Of a stretch of DNA of 64,000 nucleotides, positions 1 to 64,000 are shown piece after piece. The notes beneath the pieces were generated by a model. The model made no database searches. It worked only from the letters and a program-made list of their open reading frames with translations, and was not told the DNA's origin. Position 1 is the stretch's first letter; each line of letters opens with the position of its first letter. The stretch spans positions 60,693-124,692 of the forward strand of contig NW_003212973.1 in the NCBI RefSeq assembly GCF_000006405.1, read 5' to 3'. Origin of the DNA: Perkinsus marinus ATCC 50983 (Eukaryota > Perkinsozoa > Perkinsida > Perkinsidae). Position numbers and translations under genes: made by a program.

Positions 1-1701
1 CCCGGTACCTGTTGTGGGCCTTATGAGTATTAGGCACGAGTAGTAGTACATATATGAACATTATCAGTTCCCAATAGTCTCCCCATAAGAGGTGCTGTAT
101 CACAGCTATGGGTATCAGGACCATGCAACCAACGTTTAATACCGATCTCTTGCAGGGCAGGAATGGTCTCCAGGGCATCTACAGTGATGATGATGATAAT
201 AGTGATGCCAGAGTATACCTACGCTCAAGCCACTCCCCTGCCTTATCGATACTCTCTGGGAAGACCTCGTGGGATATATGTCGTGGAGCCTAGGGAGGAG
301 CATCCAAGAGTGAGGTCAGGGACCTTGCTGTACCCATCCGGAAGCATTCCTTTCCTTAACATCTGCTGGGAAGTGGACTTCAGGATGGGACTCGAACACA
401 CCAACCATGAAGCCACCAACCTAAGGGATGATAATATTGCAGTAGTAGTAATAGGGCACTGTGATGAATATTACTAACCTCAGGTTTAAGGTAGAACTTA
501 TAGAGGTAGTCCCTGACAACAGGTAGACGGTTCGATACTCCTTCGAGTGTATCGAATACCACATACCTATTCAGCACCACCATTGTAGTAGCTTACCATT
601 GAGCAGCTTACTGATGTGGTACTACTGCTGCTGGTACGATATCACCTAGACCCAACTCCCTTACTATACCTTTAGTCCATTGACCTGACAGGCATAGTAC
701 ATACTACAATCTATTGCACTTAATCTACCTGCACATATAATGATGTTATTAAACTCTACCAGAGTGCCATCCTCAAGTTCAGCCGTGTGGGCTCGACGAG
801 CATCCCTCGCAATACGACGGATCGCAGTCCTCTCTAGTAGATGCGCCCCTTGGGCTCTGGCTCGAGCTGAGAGGGGGAGTAGTAGATAATACAGCCAGAG
901 TAGTAGTACTAGCCATCGCCATGGTAACATCTGCTGGGTTAACGATACCATCCTCTGGTGTATAAATGCCTCCATAGATTCCAGTGGTATCCAGATAGGG
1001 GTGGATCTAATGATAGTGGTAATAGGAAGACGACGACGACGACGACGACGACGAGCAGCAGCAGCAGTCTTGTAGTGGTAGTAATAGTAGGATGAGCACC
1101 TCTTTAATCCTGTCTGAATCACACAACTCGTAGGGTATACCCAATGATTCCGATATATTAGCCATCTGTAGTAATTGTGTCCATAGATCTACCAACAATC
1201 ACTCATGCACAATACCGTAATGTTAGCTACCTTCAGTTCGGGCTATGCCTAGACTCCCCGTCTTAGCCCAACCTACTCCCTCATCAAAGGTCTTATATAG
1301 CTTATGGCCCTCTCTAGCCATGTTGGCGATGCATCTACAACAAGATGGTGTTCTTAGTGGTGGTGGTGTTAGTAGTATTCTAACTACTACTACTTAACGC
1401 CCTTGAGGGCAGTCTGAAGACCGGCAGCATGCCAGGTGGTACCAGAGGTAAGAGTATTCTGTTCAAGAAGGAGGACTCTATGTGATGGTCCAGCAATACG
1501 AGATAACTGATATGCTGTAGCAACCCCTATGATGCCACCTGTAAGTACTCTATATAGTACAGGGGGCAGTACTAGAGGCAAACTACCTCCAACAATGAGA
1601 GTATCTACCTCCTTTGGTACACCAGAGGATACCGAGGAGGCGGAGGAGAGGCCTCTAATATTCACTGATCGAGTACCAGCAACAACCGAACGTACAAGCA
1701 T
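1..1701 (-). CDS. Mitochondrial FAD-dependent dimethylglycine/sarcosine dehydrogenase-like protein (3' part outside window)
   Basis: Likely a matrix flavoenzyme that oxidises N-methylglycines, or a relative such as the pyruvate dehydrogenase phosphatase regulatory subunit. I chose the ATG at 1701 because it gives a basic, hydroxylated presequence (MLVRSVVAGTRSVNIRG). Spliced exons then read VDTLIVGG-GIIGVATAYQLS (the GxGxxG dinucleotide-binding motif, split by an intron), LLLEQNTLTSGTTWHAAGL, HPYLDTTGIYGGIYTPEDG, NNIIICAG-QWTKGI, FYLKPE-VGGFMVGVFE and ALETIPALQEIGIKRW. These blocks occur in this order in the DAO-fold dehydrogenases of one-carbon metabolism. One intron holds a GAC/GCA microsatellite at about 1029-1066. 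The C-terminal half, including any aminomethyltransferase domain that would separate the subfamilies, lies beyond position 1. The family is clear; the substrate is not. Confidence 0.8.
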
Positions 1702-2182
1702 TATCAAAACAAGAACTGTACTGAGTAATAGGGAGTCACCAACACCGAAGTACTGTCTCAAACAGTGAGCTGCTATACCATCACAAGTCGAACGGTTCAT
1801 AAGGTCACGGATCTAGCAAATAAGGAACTCCTATCCGTGGATGAGGACCCCAACTGTACAAACCGAGCTTGCTGATATAATTGCACAATTTTGTATAAAC
1901 AATTCATTCAAGTTGCTTTTCCATCCAGGGATACTGTTGCTCAATTTGCCGCCTGTTACTATCCCCCACTTGATGCTATCAACTGGAAGAAGGCGTTAAA
2001 GATCTTTCATATGTTATAGCCAGGCACGAATACTCTCTATACAACGATGAGTGAATGGTTGCACCCTCGAGTTACTAGACTTGCTCTCTTCCTCCTCCTC
2101 TTCCTACTACTATGTTAGAGAGTTGTCACTATATTGACTACCATCACTAACCCAAGAGTAGACATGTAAGCAGTCGGGAAAG
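1702..2182. other. Intergenic stretch, no gene seen
   Basis: Lies between the 5' end of the FAD dehydrogenase gene and the 3' end of the PEX11-like ORF, both on the minus strand. Only short unconvincing ORFs are present. It presumably holds the dehydrogenase promoter, but I recognise no specific signal. Confidence 0.4.
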
Positions 2183-2809
2183 CTAGTATTTAATATTTCT
2201 AATCAGACCTGAACCTAGACCAAAGACCTCATTCACTAGCCCGCAACCAGAAGCTATCTCCGATGCATGCTGGGGTAGTATGCTCTTCTTCCAACTATTG
2301 GAGGGGGAGGAATGTAGTATTAAAAATGCCCACATAGGCTGTCTAAGCAACCATCTGAGTAGTTGTATCGGGTCGATCACCATCTCGGGTAGAAGAAGGA
2401 GATCGCGTAAAAACGATAGGACAAAGGTAGCAAAGTCGACACGTCTACTATCCTCATTAGATAACTGTATGATGCCCATTGTGTTGAGTAATACCACATG
2501 ATCAAGCTGGAGTAGGGCTATATTCATGAGGTCCATAATGATATCCTTCTTGCTACTACTTCGACTAAGACGACGAGCATATAAGATACTAAACTCCTTA
2601 CCCAATTTCCCCACACTTAGGGCTGTCTTCAGTGTATCAGATATGACCCCATAACGTTGGTTTGGGCTACCTTTAAATTGACGCCACCAACAATACATGA
2701 TAACAGTACGGAGCATAGCATCCCTGGTATCATCACGGGAAAGGTAAAGTAGAGTAGGGGAAGGGGTCACGAGGACGGCGTTTACCATTGATACACTAAG
2801 GCTAGACAA
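2183..2809 (-). CDS. PEX11-like peroxisomal membrane protein (tentative)
   Basis: An unbroken 208-codon ORF with no intron needed. The N-terminal third reads LLYLSRDDTRDAMLRTVIMY, then a helix rich in Ser, Gly and basic residues ending LGKEFSILYARRLSRS. This resembles the PEX11 pattern of an amphipathic helix containing a GRDK-like turn, followed by a Lys/Arg-rich helix. The middle segment (IALLQLDHVVLLNTMGII) fits the PEX11 helix beginning with a conserved Asp-His. PEX11 proteins elongate and divide peroxisomes. The similarity is from pattern memory only and is modest. An alternative is an unrelated helical membrane-associated protein. A second Met at residue 8 could be the true start. Confidence 0.4.
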   Translation of the reverse strand: MSSLSVSMVNAVLVTPSPTLLYLSRDDTRDAMLRTVIMYCWWRQFKGSPNQRYGVISDTLKTALSVGKLGKEFSILYARRLSRSSSKKDIIMDLMNIALLQLDHVVLLNTMGIIQLSNEDSRRVDFATFVLSFLRDLLLLPEMVIDPIQLLRWLLRQPMWAFLILHSSPSNSWKKSILPQHASEIASGCGLVNEVFGLGSGLIRNIKY

Positions 2810-2960
2810 TCACAGACGACGTCGTTATCTATGGAGATAATGAACATCATCCTGCTCTGACTGTCCCTTGTATATGCGTTCATGTCCCCGTGACATGTCC
2901 CCGTGTCTCAAGAGCACTATTAAGCTCGGAAACGGTGGAATACATGAATGATCATCATCA

Positions 2961-3560
2961 TCATGGTAGAGGTTCGAACGGTTGTGAACCCTGCTGTCCC
3001 TGCTTCCCCTCATCACCATAACACATCTCACTCTTCCAATACGTACTCTGACTATCTCTAAATACTTCCATAGCCTTGTCATGAGCTCGATAGAAGCCAT
3101 GCTTACTAGCACTGTACGTAGCCGTCCTGGGTCTAAAGATGGATCTATCCCCTAGCCGGTCGTCGTCGTAGCCATTGTGATGACTGACCTTCCATTCTGC
3201 CAATAACTTACTGCCCATCCCTGCATCCTCTCATCCCACATAATAGAATCATTACTACTCTTATGAGAGGGACGAGCATGGACTCTACCACTACCCTTCA
3301 ACTCTTCATAGAACTTCTTGGCTTCCTCCTTTGACCATTTGATACCAAACTTCTTTACCTATTCAGAGGTCTCGGGTTCAATCCGTGCTGCCAGCATCTT
3401 ACCGGGAAAGGCTTAGCATTGAGTTTCTCATGTTCATACCAATAAACTTCCCAACACTCAGAATAATCATCCCATCGTATGTTAGGATCTGGACTGTCGT
3501 AATAGTCATCATCCAGTGTTACCTATCACTAACTGTCTAAATGTAACATCTCATTACACT
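2961..3560 (-). CDS. AP2-domain (ApiAP2-like) DNA-binding protein, partial model
   Basis: Two AP2-like modules can be read on the minus strand. The first spans an intron: IRWDDYSECWEVYWYEHEKL, then AKPFP-VKKFGIKWSKEEAK and KFYEELK. This matches the three-strand-plus-helix pattern of AP2 domains (W-x-V-x-W, then K-x-F-x-V-x-K-F-G, then E-E-A). The second begins IMWDERMQGWAVSYWQNG and continues past another intron to FYRAHDKAMEVFRDS. AP2 proteins are the main transcription-factor family in apicomplexans and relatives. The intron at 3359-3402 (44 bp) carries a Family C tRNA-like motif. The 5' end is not resolved; upstream exons probably lie above 3560. Residues after 2961 are frame-shifted or untranslated. 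Confidence 0.55.
3359..3402 (-). repeat. 44-bp intron carrying tRNA T-arm-like motif (Family C)
   Basis: GT-AG intron inside the first AP2 module. On the plus strand it contains CTCGGGTTCAATCCGTGC, which resembles a tRNA T-arm (B box GGTTCRANNCC). The T-arm runs opposite to the host gene. The stem pairs imperfectly, so this is a tRNA-like fragment and not a tRNA gene. Confidence 0.6.
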
Positions 3561-4245
3561 ACGATCGTCTACATTCAATAACAGCACAAGTTCCGAACAT
3601 AACGTTCGAGCAGCAGATCTAATATCTCTATTCATATAGCTACCTACTTACCACCTACTACTGGCTCTATAACTCACTACTTCATTGCTTACTTCGATAC
3701 ATTCATTACAAACTGCTACAAGGACTCCAATCAGTAATCAGTGCTAGCCCGAATGTGGAACTTCAGATGATGATGATGATTAATCGCCTCTCTCGTGTAC
3801 CTCCTTTATTCTCTCCAAATGAACTGGTTGATATCTATTTGCATTAGCTGAACGGAAACGATTACCGATACCCCAACGGAAGACTCGCTGATGAACTCCT
3901 TCTGTTTTAATATAATCTGATTTACGTAAGACTTTACCACAATACCGAATTGGACTTATCCTCATCATAATAATAATGATCCAAGAACTGACAACTGGTA
4001 ACAGACAGATAGGACAATACTGACCCCATCCTTCCGCAATGATATTCACCTCCCTAAGTTATTGATTATTATTATTATTATCAACACAATAGGTAATAGT
4101 CTGAGAGGTTGATAAACTATGGTGATGGTTTGGCGTATCGAGAGGGGGGATTTGATACGTGCAACTCGGCGTAGTAACTTCGCCATTGATCATCGTACTG
4201 AGTAGAATAGCAATTATCAACATGATCATCATCATGAGTACCACC
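3561..4245 (-). other. Unresolved stretch with possible minus-strand exons
   Basis: A minus-strand open stretch at 3780-4049 ends in a basic segment (GIGNRFRSANANRYQP then VHLERIKEVHERGD). It could be a terminal exon of an unidentified gene, but I recognise no family and cannot place introns with confidence. The part from 3561 to 3779 shows nothing recognisable. Confidence 0.25.
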
Positions 4246-6489
4246 CTAGTGTAGTACTACTACTACCTCGCCCTTCTCGGCATCAGCCTCATCTTGCATT
4301 CGACTGTACTGGGTGGAGGGTGTACCCAAATCACCTGTTATAGTAGTAGTTATAGGTAAGCCAACAATAACAGTCCAAGAAGAGCATCCTCCTACCCTCC
4401 CCAATCTTTGGATATTCCTTAATCTTGATAGTTCCATTATCACCAACCTCCACGACTGAGCAATACATCCATCAATTTCGTGGCGCGCGGTAGTCATGTT
4501 ATGATCATACTACCTTCACCCTTCATGATATCCTTCAGCTTAACTATAGCATAATGTATCGGTACAGGCATACCATACAGCATTAGCCGACGCCACATAA
4601 GGGGAGGCTCTTCACTCGACTTTGGCTCATCATCATCATCATCTATTGGCATCAATTCCACATAGCATTGTGAGCGTCGACGGAGATCCTGAATGATGAT
4701 AATGATGATAATATGGTATCGGGTTCCAACCTATTATCATCATCCATCCTTACCTGCATCGTTCGATCAGTGAGGAGCTCTGCTCTATCAGCTGGTACAT
4801 CTACATAATACTCGACTGGTGTATCGAGAGGTGTGTCCCGAACTGAGGAGGAAGAAAGGGCAGTTGATGACCTACCCCAGCCCCATGATCATTACGTGGT
4901 GCACAGGCATCTACCGCTTCAGGTGAATCGAAGTGGGACACAGCTACAGCAGCAGCAGTAGTGAGACCACTGACCTCTACACGAGGTAAGCTAACAAGAA
5001 GAGAATGCCTAATTACAATAACCTATCGCCTACCCAGAGGAAGGGGACGACGATGGTAGAGGTGGAGCACCCATTCGATAATCTTCTTCTACCCAACGTG
5101 GGTTCAATGCCTAAGTGAGTGATAGTAAACCTTATTATTAATACAGGATCCAAGTACCCTATCTTCTGCTTCTGGATTCTTAGGTGGTGGTACTGGTAAG
5201 GCATCTGGTAACCTAGAGAGTACTCGAGCAAGTCGTACTAATGCATCATCAACTCTATCGGCTGAGGGTGACCATACCAGACATTTCCTAATCATCACAA
5301 AGGTGTAATACTATTGTTCCACGCGTAGATATGATTACTTAGGTTGAGCTGGTCTATCATCTACAGATACCAGCTCGATAGAAGCACCGGATTCCTCACG
5401 TAAATCGGCAAGCATCCGACCTCGTCTGCCGATCACCAAACCACAATGATCATCCAATATATCAAAAGATACCTAAACGTCACCGCGTCATACCGAAATT
5501 ACCCGAAATAGCAGCAGTAGTAGCAATGAGTACCAAGTTAGGCTTATCCACATTGGACAAGGACTCTGGGTTGGCCTCATATGCACTATGGTGATTCATC
5601 ATCGATTGTGGTAAGGGAGGTGGTAGCAGCTCTGAAGGGACGTTAGATGGAGGAGGGGGTAGTGGAGTAGGAGGAGGAGGAAGGCATCCTCCTTGCATGT
5701 CTGGTAGAGGATGACGGTATCGGAATAGGTCCCTACATGAGGTACTACTCGAACGGATATTACTACCACATTACTATTACTACCCAATCCTTTGCATAGC
5801 CTCATATACACCATACTTTGGCCCTCTAACATGAACATGGGTGGTATTAGTCGATGGATCTCTCAGAGGATCATCATCACGAACAGCAACACTTATCTCA
5901 ACCCCACATTGGGATTCTAGACTCTGATTATCGAAAGGAGTGGTATTACTACTACTCATGTATATATCCTACCCTAACAGTATTGCCTCGTACTCCTACT
6001 ACTAGACCAGCTCTATCGAGAGGTACGGGTAGATTCACTGCCAAACTAGGTACTACAGGGTCGATCGTCTCGAACACCAAGTCCTGAACAAGATCACCAC
6101 ATCCCACTACTACTAGGGCAGCATCGACAAGCACCAAGACGTCGATTTGGCAATACCAAACTAATCAACACTTCTATATTGAGCTATACCATAAAGAATG
6201 TAAAGTAATAATATGTTGGTATGACCACCTTCCAAGAGTATCCATCAGGTCCCCTAGTAGGTGGACCAGGATCGGCATCTGCTGTTAGTGGTGGTGGCAT
6301 GAATGGTGGAGGCATTGGTGGTGAGTACCTGCTACTGCTGCTCTAATACTATGACTAGTACCTTATGACTACTTATCACCTAGTATCCCCACCAACCATC
6401 ATCTCAACAACTTCACCAGGATAGGGTCGCTTGCGTGTGGGTAGTAAGTTGAGAGGTATCGGTCCTTCTTCTTGTTGTTCACCATACAT
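4246..6489 (-). CDS. Multi-KH-domain RNA-binding protein
   Basis: Probably a cytoplasmic or nuclear RNA-binding regulator. Starting at the ATG at 6489, spliced exons give a Pro-rich N terminus (YSPPMPPPFMPPP) and then KH modules. The first contains DRAGLVVGVRGNTVR-SLES with a GxRG-type loop. A Pro-rich linker follows (PPPPTPLPPPP). The next module contains HCGLVIGRRGRMLADLREES, a textbook GxxG loop and flanking helices. A further module (YYVDVPADRAELLTDRTMQ then RRLMLYGMPVPIHYAIVKLK) has lost the GxxG and is probably a structural KH. The tail ends at the stop at 4246. At least eight short introns interrupt the gene. One carries a Family B motif at 4474-4491, and two others (near 4709-4724 and 5096-5114) carry tRNA B-box-like words. 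Exact exon edges near the 5' end are provisional. Confidence 0.75.
4474..4491 (+). repeat. Family B intronic motif in the KH gene
   Basis: AATTTCGTGGCGCGCGGT, antisense to the host gene. It lies inside a GT-AG intron of about 64 bp. Removing that intron joins IVKLKDIMK to VVEVGDNGTIKIKEYP in frame. Confidence 0.75.
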
Positions 6490-6844
6490 TATGGGTACTG
6501 ATAATCTACAATGACTGAAGCCCTCCTCAAGAATACAAAGCTGTTGATAGTAGGTCTTTAGACAAGTAGTAACGAGAAACCTTTACAGTGTACTGTACAG
6601 GAGAGAAGATGGCTTCTTGTCAAGACATACGTCCACTATCGTCCCTTGTAACCTCTATTGCAGCTTCCTTAGTACAACCTAAGGATACCACCACATGATG
6701 ATAACGCTAAACACACCCTCTACAAGTTGTATGATGCGGAGGGGACATGGGAAAAGATAGTCGATAATACATGCATGTAATACCATACCACTCCATTATC
6801 ACATCGCGCCTACATAATACCCAACGCATGACCCGAACAAGCCT
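6490..6844. other. Intergenic stretch, nothing recognised
   Basis: About 355 bp between the KH gene start and the BMT5-like gene stop, both minus strand. It contains no convincing ORF or repeat. A promoter for the KH gene is expected here but no element is recognisable. Confidence 0.4.
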
Positions 6845-8305
6845 TTATGATGAGGACTTCCCATCCTGATTACTCTGTAGATCCTCCTGTGCCTTCCTCT
6901 CAGTACAGAATAGTTGATGCTGGCCCAAAGCTCTGCTATCCACAAACTCTCTACCACATGTATTACACTCGAAGATCTCCTCATCTATAGGCTTTAACAT
7001 ACCCAAATGTATGTCTATATTGCCACCATTCTTTTCCCCTTCCATCAAACGATAACCACATATTCTGCATACCTCTCCCGTCCCTCGTAATGCAACACTT
7101 TCACTCTTCCTTCCTAGATCCACTCCTGAGTGCTTAGCCGCTCTATGTTGATTGAGACCATCCTCGTCTCGACATTCTATACCACACGCTGGACACTTCA
7201 CACGACCTCTCCTATCCTTATACAGACCCAATTCATGTACTTGACGATTATGGGTAAATAATCCCTGACTTGTCGTAAAACGTTTGTTACAAATTTCACA
7301 CACATAATCTCCCGCTTTTTTCCGTGCTTTCTTCATCGGAGATTCTCTAATATCATCTCCACTAAGGTCGCTTCGCTCCGCCTTATCCCCATCTTTTTCC
7401 AATACATACAATGTGGAGAACATGCTTTCCACCTCAGCATCGTTACCCCCAGGTACCCATTGCCTCTGTGTTTGATGATTCTTGAACGTTTGATTAGTCT
7501 TATTCCGTACCATTCTGAAGGATGGGAATAATTCCAAAGGGAATGGTCGAGGTTTGGTAAGTAGATGTAAACCATTGAGGGATGCCGACTTAATAAGATT
7601 CCATCGTTTAGCCTGACCCTCTACCAAACAGAGAAGGATTCTACCCTTCTCATGGAGAGATCGTCTGAGATAATCAATCGTACAAGAAAGGGGTTACTAC
7701 TTCTCAGCAATACTCACCTTGCGGAGTGAGCAAAGTGTGCCATGAGGACTTCATGCAACTTAGCATCTTCAACACCCAAATGAGGATGATTCCATATAAT
7801 AACATCAAAGAGCTGAAAGTTGGAAATGATGATATTCTCATAGCGGCTGATTCGTCCTTACTACCTCTCCTTGCATCTGTTCAGGTAAGCGTACAGCATC
7901 AACACCATGTCGTACTGGTATGTTATACCCTCGTAGTATATCCAGATTAGTCTCCACTGGCCGACCATACTTCTTATAGAGCTCCTCAATAGTATCGAAT
8001 GATGTACATAACAAGCGGACCTTAGAGTCATCAGGGTCTATTCCAAGGTAACTGGACAATACTGCCGCATGCCGCCTGAACAACAGATATCTGATATACC
8101 TGATGCCGCTCAGAGAGGCATAATCTACGTCACAATTCCCTACAATACGTGTACAAGAATAGTATTGTAAGCTTCAACATTCCCAACATCTCTCGACATG
8201 CCCTCCTCACTACTACTTCTCCTCTGAGCTATGCAGTGCTGCTCCTAATGATGCTGAGAATGAGAAATCACCATCGCCGAGGATGAGTACGGTCTTGGTG
8301 GCCAT
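6845..8305 (-). CDS. BMT5-like (DUF2431) rRNA methyltransferase fused to C2H2 zinc fingers
   Basis: The ATG at 8305 opens MATKTVLILGDGDFSFSASL, the signature SAM-binding start of the BMT5/DUF2431 family (yeast member: 25S rRNA m3U methyltransferase). Further exons read KVRLLCTSFDTIEELYKKYG, NIPVRHGVDAVRL and FDVIIWNHPHLGVEDAKLHE. The last matches the family's D-x-I-I-x-N-x-P-H-x-G block. Then come RSLHEKGRILLCLVEGQ and PLELFPSFRMVRNKTNQTF. The last exon adds at least three Cys2-His2-type fingers (CEICNKRF...H, CPACGIEC...H, CNTCGREF...H) and an acidic tail. Zinc fingers appended to this domain suggest direct rRNA or ribosome binding, presumably in the nucleolus. Exons between 8220 and 8090 are only partly resolved. 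Confidence 0.7.
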
Positions 8306-8629
8306 AAGAGGGTGAACTCCTAATGATAGATCACCTCGAGAGCATATACCAAACCGGAGGCATCCCATGAACCAGTGGTCCCTGGTTCAATCCCTGCCCT
8401 CATCTGATTTCCCAAGTGTATACTTCCGTCTTCCGCGTGTATATATTTGGATGAGATGTAGATAAACTCAAGAGAGTGAGATAAGAAACAATAATCACGT
8501 CATCGTAGTAGTGCTGTGTTGGTCTGCTGCTGAGCCGAATGCCTTCATCAGGGGGTTTACTACTTTCTGTAGATCCTCTAATCGTCTGAAGATGATGGAT
8601 TTCGATGCCTACGACACTTGATATCACAC
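8306..8629. other. Intergenic stretch with a tRNA-like word
   Basis: About 320 bp upstream of the BMT5-like gene. The plus strand at 8374-8398 reads GGTCCCTGGTTCAATCCCTG, similar to a tRNA T-arm with two stem mismatches. It could be inside a 5' UTR intron of the BMT5-like gene. No tRNA body is recognisable around it. Confidence 0.35.
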
Positions 8630-9599
8630 TTACTGATCAACCAATTTATGCAACTTCTCACGAGACTCCAAATCCTTAGCAGAATCCTCCCTCTCCTTGC
8701 TTCTAAACCACAATAAGAAGCCAATAAGATACCCTCTCCCATGATGATGATGATGATGATGATGAAGGTATCCTTTCCTATACTACAATTCGTCCAATGA
8801 GCCTTCCAGTTCCTGTCGAGCTTTCAATTCAGCTGATAGGTTCCTGTCAATCTCATCAAAACTCTTCGTCGAAGGAAACGTCTGATATTCAAATTATGCA
8901 CCACAGTCATAATCAAATACGAGCCCGACGACCGGGATTTGAACTCGGGACCTCCCGATTATGACCTCTCCCATTCCCTCCACTAACTTGGACATATCGT
9001 TCATTACAGGATGTCCAGTGGCCGAGATAACTTGTTCGTAGAGGGACTCTTGGAAAGCTGTTTTCTCTTTAGCCTGAATACCCCACTAAAATGATCATCA
9101 CATCTGTGGAATCCATCCTACCATGATGGACTGATGTAATTGAGTATCCACTGCTTTACTGATAGCCTCCTCATCTACCATAGCTATTGCCCTCAACTTA
9201 CGATGATTACGCCTTATCTTCTCCAACTGCATTAGGATATCACAAACCTACCACATAACTACATCATCATGAGGACAGCGGATGATCGAGAACGACAATA
9301 AAAGTATATCAGGCCCAGGGAGCTCATACCTTTTCCTCCGGCACTCCTTCTCCTATACTCCGCATGGTCTCAATATCAACTAATAGATTACTCAACACTC
9401 CAAGATCGTCCCGGGCATCATCAAACAGTTGCTGCCCTCCGGACTCATGCTTCCCCTCATCCTTCATATCTACTTCAACCTTCGATTCAACGCTCATTAC
9501 AAGGATGGACACTGCCCGAGTATTCACCTGTCTACTAACACAATAAGAGGTTGACAGAAATGATGCAACCGTGAGTAATAAACGTGAGAATGTATACAT
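8630..9599 (-). CDS. Secretory-pathway membrane protein with coiled coil, function unknown
   Basis: The ATG at 9599 opens a hydrophobic signal peptide (MYTFSRLLLTVASFLSTSYC). After introns the protein reads VCDILMQLEKIRRNHRKLRA, AKEKTAFQESLYEQVISATG, an acidic helical stretch ending QELEGSLDEL, then GYLIGFLLWFRSKEREDSAK and a charged tail ending KLHKLVDQ before the stop at 8630. The layout is signal peptide, coiled-coil region, one C-terminal membrane helix and a short charged tail. That suits an ER or Golgi type I membrane protein. I do not recognise the family. One intron (about 8890-8985) contains a near-complete tRNA 3'-half-like sequence. A second contains a long GAT microsatellite at about 8741-8764. 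Confidence 0.55.
8915..8985 (-). repeat. Intronic tRNA 3'-half-like sequence (Family C)
   Basis: In host-gene orientation this intron contains GGTCCCGAGTTCAAATCCCGG followed by a GTCGGGC-like acceptor-type end. The T-arm pairs at four of five positions. The 5' half does not form a convincing D-arm or acceptor stem. It sits between coding exons of the 8630-9599 gene. Confidence 0.55.
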
Positions 9600-9639
9600 T
9601 AACGATTACTCGACCAATAGGCGATGGTAGTACCTAACC

Positions 9640-10348
9640 CGATTCCACTACTCCGAAAACACCTACCGTGGGAATAGAACCCACGCCTTTCCGGTTATTA
9701 CTTGCGTCCGCTACCCTCCAACCCACTTCGGCATCTAAGTCATCGCCAGCGGTATTATTAGTAATATGCAATACGTTTCCGAGGCCCAACTCAACCAAAG
9801 AATGGCGCTTCATTTTACGACCATTAATATAACTACCACTCTTACCTAAACGAGATATCCCTACCTTCATCACATTTTCATAATAGAGCAGGATATACAT
9901 CACAAAATGCCCCTCTCGAGTGCTTTCCCTTTATTACTCAGGTCTCGGGCTGTCAATATCAATTGAGGTTTTTGATTTTCAAGTAACTAAATAAAGCCTA
10001 GGGTCCATATCACGTACACAGGCACATACTTTAGCCTTGAGGCTGACCATTAAATGTCGTTTACTACAAGATTCGTGGGCGCAGGTTACAACATTACCAC
10101 CACTACCGCTACGTTGACGACCTGATATCAGTCTTACTAGCTACTCATGAGGATCCTTTACCTATGAGTATATCTGGCTTATCCCGTGTAAGAATCCTTT
10201 CTATTTCCGGACACCTCCCATCAGAGCCCCGTAATGGTACCAGGTGTACCTTATGATAGCGGAGTTTATGCCAAAGGGCCATGACGAGGTCTACCATCAT
10301 CGCCTTTTGGCGTTCCTCTTCGATATGTGAAGTTGAAAATGCATTCAT
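9640..10348 (-). CDS. FHA-like domain protein, partial exon model
   Basis: A minus-strand exon reads GISRLGKSGSYINGRKMKRH, then SLVELGLGNVLHITNN. This resembles the second half of an FHA phosphothreonine-binding domain (S-x-N-G-x-x-x-N-G then L-x-x-G-D/N-x-I). Upstream exons near 9950-10110 read CAHESCSKRHLMVSLKAK and VRDMDPRLYL. A further one at 10145-10348 reads CPEIERILTRDKPDILIGKG. I join these only because they are consecutive on the same strand with plausible GT-AG junctions. An intron near 9665-9725 carries a tRNA-like segment with a perfect T-stem. Neither gene end is fixed. Confidence 0.35.
9660..9725 (-). repeat. Intronic tRNA-like segment with perfect T-stem (Family C)
   Basis: In minus-strand orientation: GTGGGTTCTATTCCCAC, a five-base-pair T-stem around a TTCTATT loop, preceded by sequence faintly like an anticodon arm. 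There is no matching acceptor stem. It follows the exon ending DAEVGW in the FHA-like gene. Confidence 0.5.
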
Positions 10349-10395
10349 CTGACAACGAGGATCCTCTGCGATAAACTCATCGTCGATTATTATTA

Positions 10396-10860
10396 TTAAT
10401 TCAAGGATGCTCCCCCCAGTACTTTATCAGATGTATTGTCCGATCCAGTAGTAGCAGAAGTACTAGTCTTTTGCGGACTATTCTTCCCCATAGGTGCATG
10501 CCGTTGTTCATGAGTAATACCATCATCTATCGGCATGTGAGCTGGTTGTACACCATGCTCAGGCTGAACAACAACAGCAACACATACCCTGGGATAACAA
10601 GCACCACCACAAGTCTATACGAAATCTCGTCCATCCATAGAGCTCCTCTCTATAACGATAATCACCACTATACTACCACAGGGTCGCCAGCATTGGTAGG
10701 TGATCTCGATCCCTCAGTAGGAGTAGGGAGTATATCCTCCTCAGTGGCATCCCCCGTCTCTGGACCCTCAATACGTGGCCGTTTTGCATCTGGACTCCTC
10801 ACTATATAGGGTATTACTTTCCATTGACCCGATTCAGGATCGTAGGTTGGTACCTAATAA
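10396..10860 (-). CDS. C-terminal exons of an unidentified gene
   Basis: Two minus-strand exons joined by a GT-AG intron read SGQWKVIPYIVRSPDAKRPR, GDATEEDILPTPTEGSRSP and, after the intron, HMPIDDGITHEQRHAPMG with a Ser/Thr-rich tail ending GGASLN at the stop at 10396. The composition is low-complexity and charged, as in nuclear regulatory proteins. No domain is recognised. It might be the end of a gene whose upstream exons lie in 10.86-11.1 kb. Confidence 0.3.
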
Positions 10861-11118
10861 TGGTGGACATCATGATATCGTAATAACTAGTTCTACTATG
10901 GGTAAGCTTAGATGTCGGAGTTGTTGTAATGATCTAGGTTGGTGGCGTGCTATACTCGTAGGATGAGTCATCGTGGGAGTATTACAAGGGCTGCTTACCA
11001 TAACAATGATCAATGCTCAGCATTAGCTGTCTATTACGCTCCTAGACGCTCTCACAAGATTCTGTCTCGAGAAGGTCGAATGATAACCTTATTTATGTTT
11101 TTGCAGTACATAAGCTGG

Positions 11119-11624
11119 GATGTTCTTAAGAGTAGGATAATACAAGGATGTTCTTAAGAGTAGGATAATACAAGGATGTTCTTAAGAGTAGGATAATACA
11201 AGGATGTTCTTAAGAGTAGGATAATACAAGGATGTTCTTAAGAGTAGGATAATACAAGGATGTTCTTAAGAGTAGGATAATACAAGGATGTTCTTAAGAG
11301 TAGGATAATACAAGGATGTTCTTAAGAGTAGGATAATACAAGGATGTTCTTAAGAGTAGGTTATAATACAAGGATGTTCTTAAGAGTAGGATAATACAAG
11401 GATGTTCTTAAGAGTAGGATAATACAAGGATGTTCTTAAGAGTAGGATAATACAAGGATGTTCTTAAGAGTAGGATAATACAAGGATGTTCTTAAGAGTA
11501 GGATAATACAAGGATGTTCTTAAGAGTAGGATAATACAAGGATGTTCTTAAGAGTAGGATAATACAAGGATGTTCTTAAGAGTAGGATAATACAAGGATG
11601 TTCTTAAGAGTAGGATAATACAAG
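11119..11624 (+). repeat. 28-bp minisatellite, 18 tandem copies
   Basis: The unit is GATGTTCTTAAGAGTAGG plus ATAATACAAG. It is repeated head to tail 18 times without spacers, and all copies look identical except one near 11340-11370 that carries a 2-bp insertion (17 x 28 + 30 = 506 bp). The array is nearly homogeneous, so expansion or gene conversion was recent. There are no unique spacers, so it is not a CRISPR array. Confidence 0.97.
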
Positions 11625-11866
11625 GATGTGTGACATGGTAGGTTATACGAGTCACAAGTGAAACGTTCACGATAAGGTGACGGACAATGAGTTATGGTCT
11701 GCGCCGTAGACTCTACGGCATGGTGTTGTGTGAACGTGTCACCTCCTTCACTACATGCGCTGTTTATAATCGATCAGTATGGCGAGCGAGAAACTAAATC
11801 TGCGCAGTTTGAGCTGGCAGCGCAACTTGAGCGTAATCTGGTGAGGTACCAGTTCGTAGAGCAGTC
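11625..11866. other. Short spacer with inverted repeats
   Basis: Contains a perfect 7-bp hairpin (GCCGTAG, 3-nt loop, CTACGGC) near 11703-11719, flanked by GGTGAC and GTCACC words that could form an outer stem. It lies between the minisatellite and the Gln-rich ORF. No gene is seen. Confidence 0.5.
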
Positions 11867-12799
11867 TTGATTAACGTATTGAATATGAGCTTAAGCCCTT
11901 CACCGTCCCCCTCCGACACCATACTATTCCCTCATCACTCTGAGGGCCACGAAGCTGGTCCGGCTATACCTGCAGCTCCACTACAACCCCAACCGCAACT
12001 ACCGATTATTCCGGTATTGTCAATGTCTGAGAGGATTCCCACACCCCAGCAACAGCAGCAGCAGCAGCATTCGGTACTTCCTGGTCGATCTCAAGGGTCT
12101 ATTCTACCATCACCTTCCACCTCTTCCCAACAGCAATCGCTTGTATCAACAGCAGCTCAGATGGCTGCTTTTATGAATGAGCGTACTCGGTATTTGGCCA
12201 CTCTACAACAGAAGTATCAACGACCGTCACTACCAACCCCTAAGGTTGAGTATCAACAGCCATTGGTTCGATCTGACCCTCCGAGACCGCAACAACAACG
12301 TCTAGAGTTCCCAGTCTTCACTGACCCGACTGATCTGGCTGCCAAGCTGTTCAAGGATGAAGGTTCTTTCAGGAGGCTCCATATGGGCTCTCGTCGTCGT
12401 GACAGTCGCTGCTCTCTACACCGATTGCTAGGGAGGGCTTGCAAGGGTAGGGGGACTCAAGTTGTCACAGAATGCGAGTTCAAGGCCAACTATGGTGTAT
12501 GGACCCTCGCCGGTCTGGACCGCATCAAGAGTCTCCGGTCGAAGGGTTACACAAGCGCTCAAATATATAGCGCAGTTGAAGCAGCAGCTGGTATTGCACT
12601 ACCAATGCTTGAGAGGCTTCAATATCTTGAAGAAGCTCCTGGTAGTCGGATCGCTAAGGCATTGACATTGCCAGGTAAGGCGGCGAGTGGTAATGCCGTA
12701 AAGCATCACAGAGGCCCCACCAAGGCCGAACTCATGGCTATATGGGCGATGTTAGAGGTACGTCATCTGAATGAGAGGGCAAGCGAAAGTGCGCTGTGA
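11867..12799 (+). CDS. Gln/Pro/Ser-rich hypothetical protein, intronless
   Basis: A 310-codon uninterrupted ORF. The first 140 residues are low complexity (a CAG-encoded run of seven Gln at about residue 65, and many Pro and Ser). The second half is basic and helical (CEFKANYGVWTLAGLDRIKS, then QIYSAVEAAAGIALPMLERL). I do not recognise the family. Lack of introns in an intron-rich region, a flanking minisatellite and degenerate sequence downstream make a mobile-element-derived ORF possible, but I see no reverse transcriptase, integrase or protease motif. It could also be an ordinary lineage-specific nuclear protein. Confidence 0.4.
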   Translation: MINVLNMSLSPSPSPSDTILFPHHSEGHEAGPAIPAAPLQPQPQLPIIPVLSMSERIPTPQQQQQQQHSVLPGRSQGSILPSPSTSSQQQSLVSTAAQMAAFMNERTRYLATLQQKYQRPSLPTPKVEYQQPLVRSDPPRPQQQRLEFPVFTDPTDLAAKLFKDEGSFRRLHMGSRRRDSRCSLHRLLGRACKGRGTQVVTECEFKANYGVWTLAGLDRIKSLRSKGYTSAQIYSAVEAAAGIALPMLERLQYLEEAPGSRIAKALTLPGKAASGNAVKHHRGPTKAELMAIWAMLEVRHLNERASESAL

Positions 12800-14842
12800 A
12801 TCTTCTTGTGACTTACGGTAAGCCGTATATCTCGCTTGCTGCGATAATGAGTAATGTATAATGTAGCTGTATTATCTCCGTATTACTCGCTGGATAGTAT
12901 CCAGTACTCAACTGTAATCAATACTCATAACTCAACTTCAACAACCATACATAAGCAGCTTGTGTTCACAGTCCCGGAAGATAATCGATGAAGGGCTGTA
13001 ATTGGTATGCGAGAATTGTGCCCGGGTTCCTCTCTAGGAACGTAGTCACATTCCAATATTGAAGTTTGGTCAACAACTTCAAGACTCATTGAGAAGTGGT
13101 CGATACAATCAACGTTAGCTTGGATGACGAGTAGCGGGTAATGTAGCTGCACTATCTTCGTAGGAATGTTGTCCACTCTAAGTCATAACCGACACTGGTG
13201 TAACACAAGACATGTTTACAAAGAGGATAGATAACTTTCACTCACTCGAGTCCACCACAGCGAGTGAATGTGAAGTCTTACGGTATACAGTATACCGTAT
13301 ACTACTTCGGAAGGTAGTTTCGGAAATTTGGAAGCCGAGAGGATGCGTGATCTCTGGGTTACTATGCGCCCGCTTCGTCCCCATGATGAGTGCTGTATGC
13401 GCACTCCGTGACCTGAGTTCTTACGGGCTGTAGGCTGCGGGCTCAATGAGCTTCTTGAAATCTCAGAATGCCCTTATAGTACTCGTAGGGAAACCCACAG
13501 TTATCTGCGAGTACAATCTCCTGCACAATATTTAGCTGACGTTCGCTGGCGAGCGCTAGACGAACCTCCGCCGACAGACGTTCTACCGTTTGCACGACTA
13601 CCGAGTAGCCACTACTCCTTTCATGGTTCGTTCGAATTTGCGGAGTTTCCTGGACTGGCAACATGATCTACGCCCTGGGACGCGCTCCATCAATGTCTTC
13701 ATTTCTCTCGAGATCTGCTGGCTGAATTCCTGGAGGTAGTCAATCCCCCACATCACTACACTCATCTCGGAATTTGAGTCTATACGTTCCTATCAAGTTC
13801 TAACAATCGCCAACCCCGCTTCCTCCATGGAGGCAGTGCTAGCTGACCGGTGATTATTCCTACCTACCTTTCGTGAAGATAACCATCTCGTCGTCGGCCA
13901 ACTCGACGGAGGATATCAACCTGTTGACACCTGGTACCGATGCCTCTCGACTCGACTCGGCTCTCGAAAGTATGATACGTCGACCACAGAGTTAGACTGC
14001 TTGTTCCCTTCGAGCGGAGTGTGATAAACTCCTCTCCTCTGTAACAGTTGGGGAAGCCTCGGTCTCTAAGCATATCTTCTAACTTCTCGAGCCTTGCAAT
14101 GTACAGGCAGTTTTGGGGGCACTCGTCGACAACGACCCAGTCTCTGTCCCTAATGCAACCGCGCAGCCCGCATAGAACCCCGATTCCACGGAACCGTCGT
14201 AATACAACGCCACCGGATCTATCAAGCGTTCTCCGGAAGACTACGTTCATAAGGCTTTATGCAGAGCCGAAGCTGTTTGAGAATCGACTAACCTGGAGAG
14301 AGTAGCGCTCTCATGGCCATAACAACATTGCCTTTTGAGCTTGCGGAGTCCACGCGAGGCCGCACAAAGATCTGCCCGGACAGTCGCCGAATGCGAACTC
14401 GCAAGCTCCCAATGGAGCTCTCTGGAGCCAGATAACCCAGCCCGCGACGGTCCACTGACTTAATGCGCCAAGGCCGACGACACAGTCGGAGAGTCAACAC
14501 CAGCGAGTCACATGGGCCATCCGTGGCCATGGATACGAGGGTATCCCATTGGGACAGTCCCCCGTCAGGAATTCATCCAAGCCCTTGATGGTCTCATACT
14601 CGGACTGGAGGCCACAGCCGTCCAACAGGTCTTCATCAAAGCAATCTTGTCCATGCCGGGATCGGAGGATGTATTGGCGGTGGACCGATCGCTATGGGTT
14701 CTGGGCATACAACAACAGAGGAGACAAGGAGATCATCTCTGAGCATGAAGTGACTATTCACCTCTAATTCCATGTTCCTTCCACTGTCTCCATTGGAAAA
14801 CACAAAATCATTCCTTAGATCAATAGCCTTCATCCGAATGGG
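12800..14842. other. Unresolved, possibly degenerate coding region
   Basis: Several medium open stretches occur on both strands (for example minus 13443-13664 and 13864-14250, plus 14512-14742), none over 130 codons and none matching a family I know. Frames change often without good splice sites. The sequence looks GC-rich and coding-like at 13.4-14.7 kb, so a decayed gene or retroelement is plausible. I can support no specific product. Confidence 0.3.
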
Positions 14843-15243
14843 TTACACTGATGTCACATAGCTCTGTTCGACACACTGCCTCACTAACGTCGTGCTTGTA
14901 TATGCCGTTGGGCCAGGGAAAACCATAACTGGGGTATAACATAATCCAGGGAGCTTCATCATCGATATCTCACCTGTGACCATATATATGCAATGCCTTA
15001 TTCTCAGCACTATATCGTATCCTGCCTCCTCCCTGCATGAACATGTCTACTCAACACAATTCGGCTCAACAGACCTACCAGAATCCTCCATCGTAGCCCA
15101 GCAGCCTCTAGCTCCTCTATAGTCGGGGAGGCCGAGTCTTGATGGTACTCAGCCCAAGTGAGGCCCCGTACCAAATGCCGACATTTACCCTCCTCATCGG
15201 GGTCGTCAACTTCCATCAAAACATACCTTCGACAAGACCTCAT
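14843..15243 (-). CDS. PHPT1: 14-kDa phosphohistidine phosphatase (Janus/Ocnus family)
   Basis: Three exons read RRYVLMEVDDPDEEGKCRHL, VRGLTWAEYHQDSASPTIEE, LRWRIL-GGGRIRYSAENKA, then LHIYGHS-YGFPWPNGIYKH and end CRTELCDISV at the stop at 14843. This follows the PHPT1 pattern (I-V-R-G-x-x-W-A-E-Y-H containing the catalytic His, then L-G-G-G-R-I, then I-x-V-Y-G-Y-S). The family removes phosphate from phosphohistidine in cytosolic proteins. Introns are 15033-15078 (46 bp) and 14929-14973 (45 bp), and both junctions keep the frame. The Met at 15243 is the first in frame. Upstream exons from 15260 to about 15860 may belong to the same gene, in which case the phosphatase domain is C-terminal in a larger protein. 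Confidence 0.75.
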
Positions 15244-15259
15244 ACTAAATTAATCAGTG

Positions 15260-15870
15260 CGTACGGCTTGCTTAAAAGAATTATCCACACCCCAATCAAA
15301 TGCCCCTCCATCGAACTCTACTCCCGGTATCGTATTATAGGCTTCCGTCGCAATCCTGAAACTCGAATTCAACGGCGACGATAAGTGAGGTCGCACTTCC
15401 CAAACAAATCAGCATCCTCCCCTGCATCGGGACTTATGGTCTTACCCGACACAGCAGCTCTTTCCCTAATAGCTGCCGCAGCCGCCTGGTCAGAGGCACT
15501 AAAATACATTCATAGGTGGAGAAATGATAGTACTGGCTTACTTGGTGGTTGGTCCCTTTATCGTTTCATGAGCGGACATTATATGTGGTGTTAAACGCAC
15601 TGCTGTCGTGTAAAACCTTACATCGCTCGATAAGCTACAGATCGATCGATACAGCAGCTTCATCATTGTCTCCAATAAAAAGATCTGCCTTCCTAACCTC
15701 AATGCGATAACATAAAAACCAGTATCGACTATTCGCAACAGCACTTTCACGCGTGGGGTTCACAAAACCATATAACCGTTGAATGCCACTGTCAGGCCCC
15801 TCAGCCCCTTCGCAGTCGAAGCCTTCAACACTAGGTTGAATTCAAGTCCGTAGGCATTGAAAATGAGTAT
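15260..15870 (-). CDS. Unassigned minus-strand exons upstream of the phosphatase domain
   Basis: Open segments with plausible splice sites read CEGAEGPDSGIQRLYGFVNP, ESAVANSRYWFLCYRIEVRK, ADLFIGDNDEAAVSIDL and, further down, RIATEAYNTIPGVEFDGGAF. They look coding and run in the same direction as the phosphatase gene, between it and the MCM4 stop at 15930. I could not connect them to each other or to the phosphatase in one frame, so these are exons of an unidentified protein or a 5' extension of the PHPT1-like gene. Confidence 0.3.
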
Positions 15871-15929
15871 GCTTTGCAACATGAGCAATAGGAGTATGGT
15901 GACGTGCATTATAGGATGATATTTGATGA

Positions 15930-18900
15930 TTACATATCGAATTCGAGGAGACGACACGTAGCTGTTGGTCCCCTTCCGATACGAGCCAGAGTACCGTTTT
16001 GAACCTTAACATCAACAGAAGTTCACCAACCATCACATTAGCGTAGTAATAGGATTATCACCAGATTATCAATGAGCTTGCCAACGTCATGCAGGTCCAA
16101 GGCATCAGCCGTTCCTTCATGATGTCCACCTCCCTCATCATGGTGTTGCATCGAGCTTACCAACTGCTCGAATACCTTCTGTCGTAGTATATCGTATTTG
16201 AGCGACTGAATAATACAACTACACCAAAACTGTGCACCAAAGTGGCTGACCCCAGTGGGCGAGGCCTGCAACAACTCCTTGATCGTTTGAATAGCCGCTT
16301 CCCTTTCCTGACGACGACTCTCACTCATACCGGTCGCAAGCATTGACATATCAATAACCCCAGTAACGGGATCAGTACCTATCCAGATGGAGCTGTATTG
16401 AAGTTCGACTAAAGAGTTCAAGATGAAGCGAAGAAGAAGCGCTCACAGGCTGATAATAGAGCCTCCTTCATCAAACGAATGGCTTCTAGCACATCATCCC
16501 CGGTAACCTGAATACCACTCCTTTGCCACTTCGTAAGCCAACATGGTTTACCTCTTCACGGAACTCCATCTTCGCCAGAGCTTCAGAAAGTCTGATAAGC
16601 GACTCCAACTGCCGAGGAGTCGCACTGATGGTTTTGCCTGAATACGATATGCCCAAACCAGGGATCGAACCCGCGACCTTTCCTCCTCACCCACAGCCCC
16701 ACTAGTGTTAGCATGCCTAAGCTTCAAGTACCCATCAGTGAGGATCTCCACTGCAGCATCAGTAAGGCGAGGCTTCAAGGAGCGTCCAAAGGCGATGTAC
16801 CTTCCGATGTGAGAATCATAACGACGGCCGTACGAGCTCTTCTGCGAGGCCTCAGTGGTGGAATATATGTTCGGTTACCTCAGCTGGGGTCAGGAGTCCT
16901 CTCCCTACATTATGAAAATTTACACACGAGAAATGTACAAATACCAACACTCATATTCAAAATTCCATCATGATTCTTTGTTGTCACCAACACACGTAAT
17001 TGACCATGTTTATATTTCTGTACCCTGCAAGCCCTTCATGTACAGCGAAAAGAAAGAAGCTTCACGACCTCACCTGGCCAGAGTGCCCTTGTCTATCGGT
17101 GGCTTCTCAGCTGCTGCCCCCGAGGCGTCATCCAACTTGGAGAAAAGCTTGACAATATGGCTTGCCAACGTTCGGTCGCTACGCTCGGTCCCGAGATCAA
17201 GAATCTAACGGGAAGCTTCATATCGAGGGAGGGGAGGAGGGAAACCTACTAAGTAGATGAGGTCAAATCTACTGAGGAGGGTCGGGTTCAAATTGATATT
17301 ATCAACCACTGAGCGCCTCGGATCATAGCGAGATTCAATGGGATTAGCTGCGGCGCATATAGCGGTCCCTGAGGTATGCTATTCTGCATCTTGCACGGTC
17401 GACCTCAAGATACGCTTACTGGCATTGAGGCTACAAATTATGCCTGCCTTCGCCACCGACACGGTCTGCTGTTCCATAACCTCATGGAGAATTGCTCTGA
17501 ACATTAAAATTACCCATCCAGAGTTCGAACCCGAGACCCTACCTTGCATGATCATCCATCTTATCGAACTCGTCAATACAGCAGATGCCCTTATCGCTCA
17601 AGACCAATGCACCAGATTCGAGAACCTAATCAACTCCCATTCGAACGACCCAGGTTCAATTCTCCCTCCCACCAATTCTTTAGTATCCGGATCCTTACTA
17701 ATATAAGCTGTAAGACCAACGGCTGAGGAGCCCTTGCCACTCGTGAAGACTCTAATCAAAATCATCCTTGCCAAACGACCTTCGCTCCGCCACCATTACC
17801 CTCGAGGAGCTATGTTATGAACATACTGCAGCAACTGGGACTTAGCTGTGGAGGGATCACCAATCAATAGGACATTGAGCTCACTCCTGACAAGCACATA
17901 ACAGTAAATGCTCATATGGGACGTGATGAAGGGTAATTAGAAAATATCCACGATAATTCAAGTCAGAGTGTTGACAATAAGAGTTCGGTGCTACGTATCC
18001 TACCGAAAGGATCCACGATCTTCAGCCTCGGTATCACCGGCCGTTGACTTATCGGTTCCACCGAACAATTGGCACAATAGACCCTTCTTCACCTACAAAC
18101 CGAAAGGTCCCCGGTTCTATTCCCAGCGAGGTTTCTACATCTTCATTCTCCCAGATAGACGGAGCGAAGCTCTTGATGAGATTAGTAACAATGTTAGGAT
18201 CAGCTGCCAGCTTGCGTAGTTCCTGAAGACATTGTTTTCTCCCATCAATCTTCAGAGACGGGCACCTCTTCCATCTCGGCATCACTAAGATCCCCTACAG
18301 CAGGTGCATCACCAACAGAGGCACCCATCGTCTCAATGTGGATAGCATCGATATAAGACCTGATCATACGGTCTTGACTACCAAGATAGAGACGGAAAAC
18401 AACTATGCCCTCCAGACATGAGCACGCTCTTGGTAAGCCTCTGCTGCAGTATGACACGTTGGGGTGATGCCTTGTATATGCCGGTTACTTCCACACGATC
18501 TCCTGGCTTAACAGTGTCGAACATCGAGTCGTATCTATAGAGGTCCCCGGTTCGATCCCTGGTCACATCACTTTGACCTACGCATATATCATAACCGTAT
18601 GAGGTGTCTCTCCCTCCGGTATGTTCTCCGGGGACTCCTGCAGCTTAATCAACTGTTTATCAGTGAACCTTAATCAACAGCGGAGCGAAGCTCTTGAACC
18701 CCACCCCAGGATCGACTACTTACACGCATTGATTATGTTCCAGTTCGAACGACTGCTTCTGATGACACTTAGGACAGGTCGTCGGCTCATCAATACGACC
18801 TGATTATCACAATACCGTCACCTCACCCTCCAACCATGACCACTACTACCTTTCTCAAGATTAACACTCACATGGTGTCCACAACCCTCAGTGGTACAGC

Positions 18901-20202
18901 GGAATGCGCCAACTTGCATATCCGGTATCAACACCGATGTACGAATAACAATACCCTTCAGAGCAACCAACTGAAGAGAGTAGTTATGCCGTGTAGAAGC
19001 ATATGCACATGATCAACTATATGTGTTAGCGACAATTTCTAAATTCTAAGCAAATTTTGGGGAATTCTCAATGGTTTCTGTACACTTCTACCCGAATTCG
19101 TATGTCACATTTCATAATTAATGAGGAAATTCATGACTTCAGCTGAGGAAAGCGAACATATATTCCCCCCAACATCGCCGATTCCAAGCCGATAGTTATG
19201 TGCGTTATCACATGCTCGATATCCGACGGATCGAAATCCCTCATAGTCCTCTTGTCCTTGTCATGGAGATTGTAGATTTGCACCTATCACCACAAAAATG
19301 GTAAACATACAACGCTTCGCTTCGCCATCATCGTCAGCCCGCACCTACTTGTACAACTGCAGCCGCAGCATTGATACCGGGAGTGTTCCGAACTATGTGA
19401 TTGTATAGCTGAAAAGCAATTGGTGATTTGCCAAAGAGATGGTATGGCTTACACATGCGTCCATGATCGGGATAATATCCATCGGAGCCGCTATCAAATC
19501 CGAGTACCTGTCTACCAATCACGACCTTTGCCACAATCCTACTTACAAATCCGGTGAGAACCGATGGAGATCTTGTGCATCAACAGGGAATACTTGTTGC
19601 TTATTCTCACTGTAACTGATCACCAAGCACTCAGCATTAATCATCTATTACATACTCCTCTTACCGTAACAGCTCCCTGCCGTATTTGCCTCTACCGTCT
19701 TCTCCCCCCTTGTCGAACCTATCACTTCAATGATGACCATACGACCATCACAAGACCCTCACTCGTCCAGGAACCTCATGAACAGTGTCCTAGCCTCGTC
19801 GAGTGGTATGCTACTGCCGAAAATCCTCTCTGGCTCGCCGCCGGCGCCGGCGCCGGCAGCGGCAGCACTGTTACCATCTCGCATTTGGGCATCTCCCGAC
19901 TGAATAATAACAACTCACGATAATCGATCAGAATAGGTAAGCCTCACCCCAGAGGCTTCCTCATCAAAGTCGATGGTGAAACGGAGGTCACCGATATCAC
20001 TACGGAAGCTTCTGAAGACGCTGCCAACTCCCATGCTACTCCCTGACACAGACTTGGGCTTATTCCGTATCTTACCAACTCAACCTAAAGATTCATACTC
20101 ACCAGGACTCCTGCCCATCCTCGCATCTATCTGATTGGACATCTCCAGAATATTCCTAGCCGGCGTCTGAGCCGGGACATCGGATGGAGTACCAGATGAC
20201 AT
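15930..20202 (-). CDS. MCM4: DNA replication licensing factor MCM4
   Basis: Subunit of the MCM2-7 replicative helicase. From the ATG at 20202, exons encode an acidic N terminus, [34 protein letters not shown], a zinc finger ([11 protein letters not shown]...CPKC), [37 protein letters not shown], a Walker A block ([19 protein letters not shown]), [14 protein letters not shown], Walker B ([11 protein letters not shown]), the sensor block AAANP, and [11 protein letters not shown] with the arginine finger. The tail [19 protein letters not shown] is characteristic of MCM4. The stop is at 15930. At least fifteen introns are needed. Two (16801-17073 and 18971-19211) hold Family A elements, and six of 46-55 bp hold Family C tRNA-like motifs. 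Short introns near the N terminus are provisional. Confidence 0.92.
16638..16690 (-). repeat. 53-bp MCM4 intron with tRNA T-arm-like motif (Family C)
   Basis: In gene orientation it carries GTCGCGGGTTCGATCCCTGG followed by TTTGGGCA. This resembles the variable region, T-arm and start of the acceptor strand of a tRNA. Removal joins SGAVG to [19 protein letters not shown]. Confidence 0.8.
16856..17018 (+). mobile_element. Family A introner-like element, forward copy
   Basis: Lies in the MCM4 intron 16801-17073, antisense to the gene. It begins GGAATATATGTTCGG and ends near CATGTTTATATTTC, with the shared internal block CACCAACACACGTAATTGAC. Removal of the intron joins TLAR to [14 protein letters not shown]. 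Confidence 0.85.
17497..17542 (-). repeat. 46-bp MCM4 intron with tRNA T-arm-like motif (Family C)
   Basis: Carries GTCTCGGGTTCGAACTCTGG in gene orientation. Removal joins DKMDDHA to [19 protein letters not shown]. Confidence 0.8.
17626..17672 (-). repeat. 47-bp MCM4 intron with tRNA-like motif (Family C, antisense)
   Basis: The plus strand reads CCCAGGTTCAATTCTCCC, opposite to the gene; a second GTTCGAAT word is also present. Removal joins [11 protein letters not shown] to [16 protein letters not shown]. Confidence 0.75.
18093..18138 (-). repeat. 46-bp MCM4 intron with tRNA T-arm-like motif (Family C, antisense)
   Basis: The plus strand reads AGGTCCCCGGTTCTATTCCC. Removal joins [11 protein letters not shown] to [15 protein letters not shown], the conserved MCM helicase entry block. 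Confidence 0.8.
18535..18581 (-). repeat. 47-bp MCM4 intron with tRNA T-arm-like motif (Family C, antisense)
   Basis: The plus strand reads GGTCCCCGGTTCGATCCCTG, pairing four of five stem positions around a TTCGATC loop. Removal joins HTVMIY to [17 protein letters not shown]. Confidence 0.8.
18669..18723 (-). repeat. 55-bp MCM4 intron with weaker tRNA-like motif (Family C)
   Basis: Gene orientation contains TGGGGTTCAAGAGCTTC. Part of it (CAAGAGCTTCGCTCCG) also occurs in an MCM4 exon encoding KSFAPS at about 18155-18175, an odd short sequence match within one gene. Removal joins LEHNQC to VFTDKQLIK. Confidence 0.6.
19000..19172 (-). mobile_element. Family A introner-like element, reverse copy
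   Basis: In MCM4 intron 18971-19211, sense to the gene. In reverse complement it begins GGGGGGAATATATGTTCGC and continues TTTCCTCAGCTGA. Removal of the intron joins DPSDIEH to [12 protein letters not shown]. Confidence 0.9.
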
Positions 20203-20450
20203 GAAAGCAACCTTTCACACACTGCCAAATCAACGACCAACCATCTCCCCCCAGGTGCTTGCAACATCAAATGAATCTCCTTGTCATCTCAACATATGAC
20301 AATAAACATGAATATTACCCCGCACTACCAAACTAGACCAGTCGAATAGTTCCATCATTATCTCGCCGTTCGAGGGAACGATATAGTAATAATGAATTTA
20401 CCCAACAATAACACAACAGAGTGTGATGAACTGAAACTTGGATACCGAAA
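20203..20450. other. Short intergenic region between MCM4 and NSUN genes
   Basis: Upstream of the MCM4 ATG and downstream of the NSUN stop. No ORF or repeat is recognised. It presumably holds the MCM4 promoter. Confidence 0.4.
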
Positions 20451-22362
20451 CTAGGTCGATTTCCTCTCTAGTGTAGCACTAAAGAAACCGTCCATACCTT
20501 TACTCTGGGGCATGGCATGCATGGGCTCTTCTGATAATACTAATTCATGGAAGCGACACAAATGCTGTATCTGGGAATATATGTTCGTTATCTTCACTCA
20601 AGATAGGGAACTGAAGATTCCTCAGCTGAGATCAGAAGTTTTTCAACCTGTTGTAGTTCGAGTTTACATACGAATTTAGGTATAAAAGCCCACAAGAAAA
20701 ATCTCCTAAAATTTCCCCATAATTTTCATATCGTCACCAATACATGTAGCTGAGCATATTTTCCCCCACCCCCCGAAAGTCACCTGCAGTATATTTTCCT
20801 CATCTAAAATACTATTAGTACAGTACACCAACTTGCCGCCTTTGGGTTTGAGATATCTAACCAATCTTGCTCACACTTGCATTTCCTCAATGCATATCTA
20901 CCGCAGTGAATTCCTAACAATTTCCCTTTGAAGGGCCACAAAATGGAAGAGCTTCTCATCAGAATACATCCACTTCGCATCCGGATTCCGGCGGAGAACC
21001 CCCGTCCTACTGCATGGGACCTGACAGGCATATCTTAGGTTCACTCTAGCAAGATGCAAAATTGGTCCGGAAGGTTACTACATCACATAGGACCCAATCA
21101 CATTTGCCCAATAACATCTTATGCAGTGTCGGATGCCTCGGATATAGCAAAGTATAATTCCTTATACCAGCCCGGCGTAGCCTCTTCCTAGCGTCCCTTA
21201 ACATCGAGTCCCGTACCTAACCCTATGATCATCATCAACTATGGAGTGCATACAACACCCTACATCATGTAGATATAGATGACCAGTATTCTGCATGTTC
21301 GGGCCGAACACCAACGACTTCCCTCCACTTCCGGCGCAGTAGTCCAGGACCACACTGCCGGGATCAGCTTTACTAATAATTTCGTGGCGCGCGGTAATTA
21401 TCAGATGATAATGATATCTTACACTTGTAAGGCCATTATCTGACTACTCTCATCCTGTATCTCCACTGCTCCCGATCGATACCTACTCTCAATAATTTCA
21501 TGGCGCGTGACGGTGAATGCATACTACTCAGGTAAATCCAATAACAACTTCTTATCATTGATAACCAATCCCACCGGACTAGTAGCCGTTTTCTCAACCG
21601 AAATTTCCTTACTCAAAAGAAACTTCATCATATCAGAACGCGATGACTGAACCAAGACTAAACTCACCAAAAAGGACATGATACTATGATGAGAAGCCCC
21701 CCTTGAGAGGTTCAATAGGCCACTACTACCACCCTAGTGCGTATGGTCAACCGCATAGGCTGCCGTGTGGATGAGGAAATTTTTGGGAGATTCTCATTGG
21801 TTCCTGAATATTTCTACCAGATTCGTATTAGAAACTCTCTGGTTGATGGAGGAACTCCCAGCATGTAAGAAGCGAACATATATTCCCCCAACACTTTCCG
21901 TCTGACTAGGCTTCTGCATGCTATGCACACACGCGCGTGGAGCACGAGAAACCTATGATCGATTTCCATGCTATAAAACAGAGATCGTTAGATTCTGTTT
22001 ATCAAGAATTCTCTATCCTATACCATTTCTGTTCCCTTTTTCCGGTCTGGAATATTCATCATGAAAATGATGATACCCGCCTTGAATTTCTCAAAGTGTT
22101 GAATATTGAATATAATTTTTCCCTAGCATTTCTACAAAATAACAGTGTTAGGAGAGGCAGCCTCTCCTGAGCTCGCATAGAAAAGCTATATCGGTGACAC
22201 GGACCACTCTTTCTAGATTGAGCGTAGTACTGTATGCATACTAACCTGATTAATATTGACCCGTAGGAAGGTCACTGGCCTCTCATTCAACACACTGGAT
22301 ACTTCGACTGCTTTGTCTGTTCCCAACGAATCAGCAAGTCGCCCGAATAGTTCCTTCGGCAT
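20451..22362 (-). CDS. NOP2/Sun-type RNA m5C methyltransferase with altered catalytic motif
   Basis: From the ATG at 22362: MPKELFGRLADSLGTDKAVE, RPVTFLRVNINQ, LLLDLP-DRYRSGAVEIQDE and SSQIMALQ. Then VVLDYCAGSGGKSLVF (SAM motif I), CDWVLCDV-PCSRTGVLRRNP (motif IV with its Pro-Cys), WMYSDEKLFHFVALQREIVR, YLKPKGGKLVYCTNSILDEE and NILQ, ending GMDGFFSATLERKST at the stop at 20451. The order and spacing are those of RsmB/NSUN cytosine-C5 methyltransferases. The usual T-C-S catalytic motif reads T-N-S here, with a Cys two residues upstream, so the canonical nucleophile is missing. Two neighbouring introns carry Family B motifs, and two carry Family A elements (20571-20783, and one near 21.8 kb). 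The exon between 21.74 and 22.25 kb is not resolved. Confidence 0.8.
20571..20783 (+). mobile_element. Family A element that almost exactly equals an intron
   Basis: The 213-bp last intron of the NSUN gene. On the plus strand it starts CTGGGAATATATGTTCG and ends near GCATATTTTCCCCC, followed by 16 nt to the splice donor. The splice acceptor CAG is built from the element's terminal repeat. Removal joins DEENILQ to IQHLCRFHELVLSEE. Confidence 0.9.
21378..21395 (+). repeat. Family B intronic motif in NSUN gene (1)
   Basis: AATTTCGTGGCGCGCGGT, antisense to the gene. The enclosing intron joins SSQIMALQ to a segment leading into KADPGSVVLDYCAGSGG. Confidence 0.75.
21495..21514 (+). repeat. Family B intronic motif in NSUN gene (2)
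   Basis: AATTTCATGGCGCGTGACGG variant in the next intron upstream (about 42 bp). The intron joins LLLDLP to DRYRSGAVEIQDE. Confidence 0.75.
21770..21892 (-). mobile_element. Family A introner-like element, reverse copy
   Basis: The reverse complement begins TGGGGGAATATATGTTCGC and ends in the GGAACCAATGAGAATCTCCC region. It lacks the far terminal repeat. It lies in an intron-rich part of the NSUN gene, sense to the gene. Confidence 0.8.
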
Positions 22363-23304
22363 CGACGTGCGTATCTATATTCCAATATATTATCCATACC
22401 ACACCTTCCCCACTTCTCACATGAGGATCTAGTCTTCTATTCTGTGCATTACTTCGCCACCGATCACTAGTGAGGTAGGTATCTATCATCACAACAACAC
22501 CTCCACATATCCCTCTGCACCATTATCCCTCTTACATAACCTCCCACGAGTTGATACCGGCTTAGGGGTACAATGATCGATCAACCCTTGCCAACGGAAG
22601 AGCTCATACCTAGACCAAGCTTATAAGGCTTTCTCCCCCACGAATGGTAAATCTGTACGAAAACTACACGAAAAACCACTCAAGTGAGCTGAATGGGAAG
22701 CCTTGTAGAGGAGACGCATTGATCAGGAGTATAGCGCTGGTTTTTTTAAGATTCCATTTACAAATTAGAGTCAACACCGTATTCGTAATTCACAACGTAG
22801 TATCACAGTATAAGGTTCTAGGATATGAATTCCTATCATATATTAATAAAGTCCAACAACATGACCGTTTCACTCTAGTATATGAAAACTCATCACCGAA
22901 TCTAAGCCTTGGTGAAGTTTCAGAGAAAGTACTTAGAACTGCTAAGTTAGCGAATTTTCGCTCCTTACATGAAAAAAAAGAGGAAAGTGGCACAAAACCG
23001 AAGTGATAAACAGTAGAAGTGTGGGCTTACATATGGTCTGATATCCAAGCACGGTCATCAGCATTGATAGCTCGATGGGCTTGGAAATATCTATGGTTGG
23101 GAAATACCGTCACGCGCCACGAAATTCCCTACCGATGAAGAAACATATCCACTGGGGTGTGGTGCTGCTTAACCTTATCAAAATGGAGTAGGGCGTTCTC
23201 CAAATGCCGGACTCGGAAAGCATTCATATTAGAAACAACTGCGATTAGTAGTAATAAACCATCAAACCAAACATTCCCTTTTTATCCGATACACACCATC
23301 ACAA
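22363..23304. other. Unresolved stretch with AT-rich ORF and one Family B motif
   Basis: Contains a 120-codon plus-strand ORF at 22644-23006 of AT-richer composition (ending LHEKKEESGTKPK) that I cannot assign. It also holds a Family B motif at 23106-23126 in reverse orientation (CCGTCACGCGCCACGAAATT). Nothing here is supported as a gene. Confidence 0.3.
23106..23126 (-). repeat. Family B motif outside a resolved gene
   Basis: The reverse complement is AATTTCGTGGCGCGTGACGG, matching the variant at 21495. GT and AG words flank it, so it may mark an intron of an unrecognised gene or UTR. Confidence 0.6.
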
Positions 23305-24088
23305 TCATCGACTAAACCGTGCACCATCTATCTCCTCCAGTTTCTTTATTAATTCCCCACGCATTCTCATCCATACCTCATCCTTGGCAACAGCGACCGC
23401 ACTAATAACCTGATGGGGCTCAACTCGCCCTACGTATTCCTTCATATCGAACCTGTCGAGCAACCTGACGTGGTCCTCTCAACCACATCCTCTTAAGTAA
23501 GGCCAGGAGGTCTGATAACTCCGGATAGGGTGATTCCTCACTAACCTGAGCACACCTAGATCAAGCATCCAACTTGGTTAACTAAACCTGGGATATGATA
23601 TTACCTTGAATGACCAGCTTTGAAATATATTATCAAGATTTACACACGAGTTAGGGTAAGAGTATACAAAACCAACTAGAATTTCCCGAAATTTTCTCAG
23701 AATTTTCATGTTATCCCCAGCATATGTAGCTTGCCACATTGTTAGTATCCCTTTGCTGTTGCTGAGAGACTTCCAATAAGGTTGCATATTCACGGAATAG
23801 ATCTTCAACCTGGTGCTCCACCTAAAATCCACTCAACCATCATCATCATTTCAGCATAACCTTATAACCACACACTTTAGTCAATACAAGTTTCAAATGG
23901 CGGTTCTCCAAATGCAGAGCTTTGTTATCAGCCACTAGCCTCTCCACCTCCTGCTTCGATAAGCATCTATCACCAGGGGTCAAGGGCTTAGGGCTATCAC
24001 TCTCAGAAGAGGGAGCTGTAGATAGTAGTATAGGGGAGGAAGGCAGGGACATCATCGGATGGTAACCTCGATGAGACCCCGATCCCAC
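23305..24088 (-). CDS. Coiled-coil (bZIP-like) hypothetical protein
   Basis: The ATG at 24088 opens MGSGSHRGYHPMMSLPSSPI, followed by a Ser/Pro-rich stretch and the helix QEVERLVADNKALHLENRHL. Later exons read VEHQVEDLFREYATLLEVSQ, YPELSDLLALLKRMWL and VISAVAVAKDEVWMRMRGEL, then KKLEEIDGARFSR before the stop at 23305. The first helix has leucine-zipper spacing with a short basic stretch nearby, but a bZIP basic region is not clear. One intron (about 23.58-23.76 kb) contains a Family A element. Function is unknown; a DNA-binding or scaffold role is only a guess. Confidence 0.5.
23612..23742 (+). mobile_element. Family A introner-like element, eroded forward copy
   Basis: Retains the central blocks TTTACACACGAGTTAGGGT and AATTTTCATGTTATCCCC. 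The 5' terminal repeat is eroded (GAAATATATTATC). It lies in an intron of the coiled-coil gene, antisense to it. Confidence 0.7.
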
Positions 24089-24518
24089 TGAATATTCTGA
24101 GGCTATATCCTAGTATGCTAATGCTGATGGGCTACTATCCACTAAAGTATTAAAATATACTATTATTAGAAGAGCTCAACAGTTATGTATTGAGACGATG
24201 ATAATAATGAACGATATGAGTTATAATAATAATTCGATATGCATTGTATGATCGACAATACAATACTCAATTACTATCCATATTTGTCAGTGGACCTTTT
24301 CAGTTTTAAAAACATATTACTACCAAAACTGTGCGAACATCATACTAAGCCGATGATGATAGTATAAACAACACAATTTTGTATATGTTCGAGGAGAAGA
24401 TCTTATCACCATACCATTTAATACATCATAATCATTATATTTCCAAACCCTTCCCGGAGATCCACCCATTTACCAAACACTGAACAGCAACAAGCTCGCT
24501 GTAAAGAAGTCGTGAAAA

Positions 24519-24906
24519 TCAGAAAAATTTCTTCCATCCGGCCAACAACGATTCAGGAGTGCAGACCGTCGCCTCCCATTCGGGTCTCTTCTCAATCGTA
24601 CTCAGCATCATAGAGCATTGTGAAGGTAACGGTGGGAGCTTACGATAGTGAACTCCCGCAATACTGTACTGATACCTAATGACGACGCATGCGACCAAGC
24701 ACTGTTACCTAGGCCTACAGTAGTGGACATAACTTGACCTGCAACTCTGTGATTCTCTTAGCATTCGTCGTTGGAGGTAGAGTTGCTAATACTTCATTTA
24801 ACGCTTTAACAGCATCCATCAAAGTAGATGGATTAGCCGTACCCTTCATCGTGGCGAACCATGCAGATTGGAAGGCTTTCAGCTGATATAATAACCAACA
24901 ACTCAT
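24519..24906 (-). CDS. Small hypothetical protein, two exons
   Basis: The ATG at 24906 gives MSCWLLYQLKAFQSAWFATM, KGTANPSTLMDAVKALNEVL, ATLPPTTNAKRITELQ and, after an intron of about 60 bp, YQYSIAGVHYRKLPPLPSQC, ending ESLLAGWKKFF at the stop at 24519. That makes about 110 residues. No family is recognised. The open frame across the junction and the lack of alternatives support a real gene. Confidence 0.4.
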
Positions 24907-25594
24907 TTTGCGCACCTACCCTATAGATATAATGTATACTATTTAATATTAATACCTTTAAAATTATATTATGATATCATATAATCATAACTATACGTTA
25001 GATCAGTACAATGGGATATCCATACAGATATTAACATGATTGCGGAGCGAGCGAAGCGAGCGGAGCTTATGTTACTGCGCACGAACACTCGTGTGCGTGC
25101 GTCCGTCCGTCCGTCCGACCGACCGTGCGTGAGCAAAAATTCCGACCCGACCAGGGCGATTCAGAAGACAAACAGGGTATCATTCTGTCCCTCGTTGACT
25201 GCTCATCAGCGTAAAAATATAGCGAAAGTGTGGCTGTTGCTTTTCCCGCTTATTTTTGACGAAATGGTTCTTCGCACAAGAGATGAACTATTAGCTCAGT
25301 ACGTTAGTGACCACGACTCTCAACCGAACGGCCCAGGGTCATATCCCACGATGTTCATTTTCTCACATGTCTCTATAAGGAGACAGTGGTCGGCCACGTC
25401 GACGACGCCAGCCAACCCCCGACAACCTTTTGGTTTTCAGTCACCCAATTTCCAAAATAATTTCAATAAGAACCCGCTAAATTCTTGATAAGAAGCTCAG
25501 CGAGCTCCGCCCCTTCGAACCGAAGACCTAGTATTATATAATACTGGTTATCATATATATTAATAATACGGCTGGACTATGATACTTGGTCCCT
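24907..25594. other. AT-rich spacer followed by a low-confidence open stretch
   Basis: 24907-25030 is very AT-rich. A plus-strand 150-codon open frame (25036-25488) begins in a self-complementary GCGGAGCGAGCGAAGCGAGC tract and has no protein-like features. I treat it as noncoding. Confidence 0.4.
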
Positions 25595-25596
25595 TT

Positions 25597-25692
25597 CCTC
25601 GGCTGAGCTTAGGAGTTAATACACGAACCGGGGTAGGAGTGTACAGAAACCAAAATTACCACAAAATCGTCATATGTGCATATGTTTGCATA
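25597..25692 (+). mobile_element. Family A introner-like element, partial forward copy
   Basis: Begins at the CTCGGCTGAGCTTAGGAG block and contains GGGGTAGGAGTGTACAGAAA. Both ends are truncated. It lies directly downstream of a splice donor in the GST-like gene. Confidence 0.7.
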
Positions 25693-25699
25693 TCCCTCA

Positions 25700-26301
25700 C
25701 CTCATTATCGATGACTTCCCTCTCCTGTGTAGTAGTACTTCCCACAACATCAGGACATAGCTGCTGTAATATATCCTCGGAGTCGGCAATGATAGTATCC
25801 TTATATACCCATACAGGGACAGTCCTAACAGCAGAATAGCGATTCTATCACCACACCATTTCCAATTCATGATGGAATTGCTAGAAACACCAATTCTTCC
25901 AATCATAAACCCAAATCTGTGATTTATCCAAAACTTCCACTATAATCAATCTCACAGTAGCTTTGAGTTAATTTCGAGCGGCTGAGTTGTGTTAAACTCA
26001 TTGATATGATTCATCGTAGAAGGCAACCACAGAGACACCACTACCCTACCCTTTAGGATTGGCCTGCAACAATTCGGCTGACTTCTTGGTCATATCTTCC
26101 AACTTCAATATGTAGTCATTAATGCCTTGAGAAGCCAGTCCTAGACGAGCCTGAGTTGAACATTTTGATACCACACCTTTCTGAAATGATCACCTTCTGT
26201 GTGAAGGGGCAGTCACCAATGATAGTAGGGTCCTGGACAGCCCCTTTGGCGTACAGTATCGGCTTCTCACTAACTACTGATGATTGGATTGAGCTTGACA
26301 T
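25700..26301 (-). CDS. GST/dehydroascorbate reductase (CLIC)-like protein, 3' end unresolved
   Basis: Exon 1 (26301-26194, 36 codons) ends QDPTIIGDCPFTQK. This has the G-D-C-P-F-x-Q-x active-site motif of the DHAR/CLIC branch of glutathione transferases, in which the Cys forms a mixed disulfide with glutathione. Exon 2 reads ARLGLASQGINDYILKLEDM, TKKSAELLQANPKG. Exon 3 reads TVPVWVYKDTIIADSEDILQ, the thioredoxin-fold Val-Pro cis-proline and the E/D-S glutathione-binding motif. After IDNE a donor leads into an intron holding a partial Family A element. The helical C-terminal domain expected from the family was not found downstream. Confidence 0.65.
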
Positions 26302-26735
26302 TATTATTGAACTTAAAACCTAGTACTATGGAGAGAGAAATATCATCGTAACTACGACAGGAGCTCTGGAAGTGCAACTATCTAATGTCTGGCACGAGGC
26401 AATCACTTTGTCACCTCTAAGGTAATCAACAGATTCATGACAGAAATAGCGATCCTAAAAGCCTAATACTACGGTAGATTACACTAGTCACAGAGAAGAT
26501 GATTAAAAGTTACGTTACGTAACAGTTGCGTTGAGTAAATGCAAGAATTGCAAGATGGCTGAGTATGCCATGGACGAACCCGCATGATTATGGTATACTC
26601 AATCGTTTTGAAAGGAATATGTGATCCATGAACTTCATCATCGGGTATCATTCTTTTGTGACCAAGTGTTGTCGTTTTCGACAAGTCATTAGTGACCATG
26701 CGTAGGTTAACTTGTGCAATCTTGGAGTTAATTCT
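26302..26735. other. Intergenic stretch, nothing recognised
   Basis: Between the GST-like gene and the palindrome upstream of the MAPEG gene. Only short ORFs are present; no repeats or RNA genes are seen. Confidence 0.4.
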
Positions 26736-26782
26736 GGGGTAATCATTCGGGGGTAGAATTCCTACTTCCGAATGATAACCCC
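26736..26782. repeat. 47-bp inverted repeat
   Basis: Arms of 15 bp (GGGGTAATCATTCGG at 26736-26750 and CCGAATGATAACCCC at 26768-26782) pair at 14 of 15 positions, around a loop that is itself nearly palindromic. It lies about 140 bp upstream of the MAPEG start. It could be a small foldback element or a promoter or terminator structure. Confidence 0.75.
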
Positions 26783-26810
26783 ATACATATTTCTACCATA
26801 GAAATGGGTC

Positions 26811-26880
26811 GTGTGGCGTGATGGATTCCGCATTGGTCTTCTAAACGTAAGGTTGTCGGTTCGAATTTCATCGAGGTCGT
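26811..26880 (+). other. Degenerate tRNA-Arg(UCU)-like sequence
   Basis: GTGTGGCGTGATGGATT (D-arm/A-box-like), GGTCTTCTAA (anticodon-loop-like, TCT) and GGTTGTCGGTTCGAATTTC (B-box-like) occur in tRNA order and spacing. The T-stem and acceptor stem pair badly, so it is not an obvious functional tRNA. It lies just upstream of the MAPEG start, possibly in a 5' UTR intron. Confidence 0.4.
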
Positions 26881-26924
26881 TTTTATCTGATTATTGTTAT
26901 CAGTCTGGAATACTTCCTATCCTA

Positions 26925-27670
26925 ATGGGACACGGTATCTTCACTCTGTTCGGTATCATCTACCCGATCAATTTCTTCCTCGCCGTTACCACAGTTAAAT
27001 CGGCAGTTTCAAGCGACCTCGTCGACATCATTCGCTACGCATTACCTCAACATACTCATTGGATCGATGATTCTGACTTAGCCGTCGGTTGTAGGAGTCC
27101 CCTTAGTACCTCTCGTTGTTGATTCATCTCTGCAGGTGTTGGATTATCACTCTTGATGGCATATGCTCTCGTGAGTGTAGCTAGTGGGGTAAGTCATCTT
27201 CCGTCTAGGCTGTGGAAGTCTGACACTGTGTAGATACAGGCTATGCGTCCTGAGGGTTATGATAATCACTATGGACGTTTCCAAATGTCACGTGCTAAAC
27301 CTGGTCTAGGGTTGAGGATGTACGCCTCACACTACAATGCACTCGAGTGCTTCACAATGTTCTCTATTGCAGTACGACTTAGTCATCGTCATCTCTCGGA
27401 AGTGAGTTATTCGTGCAGGTGATTTTGGGGAATCTACGTGGGATGGACGCACACCTCTTAGCCAACTTGTCGCTAGTGGTGATCCTGGCTCGTAAGAATT
27501 ATCATATTTTCCACATTCTCGATTTTGCCATCTTGCGAAGCATTGCTTTCGATACGGCTTTTATGGCGATACTGACTATCATGATGGAGGCCGCACTCCC
27601 CGGGAATTCTGTGGTGAAGTTCATGACATCTGAAAGCTGGACCCTGCCCAGTTTATATAACATCTCGTAA
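26925..27670 (+). CDS. MAPEG-family membrane protein (microsomal GST-like)
   Basis: A four-exon gene: 26925-27087, 27136-27188, 27240-27371, 27419-27670. Introns are 48, 51 and 47 bp. The protein begins MGHGIFTLFGIIYPINFFLA (first membrane helix). It continues GLSLLMAYALVSVASG-AMRP and MYASHYNALECFTMFSIA, the N-x-x-E motif of MAPEG proteins. It ends its core with LARKNYHIFHILDFAILRSI, matching the family's A-R-x-x-Y-x-x-x-Y...R block. MAPEG proteins are trimeric four-helix enzymes of glutathione and eicosanoid metabolism in the ER. The start was chosen as the first Met before helix one. Confidence 0.8.
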
Positions 27671-27804
27671 TTACTCATGAGCTATGCGGGTGATCATTTC
27701 TTCCTAGACCCATTATTTTGAGTTCACTAGTGTGGGAGTTGGCTATCGAAAGTGTATGAGCCTAGGGTAAGGCGAGCCTCCACCGGCAGCTTTCTTTCCT
27801 CCTC

Positions 27805-30800
27805 ATGTCGTCATCTACTGGTGGCACGCCGGGGATAGCTGGTGGGTTGAAGAGGCTGGCGGAGTTCAATAAAGCTCTTACAGCATTACCAGCGAAAGCA
27901 TCAGAGAAACAGATACAGGACATGTGTGCCTTGGCGATGGAGATGCCGGATGAAGCGTAATAAGGGAGGCTTCATTTCATCTGGAAAGCAATCATCTCGT
28001 AATTGGGGGAATATATGTTCGTTTTCCTCATCTGAGTTCGGGAGGGTCCTCACTGGTTTATGCAGTTCACATACGAATTAGGGTAGAAGTATACAGGAAC
28101 CAACAAGAATTTCCAGAATTTCCTGATAATTTTCATATTGTCACCAACACACGTAGTTGGGCATGTGCATCGTCACACATAATGAGGTACTCCTCTATCT
28201 CCGTGTATAGCAGCACTATCTTGGATATTCCTGCCCCGTGTAATGACTAATGCCTTTGATAGGTACGATGTCGTCTTAGCCATCACTAACGATATTAAGA
28301 ACGTCGGCAACAGGGTAGGGCCTGCCCACATTAGCATTCCTACAGGAGTCATCTTAGGCGGGTGCGGCTCAACAACAGCGGATCAAAACGGTGATCTCCC
28401 TCGTGGATACTCTTTTGAAGGCAAAACCTCCTGGAGGGCGTTCGAATAAGGGAAGCTCATCTGTGGACAACAGCTATAGGATATACATATTGAAGAGCAT
28501 TGATGATATCTTTGTAGCAGCACTGAAGAGAGCAGATCAATCGGTGAGAGTTGAGAAAGGTGTGGTATGAGTTAATAACTGTGATAGACCCACTCTTGGT
28601 TGGAACGTGTATTGGAGAGGTGGAAGGAGCAGGGCAATGCTCTTCTGCCCGAGAGGATACTCAATAGATTGACGGCAATGCACGGTAACGTTAAACCCCA
28701 AGTTAAATCGGTGAGAACACCCTAACCCTTCTGATGACCTCCCATTGGGGTCATGCTTGGTAGATCCTTAAGGGCTCTGGAGGGGGCTCGTCTACACATC
28801 CTTCCTCCAATCGGTCATCATCATCATCGGCAGCAACAACAGGAAAGGAGGGCAAACGTACTAGAGGGCTGCGATACTCCTCGAATGATACAGTATGACG
28901 TAGGCTGTTGTGATACACGTCTTGCAATGTAGTATAATGTTGCACCCAAACTACTCTACCATCGTAATATGTTTAATACGATATATCATCATTATCTATG
29001 TATACTGTGTATCCCCGTAGTGACTATGTTGTTTTGGTGGTCTCAGCTTTCGCCAAGGAGATTGCTTTGGCCGAGAGGGAATTGGACCTCATTGGTATGA
29101 TCCAGTCTAAGAGCTTTAAGAACTCCAAGGACAGGAAGGATGTAAATTTAACATACTAATGTTGTTGTTACAATCTAGTACCCTTTAGGCTATGAAAATC
29201 CACGAAGTTCGTTTAGCTGCGACTCGTTTGAAAGAAGGCAAACGTAAAGAGGCATCGAAGACCCTCTCTGATGCTAAGAAAAGTACTCCTTAGTGCGTCA
29301 TCAGTGTCTGGACGTAGTGCTGGCATTTAGAATATGCTCATATGGTGGAGGTGTGGAAGAATAAACAGGCCGAGGCGATGAAGGCTAACGAGGCAGCAGC
29401 AGCTACCTCGTCATCATCCCTTACTGAGGAGGAGGAGGAGGTTGTAGACACGGCAATGGAGGAAATACCAGGTCATGGGAAGAGGGCGAGATTGAATCGT
29501 GAAGAGAGGGAGGTGTGGTATTGGAAATAGAGGAGTCATTGTTGACTTATGTCCTTCCATTGTCTCAGTCCTCAAGTTCACCAGAGCCCCCTATTAAACG
29601 GAAGAGTAGGTCGAATGCTGTATGGGGGGAATATACATTCGATGGTTTTTGCATCAGAATCTACAACTGAGGTCGCCGGTAGCACCAGCAGTGATGAAGG
29701 TGGTGATCATCGTGAAGTAGGGCATGAGGAAGGGAAGGTGAGCATCTTGCAATCTTGCTATTCCTCAACGCACATCTGCAGATACCATCCGGGATACTGG
29801 GCTCACCGCCAGACGACTTGCCGCCGATGGAGTTCTCTCTCGAGTGGATTCAGCATTTTTTCATGATGGTGAATTTTTCACGCGCCACGAAATTGGGAAA
29901 GACTATCCTTCAGATGTCATCAAAGATTCCCTATCATCCCTCCCATGATGTTCTTTTAGCAAGTAAAGTTAAGACCGTTGAGCAAACGCAAGAGCAGGTG
30001 AGATTCCAAGGTTGATACAAACACCCATCCCTCTCCAGCGTGTAATCGTCGATGGCTTATCACAGCATGAGCTGCTCCTCGTCCTCCGGTTCATCGAAAG
30101 GTTGGAGACACATATAAGAGTGCAGGTGAGCGATGATACGGGCGACGGCGGCGTGGGAGACTACGTACATGACTATGAGGAAATTCTGAGGAAATTTGAA
30201 TATTTTTGTTGGTTCTTGTATACTTCTACCCCCAGTGCGAATTAACGAGGCAACTCCCGAGCCGTATATTCCAATATTGTCATGGATTGGGTGTAGGTGG
30301 CAGAAACGAGGAAGTTGGCAGCAGCTGCGGCGGCTAGTGGGAAGAAGAATCAGGGGTTAAGTCAAAAGGCTCTGGCTCATATTCAAGTGAGTGTTTGTTC
30401 AATTTCGTGGCGCGCGGTCATCTGTCGTAGGTACCCCATAAATTTCGACTGCTGCACTCGATGGGCGATCCATCGACCTCAGGGTTACTCGATCTTTACT
30501 TCAACATGCCTGTAGGCAGCATGTGTAGGGGAGGCCCTTGGTGGACATCCCTCGACAGGTCCAGTGTGGAACTTGTGCTCTTCGATTTGCCATACGACAG
30601 GATCTTCTTGATCATCATGATGCACACTACTTGAAGACAACTATGCTGCAGAGACGAGTGAAGCAGGTGGAACAGGAATACCGAGGATGGAATGAGGCTG
30701 GTAGGCGTCATACACTCGGGGTGTAGTAGTAGTAGTAGTAGTAGGATGTATTCCCTTTAGTGAACGATTGGTTCGATAATAAGGGGACGCCAATGCTTGG

Positions 30801-31896
30801 CAGAGACATATGTAGGGTACTCCAGTTGAGAGCTCCTTATAATGATGATTTTACAGGTAAGAGTTTGATCGATGCAGCAACGAAGGCTGCTGCTGCTGCT
30901 GAGGGTGGGGAGGATACCGCCTCTACGGCGGCTACTGAGACCAAGTCTAGTGAGGGGCAAGTGAAGGAGGAGGAGGAGGTCGAGAACAAGAACGGTGATG
31001 CCAACTCTCGACGAGGGTTTGTTAGTGATGCTGTTCGACTGGAGGAGATGCTATGGTAAGAGAGAGAGGTTTGGGAATTTCGTGGCGCAGTGACGGTGTT
31101 TCTATTGAAGGCATGCATCGCCTTATGACCCAGTGAAGACTAAGTGTTTGGAATGCGGGGATGAGCTCGAGGAGGAGTGGGCCGACGAGCCCGTGGATAT
31201 GCCCGTCTTCAAAGGTTGGTATCTCTCCTGCCTCCTTTCCCCTACGTACTGTCCTTAGACACCGTGGTCGTCCCTGTCGGTTCCTCGGTACCTGTTCACT
31301 TTCTATGGCCGGGTATGGCCTCTGAGGATGGAATCGAGAGTAAGGATAAGAAGACTGCTGCTGCTGCCGCTGAGGGAGATCCACAGCCCCTCACGGTGGA
31401 TGCTGCTATGGCGAGCGCTAGAGGTAGGTGTAGGCTTCCGGTTGCTGCTACTCCTCATGAGCTCATCAGATGACTACCGTATGCATAATACGTTGTATTT
31501 CCATCGTGGCTGTTGGATCGGCAATCCACTGTTGAGGGAGAGGGAGTATCAGAAAAAGTATGTATCTATACCCCACATGATCTACTATTGATCTTGAGAG
31601 GAACACCATTCTGTCTTTCCCAGTCGCGTGTCTCATCTCACCATCATTGTTGTTGTCTCAGATTGTTGCTGGTGGAGGCCCATCAGCCGTTATCGAGCTT
31701 GGCTGATGCGGAGGAGGAGAAGGCAACGATGATGGAATTGGATGGTGGTGTTGAAGTAGAGGGAGTTGCCAACACGAGGATCATCGTCGAGGAGGGTGTT
31801 GAAGCACCAGAGGGAGGAGGAGCTACTGAGGAGCAGAAGGCACTCGAGATGCGACGTTCTCAACTTGCCACACATGGCAGACGAAAGCGCTTCTAG
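27805..31896 (+). CDS. Pcf11-like mRNA cleavage/polyadenylation factor
   Basis: An intron-dense gene for a protein that couples RNA polymerase II CTD binding to 3'-end processing. The N-terminal exons spell a CID domain: LAEFNKALTALPAKASEKQI, SSISVYSSTILDIPAP-YDVV, TNDIKNVGNRVG, YRIYILKSIDDIFVAALKRA, WLERVLERWKEQGNALLPER. The middle has charged helices (KIHEVRLAATRLKEGKRKEA). The C-terminal part has a Pcf11-type zinc finger (VQCGTCALRFAIRQDLLDHH then H) and a second Cys pair (KTKCLECGDELEEEWADEPV). Introns carry two Family A elements, one 52-bp derivative with only the terminal A motif, and three Family B motifs. Some junctions in 28.3-29.3 and 31.2-31.7 kb are provisional. Confidence 0.75.
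28005..28172 (+). mobile_element. Family A introner-like element, complete forward copy
   Basis: One of the best copies: begins TGGGGGAATATATGTTCG, contains AGGGTAGAAGTATACAGGAA and CACCAACACACGTAGTTGG, and ends near GGCATGTGCAT. It lies in the first intron of the Pcf11-like gene, sense. Confidence 0.92.
29606..29657 (+). repeat. 52-bp intron holding only a Family A terminus
   Basis: Contains GGGGGGAATATACATTCG, the Family A end, with no interior. Splicing as GT at 29606 to AG at 29657 keeps the Pcf11-like frame (PPIKRK to STTEVAGSTSSDEGG). Either a deletion derivative or a minimal element. Confidence 0.6.
29869..29913 (+). repeat. 45-bp intron with Family B motif (reverse)
   Basis: Contains TTCACGCGCCACGAAATT. 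Removal joins EWIQHFFMM to MSSKIPYHPSHDVLLASK in the Pcf11-like gene. Confidence 0.8.
30176..30272 (-). mobile_element. Family A introner-like element, truncated reverse copy
   Basis: Contains TGTTGGTTCTTGTATACTTC and ends GAGCCGTATATTCC. It sits in a Pcf11-like gene intron between ERLETHIRVQ and VAETRKLAAAAAASG. Confidence 0.85.
30387..30430 (+). repeat. 44-bp intron with Family B motif (forward)
   Basis: Contains AATTTCGTGGCGCGCGGT at 30401-30418. Removal joins SQKALAHIQ to VPHKFRLLHSMGDPST. Confidence 0.85.
31056..31110 (+). repeat. 55-bp intron with Family B motif variant
   Basis: Contains AATTTCGTGGCGCAGTGACG. Removal joins VRLEEML to WHASPYDPVKTKCLECG. Confidence 0.8.
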
Positions 31897-34330
31897 TATT
31901 ACGTTTTGTAACTACCAAGTGTTGTGTTGTAGTTGAGTGAGGAGGGAGACAATAAACGATCCACAACGGAGAAAACTTAGTTAATATTGTGAAGTTGAGA
32001 GGAGGACGAATTGCACAGTTCTGAGATGTGAATTCCTTGCTCGCCATGATAAACGAGTGACGATCATGGCCGTATTATTTTAGTATCTCATAGCTGTGCC
32101 TGTAGAACTTGTTGGAAGTCTAGCCTGTAACACTACTTGGCTGATGTACAATATCTAATCTACGAATTTAAGGATAAAATACGTTCCTTAGAATACTCGG
32201 GCTGATTTTTCACATTCGTGGAGCCTTTTGGGTGGCAAACATATCCCCTTGGGCAAGAACGTGGCAGTAGATCCTCAATGGATTGATGCCAATCATGGTG
32301 TCCCAATTGATGCACTCCAACACATAGATATGAATTCTAGAGGAAGCCCTGAGTACACCGTTGCTCGCCAAGACGAGTAGCCATCGGTGATCTACGTGAG
32401 ACCATGAAATTGGCGAGGAGTGGTATCGTGTGATGATGGATCCTTCCAGGATTCACTGGTCGAGATATGCTATAAACATGCTGATGGTGATCTCACATAG
32501 TTGTTGCCCCAATCGGGCTTCCTTGGCCCTCTTCTTGTCTCGGACTATCCTTGCTTTATCCCTCTCCATATCCCTTTGCATTTTGAGCTCGTCTTCCATT
32601 ACCCTCTTATCGGCTGACCAACACAGCTCATCACACCAACGTTCAGCAGACCCTACCTCGCGCTTCCGCCCGTCTCAAGTGCCCTGCCTGGTCCTTGATA
32701 CCTGCTCGGTGCTCGTGTGTTCTGGTATCGCATTCGGGGTATTTCCTAGCTGTGGAACTCTCACCTGTGAAACTGTGTGGAATGATGCCCATCAGTGGTG
32801 TTGCCTAATGTGGCTGAGACAAAAAGCGAATCTTCGTTTCTATAATCTCACGAGGTAGCTACTACGCCAAATCGCCTTATGGTGGTGTCCATGGTCATGC
32901 AAGGAAAACAACATCGATCTTCACGACTTCGTTCGTGGGTGCCATGCGGTGCTGAACTCAAAAAGGAGTGGTATCAGAAAGGTCCTTCCATGGAATAGCG
33001 GCATCGTTTCGTCCTCCTGAACACCAACGAGTGCTGAGCCAGAAGGCCTTCGATACCCACGCCTAAGATGGAGTGCTGTTAGGCGTCAGAGCATGACCCC
33101 ACCGGTCACCGTTGTGAAAGAATCCTGCTATTCCTCCTACCGGATTCAAACTGTGAGTAATTTTGGGTTTATCGGCTAACATCAACGGATAAAGGGGGCT
33201 CAAGAAGGAGGTGCAGCGATGTACGCTCGATTGACACGAACTAACACACCCTTCGTTGACTGCGATGCTGATGTGTTTGGTGGTCTAACCTTTGATGGGC
33301 GGGTGGACAGCTCGTGAGAGGTGGAGTTTCCCAACTGAAGGAGTCGGGAGTCGCTGCTAAGCAGTGTGTTGACGAATCTTACGCAGTAGCGATAGGTGGT
33401 ATGTTGTGATGATGGGGGTTGATGGAAATACACATGGGAGATAAGGAGTCTTGACCGCGACTATTGAGGGTAACTCGAGAGGTTCGTTGTAGTATCATCA
33501 TTTGCTGCTGCATGATCAATCGTCATTGGCGATGGTAGACCAGCGTGCAAGGAGGTCATTGCAGACCTTTCAAGTCGATCGCATACGATGACCGGGGAAT
33601 AGTGGGATACCAGTCATGATGACAATGATGATGATGTTTCGAATGCTTATCATGGTGACGATGGTGATGGTGATTGAATGCTTAGCAGCTTACGTAATGA
33701 GTTGATCTGATAGGAATCCTCTCATACATGATAGGCAGCATAGAGCTACCGCGAACGAAGAGGTTACCCACCAACATCGTTAGGTACCGACTCAAAAGAG
33801 GAGGTCGAAGGAGGATACAAACGAATGACTGATAATGGCGTAAATAAAGCTATATTGTGATTCGTATCATTAACAGCGCGTATAAGAACTATGACGCAAG
33901 ACTATGGATTTGAACACGACGAAAGGACCCATCGAAAGCAATTCCACCTCACAGCAGCGAACACAACAAACCATCACGAGGGACGCAACGACCCCACCTG
34001 ACAAGACATAATTACTGATCCCTTCCATCTCTGAAGAAGACCTCGCAATTGACGAACACTACAGAGCAGTATTGGAAACGAGCGTCGAACGACTCTATTT
34101 GCGAATGAAACTAGTACACAAACCGACGGCACACTTGAGCAGTTGAATAATTATCATCTGTTCTGTGTGCTATTGTCGGGAGTAGACAATGGTAGTACTT
34201 CCTCGGAGGAATAGGAAGATCTCCCGAGGCATTCAGTGATTATCACTATATAAGAATCAACCATGGTGACATAATCATGATAGTAGTAGTAGAAGCATAA
34301 CCTCGTTAATGATATATCGACTTACACCAT
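31897..34330. other. 2.4-kb stretch without a supported gene
   Basis: Open stretches occur (for example plus 32430-32858, and a plus-strand segment at 32221-32381 reading LGGKHIPLGKNVAVDPQWID), but I can neither place introns nor recognise a family. The sequence near 32.2-33.2 kb has a coding feel and may be exons of an unknown gene or a decayed one. 33.6-34.3 kb looks like plain intergenic sequence with GAT repeats near 33620. Confidence 0.3.
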
Positions 34331-35788
34331 CTAATGGTACTTAGCGAGGAAGTTCTTATGGAAGTCGGCGAGCTTACCGATCATCTCCTTCATCATATCA
34401 TCAGGAGGAAGGATGGTAATCCTGAAATGGTTGGTACCCTCAACCTCCTTGAAGCCGTTACCAGGGACACACACGATGCCAGTCTGCTCGACCAAATCGA
34501 GGCAGTACATAACATCAGCACTGGCGAAGCCACGGGCCTTGGCAGCCTCAGTAGCCTTCTTGGGGAGCTCGATGTTGACGAAGGCGTACATGGCACCCTG
34601 GACACGTTGGCAACTCATACCCTCGATCTTGTTGAACTCCTGAGAGATGGCCTCGGCCCTTCTCTTAAGACCATCGTAGATGTTCTGACGCTCCTGCTTG
34701 AATAGAGGATAGCTGGGGCCGTTCTCGGGGGGAGGAGTGCACATAAGCCCGACGAAGATCTGACCCAAAGTGTTAGAGGAAAGACAAGAGGCTGCAACCT
34801 TGTTGAACTGAGCGATAGTGGGCTCATCGAAGCCAACAAGTTCCATGTAACCACCACGCTGACCGCACTCACCAAGGAGACCTTTAGAGGTAGAGTGGAA
34901 GCTGACCAGCTGGACCAAGTCAACTTTCCAGGGGTTCTCCTTCTGGAGGTCTCGGAGGATCTTCTTGAACGAGTAGAACTTCCTCTCAGTGTAGATGTTC
35001 TCCTGATAGACCTCATCAGCCATGATAAGAAGATTGTGATCCCGGGCAAAGGTGATGATGCCGCGGATGTCCTCCTCACTCAAGACGGAACCACACGGGT
35101 TGCCGGGGTTGATAACAGCGATGGCCTTGAGGTTCATACCTTCGCTCACGGCACGATCATAGGAGGTCTGAAGCTCCTGTTGAGAGACACTCCATCCATC
35201 CTCCTCCTTGAGGTAGTAGTAGTCATAACGGCCACCGTTCATGGTAAGAGCACAGGAGTAGAGGGGATACTGAGGGCAGGGGAGGAGGACACCATCAACA
35301 CCGGGCTTGGCGATGATCATATCCATCACACGTTTGATACCCTCAGAGGCGCCAGTAGTGAGGAAGAGCCTCTCAGTATCACAAGGATAACCATCACGTC
35401 TCTCGATGTAAGCAGCGACCTGCTTCCGAATGCAGGGGAGGCCGGGGCTCATAGTGTAGCCACCAGTGCCGACACCATTACTGCCATTCAAGTAGTACTG
35501 GGCAGCGGCCTTGACATCCTCAGGGAACTCAGAAGACTCCATAAGAGCAGGGTAGGTGCAGATAGCAGCAACTTGACGGTAGTAGGTGATGGGCTTTTGA
35601 CCAACGACCTGCGGGTTGCCGATGTTGCAGGGGATGGTACGATCGAAGGGGACGGTCTTGTCGCCCTCAGCAATACGCTTCTTCATCTCAGCAGCCTTGG
35701 CCACGACGGCACCACGGACGGCATACTCTGCCTGTCGGATATTTTGGTTCATGGTCTCAACCGTGAGGGCCTGATTCGTACTAGACAT
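34331..35788 (-). CDS. Alanine aminotransferase
   Basis: A PLP enzyme interconverting alanine and 2-oxoglutarate with pyruvate and glutamate. A single uninterrupted ORF of 485 codons from the ATG at 35788 (MSSTNQALTVETMNQNIRQA). An in-frame Met 18 codons upstream adds an unlikely sequence. Diagnostic blocks: NIGNPQVVGQKPITYYRQV, GSNGVGTGGYTMSPGLP, LFLTTGASEGI, AVINPGNPCGSVLS, MADEVYQENIY, and FHSTSKGLLGECGQRGGYME with the PLP-binding Lys, then FRITILPP near the end. Length and order match eukaryotic ALT. No organelle presequence is visible, so probably cytosolic. It lacks introns in an intron-rich region and has strong C/G-ending codon bias, which suggests high expression or a retrocopy origin. 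Confidence 0.96.
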   Translation of the reverse strand: MSSTNQALTVETMNQNIRQAEYAVRGAVVAKAAEMKKRIAEGDKTVPFDRTIPCNIGNPQVVGQKPITYYRQVAAICTYPALMESSEFPEDVKAAAQYYLNGSNGVGTGGYTMSPGLPCIRKQVAAYIERRDGYPCDTERLFLTTGASEGIKRVMDMIIAKPGVDGVLLPCPQYPLYSCALTMNGGRYDYYYLKEEDGWSVSQQELQTSYDRAVSEGMNLKAIAVINPGNPCGSVLSEEDIRGIITFARDHNLLIMADEVYQENIYTERKFYSFKKILRDLQKENPWKVDLVQLVSFHSTSKGLLGECGQRGGYMELVGFDEPTIAQFNKVAASCLSSNTLGQIFVGLMCTPPPENGPSYPLFKQERQNIYDGLKRRAEAISQEFNKIEGMSCQRVQGAMYAFVNIELPKKATEAAKARGFASADVMYCLDLVEQTGIVCVPGNGFKEVEGTNHFRITILPPDDMMKEMIGKLADFHKNFLAKYH

Positions 35789-36481
35789 GATGGTGATTCT
35801 ACTACTGTAAAACTGATAGTCATGATACTCAATGGACAACAAGTCGCTGATAGCATTTTCAAGAGAACTATCGAAGACGCTAATCGAGAGTCTTCACACA
35901 AAGCGAGCTGAAAGTGTCATTCGAAGAGGCGGAGCGATACAGCTTAGGTGCATGATACAGCTTTGGTCCTCGGCAATGATGAGAGCTTTCCATCAATGTT
36001 GGACTTCTTAAATACAATTCAAAGAGCTATTCCACCTGTAACGTGCTGGTGCGATGTACACCTGCGGGAATCATTGACTACGACGATGATGACGGCCGGT
36101 CATATATTGCACGCATGCTCAACAATGTAGCGCTCGCCACGAAACTCGTCAAGTGTACTGCGGTGCACTGAGGAGTCGGCTACTAGTCGCTGACCTTTTA
36201 CAGGAGGATGGGAGAGGGGACCAATGCTAGTTTGGGCTTCCTCTACAATTTATCGGAACAAATACACGACACGTGCATCGGAACCGGCCCTTAGGGTCTT
36301 ATACCTGCAGGAATATGCAAGAGGACGATAACAAGCTACTCGCCCTTTACCTTAGGAGTTGCTCTTTATGGCGTGGCTTAGGGAGAGTGGAGGCTTCATC
36401 GTTGGTTAAGGAAATGCTCCCAAATTATAGAGCGCGAACCATGCAGCAAGGCGAGAGTGTTTTCAGCAGTTTCTCACTTGT
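35789..36481. other. Divergent intergenic region between ALT and globin genes
   Basis: About 690 bp separating the minus-strand aminotransferase from the plus-strand globin. It should contain both promoters. I see no recognisable element or ORF. It has a weak partial Family B word (CGCCACGAAACTCG) near 36133. Confidence 0.4.
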
Positions 36482-37030
36482 ATGACCAAATTCCTATTTC
36501 CTTCCAACCTTGTAGATATAGCCGGCGGTAGAGAGGCCTTCGAGGGTGTAGTTAAACGTTTCTATGAGCTCTCATTCGAAGACCCCATTCTAAGCTGCCT
36601 CTATGAAGACAAAACTGAACCTCATCATCTGAGGTTCGCCTCGTGGTTCTACTCTGCTTGTGGCATTGATGATTCCTATAGGAGGATGGGTGGCACTCGA
36701 TATGTAAATAAAATGCATAAGAAGTCCCAACATTGTCCCTTACGAGGAGAGGCTCCTAAGGAGGCAGGCTACATCGGTGATGGCTTTACGGTTCAACAGA
36801 GGAATCGATGGCTTCGTCTACAGCTACAGGCATGTGAAGAATTCGATCTACCCAAAGAAGAGTTCATTAAGCCCTACATAAAAGGCCTGAGCAAATTCAT
36901 GGTTGTATATGGTCCTTTTACAGAGGCCAGGGCTGACGACGATGCCGTACTGGGTAAGTGCCCAATGCATCGAGAGCCTATCGTACCTCTGACAGCAGCA
37001 GAGAGAGGCATTGGAAGAGCTTCTATATAA
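36482..37030 (+). CDS. Truncated-hemoglobin-like globin
   Basis: A 182-codon intronless ORF. DIAGGREAFEGVVKRFYELS, DPILSCLYEDKTEPHHLRFA, YVNKMHKKSQHCPLRG and FTVQQRNRWLRLQLQACEEF follow the group II/III truncated globin order: an N-terminal helix with F-Y, D-P, a distal helix, a conserved proximal His region, then R-W-L. These bind heme and handle O2 or NO. The C terminus is about 40 residues longer than a minimal domain. The ATG at 36482 directly precedes the domain. An upstream non-coding exon is possible. Confidence 0.7.
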   Translation: MTKFLFPSNLVDIAGGREAFEGVVKRFYELSFEDPILSCLYEDKTEPHHLRFASWFYSACGIDDSYRRMGGTRYVNKMHKKSQHCPLRGEAPKEAGYIGDGFTVQQRNRWLRLQLQACEEFDLPKEEFIKPYIKGLSKFMVVYGPFTEARADDDAVLGKCPMHREPIVPLTAAERGIGRASI

Positions 37031-37156
37031 ACAGCTCTTCCTACGCGACATGTTCCATACTTGCATTAAGATGTGTTTCAGATTATCTCAAGTTTATAAC
37101 TAGATGAAGTTTCTCTATTTAATGGCGTCTTGTGTTAGTTATGTCCCCATGATTCT

Positions 37157-40100
37157 ATGCAGAAGACCCCTCAAATGGCGTGGTGCCTCCTGTCGGCATT
37201 TTCCATCAAAGGCCTCTGTTGCCTCCTCGTAACAACCTATATACTGGACATAGTCATAACCACTCATCTCACCTCGATCAACCTCCTATCAACCGGAACT
37301 CTCACTCGATTATGTATCAGCCGAATCGTTCTCACCCCTCTAGCTTTCTTATCGGCGTATGTAGTGTGGAAGAGACGAATTGGAAATATACAAAATGTTG
37401 ACGATGAGCAGCTACTGTTACCACTCACTGGTGGTGAAGACTTGTCGATTGAACGTGAGAGGTTGAGGACTATTGCATGGCAGAAAAAAAAGAGTGGCAA
37501 AATTATGAATACCATATTATCGGGAGCATTCATGGTGCAAACGGTCTCAGCAGTGATGACAGGTGTTGAAGCTGTCCAGTTGGATCAGCACTTCAAATCA
37601 GCTGTTGATGTAGTCATGCTATGTTCTATAATTTTATGGGCTAATTTGGAGTATTTCCTCAGCAAAGATATCTTTGATGCCTCGTGCGCGGATTCAGGTG
37701 AGGTCCTAGTTGGTGTTCATCTCCATCCAGTGTTCTTCATGCCGGAGATGAAGTGCCATTCGTGTGATGTATGTATGGAACGTATCGAGGACGATGGCTA
37801 CCGCTGTAAGACCTGTGACTTTGATGTTTGCCTTCGATGCCACGCCCGTCACCGTCGTGAGAGCCCACCTCTTGGTGCTGCTGTTGGTCCGAGTGGTGGT
37901 GGTGGCCTTAGTCTTGGTCAGTTCTTCTGTCGATCGATTCAACTGGCTTTGGAGTTTTGGCCGACTCTAGTGGCTGCTATGGTATGCATGTTGGCTTGTC
38001 AAGCGACATTATTGGCAGCTCCCAATCTGCAAGGTAAAATATTCGATTCTATTATAAAGTGGGACCAACAGCTGTTCACTCACACTGTGTACGTATATCT
38101 ATGCGTTAACCTACTCCAAGGCTTCCTCGCAGCAGTACAGAGCCTCACACTCAACTTGGTGGCTCGTCGAATCAGGGCTACTGTGTGCCGAAAACTTTAC
38201 GTGTCTATCATTGGTCAGGACGTGTCGTTCTTTGATGCTACGCATACTGGTAACCTCACATCGAGGTTGTCGAACGATGCTGCGGCAATGACCAACCCCT
38301 GTCGAACGATCCTTAATAATCTGCTGGCTAATGCTGTCCTCCTCTTGGGTGGTGCTATTATGTGTTTTATCACCAATTGGCGTCTGGGAGTGTTAGCGGC
38401 CACATCAATGGTGCCGATCTCCTACGCGTATCGTCTGTATGCTCAATGGTCAAGGCAAGTCTACTCGACTATCTATCAGGCCTTAGGGGATGCTAACTCA
38501 GTCGCTACGGAGAGTTTCAGCAACATTCGAACGGTGAGAGCTTTTGGAGCTGAGGACACTGAAATCGGCAACTACAATGAGGCAGTTGAAGTAGGACTAA
38601 AAGCAGGAGTGAGAAGTGCTGTTGTTGGTGCTGGTGTTTATGGTTATGCGAAGTACATAGATTTGGGCACGACAGTGTTGATACTGTGGTATGGGGGAAG
38701 CGCTATATTCAGCGGGAAAGGGGCCACCTTGGGAACGCTGGTGGCATTCCAGTTGTACTGGAACATGATGAACGGTGCATTCAATGCACTCAGTGATGTT
38801 GTTAACGATCTAATAAGGGCAGCCAGCGCAGCTGAGCGGGTCTTCAATTTGATGGACAAACGACCCGGGATCGATCCCCACGAGGGTCGTGAAGTTGACG
38901 ATATTGTGGGGGAAATTAAAATCGAAAATCTGAGTTTTTGTTATTCTTGCCGGCCAGAAAAGATGGTATTGAAATCAATCGATCTCGAGATGCATCCCCG
39001 CACTGTGACGGCACTAGTCGGCCGATCTGGTGGGGGTAAGAGTACGTTGGTCCATCTACTACTACGATTCTACGACCCTATTGAGGGAAGGGTACTCATG
39101 GATGGTATCGACTATAGGCAATATAGGCCCTCTAGCTTGAGGTTGGTAGACCCCGAAGGGCAGCTGGTGATGATATGTCAGGTCGAGGATTGGACTGGTC
39201 GCTCAGGACACGCAGTTGTTCTCTACGTCCGTGTATAAGAATTTGGTATATGGTCTCGACAGAGAATGTAAGTAATGTTCACTCAGAGATGGTATGCTTA
39301 GGCGAGTAATAGGTAGTATGGAGGAAGTGGTATCAGCAGCTCGTATGGCCAACGCTCATGAGTTTATTGAGGAGATGGATGAGGGGTATGAAACTCGAGT
39401 GGGGGAAAGAGGCATTCGACTCTCGGGTGGCCAGAAGCAACGAATCGCTATTGCAAGGTAACGGAGGATTGCTATGGTGGCAGTGTGGGGAAACATACAT
39501 ATGGTCTGACCATATGTGTCGGTGACAATATGAAAATTTCGGGGAATTTCTCGTTGGTTCCTGAACACTTCTACCCTAAATCGTATTTATATTCCTGAGC
39601 TCAGCTGAGGAGGAGAGCGAACATATTTCCCCCCAACACTGTACTGTGGATTAGACTACCCTCTCAGGTGTTTCCTCCGACGACCTCGTGTGCTACTCCT
39701 AGATGAAGCCACTAGTGCTTTGGACACCGAGAATGAGGCGTTAGTCCAGGCAGCCCTCGATGGGTGGGGTGCACTGGTCTGGAGGGTTCAAGGGCTTTAT
39801 GTGTTAGATTGATAGCAACGGGAGGGTGTACAGTCATCCTGGTAGCTCATCGGTTGAGTACTGTTAAAAACGCTGATATGATCGCTGTTATCAGTGAGGG
39901 AAGAGTAGTTGAAAAAGGAAGGCATGATGAACTTGTTGGAGAAAACGGTAAGTCGTAATTGATCATCTTGAGAATATTATGAGAGATAGTTCGGACGAGT
40001 CCAGTGCCGTTGGAATATATGTTCGTATTCCTCAGCTGAGCTCAGAAACTCCTCCAATAAACGAATTCGGGGAGAAATATACAGAAGCCATTAAGAACTT

Positions 40101-40322
40101 CACAAAATTCTCATGTTGTCACCAACACACGTAATCGACCATGTGCATATTTTCCTCCCACACCTAAAGAGTCTGTTGGCGATGATTAGATTTGTCCAAG
40201 TCGATCTAAGTATGCTCCTCCTAATAGGTGTGTATGCTAAGCTGGTGGCACGACAATTGAGTCACGATGGTAACAGGCTTACAGTAGATGAAGTGTATGA
40301 TAATGAGGTGAAAGCGGCATGA
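37157..40322 (+). CDS. ABC-B half transporter with inserted ZZ-type zinc finger
   Basis: Six exons (37157-39141, 39182-39267, 39313-39457, 39668-39763, 39808-39947, 40228-40322) give an 848-residue protein. Order: N-terminal membrane helices, a ZZ zinc finger at about residues 198-234 ([20 protein letters not shown] then [13 protein letters not shown]), an ABC transmembrane domain ([31 protein letters not shown]), and the nucleotide-binding domain. The last has Walker [11 protein letters not shown]-loop LVAQDTQLF, signature [13 protein letters not shown], Walker [13 protein letters not shown] and H-loop AHRLSTV. It resembles TAP/ABCB exporters that act as dimers. The Met at 37157 is tentative. 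Introns 39458-39667 and 39948-40227 each contain a Family A element, in opposite orientations; the other introns are only 40-45 bp. Confidence 0.9.
39486..39634 (-). mobile_element. Family A introner-like element in ABC gene, reverse copy
   Basis: Intron 39458-39667. Contains GTTGGTTCCTGAACACTTC and ends CGAACATATTTCCCCCC. The near terminal repeat overlaps an imperfect palindrome (CATATGGTCTGACCATATG). Splicing joins QKQRIAIA to [17 protein letters not shown]. Confidence 0.92.
40011..40160 (+). mobile_element. Family A introner-like element in ABC gene, forward copy
   Basis: Intron 39948-40227. Begins TGGAATATATGTTCGTATTC, contains CACCAACACACGTAATCGAC and ends CATATTTTCCTCCC. Splicing joins HDELVGEN to [15 protein letters not shown]. 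Confidence 0.92.
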
Positions 40323-41647
40323 TGTTACTTTATATCATAGTTTGAATGCGTTACGGTATTGATGTTGAAACCAAGCATTTTAACGTGGCACTTCCCGCAT
40401 CATAAGAAGCTGTGTCATACACATGAGCGAAGCGATACACATATTCTGTGAGTAACATGACCAAAGCCATCACGCCTACATATCTTCCCTGAAACTGTTA
40501 CTCTTTCGAATGCTCATGGTCGCCGTGAACTATATCGAAACTAAGCATTCTTTACTGACCTACTACTTCACCAATCCATTGTTGCGCTATCACCAATGGA
40601 TCGGCAGAAGATACCGTAATAGTTCACTCAGCACAGGTGGGTGATGATGTAGACTCGTCATTTAGTGTATGTGTGTGAGGAGTTATCGCTAATCGGTTGG
40701 GAAAATATTTACCTAGATCTCCAAGGCAATAATATACTGGGGTAACGGAACCTTGGCAATTTGTTGGAAAATGCTGGAGCTTTCGGCGACAACACAGGAG
40801 CTCATCACGCTGTAAACTACTAAAGGTGGATACCACAACTCGGCCAATTTTCAAGTTCCGGAGTTGTCTTACCTGCAGTGTATACAACGCACAATGTGAA
40901 AAGTTTGGCCTCCTTTGTGGAGGTCTGTGAAGGCGGCGGAGGCCCAAAGAGCAGATCTAACAGATGGTCAATTCCATCTTGAATGGAAATGCATCACTTA
41001 CCCTTACTATAATCAGAGCAACTGTAAATCTGGGGAGATCGGGTGCGGGCAAGCTGGAGCATCGTCCAGTGGCACATCTATCCGTCTGTGTTGGTAGTAG
41101 TAGTACTTGTATTGTCAACGGAGTCGTCGGGGAACACCTGCATCATCCAATATACGCATAAAGTTTGCCGATGAATTCCCCTTCTACTCTGTGATGGCCG
41201 CTACCAGAGTTCTAAAACAGTTGGGTTGATAACAGTGCATACCAACGACCGACTGTCGAATTGCGACCTTTGGTGTCTCTCAGCTTTCCATAGCTTATAA
41301 GCATTGTTGGTGGAAGATGATGATCTCGTCGTCATGGAGCATCCCATGAGTTGGTGTGTTTGCCGTCTAATCGAAGCTCTCGTGTAGAGGGTGGTAGTTC
41401 TTACCAAATTTGAAGTTGTCCAGTATGGCGTACATTTTATCTTTTTTGAGTACAACCTGGAGTCGTCCCTCAGCAGTTCTGATGAAAAAAAGGTAATAAG
41501 TAGTAGAACACAGCGATAATCCAATAATACGCATGCCGTATGGTAGAGGTACTCAAACTGTTTAATTTCATAGTGTGGTCTGCCTTGCTTGTTGTGTTGA
41601 TTATATGACCATCACTACATGTTGGGTATGCAGCTACTATCTGATTG
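40323..41647. other. Intergenic stretch without a supported gene
   Basis: Short open frames on both strands (for example plus 40964-41161, minus 41201-41524) show no family resemblance or splice logic. The promoter of the endonuclease gene is expected near 41.5-41.6 kb. Nothing else is recognised. Confidence 0.35.
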
Positions 41648-43167
41648 ATGTCAAGTACGTTTGCTGGGTTCACTGCTCGGTTCGGCATCCCTAGTTTCGT
41701 GGCCGGCCTGATAGTCGGTGGGGCTGGCATGAGTCTCCAACAGGGACGCTACTTGGCCGACAACAAGAAGAAGGAGGAAGGTACGCCCTCTGGTGACTAC
41801 TGGTAATGATGGTGCTGTTTCAGGAGGGGTGGTTGATGATGAGAAGCATTACCCCTCGTCGAAGTTGCCTTCACAAGAGCACATATTAAAACGACAATCG
41901 TATGTGTCTAGTGTGAACTATGCTACTAAAATACCCAATTGGGTGAGTGAAGTCCACCATCGCTATTGTTGGATGGTGGCTATTGTAGGTAGCAGAAGCA
42001 ATAACGTACAAGAGTGTGACCAGTAAGAATGCTGATCGGTCAAGGGCTTCCTTCAAGGCTGATAATGAGGTTCCCGAGATGTACTCCTTCACACGTGGTA
42101 GATGCCTGATAGTTTGTATGTGTGTCAGGTTTAGAGCATCTAATGCTGACTATTGGGACTCGGGTTGGTCACGAGGGCATCTATCTATGGCTGGGGCCCA
42201 TAAAGATGACCAGAATGCTCAGAATGACACCTTCCTCTTGAGTGGCAATATCGTAAGAGGAGGTGTTATCAAAGGCTTACTCTGACATCATTCAGGTACC
42301 TCAAGACCTTAGTATGAACGGCTCGGATTGGCTTCGACTTGAGTGAGTTATCGGACCTGCTTTGTATCTTACGAGCAGCAACCTTAGATATTTGACATTG
42401 GACTTGGCAAGGGAGCATGGACCGGACTCTAATGATGTCGTTTATGTGGTCTCTGGTCCGTTGTGGATGGCAGACTCGCCTGATGAGAAGCTCACCAAGG
42501 AGATTGGTGCCAAACCCCATACTAAGGTACAATCATACATCACTTCCGTTTGGAGTGGTATCATGATGGTTATCGACCGTGTTAGGTCCTCAATGATGGT
42601 AGTAATGGTAAGCCCAAGCGTTATGTTGTAAAGTATGAGGTCATTGGTGACAATGAACTGGCCGTCCCCACTCACATGTTCAAGGTTGTCTATGACACCA
42701 AGACTAACTCTTCAGCGGCATTCATCATGCCGAACACGCCCATTAGATATGAGAAAAACCTAAAGCAATATCAAGTGCCAATCGAGAGGGTAGAGAAAGC
42801 TACTGGACTTGACTTGTCTGCTATGAAGAAGGGCACCGATCTGTGCGGTCCTGAAAGCCGTTGTGTTATGAAGGGTGGTAGACGGATAAATTCGTGGAGG
42901 ATCTACGGCAGCATTCGGGCAAGTGCCAAAGAGAAGGAGACTTTCGTGAGGAGGGTCAAGCGAGCGATAAATCATAATTACCTGACTGATGATAACTTCC
43001 TTTTGACGAAGATGATTAGGGAGGAGATGGTTGCCCACCAAGGTGTCACCGACCCGGTGGAGTTACTCGGACCAGGAGAATATGCTGATAAACTACAGGA
43101 GGCTTTCGATAGACTAGACGCTCGAGATGCCGAGAGGAAGAAGAAGACTATGAAGGAGTCTGCTTGA
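41648..43167 (+). CDS. Endonuclease G-like mitochondrial DNA/RNA non-specific nuclease
   Basis: Seven exons: 41648-41780, 41824-41942, 41989-42080, 42129-42252, 42296-42342, 42379-42526, 42586-43167. Introns are 43, 46, 48, 43, 36 and 59 bp and all junctions keep the frame, giving 414 residues. An N-terminal membrane helix (GIPSFVAGLIVGGAGMSL) fits inner-membrane anchoring. The core reads DRSRASFKADNEVPEMFRAS and then DYWDSGWSRGHLSMAGAHKD with the R-G-H catalytic His. NDTFLLSGNIVPQDLSMNG and YEVIGDNELAVPTHMFKVVY complete the His-Asn-His nuclease fold. The family is mitochondrial and degrades DNA and RNA. A basic C-terminal extension of about 110 residues is longer than in animal EndoG. Confidence 0.92.
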
Positions 43168-43318
43168 TTTCCTACAACTTATTGAGGTGTGGTTCTGTTC
43201 CTCTCATTAGCAAGAGTTCTTTCGTTATAGTACGAGTCTTATTTTTTGGGCGAGCGAGAAATCAAAATGCGCCGTCCGTCCTATTCTTCATCCCCATGCA
43301 TGTAGTTGCCTTATCGTA

Positions 43319-44254
43319 ATGGAAGTGCCCTCATCAGACACAACTCAAGCTGACTCTATCGGGTCGGTTATTGATGATGAGGAAGCTCCTGATGTCGTCT
43401 TGGCATGTACGGAGGTCTGGGCACCTCTACTGGAAGGGCTGGCAATAGAGTGTTCAGTTATCGATATCGATCAGGACTTCGTAGACTACCTCAATGAGGA
43501 TGGTCTTGATGGTGGAGGCTTGGTCATGGGTAGGAGGGACTCTGATAGTGATAGCGATTGGGAATATGATGGGCCTGATTCGTATCCTACCGGCTCAACC
43601 TTGGCAGAAAGATTCCCTGTCTTGAACACGCGTGTTGAGGAGGCTATCGGAGGATTCGGGGGTTTCGCCTTTCCTAAGTTGTCCTGGTCGGCCCCGACTG
43701 ATGCTGAATGGGTTCGAGGCCCTGATGGGATGAAGTGCCGCAACTTGGATGAAATTACTGTTCTGTTGAAGGCGAGTGACTTCGCACAATTCGACCTCCA
43801 ACGACTGGCGATTCCCGAAAGTCAACGACAACTCGTGCCTTTGCCCAAGTTGATTTTGAAGCCCTTTATTGAGCCCTTCCACGAGACGCTGGAGTTTAGG
43901 TGTTTCGTGAGGGGTGGGACATTACGAGCGTTGTGTCCGAGGCATCTTACTGGTCATTTGCCATTCTTATACGATATGATGTATGGTCAAGAGCAGGGGC
44001 TTGAAGAGTTGCGTCGGTTTATTGATGATCAAGTAATGAGACGCTTATCGAGTGGAGACTATGATAAGGTCGTCATTGATGTGTATAAGCATAGGAAGAG
44101 GTATGTTGTGGTCGATTTGGCCCCGTGGGATGAGGAGCTTACTGACCCGCTGTTGTACACTTGGGAGGAGCTTGAGGAGTTTGATGGGGATGTAGAGTGG
44201 CGTGAGGTCCCTAAAGGGGCGATGCCGACTAACCCAAGTGCAGTGCGGAAGTAA
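43319..44254 (+). CDS. CDC123: CDC123 (D123 family) eIF2 assembly chaperone
   Basis: A single exon of 311 codons from the ATG at 43319. Typical D123 blocks are visible: VWAPLLEGLAIECSVIDIDQ, GGFAFPKLSWSAPTDAEWVR (W-S-A-P-x-D-A-x-W), KCRNLDEITVLLKASDFAQF, KLILKPFIEPFHETLEFRCF with V-R-G-G, RKRYVVVDLAPWDEELTDPL (D-x-x-P-W). D123 proteins are ATP-grasp-like cytosolic factors that assemble the eIF2 complex and so control translation initiation. It follows EndoG by 150 bp on the same strand. No introns. Confidence 0.92.
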   Translation: MEVPSSDTTQADSIGSVIDDEEAPDVVLACTEVWAPLLEGLAIECSVIDIDQDFVDYLNEDGLDGGGLVMGRRDSDSDSDWEYDGPDSYPTGSTLAERFPVLNTRVEEAIGGFGGFAFPKLSWSAPTDAEWVRGPDGMKCRNLDEITVLLKASDFAQFDLQRLAIPESQRQLVPLPKLILKPFIEPFHETLEFRCFVRGGTLRALCPRHLTGHLPFLYDMMYGQEQGLEELRRFIDDQVMRRLSSGDYDKVVIDVYKHRKRYVVVDLAPWDEELTDPLLYTWEELEEFDGDVEWREVPKGAMPTNPSAVRK

Positions 44255-45754
44255 TAATACTAGGTGGCTCGGCTGGGGTGTTGCAGTGTTGTTGTTGTTG
44301 TAGTGTTGTTGTTAGACGAGCTTCTCGCATGCCAGTGGAAGTCGCTCAGCAGCTGCTATTACATGGTGGAGATGTGGAGAAGTTGGTCGATTCATTACGT
44401 TAAGTGTACGTTTTCTGTAACGGTTAGTGTATTGGTTTGTCATCGTTGAGACACGGGTTCGATTCCTGGTTGTTTTTCTTTTATAACGTCGACTAGTTTG
44501 GATGGCATCGTCGTGCCTGCGAATAGAAGGCATAATCTCACGACCAAACTCAACCCTGTATTGGATGAGATGCTCACACGAGTAGTCAATGGGGTTCCAG
44601 TACACCTACGATGTGTAGAAGGTGTGGTATGATAATGTGCATACAGATGATAGCTTTTAATGGGATAAGAAGGGGCTTGCCGAGCACAACCTTGCTCCTT
44701 GTAGGATATGCAGCTAAGGACAGTACGAGTACAGTGTGGTTACTCCCACCACTACCTGTTGGTAGTAGTGAAGGCATCTGTTGGGATGGGGCATATCCAA
44801 GGTAAGGTAGTCGGGAGGTGTGGAGGAGCTTGAGAGGTAGACTGGTAGGGTTTTGACAGTATCAAACTATGCTTATTCTATCACCTCTCTTCTCTTGACT
44901 GGAGCATTTAGTCCGCACGCTATCATTAACATCCAGTCCTCATCTGTCTACCTCGCCATCGAGGTGTTGTTGGTAGTTCTTCATCTCGATCATCATCATC
45001 ATCATCATTGGTGTCTTGGATGTTAAGCCAGGCTACGCCTGTCACTATGGTGTCCACGCCAAACATGAGCCCAGGCAAGTGCTACTGCTTCCCAGGTCGA
45101 GCTATGGTCTACTGGGTAATGCGTCATTCGTTCACCAGTGTTGAGGAGATGATCGTCGTAGACGCGATAGACGGGGTGGTGGTAGTAGTAGATGGGCCCT
45201 GGTGAAACAGATAGAGGAGTCCCGCTTCGGAGTAGTGTTGGGTGGTAGTGCTGCCGCGTCCAGTTGACAGGTTTGTGGTTCTTCTTGACGGAATTCTATC
45301 CTCCATCAAGTCGATGTTACCCTCGGTGGCGGGCATGCTCGTGTCCTTCATGATCGGACAGGATGGCTGTTTCCTACAGAGGTTGGCGCTCGAGTAATCA
45401 GAGATGGAGCCGACTTGTTCTTGCTGTTGTTCAATGCACTGTATTGCAGAGGTTCCCATACCAAGCCTTGTCAGCCGTAAGAGGTGTGTGATCGGGGTTG
45501 GACTTGGGATTGGGTACAGCCTACGAGGCTAACACCCATACAGTCCAACGATGCCAGTGTCAATAAGATGCGAATAGCTTTTGAGGTTCTACTACTCCAT
45601 GATGATGTAATTATCTATGTTAGTGTTGCGTGGAAGTATAAGTGGGCATGGGGGGGACGTAACGAAGTCATCCAAAGGATACGCCTGGTGGTCGTGACCA
45701 TTCCTCTCACTGTACTATCGCACTAGCAACGACTGATACCCTTGAGTTTTTGGT
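44255..45754 (+). CDS. Unresolved multi-exon gene with a possible SUN-like motif
   Basis: Exon-like plus-strand segments: PVEVAQQLLLHGGDVEKLVD, DGIVVPANRRHNLTTKLNPV, MLTRVVNGVPVHLRCVEGV joined to GYAAKDSTSTVWLLPPLPVG, and STPNMSPGKCYCFPGRAMVY. The last resembles the P-G-x-C-W-x-F-x-G entry of SUN domains, but the rest of that domain is not found. An intron near 44.40-44.50 kb contains a tRNA-like sequence. Gene boundaries and product are open, and two genes may be involved. Confidence 0.3.
44418..44476 (+). repeat. tRNA-like sequence inside a probable intron (Family C, longest form)
   Basis: GGTTAGTGTATTGGTT (D-arm-like), TTGTCATC (a GTC anticodon-like loop, as in tRNA-Asp) and ACGGGTTCGATTCCTGG (T-arm with four of five pairs) occur in tRNA order. 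No acceptor stem pairs. Probable exons lie on both sides. Confidence 0.5.
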
Positions 45755-48497
45755 ATGAATCATGGATCGACTCGGTTGAGTCGCTTCGCCGTAGGGGCGG
45801 CGGCCGCTATGGCAACTTTGGGTGGTATTTACATCACATCCGACATTAAACGACGAGAGGCATGTAAGAAGAGCCGTTGGCAACACCCACATATCGATAG
45901 CCTTTCAGGTGCAGCTTGGGCCCATTCGTTCGCCCGAGGGGTGACAGTGGTTCGACTTATGGCCCAGCAGCAACAGGAAGCTTCTAGTCTTGCCTCTGTG
46001 AAGGGAGAGACCATGCATGAAGGCCTTGTAGCGAGCGTCACGCGCCTCATAATTCAGTCCACTGCGGGGGTGGAAGTCCTCACACCGTAAGCGTCACTGT
46101 TGGGTGTGAACGCCTCTACGTGATGATGATGATTCAGGTCAGCACAACTGCAGTTAGCCAGCGATAAGTCCTTCTTGGACTTCCTATGGGCATGCAATGC
46201 TCGAGACGTTCTCATGCGGCTCTTCACTGCCCTCCCACCGCGATCGGTAATAGGTCGCCGTGACGATACCCGACTTAACGTGCAGTCCTCTATAGGCGAT
46301 CAACATCCTCGCCACTTCCCCATCACTGGCCACTCTGGCCTCCTTCTGTGAGGACTATATCGGCGGTGATTCGAAGTCTTCTAACTTCCAGTGAGTAGCC
46401 CCTCCTGGCCTCTTCTGATGAGGCCGTCCCTCAGACACCTTTGCAATACCATTGATTGCTTTCTACCCGTGGACTTCCCCTCCTTACGGTCGTTACCTCA
46501 TAACGAGGCAGCTATCGAGAGGGACAGACGTGATGCTGTAGAGGTCATCAACAACAACAAAGCCGCCATCTCCGCTACGTCCAACCTATGTAGCCGATTC
46601 GTGTTGGCGAGGACAGCTCTTGAGATGGCCGGTCGGAAGTATGCACCGTTCGAGGGTAGACGATGTCGATTGTGTCGTCTCCGTCAGGTTCGAGCTGTCC
46701 CCCCAACCCTCGTCCGAGGCCATCTCGACAGAGAAGCGACTCTGGTTACGAGAAGCAGAAGCTTGGCTCAGCACTCCCGAGAAGTTGGACGTCCCATTTA
46801 ACTTTAGTGATGATATCATTGCCGACTACCTCGTTATCGATAGACCCTCAACGATACGCATTCTGACCCTTCTGGCGACTCGCTACGGGCTGAACATGTC
46901 GGATGAGCAAACAGCGTTGTTTAATGACGACGAACTTTTCGGCATCTTCGATGAGGCCAAGGACATCATGGACGTGCCCAATTCGGTTTTGTTTTCTTCC
47001 CTCCGATCGCCTGCCCATCGAGATATTGTCTACCGCTGGCTATCAGCTGTCCCTCTCGATGACGAACGCATCGACACTCTCCTCGCTGCTGTGATCAGTC
47101 TGGGGGAGGACTTCCTTGGTGTCACCGACTATGAGCTATTTGCTAAGACTCAACTGCAAGCTGACTCTCCATTACGTATGGCAGACGACATAACCCTTGT
47201 GGTGACCGAGGCCAGCGAGAAGGTGCCGTTGTCTGTGCTCTCTCGAGAGGAACTGCTCGGTCGAATTTCCATCTTGGCCGAGTTGGCCTCCTCAAGGGTA
47301 GAGTATCGAGAACGAGTCGGCGAGGCCTTGGGTGCCACTTGCCTTCCTCTATGCATGAGGCTCCTTCCAAAAGGCAACGACTTGGTCACCAAATGCGCCG
47401 CAAACGTAGTCGAGCTTCTGCCTGCTACCAGCAAGTACGTCCCCGAGCAACCACCAGCTGAGTTGGATGACGCTATGGAAGGTGTCGAGGCATACTACGA
47501 GCTCAGGAGACTTCGAGAGAACATATCTGGCAAGAGAGTCTTGGGAGCCCCTCAATACGTTGAGGGTGTCCTACCTCTCATTTGTGATGCCAGTTCGACG
47601 GACTATGACATTGTCTTCGTACACGGCTTGCAAGGCGGTTTGTATACGTGGCGAGAGGAGCCGTCTTGGATGAGGGACTTCCGGCGTAAACAAGTTGAAA
47701 CTGAAGACACTACGACTGAGTCGGGACCACAGTTCCATTGGCCGTGGTCGTCCTCAGTGAAGGCCGAGGAAGCCGAAAGTCATCAATGGGATGATTGGGA
47801 GAAGCCTGTCCTCTGGCCAGTACGTGACCTTTCTCCCCTGTTCCCTCGGGCCAGCATCTTCGCCTTCGCTTACGACGCGCCAGTGTTTTCATTCATGCTC
47901 AAAGGCCCATACGTTCAGAAGACGTATCCAACCACCCTTCAGGACATCTCTGATCTGCTGGTGGCGGGCCTTGCTCGTGCCGGTATTGGTCGTAACGGCC
48001 GACCAGTCGTGTTTGTCGCGCACTCCCTTGGTGGCCTCATTGTAAAGTCAGCCATCCTCAAAGACCACGACCTCCAGAGCTCCACAAAGGCGATATGTTT
48101 TTATGCAACTCCTCATGGTGGCTCCCCTCTCGCATTGAGGAGTGAGCGGATCATACTGTCTATGCTATTCCCCGAGTTTGTACGAGAGCTCTCCCCCAAC
48201 AGTGAATGGCTTAGCCAACTGAACGATAACTTCGCCAAGCAAGACTGGGATCAAGTCGATATCCTTTCTATTGCGGAATCCGCCGTCACTTCTGTCGGCG
48301 GTGGTGTGAAGGTCCGCATGGTCCCACGTGAGAGCGCCTCTCTTATACGCATGGGGGAGTTCGTGGACGCGCCACCGGGAGTCGACCACATTGGAGTTTG
48401 CAAGGTTAACGCGTCTGACTTGGTCGATGATGTTCGCTTTACGAAATTGGTTGAACTGTTACGTCGTTTCGAACATCGAACGTTCTCCTCAGTTTGA
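45755..48497 (+). CDS. SERAC1-like alpha/beta-hydrolase
   Basis: A mitochondria/ER-contact serine esterase family involved in phosphatidylglycerol remodelling. Exon 1 (45755-46088) has a membrane segment, FAVGAAAAMATLGGIYITSD. Short introns follow, joining VEVLTP to SAQLQLASDKSFLDFLWACN and then AINILATSPSLATLASFCED. A long last exon carries an ARM-like helical region and the hydrolase: YDIVFVHGLQGGLYTWREEP, WPVRDLSPLFPRASIFAFAY, VVFVAHSLGGLIVKSAIL with the nucleophile Ser in H-S-L-G-G, and PPGVDHIGVCK with the likely catalytic His. The architecture and motifs are those of SERAC1. The junction near 46.66-46.69 kb is not settled. Confidence 0.85.
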
Positions 48498-49378
48498 ATC
48501 ATTTTGCTATTGTTCAGTATAGCATTTTGTGACATTTGCGTTGCACTGACGTATATGTGTAGTTTCACATCCACATTGATGATAGTAGTGTTATAACTCA
48601 ATACTCCATTACACCCAAGGAACATACACTTAGTGATAGCTTATAGATCGCCACGGTGGCATTACTCCCCTCAGGGCCTTCATCTCATCTCTGGCGGAGA
48701 CGGAGTCTGATGCACCAAGTCTTAGGCTGGGTTGGTCGTACTTTACGACCAAGCCAACCTAGGGCTCGATACAAACTGAGATTACACAATTCTCACTTTT
48801 GGGTTTACGACATCTCTTGCTGCTAGTAACAGTAGCGACTGACGATCACCCCATATGGCAACGTGTAATGTGTAACTGCTATTCCTATGACAGAAAAGCG
48901 GGTTCGCCGAACTGAAGTAAGCCTTTCTTGTGCCGAGTCCTTAGTGGGGGATTACTCGAGGTAATTCACGAGTGTCTTACGAATCGTAAGTTACTTCAGA
49001 AAGTGTCCACAGCAGTAGGAGTCATAAACGTTGAAACACGTGTATCAACAACTCGATTCTCTGGCACTCGTGATAGCTTTCTATTCAATGTACCGATGAT
49101 AATGGATAATAATAATGGACATGGTTATGCAACTTCGAGGTGGCTGCAATGATAGTAAACGTTCCCTCGAGAATTCACTTGCGAGGTGGTGCCATCACCG
49201 TGATGGCGTGCGAGGCGATAGGGAGGATTTCCTGACAGCATCTGGTCGCAAGGGAAGGCCAGAGCGCTCCTCACCGTTTGCCAGCGATCGAGTCAATTTG
49301 TTGTTGGTCGGCGGTCCAGTCTAACTCATCAAAAAGGAAGTCCAAATCGCCTTCATTTTCGACTAGAGTCTGTCATCA
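48498..49378. other. Intergenic stretch with a hairpin
   Basis: Between the convergent SERAC1-like and coiled-coil genes. It holds an 18-bp inverted repeat and no supported gene. Poly(A)/terminator signals of both genes are expected here but I cannot point to them. Confidence 0.4.
48723..48761. repeat. 18-bp inverted repeat
   Basis: TAGGCTGGGTTGGTCGTA (48723-48740) and TACGACCAAGCCAACCTA (48744-48761) pair at 16 of 18 positions with a 3-nt gap. A stable hairpin about 225 bp downstream of the SERAC1-like stop. Confidence 0.75.
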
Positions 49379-51346
49379 TCAATGAGCAGCATCATCCACA
49401 CGGTCGTTCACCTCGTCAGGGAGGCCCTCGGCATCCTCGGGCGAGCCACTGATCGTGCTCTGTCTCTTCTGTTGGCGGCTCGCCTGCAGCTTATCACGAT
49501 GCCTAGCATACTCTCGACGGACCTGAAACGTCTCCAAAACGATCGGATATTCAACCGCTGATGATCGACCTGCTGAAGAACAGTTTCCTTCCATCGTTTG
49601 AACTCCTCCTCGTATTCCTGAGACGGGATCATAAAAGCCACTAATGAGGGAGTGGCCAACCACCTGCACTATGCGTTCGGCTTTGTCCTCTGCTCTAGCC
49701 CGGGCATCACACTGGGCCGTCAACTCCCGTGCATGGAGGGTATCCCGCAGCTCGAGAGCAGCTAACATGGACACTACTCCATCGTAATAGCAACAACATC
49801 GAGTTACCTCTCGCCTTGTTGAGCATGGCCAAGGCCCTCGACAGAGCCGACTCATATTCCTCCAGATCGAAGTTGTAGGTCGCAGGAGTACCATCTGAAT
49901 CTGGAGGGCTGTCCGGACCAAACCCGACAAGGGCGTTAATTTCGTATCTGCGCGAACTGGGCAGCGGCAGAGGGGATAGTAGCGATGCCCACAATAGGAC
50001 AGGCCTCAGCTCAGCTGCTGTATGGCCGAATGCGGTGGGGTCGTCTAACAGCTCTAGAACTTCGTTGCACATGTTACAGAAGGCGTATCTTTCAAGAGCG
50101 CTACCTTCGCGGTACAGAGCTGCTGCTTACCTCGCAGGGGCCGGCGGATGTTTCTTAAGCCGACTTGAAGTGGTCAAGTCAGCACCGACGAGTTCCGTCC
50201 AGAGCCTCTTGAGGCCCTTGCCTGACCAGTTGTAAGAGGCGGCCTCAAGTGAGGGACTTTCCTGTTACCAGAGAAGTAGGAAGAGCCTCGACTATCCGTG
50301 TGGTCTGAAGAGGTACTACTGAGCTGTTGGACCTACCACACCAATCTGAACTAATCGACCATTGGTGTAGGTACCTCCATACGACAGGAAAGCTCATCGT
50401 TCCTAGCCTTCATTGTGGCCAGTTCGACCGCCTGGTCCACAACTTTACTCTGCAGAATCACCACTTCAGCGGCCTGATGATCCCACAGGTCGCCTTGCTC
50501 AGTGGTTTAGGAATCGAGTACAGTGTTGGATATTTGAGCTTCAGCCTGCTCTCGATACTCATAGAGCTCTCGAGAGACAGCATTCAGTTGAGCTTGGAGT
50601 TGCTCCTGAGAACTATTCTTAGTGCAGATTCATTCCGTTTGGGATATTCACAGTTTTAGTCCGATCGATCACCGCTGTCTCCTCTGCTTTCTTAGCGTGT
50701 TGTCGCCAGTCTGCCGACACCTGATCGTCGCCAGTCAGTAGTAGTAGTGTATAATAAATACTCACTTGCTTCAGCTTAGCTACCTCCTCTCCTCGATGCA
50801 TGAGCTGTGCATGAAGACTATCCCGTTCCCTCCCGAGCTGTTGTACTCGACCCCTACACTCCTCCTGAAGAGCCGATGAGGCAACAGCCAGTGCGGGGAA
50901 AGTCAACCACATATGTTCGTGGCAATATGAAATACTCTGAGGGAATTTAGAAAAATTATTGTTGGTTTCTGTACACTTCTACTCGAATTCGTATGTTAAC
51001 TGCTGAGCTCAGCTGAGGAAAGTGAGCACAAACTCCTCCAACACACCTCAAGGTCCGCGAGCCTCCTCTCGATCACACTATCATCCGATGCTTCTTCTGG
51101 AGTATTACGCCGATCATCGTAGTCGATTCCCACGCGTGTCGCTGGTCCGAATTTGAACTTCTCTGCTGAGGCTGGCTGCCACCTTGGACGTTGGGTTTCT
51201 AGTAGCCTCTCTAACTCGCATATTATGCATTGGGTGTAGGAGCAAGTGCCACAACGATGAGCTATGATGGAATCATCGTTGAAGAACGTCGCTACCTGAG
51301 ACCAGTTCATAGGGCCTCTGAGAAGTAGTGTTGTTTTACGACCCAT
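49379..51346 (-). CDS. Coiled-coil protein of unknown function
   Basis: Minus-strand exons read ERRLADLEVCW, LQEECRGRVQQLGRERDSLH, AQLMHRGEEVAKLKQ, VSADWRQHAKKAEETAVIDR, DHQAAEVVILQSKVVDQAVE, GLKRLWTELVGADLTTSSRL, NMCNEVLELLDDPTAFGHTA, NFDLEEYESALSRALAMLNK and LAALELRDTLHARELTAQCD, ending NDRVDDAAH at the stop at 49379. Heptad-like, charged helices dominate. A start at about 51346 (MGRKTTLLLRGPMNWSQ) is likely. A Family A element at 50909-51042 sits in an intron. No family is recognised; a cytoskeletal or centrosomal scaffold is only a guess. Confidence 0.5.
50909..51042 (-). mobile_element. Family A introner-like element, reverse copy
   Basis: Contains GTTGGTTTCTGTACACTTC and AGCTCAGCTGAGGAAAGTGA. 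The outer end is altered (GCACAAACTCCTCC). It is intronic in the coiled-coil gene. Confidence 0.82.
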
Positions 51347-51409
51347 CCGAGGCTGCATACAGTGGAGTTTTATCCGTGATGAAAAACACTCATGAAAAAC
51401 ATATTTCAC

Positions 51410-52491
51410 ATTTCACTTGGCGAAAAAAATACGTCGTATAATTTACATGGAGTATTATAACACTTCACGTTAAAGAGATCAATTGTCAAGTATTCTCCAC
51501 AGAGTAGTATGAAATCGTCACTATGCACGACAAATAAACTGTTTTCGGCAGATACACTCCGACAGCAGAGACTGCTCCATCACACTGTATGCAATAACAA
51601 CATTTAAGGTAGGGTTCTACACCTCATGTAGGAGCTTCCAATACGCGTTTACCTCAGATAGTAGTATTCCGCATTCACTACAACTGATGCTGTCGAGCTG
51701 ATCAGTTGCTTCTGCAGGACTTAGTTGGTGTAGGGTCTATAGCAATAATTCTCCAGACTATTAATATGGCGATTACTTCATCATTATCATCACCGCTACA
51801 CGAAGGACAATATACGACTCCGATCGGCCGGCCTCTGGTTAGTGAAAGTTTCGGCCTGCTACAACAGAACTCGAGAGACCTATCTCTAGAGGGGTACTCA
51901 CAGTTCACACCCCATCGTGTGCTGTTGAGGCCCCCCTTCTGACGAGCCTGATGAAGCTTCTAAGACAAAACAGGTGTAAGCCTCTGTTGTTGAGGTCTGC
52001 ACTTCTCACTTGATCTTATATGAGGGCTCGTCGAGGAAGCAGGTGATCCACCACCCTTCCACTGCTGGAACGGAGCTAAGAAAATATCACCATAACATAG
52101 TAAACCACGAATCGATTCGGCCCACGAGGTGCATCAGCCCTCTGATCCAGCATCTTGTCGTAGAAGGTACTATCAGCATACCTACAAAACTAGAGTGATC
52201 GCCATCCGGGAAGCGTCGAGGGCTCACCTATTCCTCGGACTGTTGGTCCACACCTGGCCCTCGCTCTCGGCTTTATGACGAACTCTCGACAACTTACTTT
52301 GCAAATCTTCAGCAACTTTCATCGACGCTTTCCGAGGAAGACTTTTCTCCTTGGAATCGTCATCAGTTGGTCTCATTAACTGTTTAAACGGTTGAGTTAA
52401 AACGTTCCGAGACCGATACTCATATAAACGTTTACTAACACAAGCATTCATCTTCACAAACACACTACTATCATTAAAATCACAGATGAGC
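51410..52491. other. Stretch without a supported gene
   Basis: 51.4-52.2 kb contains only short ORFs. A minus-strand open frame at 52224-52490 (RKASMKVAEDLQSKLSRVRH) directly follows the truncated hemoglobin stop and may be 3' UTR or an exon of another gene. Confidence 0.35.
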
Positions 52492-52986
52492 TCAATGTCC
52501 GACCACATTATCATGCTGCCCAGAAGCAATAGCAATCACTTGATCTATCGAATCTTGACCAACACCTGAGCAGCGAGTGAGGTATAACAACTAAGGTTAA
52601 ATTCGTCACACTTACCCAACTCCTTCAAGGTGTTGGTGAGGTTCTCAACAACAGCATCGAACTGTAATTCGGTGATGTTGTAGCCCTCATGAGCTGCTCT
52701 CATACTACACAAGATAGAGCTCATTCACACACAGGGAGCAGTGGCCACGCACCTACGGCCAGTGTAGTTATTGGGACCACCAAATGCGTATGTTAGGAAG
52801 TTTCTCTGGTGATCTTTAAGCTTGCTCATATCAGTCTTAGCAAAAACGTTCTTGATGCGCTCATCCGAGAGGTTCTTCTTATAAAACCTGAAGTAATAAT
52901 CATCCAACACACTTGAGGGTAACTTACAATTCAACTGCGGCATCAACAGCAGGGGCGCCACCAATCGTCTCGTAGAGGGAAGACAT
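52492..52986 (-). CDS. Group 1 truncated hemoglobin
   Basis: Four exons (52986-52928, 52887-52753, 52704-52616, 52565-52492) with introns of 40, 48 and 50 bp encode 118 residues, the usual trHbN length. MSSLYETIGGAPAVDAAVEL is the diagnostic L-Y-x-x-I-G-G start. VFAKTDMSKLKDHQRNFLTY contains the L-K-x-H-Q helix. FGGPNNYTGRSMRAAHEGYN contains the G-G-P-x-x-Y-x-G-R and the proximal His in A-A-H. The end reads FDAVVENLTNTLKELGVGQD. Likely roles are O2 binding or NO detoxification in the cytosol. No signal peptide. It is unrelated in subtype to the globin at 36.5 kb. Confidence 0.93.
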
Positions 52987-52999
52987 CGTACGAATGACT

Positions 53000-53545
53000 A
53001 ATACTAGACGATCAAAGAAAATACGATTGTTCCTTCACAGAGTGGTGCAAAGAAGTACCCTGATAATTTCTCGGTGAATATCACGCAAACACAGATTTCA
53101 TTTTGAAGCACTCGGTGATCTCTTTAATAGGTGTTGTGAATGATGAGGTGCTCACATGAATATCCTAGCATTCTCCTCCATATCAGGTTTATATGTATCG
53201 TCATAACTCGTCAAGTTTGTGAGTGATTCAATTATCATGATTATCAAGCGTTCGCTGAGTACTTCAAAATGGCTGATTTTTCTAATATTCACATGTGCTG
53301 AGGGGTCACCCTATATTCTATACAATACAACTTCATCACAAGGCAGATCCTATCAATCATACCCGTCAAAATAGTGCTCGCTTTCCTCGACTCGGAAGTT
53401 TACTTATAAATTCGGTCGCGGAAACCAATGAGAATCTCCCCAAATTCCCATTTTGTCCATGTGCACATTTTCCCACAGAGTAACATCATCACATAACAAT
53501 ACACTACTTCACAAGGAGACACTCATCTGTTCAATCTAATAGTAG
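53000..53545. other. Intergenic region with a partial Family A copy
   Basis: Upstream of the truncated hemoglobin and downstream of the CZIB homologue. A degraded Family A copy lies at 53376-53476. It is the only copy I could not place in an intron. Confidence 0.5.
53376..53476 (+). mobile_element. Family A element, degraded forward copy
   Basis: Recognisable from CTCGACTCGGAAGTTTAC, GGAAACCAATGAGAATCTCC and GTCCATGTGCACATTTTCCC. The 5' terminus is missing. It is not inside a resolved intron; it may be in a UTR intron or truly intergenic. Confidence 0.65.
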
Positions 53546-54337
53546 TTATACTTTTTCAAGTTTCCACTGAAGATCATATACTCCAACAGAAGCCTCATTA
53601 TCAGCATCATATTCACACCAGTCATCACTAAGATCGATATCATTGAATAAAGTACCTGTACACGAAATTGATGACCGTCGATAAGCCACGTACAAACCTC
53701 CAACGCTTCTGCCTTGGTACCCCCTCTCAGGGTGCCACTTGGTGATCTCACAACCACGACATTCGAATGCTATTATAGGTACCTAGCCAGAGAGAGAGGG
53801 TATGGCAAGCGTGAAGTGCTCGAGGTGTGGTACCCATTTGCCACTATTCTCAGCAGTATATTTAGCTTCGATGCGCATCCTCTTAACAGCTGTTTGGGTG
53901 ACAGTGGCCTCTTTCTTTACCTCTTTGAAGTGTAACACCAAATTCGTCATTCCTCGAGAACCACTCATCTGAAACAATAAGGCTGCCTCGAAGGTCAACT
54001 CCTTATAACGTATTCTGCTCAGAATCAATATTGCAATATAATATATCTTTCCTCAGCTGAACTCGGAAGTTTCCTCACTGAATTCGGGTAGGAGTGTACA
54101 GAAGCCAACAAGGAAATTTCCAAATTTTCTTTCATATTGTCACCACCACATGTAGTTGACCATATGCATATTCTCCCACATTACCTGTTCCTCACGCATG
54201 CAGTTCAAAATTACTCGTTCCCTTACTTCATCAGTGTTAGTGCCAGCAACATCTATGCACCAATCATGACTAGGAGATGCTGAGATCTGCGATAAGCCAT
54301 CTAGCTTGGCATTCATATACAGTACTTGAACAACCAT
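53546..54337 (-). CDS. CZIB/C1orf123 (DUF866) homologue lacking the CxxC zinc ligands
   Basis: Four exons (54337-54185, 53968-53834, 53782-53698, 53655-53546) give 160 residues, the length of the human protein. MVVQVLYMNAKLDGLSQISA, then the block MSGSRGMTNLVLHFKEVKKE, ENSGKW-VPIIAFECRGCEI and NDIDLSDDWCEYDADNEASV match DUF866 (G-S-R-G-x-x-N-L-V, then V-x-F-E-C-R-G, then W-x-x-Y-D). The two C-x-x-C pairs expected after the first block and within N-L-V-x-K-C-K-x-C are replaced (DVAGTNTDEV and LHFKEV), so zinc binding is probably lost. The first intron (53969-54184) holds a Family A element. The biochemical role of the family is poorly known. Confidence 0.88.
54036..54178 (+). mobile_element. 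Family A introner-like element, forward copy
   Basis: CZIB intron 53969-54184. Contains TTCCTCAGCTGAACTCGG, GGGTAGGAGTGTACAGAAGC and ends GCATATTCTCCCAC, six bases from the splice donor. Antisense to the gene. Splicing joins NCMREEQ to MSGSRGMTN. Confidence 0.9.
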
Positions 54338-54495
54338 TGCTATAACAATAGAGCTGTCACCACAGACACCTCAGCATGCTGTACTCAACCACGTATTCAG
54401 AGATTCATCAACCTCGCCCTCCCGACAGTTTTGGTATAGCACTCAGCAATACATGACTAAGAAAAAGTATCTCTCATTTCAAACGAGTTGAGTTA

Positions 54496-54520
54496 ACTAT
54501 GTCGACTGAGTCGACATAGT
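54496..54520. repeat. Perfect 11-bp inverted repeat
   Basis: ACTATGTCGAC, 3-nt loop, GTCGACATAGT, followed by further GTCGAC words. Confidence 0.85.
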
Positions 54521-56133
54521 CGACTCGACTCCCAAAGAAGAGTATACCGCTGATCACCAAGGTTGGCATCAAGGATGAACTACTCATGGTGAAGGGCTCT
54601 TCTATATGATGATCAGCTTGAGTGTACACCTTTTCAGCGCCTTTTTGGAGAATAGTAACTTCCACTTTGAGGAGGCTAGTGGTCCAATTGAAGAATTCAT
54701 AAATTTGAAATTATTTTCACTATAGTTTTGAAATTGACAACTTCTTAGAAAATTGTATTCAAATTGGAGTTCCTTAATTCTTCTGCGATCCAAATTGGAA
54801 TTATCAAACGAGAATCTTTAATTCTATCGCACTTCCTGTAAAAGTTAATATTCTCCAAATAGGCGTTGAACTTTTCAGCTTGAAAAGGTGTAGACTCGAG
54901 TCATGCGGCCCTGGCGCGAAAAGGGGCGCGTTTAAACACCGGGGAGAATTGCGTCACAAAAACCGTTTCGGTGAGGATGCTATGTGCATCACATGCAAGT
55001 TTCTCCTTCATAGGTATTTTCAGGCAGTTGCTCGACTTGCACACACTGCGGAGTAGTGCATCGTCCGCTTCATGTTGGCACAAGTGTTCCCCTTTTTGTA
55101 CGCCGTACGAGTGGGATTTTAGATACGGTCTGTTATTAGGTCGTGTATAAATCCATAACTGTTATTTCTTGCTTTCTTAGTCGACCACGCGAAAGTTCCG
55201 TATGTAAGCTCAACAAAAACCAAATCCTGGAAGTCCTCTTGGAATTCAGGATAGGTATTTTGAACAGATTGGCATGTAATCCGTAGTCAATGTTGTTACT
55301 GATGAGAACACATCGTGTGTTAATTTACCATTTTCACCTCGATTACAGCATATTGAAAAAGATGAATGTCAGAGGTTGACTAGTATCATCCCGAGGGGAT
55401 GAACTACTGTCATCATCACCACCACAGTCAAATTACCGTTCAATTCTGTCGAGGATCTCAGGAGATAAGATAGCTTAACTAATCCGGGACTTCACGTTGA
55501 ACGGCTCCAACAGTTTCATGTCGAACTAAGTATCAAAATAACGAAATAATCACCTATTGATTCCCATGGGTGTATATAGCTTGGGGTCCTTATTAATCTC
55601 ACATTATTATCGCAAATCCTCTTCCACTTACGATAATCGTTCGATGTTTTGGTCGGTGCAAAAACGTTACAGTAATACCCGTAAAAAGTCTACTACTGGT
55701 CGGGGCATAATCACGTACTGGAAGTAGCAGATTATCGTGTTGCAGCTCTATAGTCGTGACTATTCAAGCGCAGATTATCAGGTGACGACTATTGATTTTA
55801 CTGTTCTTCTCGAGGCCACTACGGACTACACAAGCACTCAACGTCATGAGCGTGATATGAGTAATCTGTCGAGCAGTGAACGTCTTGTCAAGAACTTCTT
55901 CGCCACCGGGTCTCTTAAGCAGGTATAGGAATACGGCCACGTGACGGATTCGTCCCCAACGGTTACGTTGTCACCCCGCGGTCAACTCATGCCAACGCTT
56001 TCGCGACGAACATGGAAGGACCTTGCCGAAACCACGTGATTTTGTAAGCAATGCTCATGTCACGCTACCAGCTGGAGGTTTACGGCTAGTAACGGCCTTG
56101 TGAGCTCACTAGCGTAACCAGGGTGCGATATCA

Positions 56134-56192
56134 AGTGCTTCTGACACCGAACTGGATTTCTCTGAAGACCCCAGTTCGGTGTCAGAAACACT
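56134..56192. repeat. Long hairpin, 22-bp stem
   Basis: AGTGCTTCTGACACCGAACTGG (given as two words: AGTGCTTCTGACAC + CGAACTGG, 56134-56155) pairs with 56171-56192 at 21 of 22 positions around a 15-nt loop. Stem length and near-perfect pairing are far above chance. Confidence 0.9.
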
Positions 56193-56894
56193 AAGAAGGT
56201 CTTGGAGGTCTTGAAGGTCCATGGAGTTGTATAACTACTTAGTCCCACTGAACGATGTCCCCATGCATGATTAGAAGGAACCAGAATCTATGGTCGATGA
56301 TGTAATGGTAAAATAGTCCGCATCAGCGATAACAAGTGTCTCTCTGTTCATGCTGCACTGGACTGGATCTTAGAATGTTTGGCCTAGTGTTGCCTCCTCA
56401 GGGGAGAAGTGACAACGACGAACTTGGATGAGGTCTTGGCCATCACCAATGTGTAACATCATTAAAACGTGCAAGCCTTGCTCATGTTGCTATAATACAT
56501 GTAAGGGCTGTTACGTTACGACCGCATCCATTCTGTAAGGGCATGCCTTTCTGGTATTATCACCTTTATTGGAATAATGAAATGCCCCTTTCTCCGATTT
56601 GCCGAATGCCCCCCTGGCAGGCCGCCTTAATGCCTTCTGCTCCAGCGTCCCATACTGAGAACACTACAAGCAGCGTCCTCGGAAGTATAAATCCAAACAT
56701 GATGCTTCACGAGTTTGAGCTCCAAAGCGAGTCGTTCTCCAGCCTAATCGTCCCACGTTCGAGTCGGAATGGTGTCAACCGATCTACGGCCTCGTCCGAA
56801 CATCCTTTCTCCCCCTTATGCTCAATGATTTGCACATGAGAGCGGCATGACAAGGCTTGTCAGATGAAGCTCCTACTCGTGCATCTTCCCCTCT

Positions 56895-57137
56895 TCACTT
56901 GAGCATACCAATCGATATGAGGGACCCGATTTCACGGACGGGTTGGACTCTAAGCTCATGAATCACCACTTTGAAATTTGTCTTAATACCACCACTTGGT
57001 AGGAAATCACACGATATGAGATTATCGTAACAGTCCTCTTCAACAAAGACATTATGGTCTTCCTCACACCATTCACTAGGGACTCCAGAGGCCATTATAG
57101 CCGCGACGGTACTCACAAGGATAGCGAATCCAAACAT
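56895..57137 (-). pseudogene. Deletion-truncated copy of the secreted NHL-like gene
   Basis: Starts MFGFAILVSTVAAIMASGVP like the two intact paralogues. After codon 52 (PSGGIK) it jumps into sequence that in the intact units lies downstream of the stop codon. Comparison of unit lengths (700 bp here, about 2376 bp in the others) gives a single deletion of about 1.68 kb that removed nearly all of the coding region. It may still make an 80-residue secreted peptide. Confidence 0.85.
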
Positions 57138-57612
57138 GAAGGAATAATAACAAGCAACTATGAACCAAGATGAATAAGCTTACAATCACAATCTAAAATT
57201 AACCACACCACAATACTCTGATTACCAACAGGTCACAACTTATATACAGCTAGTACGAGCTAAAGGAAGACAGGAAAGATTCTGGTGATGTTGGAAGACA
57301 CGCTGACACACAATTCCTCCCTAACAAAACTATATCAGTACAGTAAGGAGAGAAAATAATGGAAAGTCACCTCAAACATCTGTGGTTGCCGCCTTTCTGC
57401 CAAGCGTCTTGCGGAGGCCTTTAGTGGACTGAGGGGACACTTGAATGGAATATTCTCATAAGAGAATGTCAGGAATGAAGTGATAAGATACTGTCGACTG
57501 CATCACAAGTCGATCACTTCCTTCACTGGCTTCCGTTGGACAGCATTCCTACCAAGAGAGCCCGGAATAGCTTGCGAATCCTTTAATGGATTATATACAC
57601 CAATGATGGGAT

Positions 57613-58040
57613 CGATATGAGGGACCCGATTTCACGGACGGGTCGGACTTTCAAGCCAAGCTCGTGAATCACTACTTTGAAATTTGTCGCTTCAAAGCAA
57701 GGCACTTCTATAACGAAGATTTGCGATCATATCTGATTGTCTTGCTGACCCGAAGCGACTCGTTTGATCTCAATATATCTATTCAGTTTCGTGACTCCAT
57801 CACTAGAACGACCCCCAGCTGGGACATCCTCTTCAATAATCTTTAGGAAGGGGTGTACCAGCTTTGAGACGATGTAATTCCAAATGATAGAAGTTTCCCG
57901 TAAGAGCGTCAAAAACCTTCACTTGATCAACACAACAAGAAAGAAGATAAACGGCACACGAATGGCAATTCATCAGAAGGGCAGGTAAAACAGAAAGAAC
58001 ACACTTGGCAGAGAAATGACTAGAATACTTCACCTGAGTA
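57613..58040. other. Conserved spacer between tandem genes, possible small ORF
   Basis: Also present at 59989-60416. On plus it encodes MNHYFEICRFKARHFYNEDL and on minus a hydrophobic LPALLMNCHSCAVYLLSCC stretch with splice-like sites. Both frames stay open in both units, but recent duplication alone explains that. It could be the 3' UTR with an intron, or a small gene. Confidence 0.35.
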
Positions 58041-58059
58041 TTAGTATATTAAATCACCA

Positions 58060-59514
58060 TTAAGCTTGAATATCACAAGAGCATGGGATATTAGTACCCG
58101 AGCATACTGATGGATTAGACCAGTATTTACAGTAGCTACCACTGTACTGGGAACAACAGAAGTTGTCACCATTCGCGCAGCTAAACGGAGTTGTTGAAGG
58201 TGCAGCTGAGGTACTCGTCATCGATCCACTTGTGGTAGTGGTTATAACCTCATCACATGAGCATTCGATATTGGAGCCAGAGCAGACCCGTGGAACTTCC
58301 CAGTATTTACAGTAGCTACCGGGTATGTATGAACCGCACTGCTCATCACCGATGACACAGTCGATCGGCTCACAAGCTGTAGTAGTAGCAGGACTGGTTG
58401 TAGTAGCAGCAGGAGTGGTTGTAGTAGTAGCAGCAGCAGTGGTTGTAGTGGGACAAGTAAAGGAAGCCGGGAAGGGCCATACGACGAACCTATCGGGATT
58501 CGCATTATAATCCCAAATTGTGGTACCCCAATTGAAACCAAATCGGAGGCATCCATCGTCAGCATTAACAAACTGGTCAATACCATGACCGGTGCCGCAG
58601 CCTCCTGCAAGTAATGTGGCTTCTCCATCGGGAGTGTTGACGCAATGAACATAAACAGCGGCATCACCGTATCGATAGATGATACTGTCAGGGTAAACAT
58701 CATACAACCAGTGAACGACATCGAAACCGAAACGTCCATTAATGGTGAAGTTGAACTTGAACACTCTCGTAGGACTTGAAGGCTCCCACTTCACAATACG
58801 ATACTCCTCACCGGTGACAAGTTGAGAGATGTAGAGATAACCTTGCATAGATCTCACACTTTGGGGATGATACAAATGCATATCATCATCAATTGCCTTA
58901 CCATCAGCATTACCAGCGACGAGTTTTTTCGACGAAGTTTCAACACCATCCGATATCGGATCCCATTCATAGACCTGATTGTTCTTGCTATCAACAGCGT
59001 ACAAGTAAGGATGATCATCATCCTGATTCCAACTAACTGATGTCCAAGTATGTTCACCACTCACAGGCTCCAAAACCTTGTACTCACCTAAACCAATATC
59101 ACTGGTCTCGGGAGTTCCATAGAGTCTGATCTCGTTGTCAACAATAGCCCAAATATACATCGGGGCATAGCTATCGTGTTTGTAATCAGTAGAAGCAGCA
59201 GCGATTGAGTCGGCCTTAGCATTGATCATCACCTCCCCCGTAGGAACACCATTGAGGGTAGTAGTAGTCCGGAATACCGAGTAATCACCAGTGCTCAGGT
59301 TTTTAGCAGATATGAGGAAATCCCAATAACCTTTCATCGTCATATCATAGTCAACCATCTTAATACCACCACTTGGTAGGAAATCACACGAGATGAGATT
59401 ATCGTAACAGTCCTCTTCAACAAAGACATTATGGTCTTCCTCACACCATCCACTAGGGACTCCAGAGGCCATTATAGCGGCGACGGTACTCACAAGAATA
59501 GCGAATCCAAACAT
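58060..59514 (-). CDS. Secreted NHL-like protein with Thr-rich linker and Cys-rich repeats (copy 1)
   Basis: An intronless 484-codon ORF. A signal peptide (MFGFAILVSTVAAIMASG) is followed by a beta-rich domain with NHL/propeller-like words (HPYLYAVDSKNNQVYEWDP, HLYHPQSVRSMQGYLYISQL). A linker of Thr/Ala/Pro about 30 residues long follows. Then come two Cys-rich repeats of pattern C-x-x-G-D-x-x-C-x-S-x-x-x-G-S-Y-C-K-Y-W-x-x-P-x-V-C-S-G-x-N-I-x-C-S-C, separated by a Thr/Ser linker. The mucin-like linker plus paired Cys modules suggests a secreted adhesion or carbohydrate-binding protein. That is inference; I recognise no named family. Confidence 0.85.
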   Translation of the reverse strand: MFGFAILVSTVAAIMASGVPSGWCEEDHNVFVEEDCYDNLISCDFLPSGGIKMVDYDMTMKGYWDFLISAKNLSTGDYSVFRTTTTLNGVPTGEVMINAKADSIAAASTDYKHDSYAPMYIWAIVDNEIRLYGTPETSDIGLGEYKVLEPVSGEHTWTSVSWNQDDDHPYLYAVDSKNNQVYEWDPISDGVETSSKKLVAGNADGKAIDDDMHLYHPQSVRSMQGYLYISQLVTGEEYRIVKWEPSSPTRVFKFNFTINGRFGFDVVHWLYDVYPDSIIYRYGDAAVYVHCVNTPDGEATLLAGGCGTGHGIDQFVNADDGCLRFGFNWGTTIWDYNANPDRFVVWPFPASFTCPTTTTAAATTTTTPAATTTSPATTTACEPIDCVIGDEQCGSYIPGSYCKYWEVPRVCSGSNIECSCDEVITTTTSGSMTSTSAAPSTTPFSCANGDNFCCSQYSGSYCKYWSNPSVCSGTNIPCSCDIQA

Positions 59515-60435
59515 AAAGGAATAATAACAAGCAACTACGAACCAAGATGAATAAGCTTAGAATCACAATCTAAAATTAACCACACCACAATACTCTGATT
59601 ACCAACAGGTCACAACTTATATACAGCTAGTACGAGCTAAAGGAAGACAAGGAAGATTCTGGTGATGTTGAAAGAGACAGTGTCCCACAATTCCTCCCTA
59701 ACAAAACTATATCAATACAGGGAGGAGAGAAAATAATGGAAAGTCACCTAAAACATGTGTGGTTGCCGCCTTTCTGCCAAACGTCTTGCGGAGGCCTTTG
59801 GCGGACTGAGGGGCACTTGAATGGAATATTCTCATACGAGAATGTCAGGAATGAAGTAATAAGATACTGTCGACTGCATCACAAGTCGATCACTTCCTTC
59901 ACCGGCTTCCGTTGGACAGCATTCCCACCAAGAGAGCCCGGAATAGCTTGCGAATCCTTTAATGGATTATATACACCAATGATGGGATCGATATGAGGGA
60001 CCCGACTTCACGCACGGGTTGGACTCTCAAGCCAAGCTCGTGAATCACTACTTTGAAATTTGTCGCTTTAAAGCAAAGCACTTCTACGACGAAGATTTGC
60101 GATCATATCTGATTGTCTTGCTGACCCGAAGCGACTCGTTTGATCTCAATATATCTATTCAGTTTCGTGACTCCATCACTAGAACGACCCCCAGCTGGGA
60201 CATCCTCTTCAATAATCTTTAGGAAGGGGTGTACCAGCTTTGAGACGAAGTAATTCCAAATGATAGAAGTTTCCCGTAAGAGCGTCAAAAACCTTCACTT
60301 GATCAACACAACAAGAAAGAAGATAAACGGCACACGAATGGCAAATCATCAGAAGGGCAGGTAAAACAGAAAGAGCACACTTGGCAGAGAAATGACTAGA
60401 ATACTTCACCTGAGTATTAGTATATTAAATCACCA

Positions 60436-61890
60436 TTAAGCTTGAATATCACAAGAGCATGGGATATTAGTACCCGAGCATACTGATGGCTTAGACCAGT
60501 ATTTACAGTAGCTACCACTGTACTGGGAACAACAGAAGTTGTCACCATTCGCGCAGCTAAACGGAGTTGTCGAAGGTGCAGCGGAGGTACTCGTCATCGA
60601 TCCACTTGTGGTAGTGGTTATAACCTCATCACATGAGCATTCGATATTGGAGCCAGAGCAGATCCGTGGAACTTCCCAGTATTTACAGTAGCTACCGGGT
60701 ATGTATGAGCCACACTGCTCATCACCGATGATACAGTCGACCGGCTCACAAGCTGTAGTAGTAGCAGGAGTAGTGGTTGTAGTAGTAGCAGGAGTGGTTG
60801 TAGTAGCAGCAGCAGTGGTTGTAGTGGGACAAGTAAAGGAAGCCGGGAAAGGCCATACGACGAACCTATCGGGATTCGCATTATAATCCCAAATTGTGGT
60901 ACCCCAATTGAAACTAAATCGGAGGCATCCATCGTCAGCATTAACAAACTGGTCAATACCGTGACCGGCGCCGCAGCCTCCTGCAAGTAATGTGGCTTCT
61001 CCATCGGGGGTGTTGACACAATGAACATAAACAGCGGCATCACCGTATCGATAGATGATACTGTCAGGGTAAACATCATACAACCAGTGAACGACATCGA
61101 AACCAAAACGTCCATTAATGGTGAAGTTGAACTTGAACACTCTCGTAGGACTTGAAGGCTCCCACTTCACAATACGATACTCCTCACCAGTGACAAGTTG
61201 AGAGATGTAGAGATAACCTTGCATAGATCTCACACTTTGGGGATGATACAAATGCATATCATCATCAATCGCCTTACCATCAGCATTACCAGCGACGAGT
61301 TTTTTCGACGAAGTTTCAACACCATCCGATATCGGATCCCATTCATAGACCTGATTGTTCTTGCTATCAACAGCGTACAAATAGGGATGATCATCATTCT
61401 GATTCCAACTAACTGATGTCCAAGTATGTTCACCACTCGCAGGCTCCAAAACCTTGTACTCACCTAAACCAATATCACTGGTCTCGGGAGTTCCATAGAG
61501 TCTGATCTCGTTGTCAACAATAGCCCAAATATACATCGGGGCATAGCTATCGTGTTTGTAATCAGTAGATGCAGCAGCGATTGAGTCGGCCTTAGCATTG
61601 ATCATCACCTCCCCCGTAGGAACACCATTGAGGGTAGTAGTAGTCCGGAATACCGAGTAATCACCAGTGCTCAGGTTTTGAGCAGATATGAGGAAATCCC
61701 AATAACCTTTCATCGTCATATCATAGTCAACCATCTTAATACCACCACTTGGTAGAAAATCACACGAGATGAGATTATCGTAACAGTCCTCTTCAACAAA
61801 GACATTATGGTCTTCCTCACACCATCCACTAGGGACTCCAGAGGCCATTATAGCGGCGACGGTACTCACAAGAATAGCGAATCCAAACAT
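60436..61890 (-). CDS. Secreted NHL-like protein with Thr-rich linker and Cys-rich repeats (copy 2)
   Basis: The same 484-residue length and domain order as the gene at 58060-59514, lying exactly one 2376-bp unit away. Differences are few (for example Lys to Gln in SAQNLST, Val to Ala in LEPASGEH, Thr to Ala in GCGAGHG). The Thr-rich linker has a rearranged repeat (TTTTPATTTTTTPATTT) that keeps total length. Upstream sequence is also duplicated, so both copies probably share a promoter type. Lack of introns contrasts with the rest of the window. Confidence 0.85.
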   Translation of the reverse strand: MFGFAILVSTVAAIMASGVPSGWCEEDHNVFVEEDCYDNLISCDFLPSGGIKMVDYDMTMKGYWDFLISAQNLSTGDYSVFRTTTTLNGVPTGEVMINAKADSIAAASTDYKHDSYAPMYIWAIVDNEIRLYGTPETSDIGLGEYKVLEPASGEHTWTSVSWNQNDDHPYLYAVDSKNNQVYEWDPISDGVETSSKKLVAGNADGKAIDDDMHLYHPQSVRSMQGYLYISQLVTGEEYRIVKWEPSSPTRVFKFNFTINGRFGFDVVHWLYDVYPDSIIYRYGDAAVYVHCVNTPDGEATLLAGGCGAGHGIDQFVNADDGCLRFSFNWGTTIWDYNANPDRFVVWPFPASFTCPTTTTAAATTTTPATTTTTTPATTTACEPVDCIIGDEQCGSYIPGSYCKYWEVPRICSGSNIECSCDEVITTTTSGSMTSTSAAPSTTPFSCANGDNFCCSQYSGSYCKYWSKPSVCSGTNIPCSCDIQA

Positions 61891-62397
61891 GAAGGAATAA
61901 CAACAAGCAACTACGAACCAAGATGAATAAGCTTACAATCGCAATCTAAAAATAACCACACCACAATACTCTGATTGCCAACAGGTCACAACTTATATAC
62001 AGCTAGTACGAGCTAAAGGGAGACAGGAAAGATTCTGGTGATGTTGGAAGACACGCTGACACACAATTCCTCCCTAACAAAACTATATCAATATCGTGAG
62101 CAGAGAAAATGATGGAAAGTCACCTCAAACATCTGTGGTTGCCGCCTTTCTGCCAAGCGTCTTGCGGAGGCCTTTGGCGGACTGAGGGGACACTTGAATG
62201 GAATATTCTCATAAGAGAATGTCAGGAATGAAGTAATAAGATACTGTCGACTGCATCACGAGTCTATCACTTTCTTTACCGGCTTCCGTTGGACAGCATT
62301 TCCACCAAGAGAGCCCGGAATAGCTTGCGAATCCTTTAATGGGCTATATACACCGATAATGGGATTGGCACTGAATACCTGTCAGGCCTCCTTTCGC

Positions 62398-63625
62398 TCA
62401 TCCGAGAAATATATTTGCTTTAGAATTGCCCACCTTGTTATAATTTTGCTCGCGATTTATCAGTTCTAGTTTATAGACCTTCATACGTTCCTTCAGATCC
62501 TCGTAAGCATGGTTCATCTGTCTCAACTCCTTTTCGAGATGATCTATCTTTATAACATCTTCCTGTGAGCACACATCATAACTGCCTAGACAGGCATTCA
62601 ATGCAAATCGTGATAAGAACACTGCAGAAGATGCGACTCCAATGCATTACGTCACGACTTGGTCGGTTCTCATACATCCGGATGAGTTCTCCTATTCTAT
62701 TATCCAGTCCGATGATTTTCTCTGTGTAACCTTCTTCGACTTGCTGTGCGAGTTTATCTCGGTCTTCAATCACTTGCTTATGCCTAAGTACGGGTAAAAA
62801 GAGGACGTATTTTGACAGGAGACTCAGTTCCTTAGTCAAGAGGGCAAAGTTCGTCCGGCGAAGCGTTTCGTAGATTCCCTCGAGAGTCTTCACAAAAACG
62901 AACAGAGCTCAGATTCAATACTCATTCGTCAAGGCTCGGATCTCCCCTCTCTGTCTCTCTGAGGCCAGTTGCATTTTCTGGCGATGTTCTTCGACTTCCC
63001 GCTCAAGCTGTTTCCGTAAGATCGCCGTCTCATGAGCCAGCCGCGAGGACAAGTGATCCTATCAAGCTGCAGGATTCAGGGACCCGAGACAAGCTGAGTT
63101 TTCCTGTTTTGAGTCTGACCAATGCGAGGTTTTTCTCTGTAATTTCTTGACCTTGTATGTTTATCTTACGGTCCTGTTCGAGCAAAGCGTGCTTGGCCTG
63201 GCAAAATGTCGCGCTATAGCTAGGTAATCTCGAACCTAGTCAGCACCTCGTCCAGTTTGCGGTTGAGTTCATCCTCCTTCTTCTTCTTGGATTCCTGTGC
63301 TTCCTCGACGCGACTTTCCAGAGTCCTTCGAGCCTTCTGCATCTCATCCCGCAGAGTTTTCGCCTCTGTCTGATGCTCGGCCTTCAAGCATCGTACAGCT
63401 GCCTCATGCCGCGCTTGTTTCTGTTCCTGATGATGTGCTGTGATGATGGCAACGACATGATCTCGCATGAATTAACAAGGAGACGATAGTCCCATACCAC
63501 TCCTTTACCAATTCCCGGCTGAATCGAGCCCTGTCAGCGGCACGAGCTTCTTCCCACTTTTTTGTCACTCCGTCTCGGGTCTCCTCTAGTTTTTGCCTGA
63601 AATGGGAAGAACACGTATCATCCCG
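62398..63625 (-). CDS. FAM184-like coiled-coil protein, partial
   Basis: Exons on the minus strand read FRQKLEETRDGVTKKWEEAR, RCLKAEHQTEAKTLRDEMQK, SRLAHETAILRKQLEREVEE, HRQKMQLASERQRGEIRALT, KQVIEDRDKLAQQVEEGYTE and IGELIRMYENRPSR. The last reads YEDLKERMKVYKLELINREQ and then NYNKV. The Y-E-N-R-P-S-R and K-L-E-L-x-N-R-E-x-N-Y-N-K-V words match what I remember of the conserved end of FAM184 coiled-coil proteins, often found in ciliated organisms. The frame stops just after NYNKV at 62398, about 30 bp from the edge of the tandem array, so the 3' end is missing or spliced further away. The 5' end is not resolved. Confidence 0.45.
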
Positions 63626-63639
63626 TATGATTCTTGTCT

Positions 63640-64000
63640 TGCGCGAGATGGCATATCTGCACCACCACGTGGCATAGGCATCCCTGCAATATGGCATCAT
63701 TGCCCCAACAGGGTACAGCCGCCCCACCACGTGGCATAACCATCCCTGCAATATGGCATTATTGCACTCAATCGCTTGCCAAAATCGACCCACGACATGG
63801 CATAGTCGCCCCATGCTGTGGCATGGTCGCGCTATGGGGCGACATACGCGCCCCCACGACGTGGCATGGTCCTCTACGAGATGATATACCCGCTCCAGTG
63901 GAGCGGCTCCACTACGTGACGAAGTCGCCCCACAACATGGCATACCCACCCCACGACATGGCATAGTCGCCCCATGACATGGCATACCCACCCCACGACA
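63640..64000. repeat. Degenerate ~22-bp minisatellite
   Basis: Imperfect tandem copies of a unit like CCCCACGACATGGCATAGTC continue to the window end. Variants include CCTGCAATATGGCAT. It keeps both strands open over about 110 codons, which explains the long ORFs there; they are not taken as genes. Confidence 0.8.

Follow-up and report, generated by a model that had tools for sequence, protein, structure and literature searches.

Family A, a short inverted-repeat element of Perkinsus marinus, is in all likelihood a non-autonomous hAT-type MITE that spread in this genome, and its intronic copies survive through host splice sites located outside the element. The copies are probably passengers and not makers of new introns, i.e. 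the insertions mostly enlarged introns that already existed. This reading is built on direct observation of the repeat, its ends, the TSD length, a related empty site, the residence in introns and the native-size residuals at resolved sites. At the well-resolved sites donor and acceptor are external to the element and the residual has the size of a native intron, hence the intron most simply predates the insertion. The original prediction, that the elements are acting as introners, is unsupported at the best-resolved sites, where removal of the element leaves a GT-AG intron of 40-54 nt between outside splice sites, and no clear residue gain is seen at five junctions.

In the window, i.e. the whole 64-kb stretch of DNA that was analysed, 13 places match the family A profile at E<1e-6, and a repeat of the search with nhmmer was concordant. 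The profile was built from 12 window copies, so those 12 match by construction; the only match beyond the training copies is at 53374-53479, with E=3e-7 in the profile search. The number of 13 copies given in the original prediction agrees with this count, and the interior blocks that it described recur at these places. A possible additional start at 29625 was dropped as it has no profile match.

The P. marinus genome (54.46 Mb, 347 contigs) was searched with one copy and with end patterns, and family A is found in over a thousand places. That the host is P. marinus follows from spliced peptides agreeing with proteins of P. marinus ATCC 50983 in 97/97 (ES1) and 63/64 residues (NSUN, copy c); in addition, the alanine-transaminase frame of the window has 93% identity to a P. 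olseni protein. One copy alone has at least 43 genome-wide matches, with the best 40 of 1,468 first-look candidates scored. The right-end pattern of 31 bases is found at 1,212 places with at most three mismatches and the left-end pattern of 27 bases at 2,321, the latter number being inflated because tandem arrays of the left end are present. The reversed-pattern control gives 0 places for both. Family A is a genuine repeat, chance matches being excluded by these controls, and the genome carries at least 1,200 copies, as counted from the right end. The density is very uneven. A sample of six 10-kb stretches, 60 kb in total, was drawn at round positions from contigs where a copy was already known, and it contains 11 profile matches; eight of these, array units among them, are located in one AT-rich stretch with Ns, therefore no copy-number estimate was drawn from this sample.

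The left-terminal 53-64 bp are tandemly repeated several times at L012:1160-1492, L024:1268-1483 and L065:1-320, in each case adjoining a copy. Further runs of left ends are found at C10:51903-52097 and C55:145304-145745 and on C153 and C181. Tandem repetition of this type was seen for the left end only. These arrays may help to explain the difference between the left and right counts, the two patterns also differing in length.

The aligned flanks place the true ends of family A at CAGTGTTGG(AGG)AATATATG ... CATATTTTCCCACACTG. The element extends from CAGTG to CACTG, and the sequences GGGGGAATATATG and CATATTTTCCCCC, proposed earlier as the outer ends, lie 6-7 bases inside it on each side. Of the 117 matches to the family, 72 are nearly full in length, and 34 of these have both ends recognisable (at least 7/9). 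The 34 copies have a median length of 181 nt, a median divergence from the family majority of 0.147 and a median pairwise identity of 0.74, values which indicate that the family is old. Because 15 of them were obtained as best hits to copy g, the sample leans to well-kept copies. The sample is not random. Besides the 15 hits it holds three places of the exact 13-base end given in the original prediction, four window copies and, for the rest, neighbours in the fetched loci, and two of its members (L020 and L022) represent one duplicated site.

The 8-mers flanking the element match in at least 5/8 positions in 13 of the 34 copies, compared with 1.3 expected from re-paired left and right flanks; in the other 21 the TSD is below 5/8. 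The identity of the flanks peaks at length 8 only, with a mean of 0.43 vs 0.21-0.27 at lengths 4-7 and 9-11. Exact TSDs are present in L071 and in L011; the left TIR of the L011 copy is poor, and the 34 do not include it. A genome-wide search with 11 joined flanks found no clean empty allele among the best 40 of 1,043 candidates scored; the L006 piece held part of a neighbouring family A copy and drew many of the hits. The only element-free hit that crosses a junction led to L027, where a copy with a TSD of 7/8 and a left TIR of 6/9 (outside the 34) interrupts a degenerate minisatellite. The joined flanks of this copy align unbroken through the insertion point to two neighbouring minisatellite stretches (214/262 and 201/269). 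Judged from these alignments, the neighbours show what a related site looks like when empty. The flanks of L011 and L036 each have a second place in the genome, with a spacing that implies an element there too. Two pairs of duplicated or allelic regions were observed, C9:505058-505387 and 510477-510815, and C237:181675-182027 and C301:12611-12963. In each pair the flank spacing implies an element at the same site in both members, and C301 also matches a family A piece between the flanks.

Elements of the hAT type have an 8-bp TSD and a TIR consensus of C/T-A-R-N-G, and hAT-superfamily MITEs carry TIRs and an 8-bp TSD, as family A does. Family A fits hAT by its TSD length of 8, visible in the flank-identity peak and at the related empty site, and by the CAGTG at both ends. 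As in MITEs, the elements are short (median 181 nt) and present in high copy number (1,212 right-end places). The anatomy of a non-autonomous DNA transposon that had been predicted is confirmed by the TIRs, the 8-bp TSDs and the more than a thousand copies.

The hAT dimerisation domain has 14 matches in the genome, all above the cut-off. At C254:146997-149171 we find a 725-aa frame with PF05699 and PF14291, and a lone family A left end lies 323 nt past the end of this frame. Neither a matching left terminus nor a TSD was found at this locus, and the candidate flanks CGAAAGGA and CCGACTCA differ. The locus is dense in TEs and crowded by a nearly complete family A copy and another repeat, and we rejected it as a proven autonomous partner; the frame is a candidate partner only. 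Among the other hAT loci, family A sequence is present in L060 and L065 only. The suggested search for an autonomous transposase with the same ends yielded the 14 domains and the candidate on C254; no autonomous element was proven to carry the matching ends at its two sides. Three loci (L045, L046 and L047, on C79, C157 and C333) contain an identical 266-aa hAT-type frame.

The hAT-superfamily MITEs BniHAT-1/2 of Brassica nigra (PMC7385995) are similar to family A in being non-coding and of high copy number. Family A differs from them in its protist host, in the arrays of left-terminal 53-64 bp beside some copies and in having a candidate partner only. The Dada elements (PMC3706591) are DNA transposons of P. 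marinus as well, however of another superfamily; they encode a transposase, have a TSD of 6-7 bp and include families inserted in tRNA genes. We found no report of a Perkinsus hAT MITE or of a Perkinsus introner in the open-access literature, and family A is apparently a hAT-type MITE family not described there, of a kind that is already known.

In agreement with the intron residence described in the original prediction, 12 of the 13 window copies, as a raw count, are intronic. Seven (b, c, d, e, f, j, l) are placed in introns by a protein or homologue and five (a, g, i, k, m) by reading frame with GT-AG only. Perkinsus proteins were aligned to the DNA with a purpose-written spliced aligner. 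A codon-usage test of splice position was too weak, gave spurious junctions and was discarded. The orientation is mixed as predicted, with five copies in sense (b, d, g, k, l) and seven in antisense (a, c, e, f, i, j, m).

The names MCM4 and ABC transporter given earlier to two of the genes are supported by peptide alignments to PDB chains. In MCM4, a gene on the - strand, copy a (16853-17027, + strand) is in the intron 16837-17073 with the flanks AGGGCTTG and AGGCCTCG, and copy b (18989-19177, - strand) is in the intron 18971-19211. Copy b has an exact 8-mer direct repeat, CATAACTA, but this is 15 nt from the element on one side. In the ABC transporter, copy j (39481-39641, - strand) has the TSD TATGGTGG/TACTGTGG within the intron 39458-39667, and copy k (40002-40165, + strand) the TSD GACGAGTC/AAAGAGTC within the intron 39948-40227. 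The spliced peptides of b and j align over the junction to PDB chains of MCM4 and ABC transporter, respectively.

Four element-bearing introns (c, d, e, f) belong to the model P0121. The earlier names NSUN and GST-like agree with the Pfam accessions on this model, which we take to be the NSUN and GST-like domains, and P0121 may be a fusion of two genes introduced by the annotation. Copy c (profile match 20567-20779, + strand) fills the NSUN intron 20571-20783, where 63/64 residues of the spliced peptide are identical to a protein of P. marinus ATCC 50983. Copy d (21737-21896, - strand) occupies part of an intron of 599 nt (21647-22245) in the same, protein-based gene model. Copy e (profile match 23605-23756, + strand) lacks its left terminus and lies in the intron 23546-23737. 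Copy f (profile match 25577-25695, + strand) is in the 818-nt intron 24883-25700 after a GST-like exon; this intron is given by the P. marinus protein and replaces a downstream exon chosen initially.

Copy g (27997-28184, profile match 28001-28189, + strand), the top-scoring copy in the window, is in the intron 27957-28262, and copy i (30149-30279, - strand) in the intron 30126-30296. Copy l (50889-51046, - strand) lies in the intron 50865-51046 of a coiled-coil-like gene, an intron supported by homologues of P. olseni and P. chesapeaki. Copy m (54026-54183, + strand) lies in the intron 54002-54184 of a gene for which protein comparison found no homologue. In both l and m the donor is at the element end. 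The 13th copy (53374-53479, + strand) is degraded and has no gene support.

Outside the window, ES1 (L071) has an exact TSD, GTGAATCA, and its spliced peptide is identical to a P. marinus protein at 97/97 residues. An EamA-domain transporter (L006) has two element-bearing introns with three elements, and two such introns are found in L036, whose gene carries a PF05983 domain and is annotated as mediator-like. L011 was excluded, its gene model being unreliable around the element. At c, d, e, f, ES1, L006 and L036 the element is absent from the annotated P. marinus proteins, which are predicted sequences. A second short palindromic repeat, with the ends GAGTTTCACCCG and GGGTGAAACTC, shares an L036 intron with a family A copy (L036:1166-1688, intron positions about 168-292). 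It has many BLAST hits among the fetched loci, and similar words were seen by eye near L053:5470.

For 15 introns with usable boundaries we calculated the residual, that is the intron minus the element minus 8 nt per element, where the 8 nt were subtracted throughout, including b, c, e, g, i, l and m in which no TSD is visible at the element ends. Introns d and f contain much additional non-element sequence and were omitted. The residuals are 330 nt for L036 intron 4, 110 for g, 108 for k, 92 for L006 intron 4, 54 for a, 46 for e, 44 for b and for ES1, 41 for j, 40 for L006 intron 1 (two elements) and for L036 intron 6, 32 for i, 17 for m, 16 for l and 0 for c. The short element-free introns of the same genes measure 40-73 nt (n=27); a hand list of 28 element-free introns, including one of 91 nt, has a median of 46. 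Introns of 126-745 nt with no family A match and one implausible alignment intron of 27 nt were left uncounted. Seven of the 15 residuals (j, a, b, ES1, L006 intron 1, L036 intron 6, e) are 40-54 nt, i.e. these introns revert to a normal short intron when the element is removed. Many introns near 45 nt (27 of 40-73 nt) stand beside longer ones, some with family A, in the window at 20454-26301 and in L006, L011, L036 and L071.

At the best-resolved sites both donor and acceptor are outside the element, the exception being e, where the donor is 4 nt inside the element end. If family A were an introner, each element would enter an exon and make a new intron there, with the splice signals in the TIR (CA^GTGTTGG) and the TSD. 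Both TIRs start with CAGTGT, a potential GT donor in either orientation, and the donor is within 4 nt of the TIR in e, l and m and 8 nt away in c. However, an introner should have boundaries at the element ends or TSD and a residual of about 0, with no older intron left, and 12 of the 15 introns keep 32-330 nt of non-element sequence; 0-17 nt is found in c, l and m. Nor is there a clear sign of a TSD that straddles the splice junctions in register. Direct repeats in this register match at 7/8 in i, helped by the AG^GT consensus, and at 6/8 in three introns including l, but six element-free introns also reach 6/8, and the mean is hardly higher with the element (4.59/8, n=17) than in free introns (4.04/8, n=27). 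Five junctions (b, c, j, l and ES1) were tested against homologues, and in none of them is there a clear gain or loss of a residue; for P. olseni and P. chesapeaki the comparison covered proteins. ES1 is gap-free against P. olseni, and two metagenomic relatives and a PDB chain show small gaps near the junction. For copy c we considered an exon insertion with the TSD ATACTGCA/ATACAGCA and rejected it, as the homologues show no three-residue gain. Beside copy l, a stretch of 24 nt that is open in frame separates the element from the acceptor; it is missing from the proteins of P. olseni and P. chesapeaki, thus it is not exon in these relatives. Taken for all copies, an introner origin is quite unlikely. 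The residuals of l, m, c and i are below the 40 nt minimum of the 27 short element-free introns, and in c, l and m they are too short for a native intron, so a few introns may be made by the element. That c, l, m and perhaps e form such a minority, with CA^GTGT(T/G)GG of the TIR as donor in either orientation and all others passengers, we consider unlikely. The donors near the TIR in c, e, l and m would fit both shrunken flanks of old insertions and TIR-borne donors taken into use.

The intronic share of 12/13 in the window would also be expected if the transposase of a hAT-like MITE had an active preference for introns or intron-like DNA. However, purifying selection accounts for the same pattern, and most copies of the 60-kb sample are in one 10-kb cluster, so we regard such a preference as very improbable. 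Spread of intron copies by reverse splicing or intron transposition would explain that the copies reside in introns and that their sequence is similar between introns. Against this, the unit is bounded by TIRs, boundaries that equal the splice sites are not seen in most copies, both orientations occur (5 sense, 7 antisense), j and ES1 have 8-bp TSDs within the intron, and other copies are found within a minisatellite or clustered together. This last model is hardly credible.

Amoebophrya and the dinoflagellates are akin to Perkinsus. Huff et al. are said to have described in 2016 introners with the anatomy of non-autonomous DNA transposons, with TIR and TSD, located in introns of an aquatic protist. 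The introner families in the main text of Gozashti et al. 2022 (PMC9860276), where the word Perkinsus is absent, have TSDs and TIRs, and their splice sites are carried by the element or recruited from the TSD. They resemble family A in the non-autonomous DNA-transposon anatomy, the TIR and TSD, the intronic location and the aquatic protist host; family A differs in that the splice sites are mostly outside the element, with 32-330 nt residual in 12/15. The introner elements of Amoebophrya, as described by Farhat et al. 2021 (PMC7789003), share with family A inverted repeats in introns, in a dinoflagellate relative. Their direct repeats measure 3-5 nt and overlap the exon/intron boundaries, their splice sites are non-canonical and they have no family-specific IR motif, whereas in family A the 8-bp TSDs are located within introns and the splice sites are canonical GT-AG.

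Two other repeats were observed in the window. Three head-to-tail copies of a 2.38-kb unit occupy 56981-62486, two of them with a 498-aa open frame, for which the one frame tested gave no Pfam match. A 28-bp tandem repeat array is located at 11006-11757.

In the mechanism that we favour, a hAT-type MITE of about 181 bp (CAGTG...CACTG, 8-bp TSD) would have spread to at least 1,200 places, cut and pasted by a transposase presumably acting in trans, and would now be old, with a median of 15% from the majority. Insertions into coding sequence would have been lost. Copies in the numerous short introns (about 45 nt) would survive because the host splice sites outside the element still excise the enlarged intron, and splicing of the element-bearing introns is predicted accordingly by the model.

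Old family A copies explain part of the long introns in the examined gene models. What is left of the intron once element and TSD are removed can be compared with the native intron length, and this comparison makes it possible to distinguish, from sequence alone, between an intron-resident MITE and an introner. By this measure family A provides a counter-example, and does so in an aquatic protist, the type of host from which most introner reports come according to the main text of PMC9860276. If c, l, m and perhaps e were indeed made by the element, it would be a MITE caught partway to an introner, one genome showing the two outcomes side by side, and if a few copies of the c, l and m type were true intron gains, family A would be a test bed for the transition from MITE to introner.
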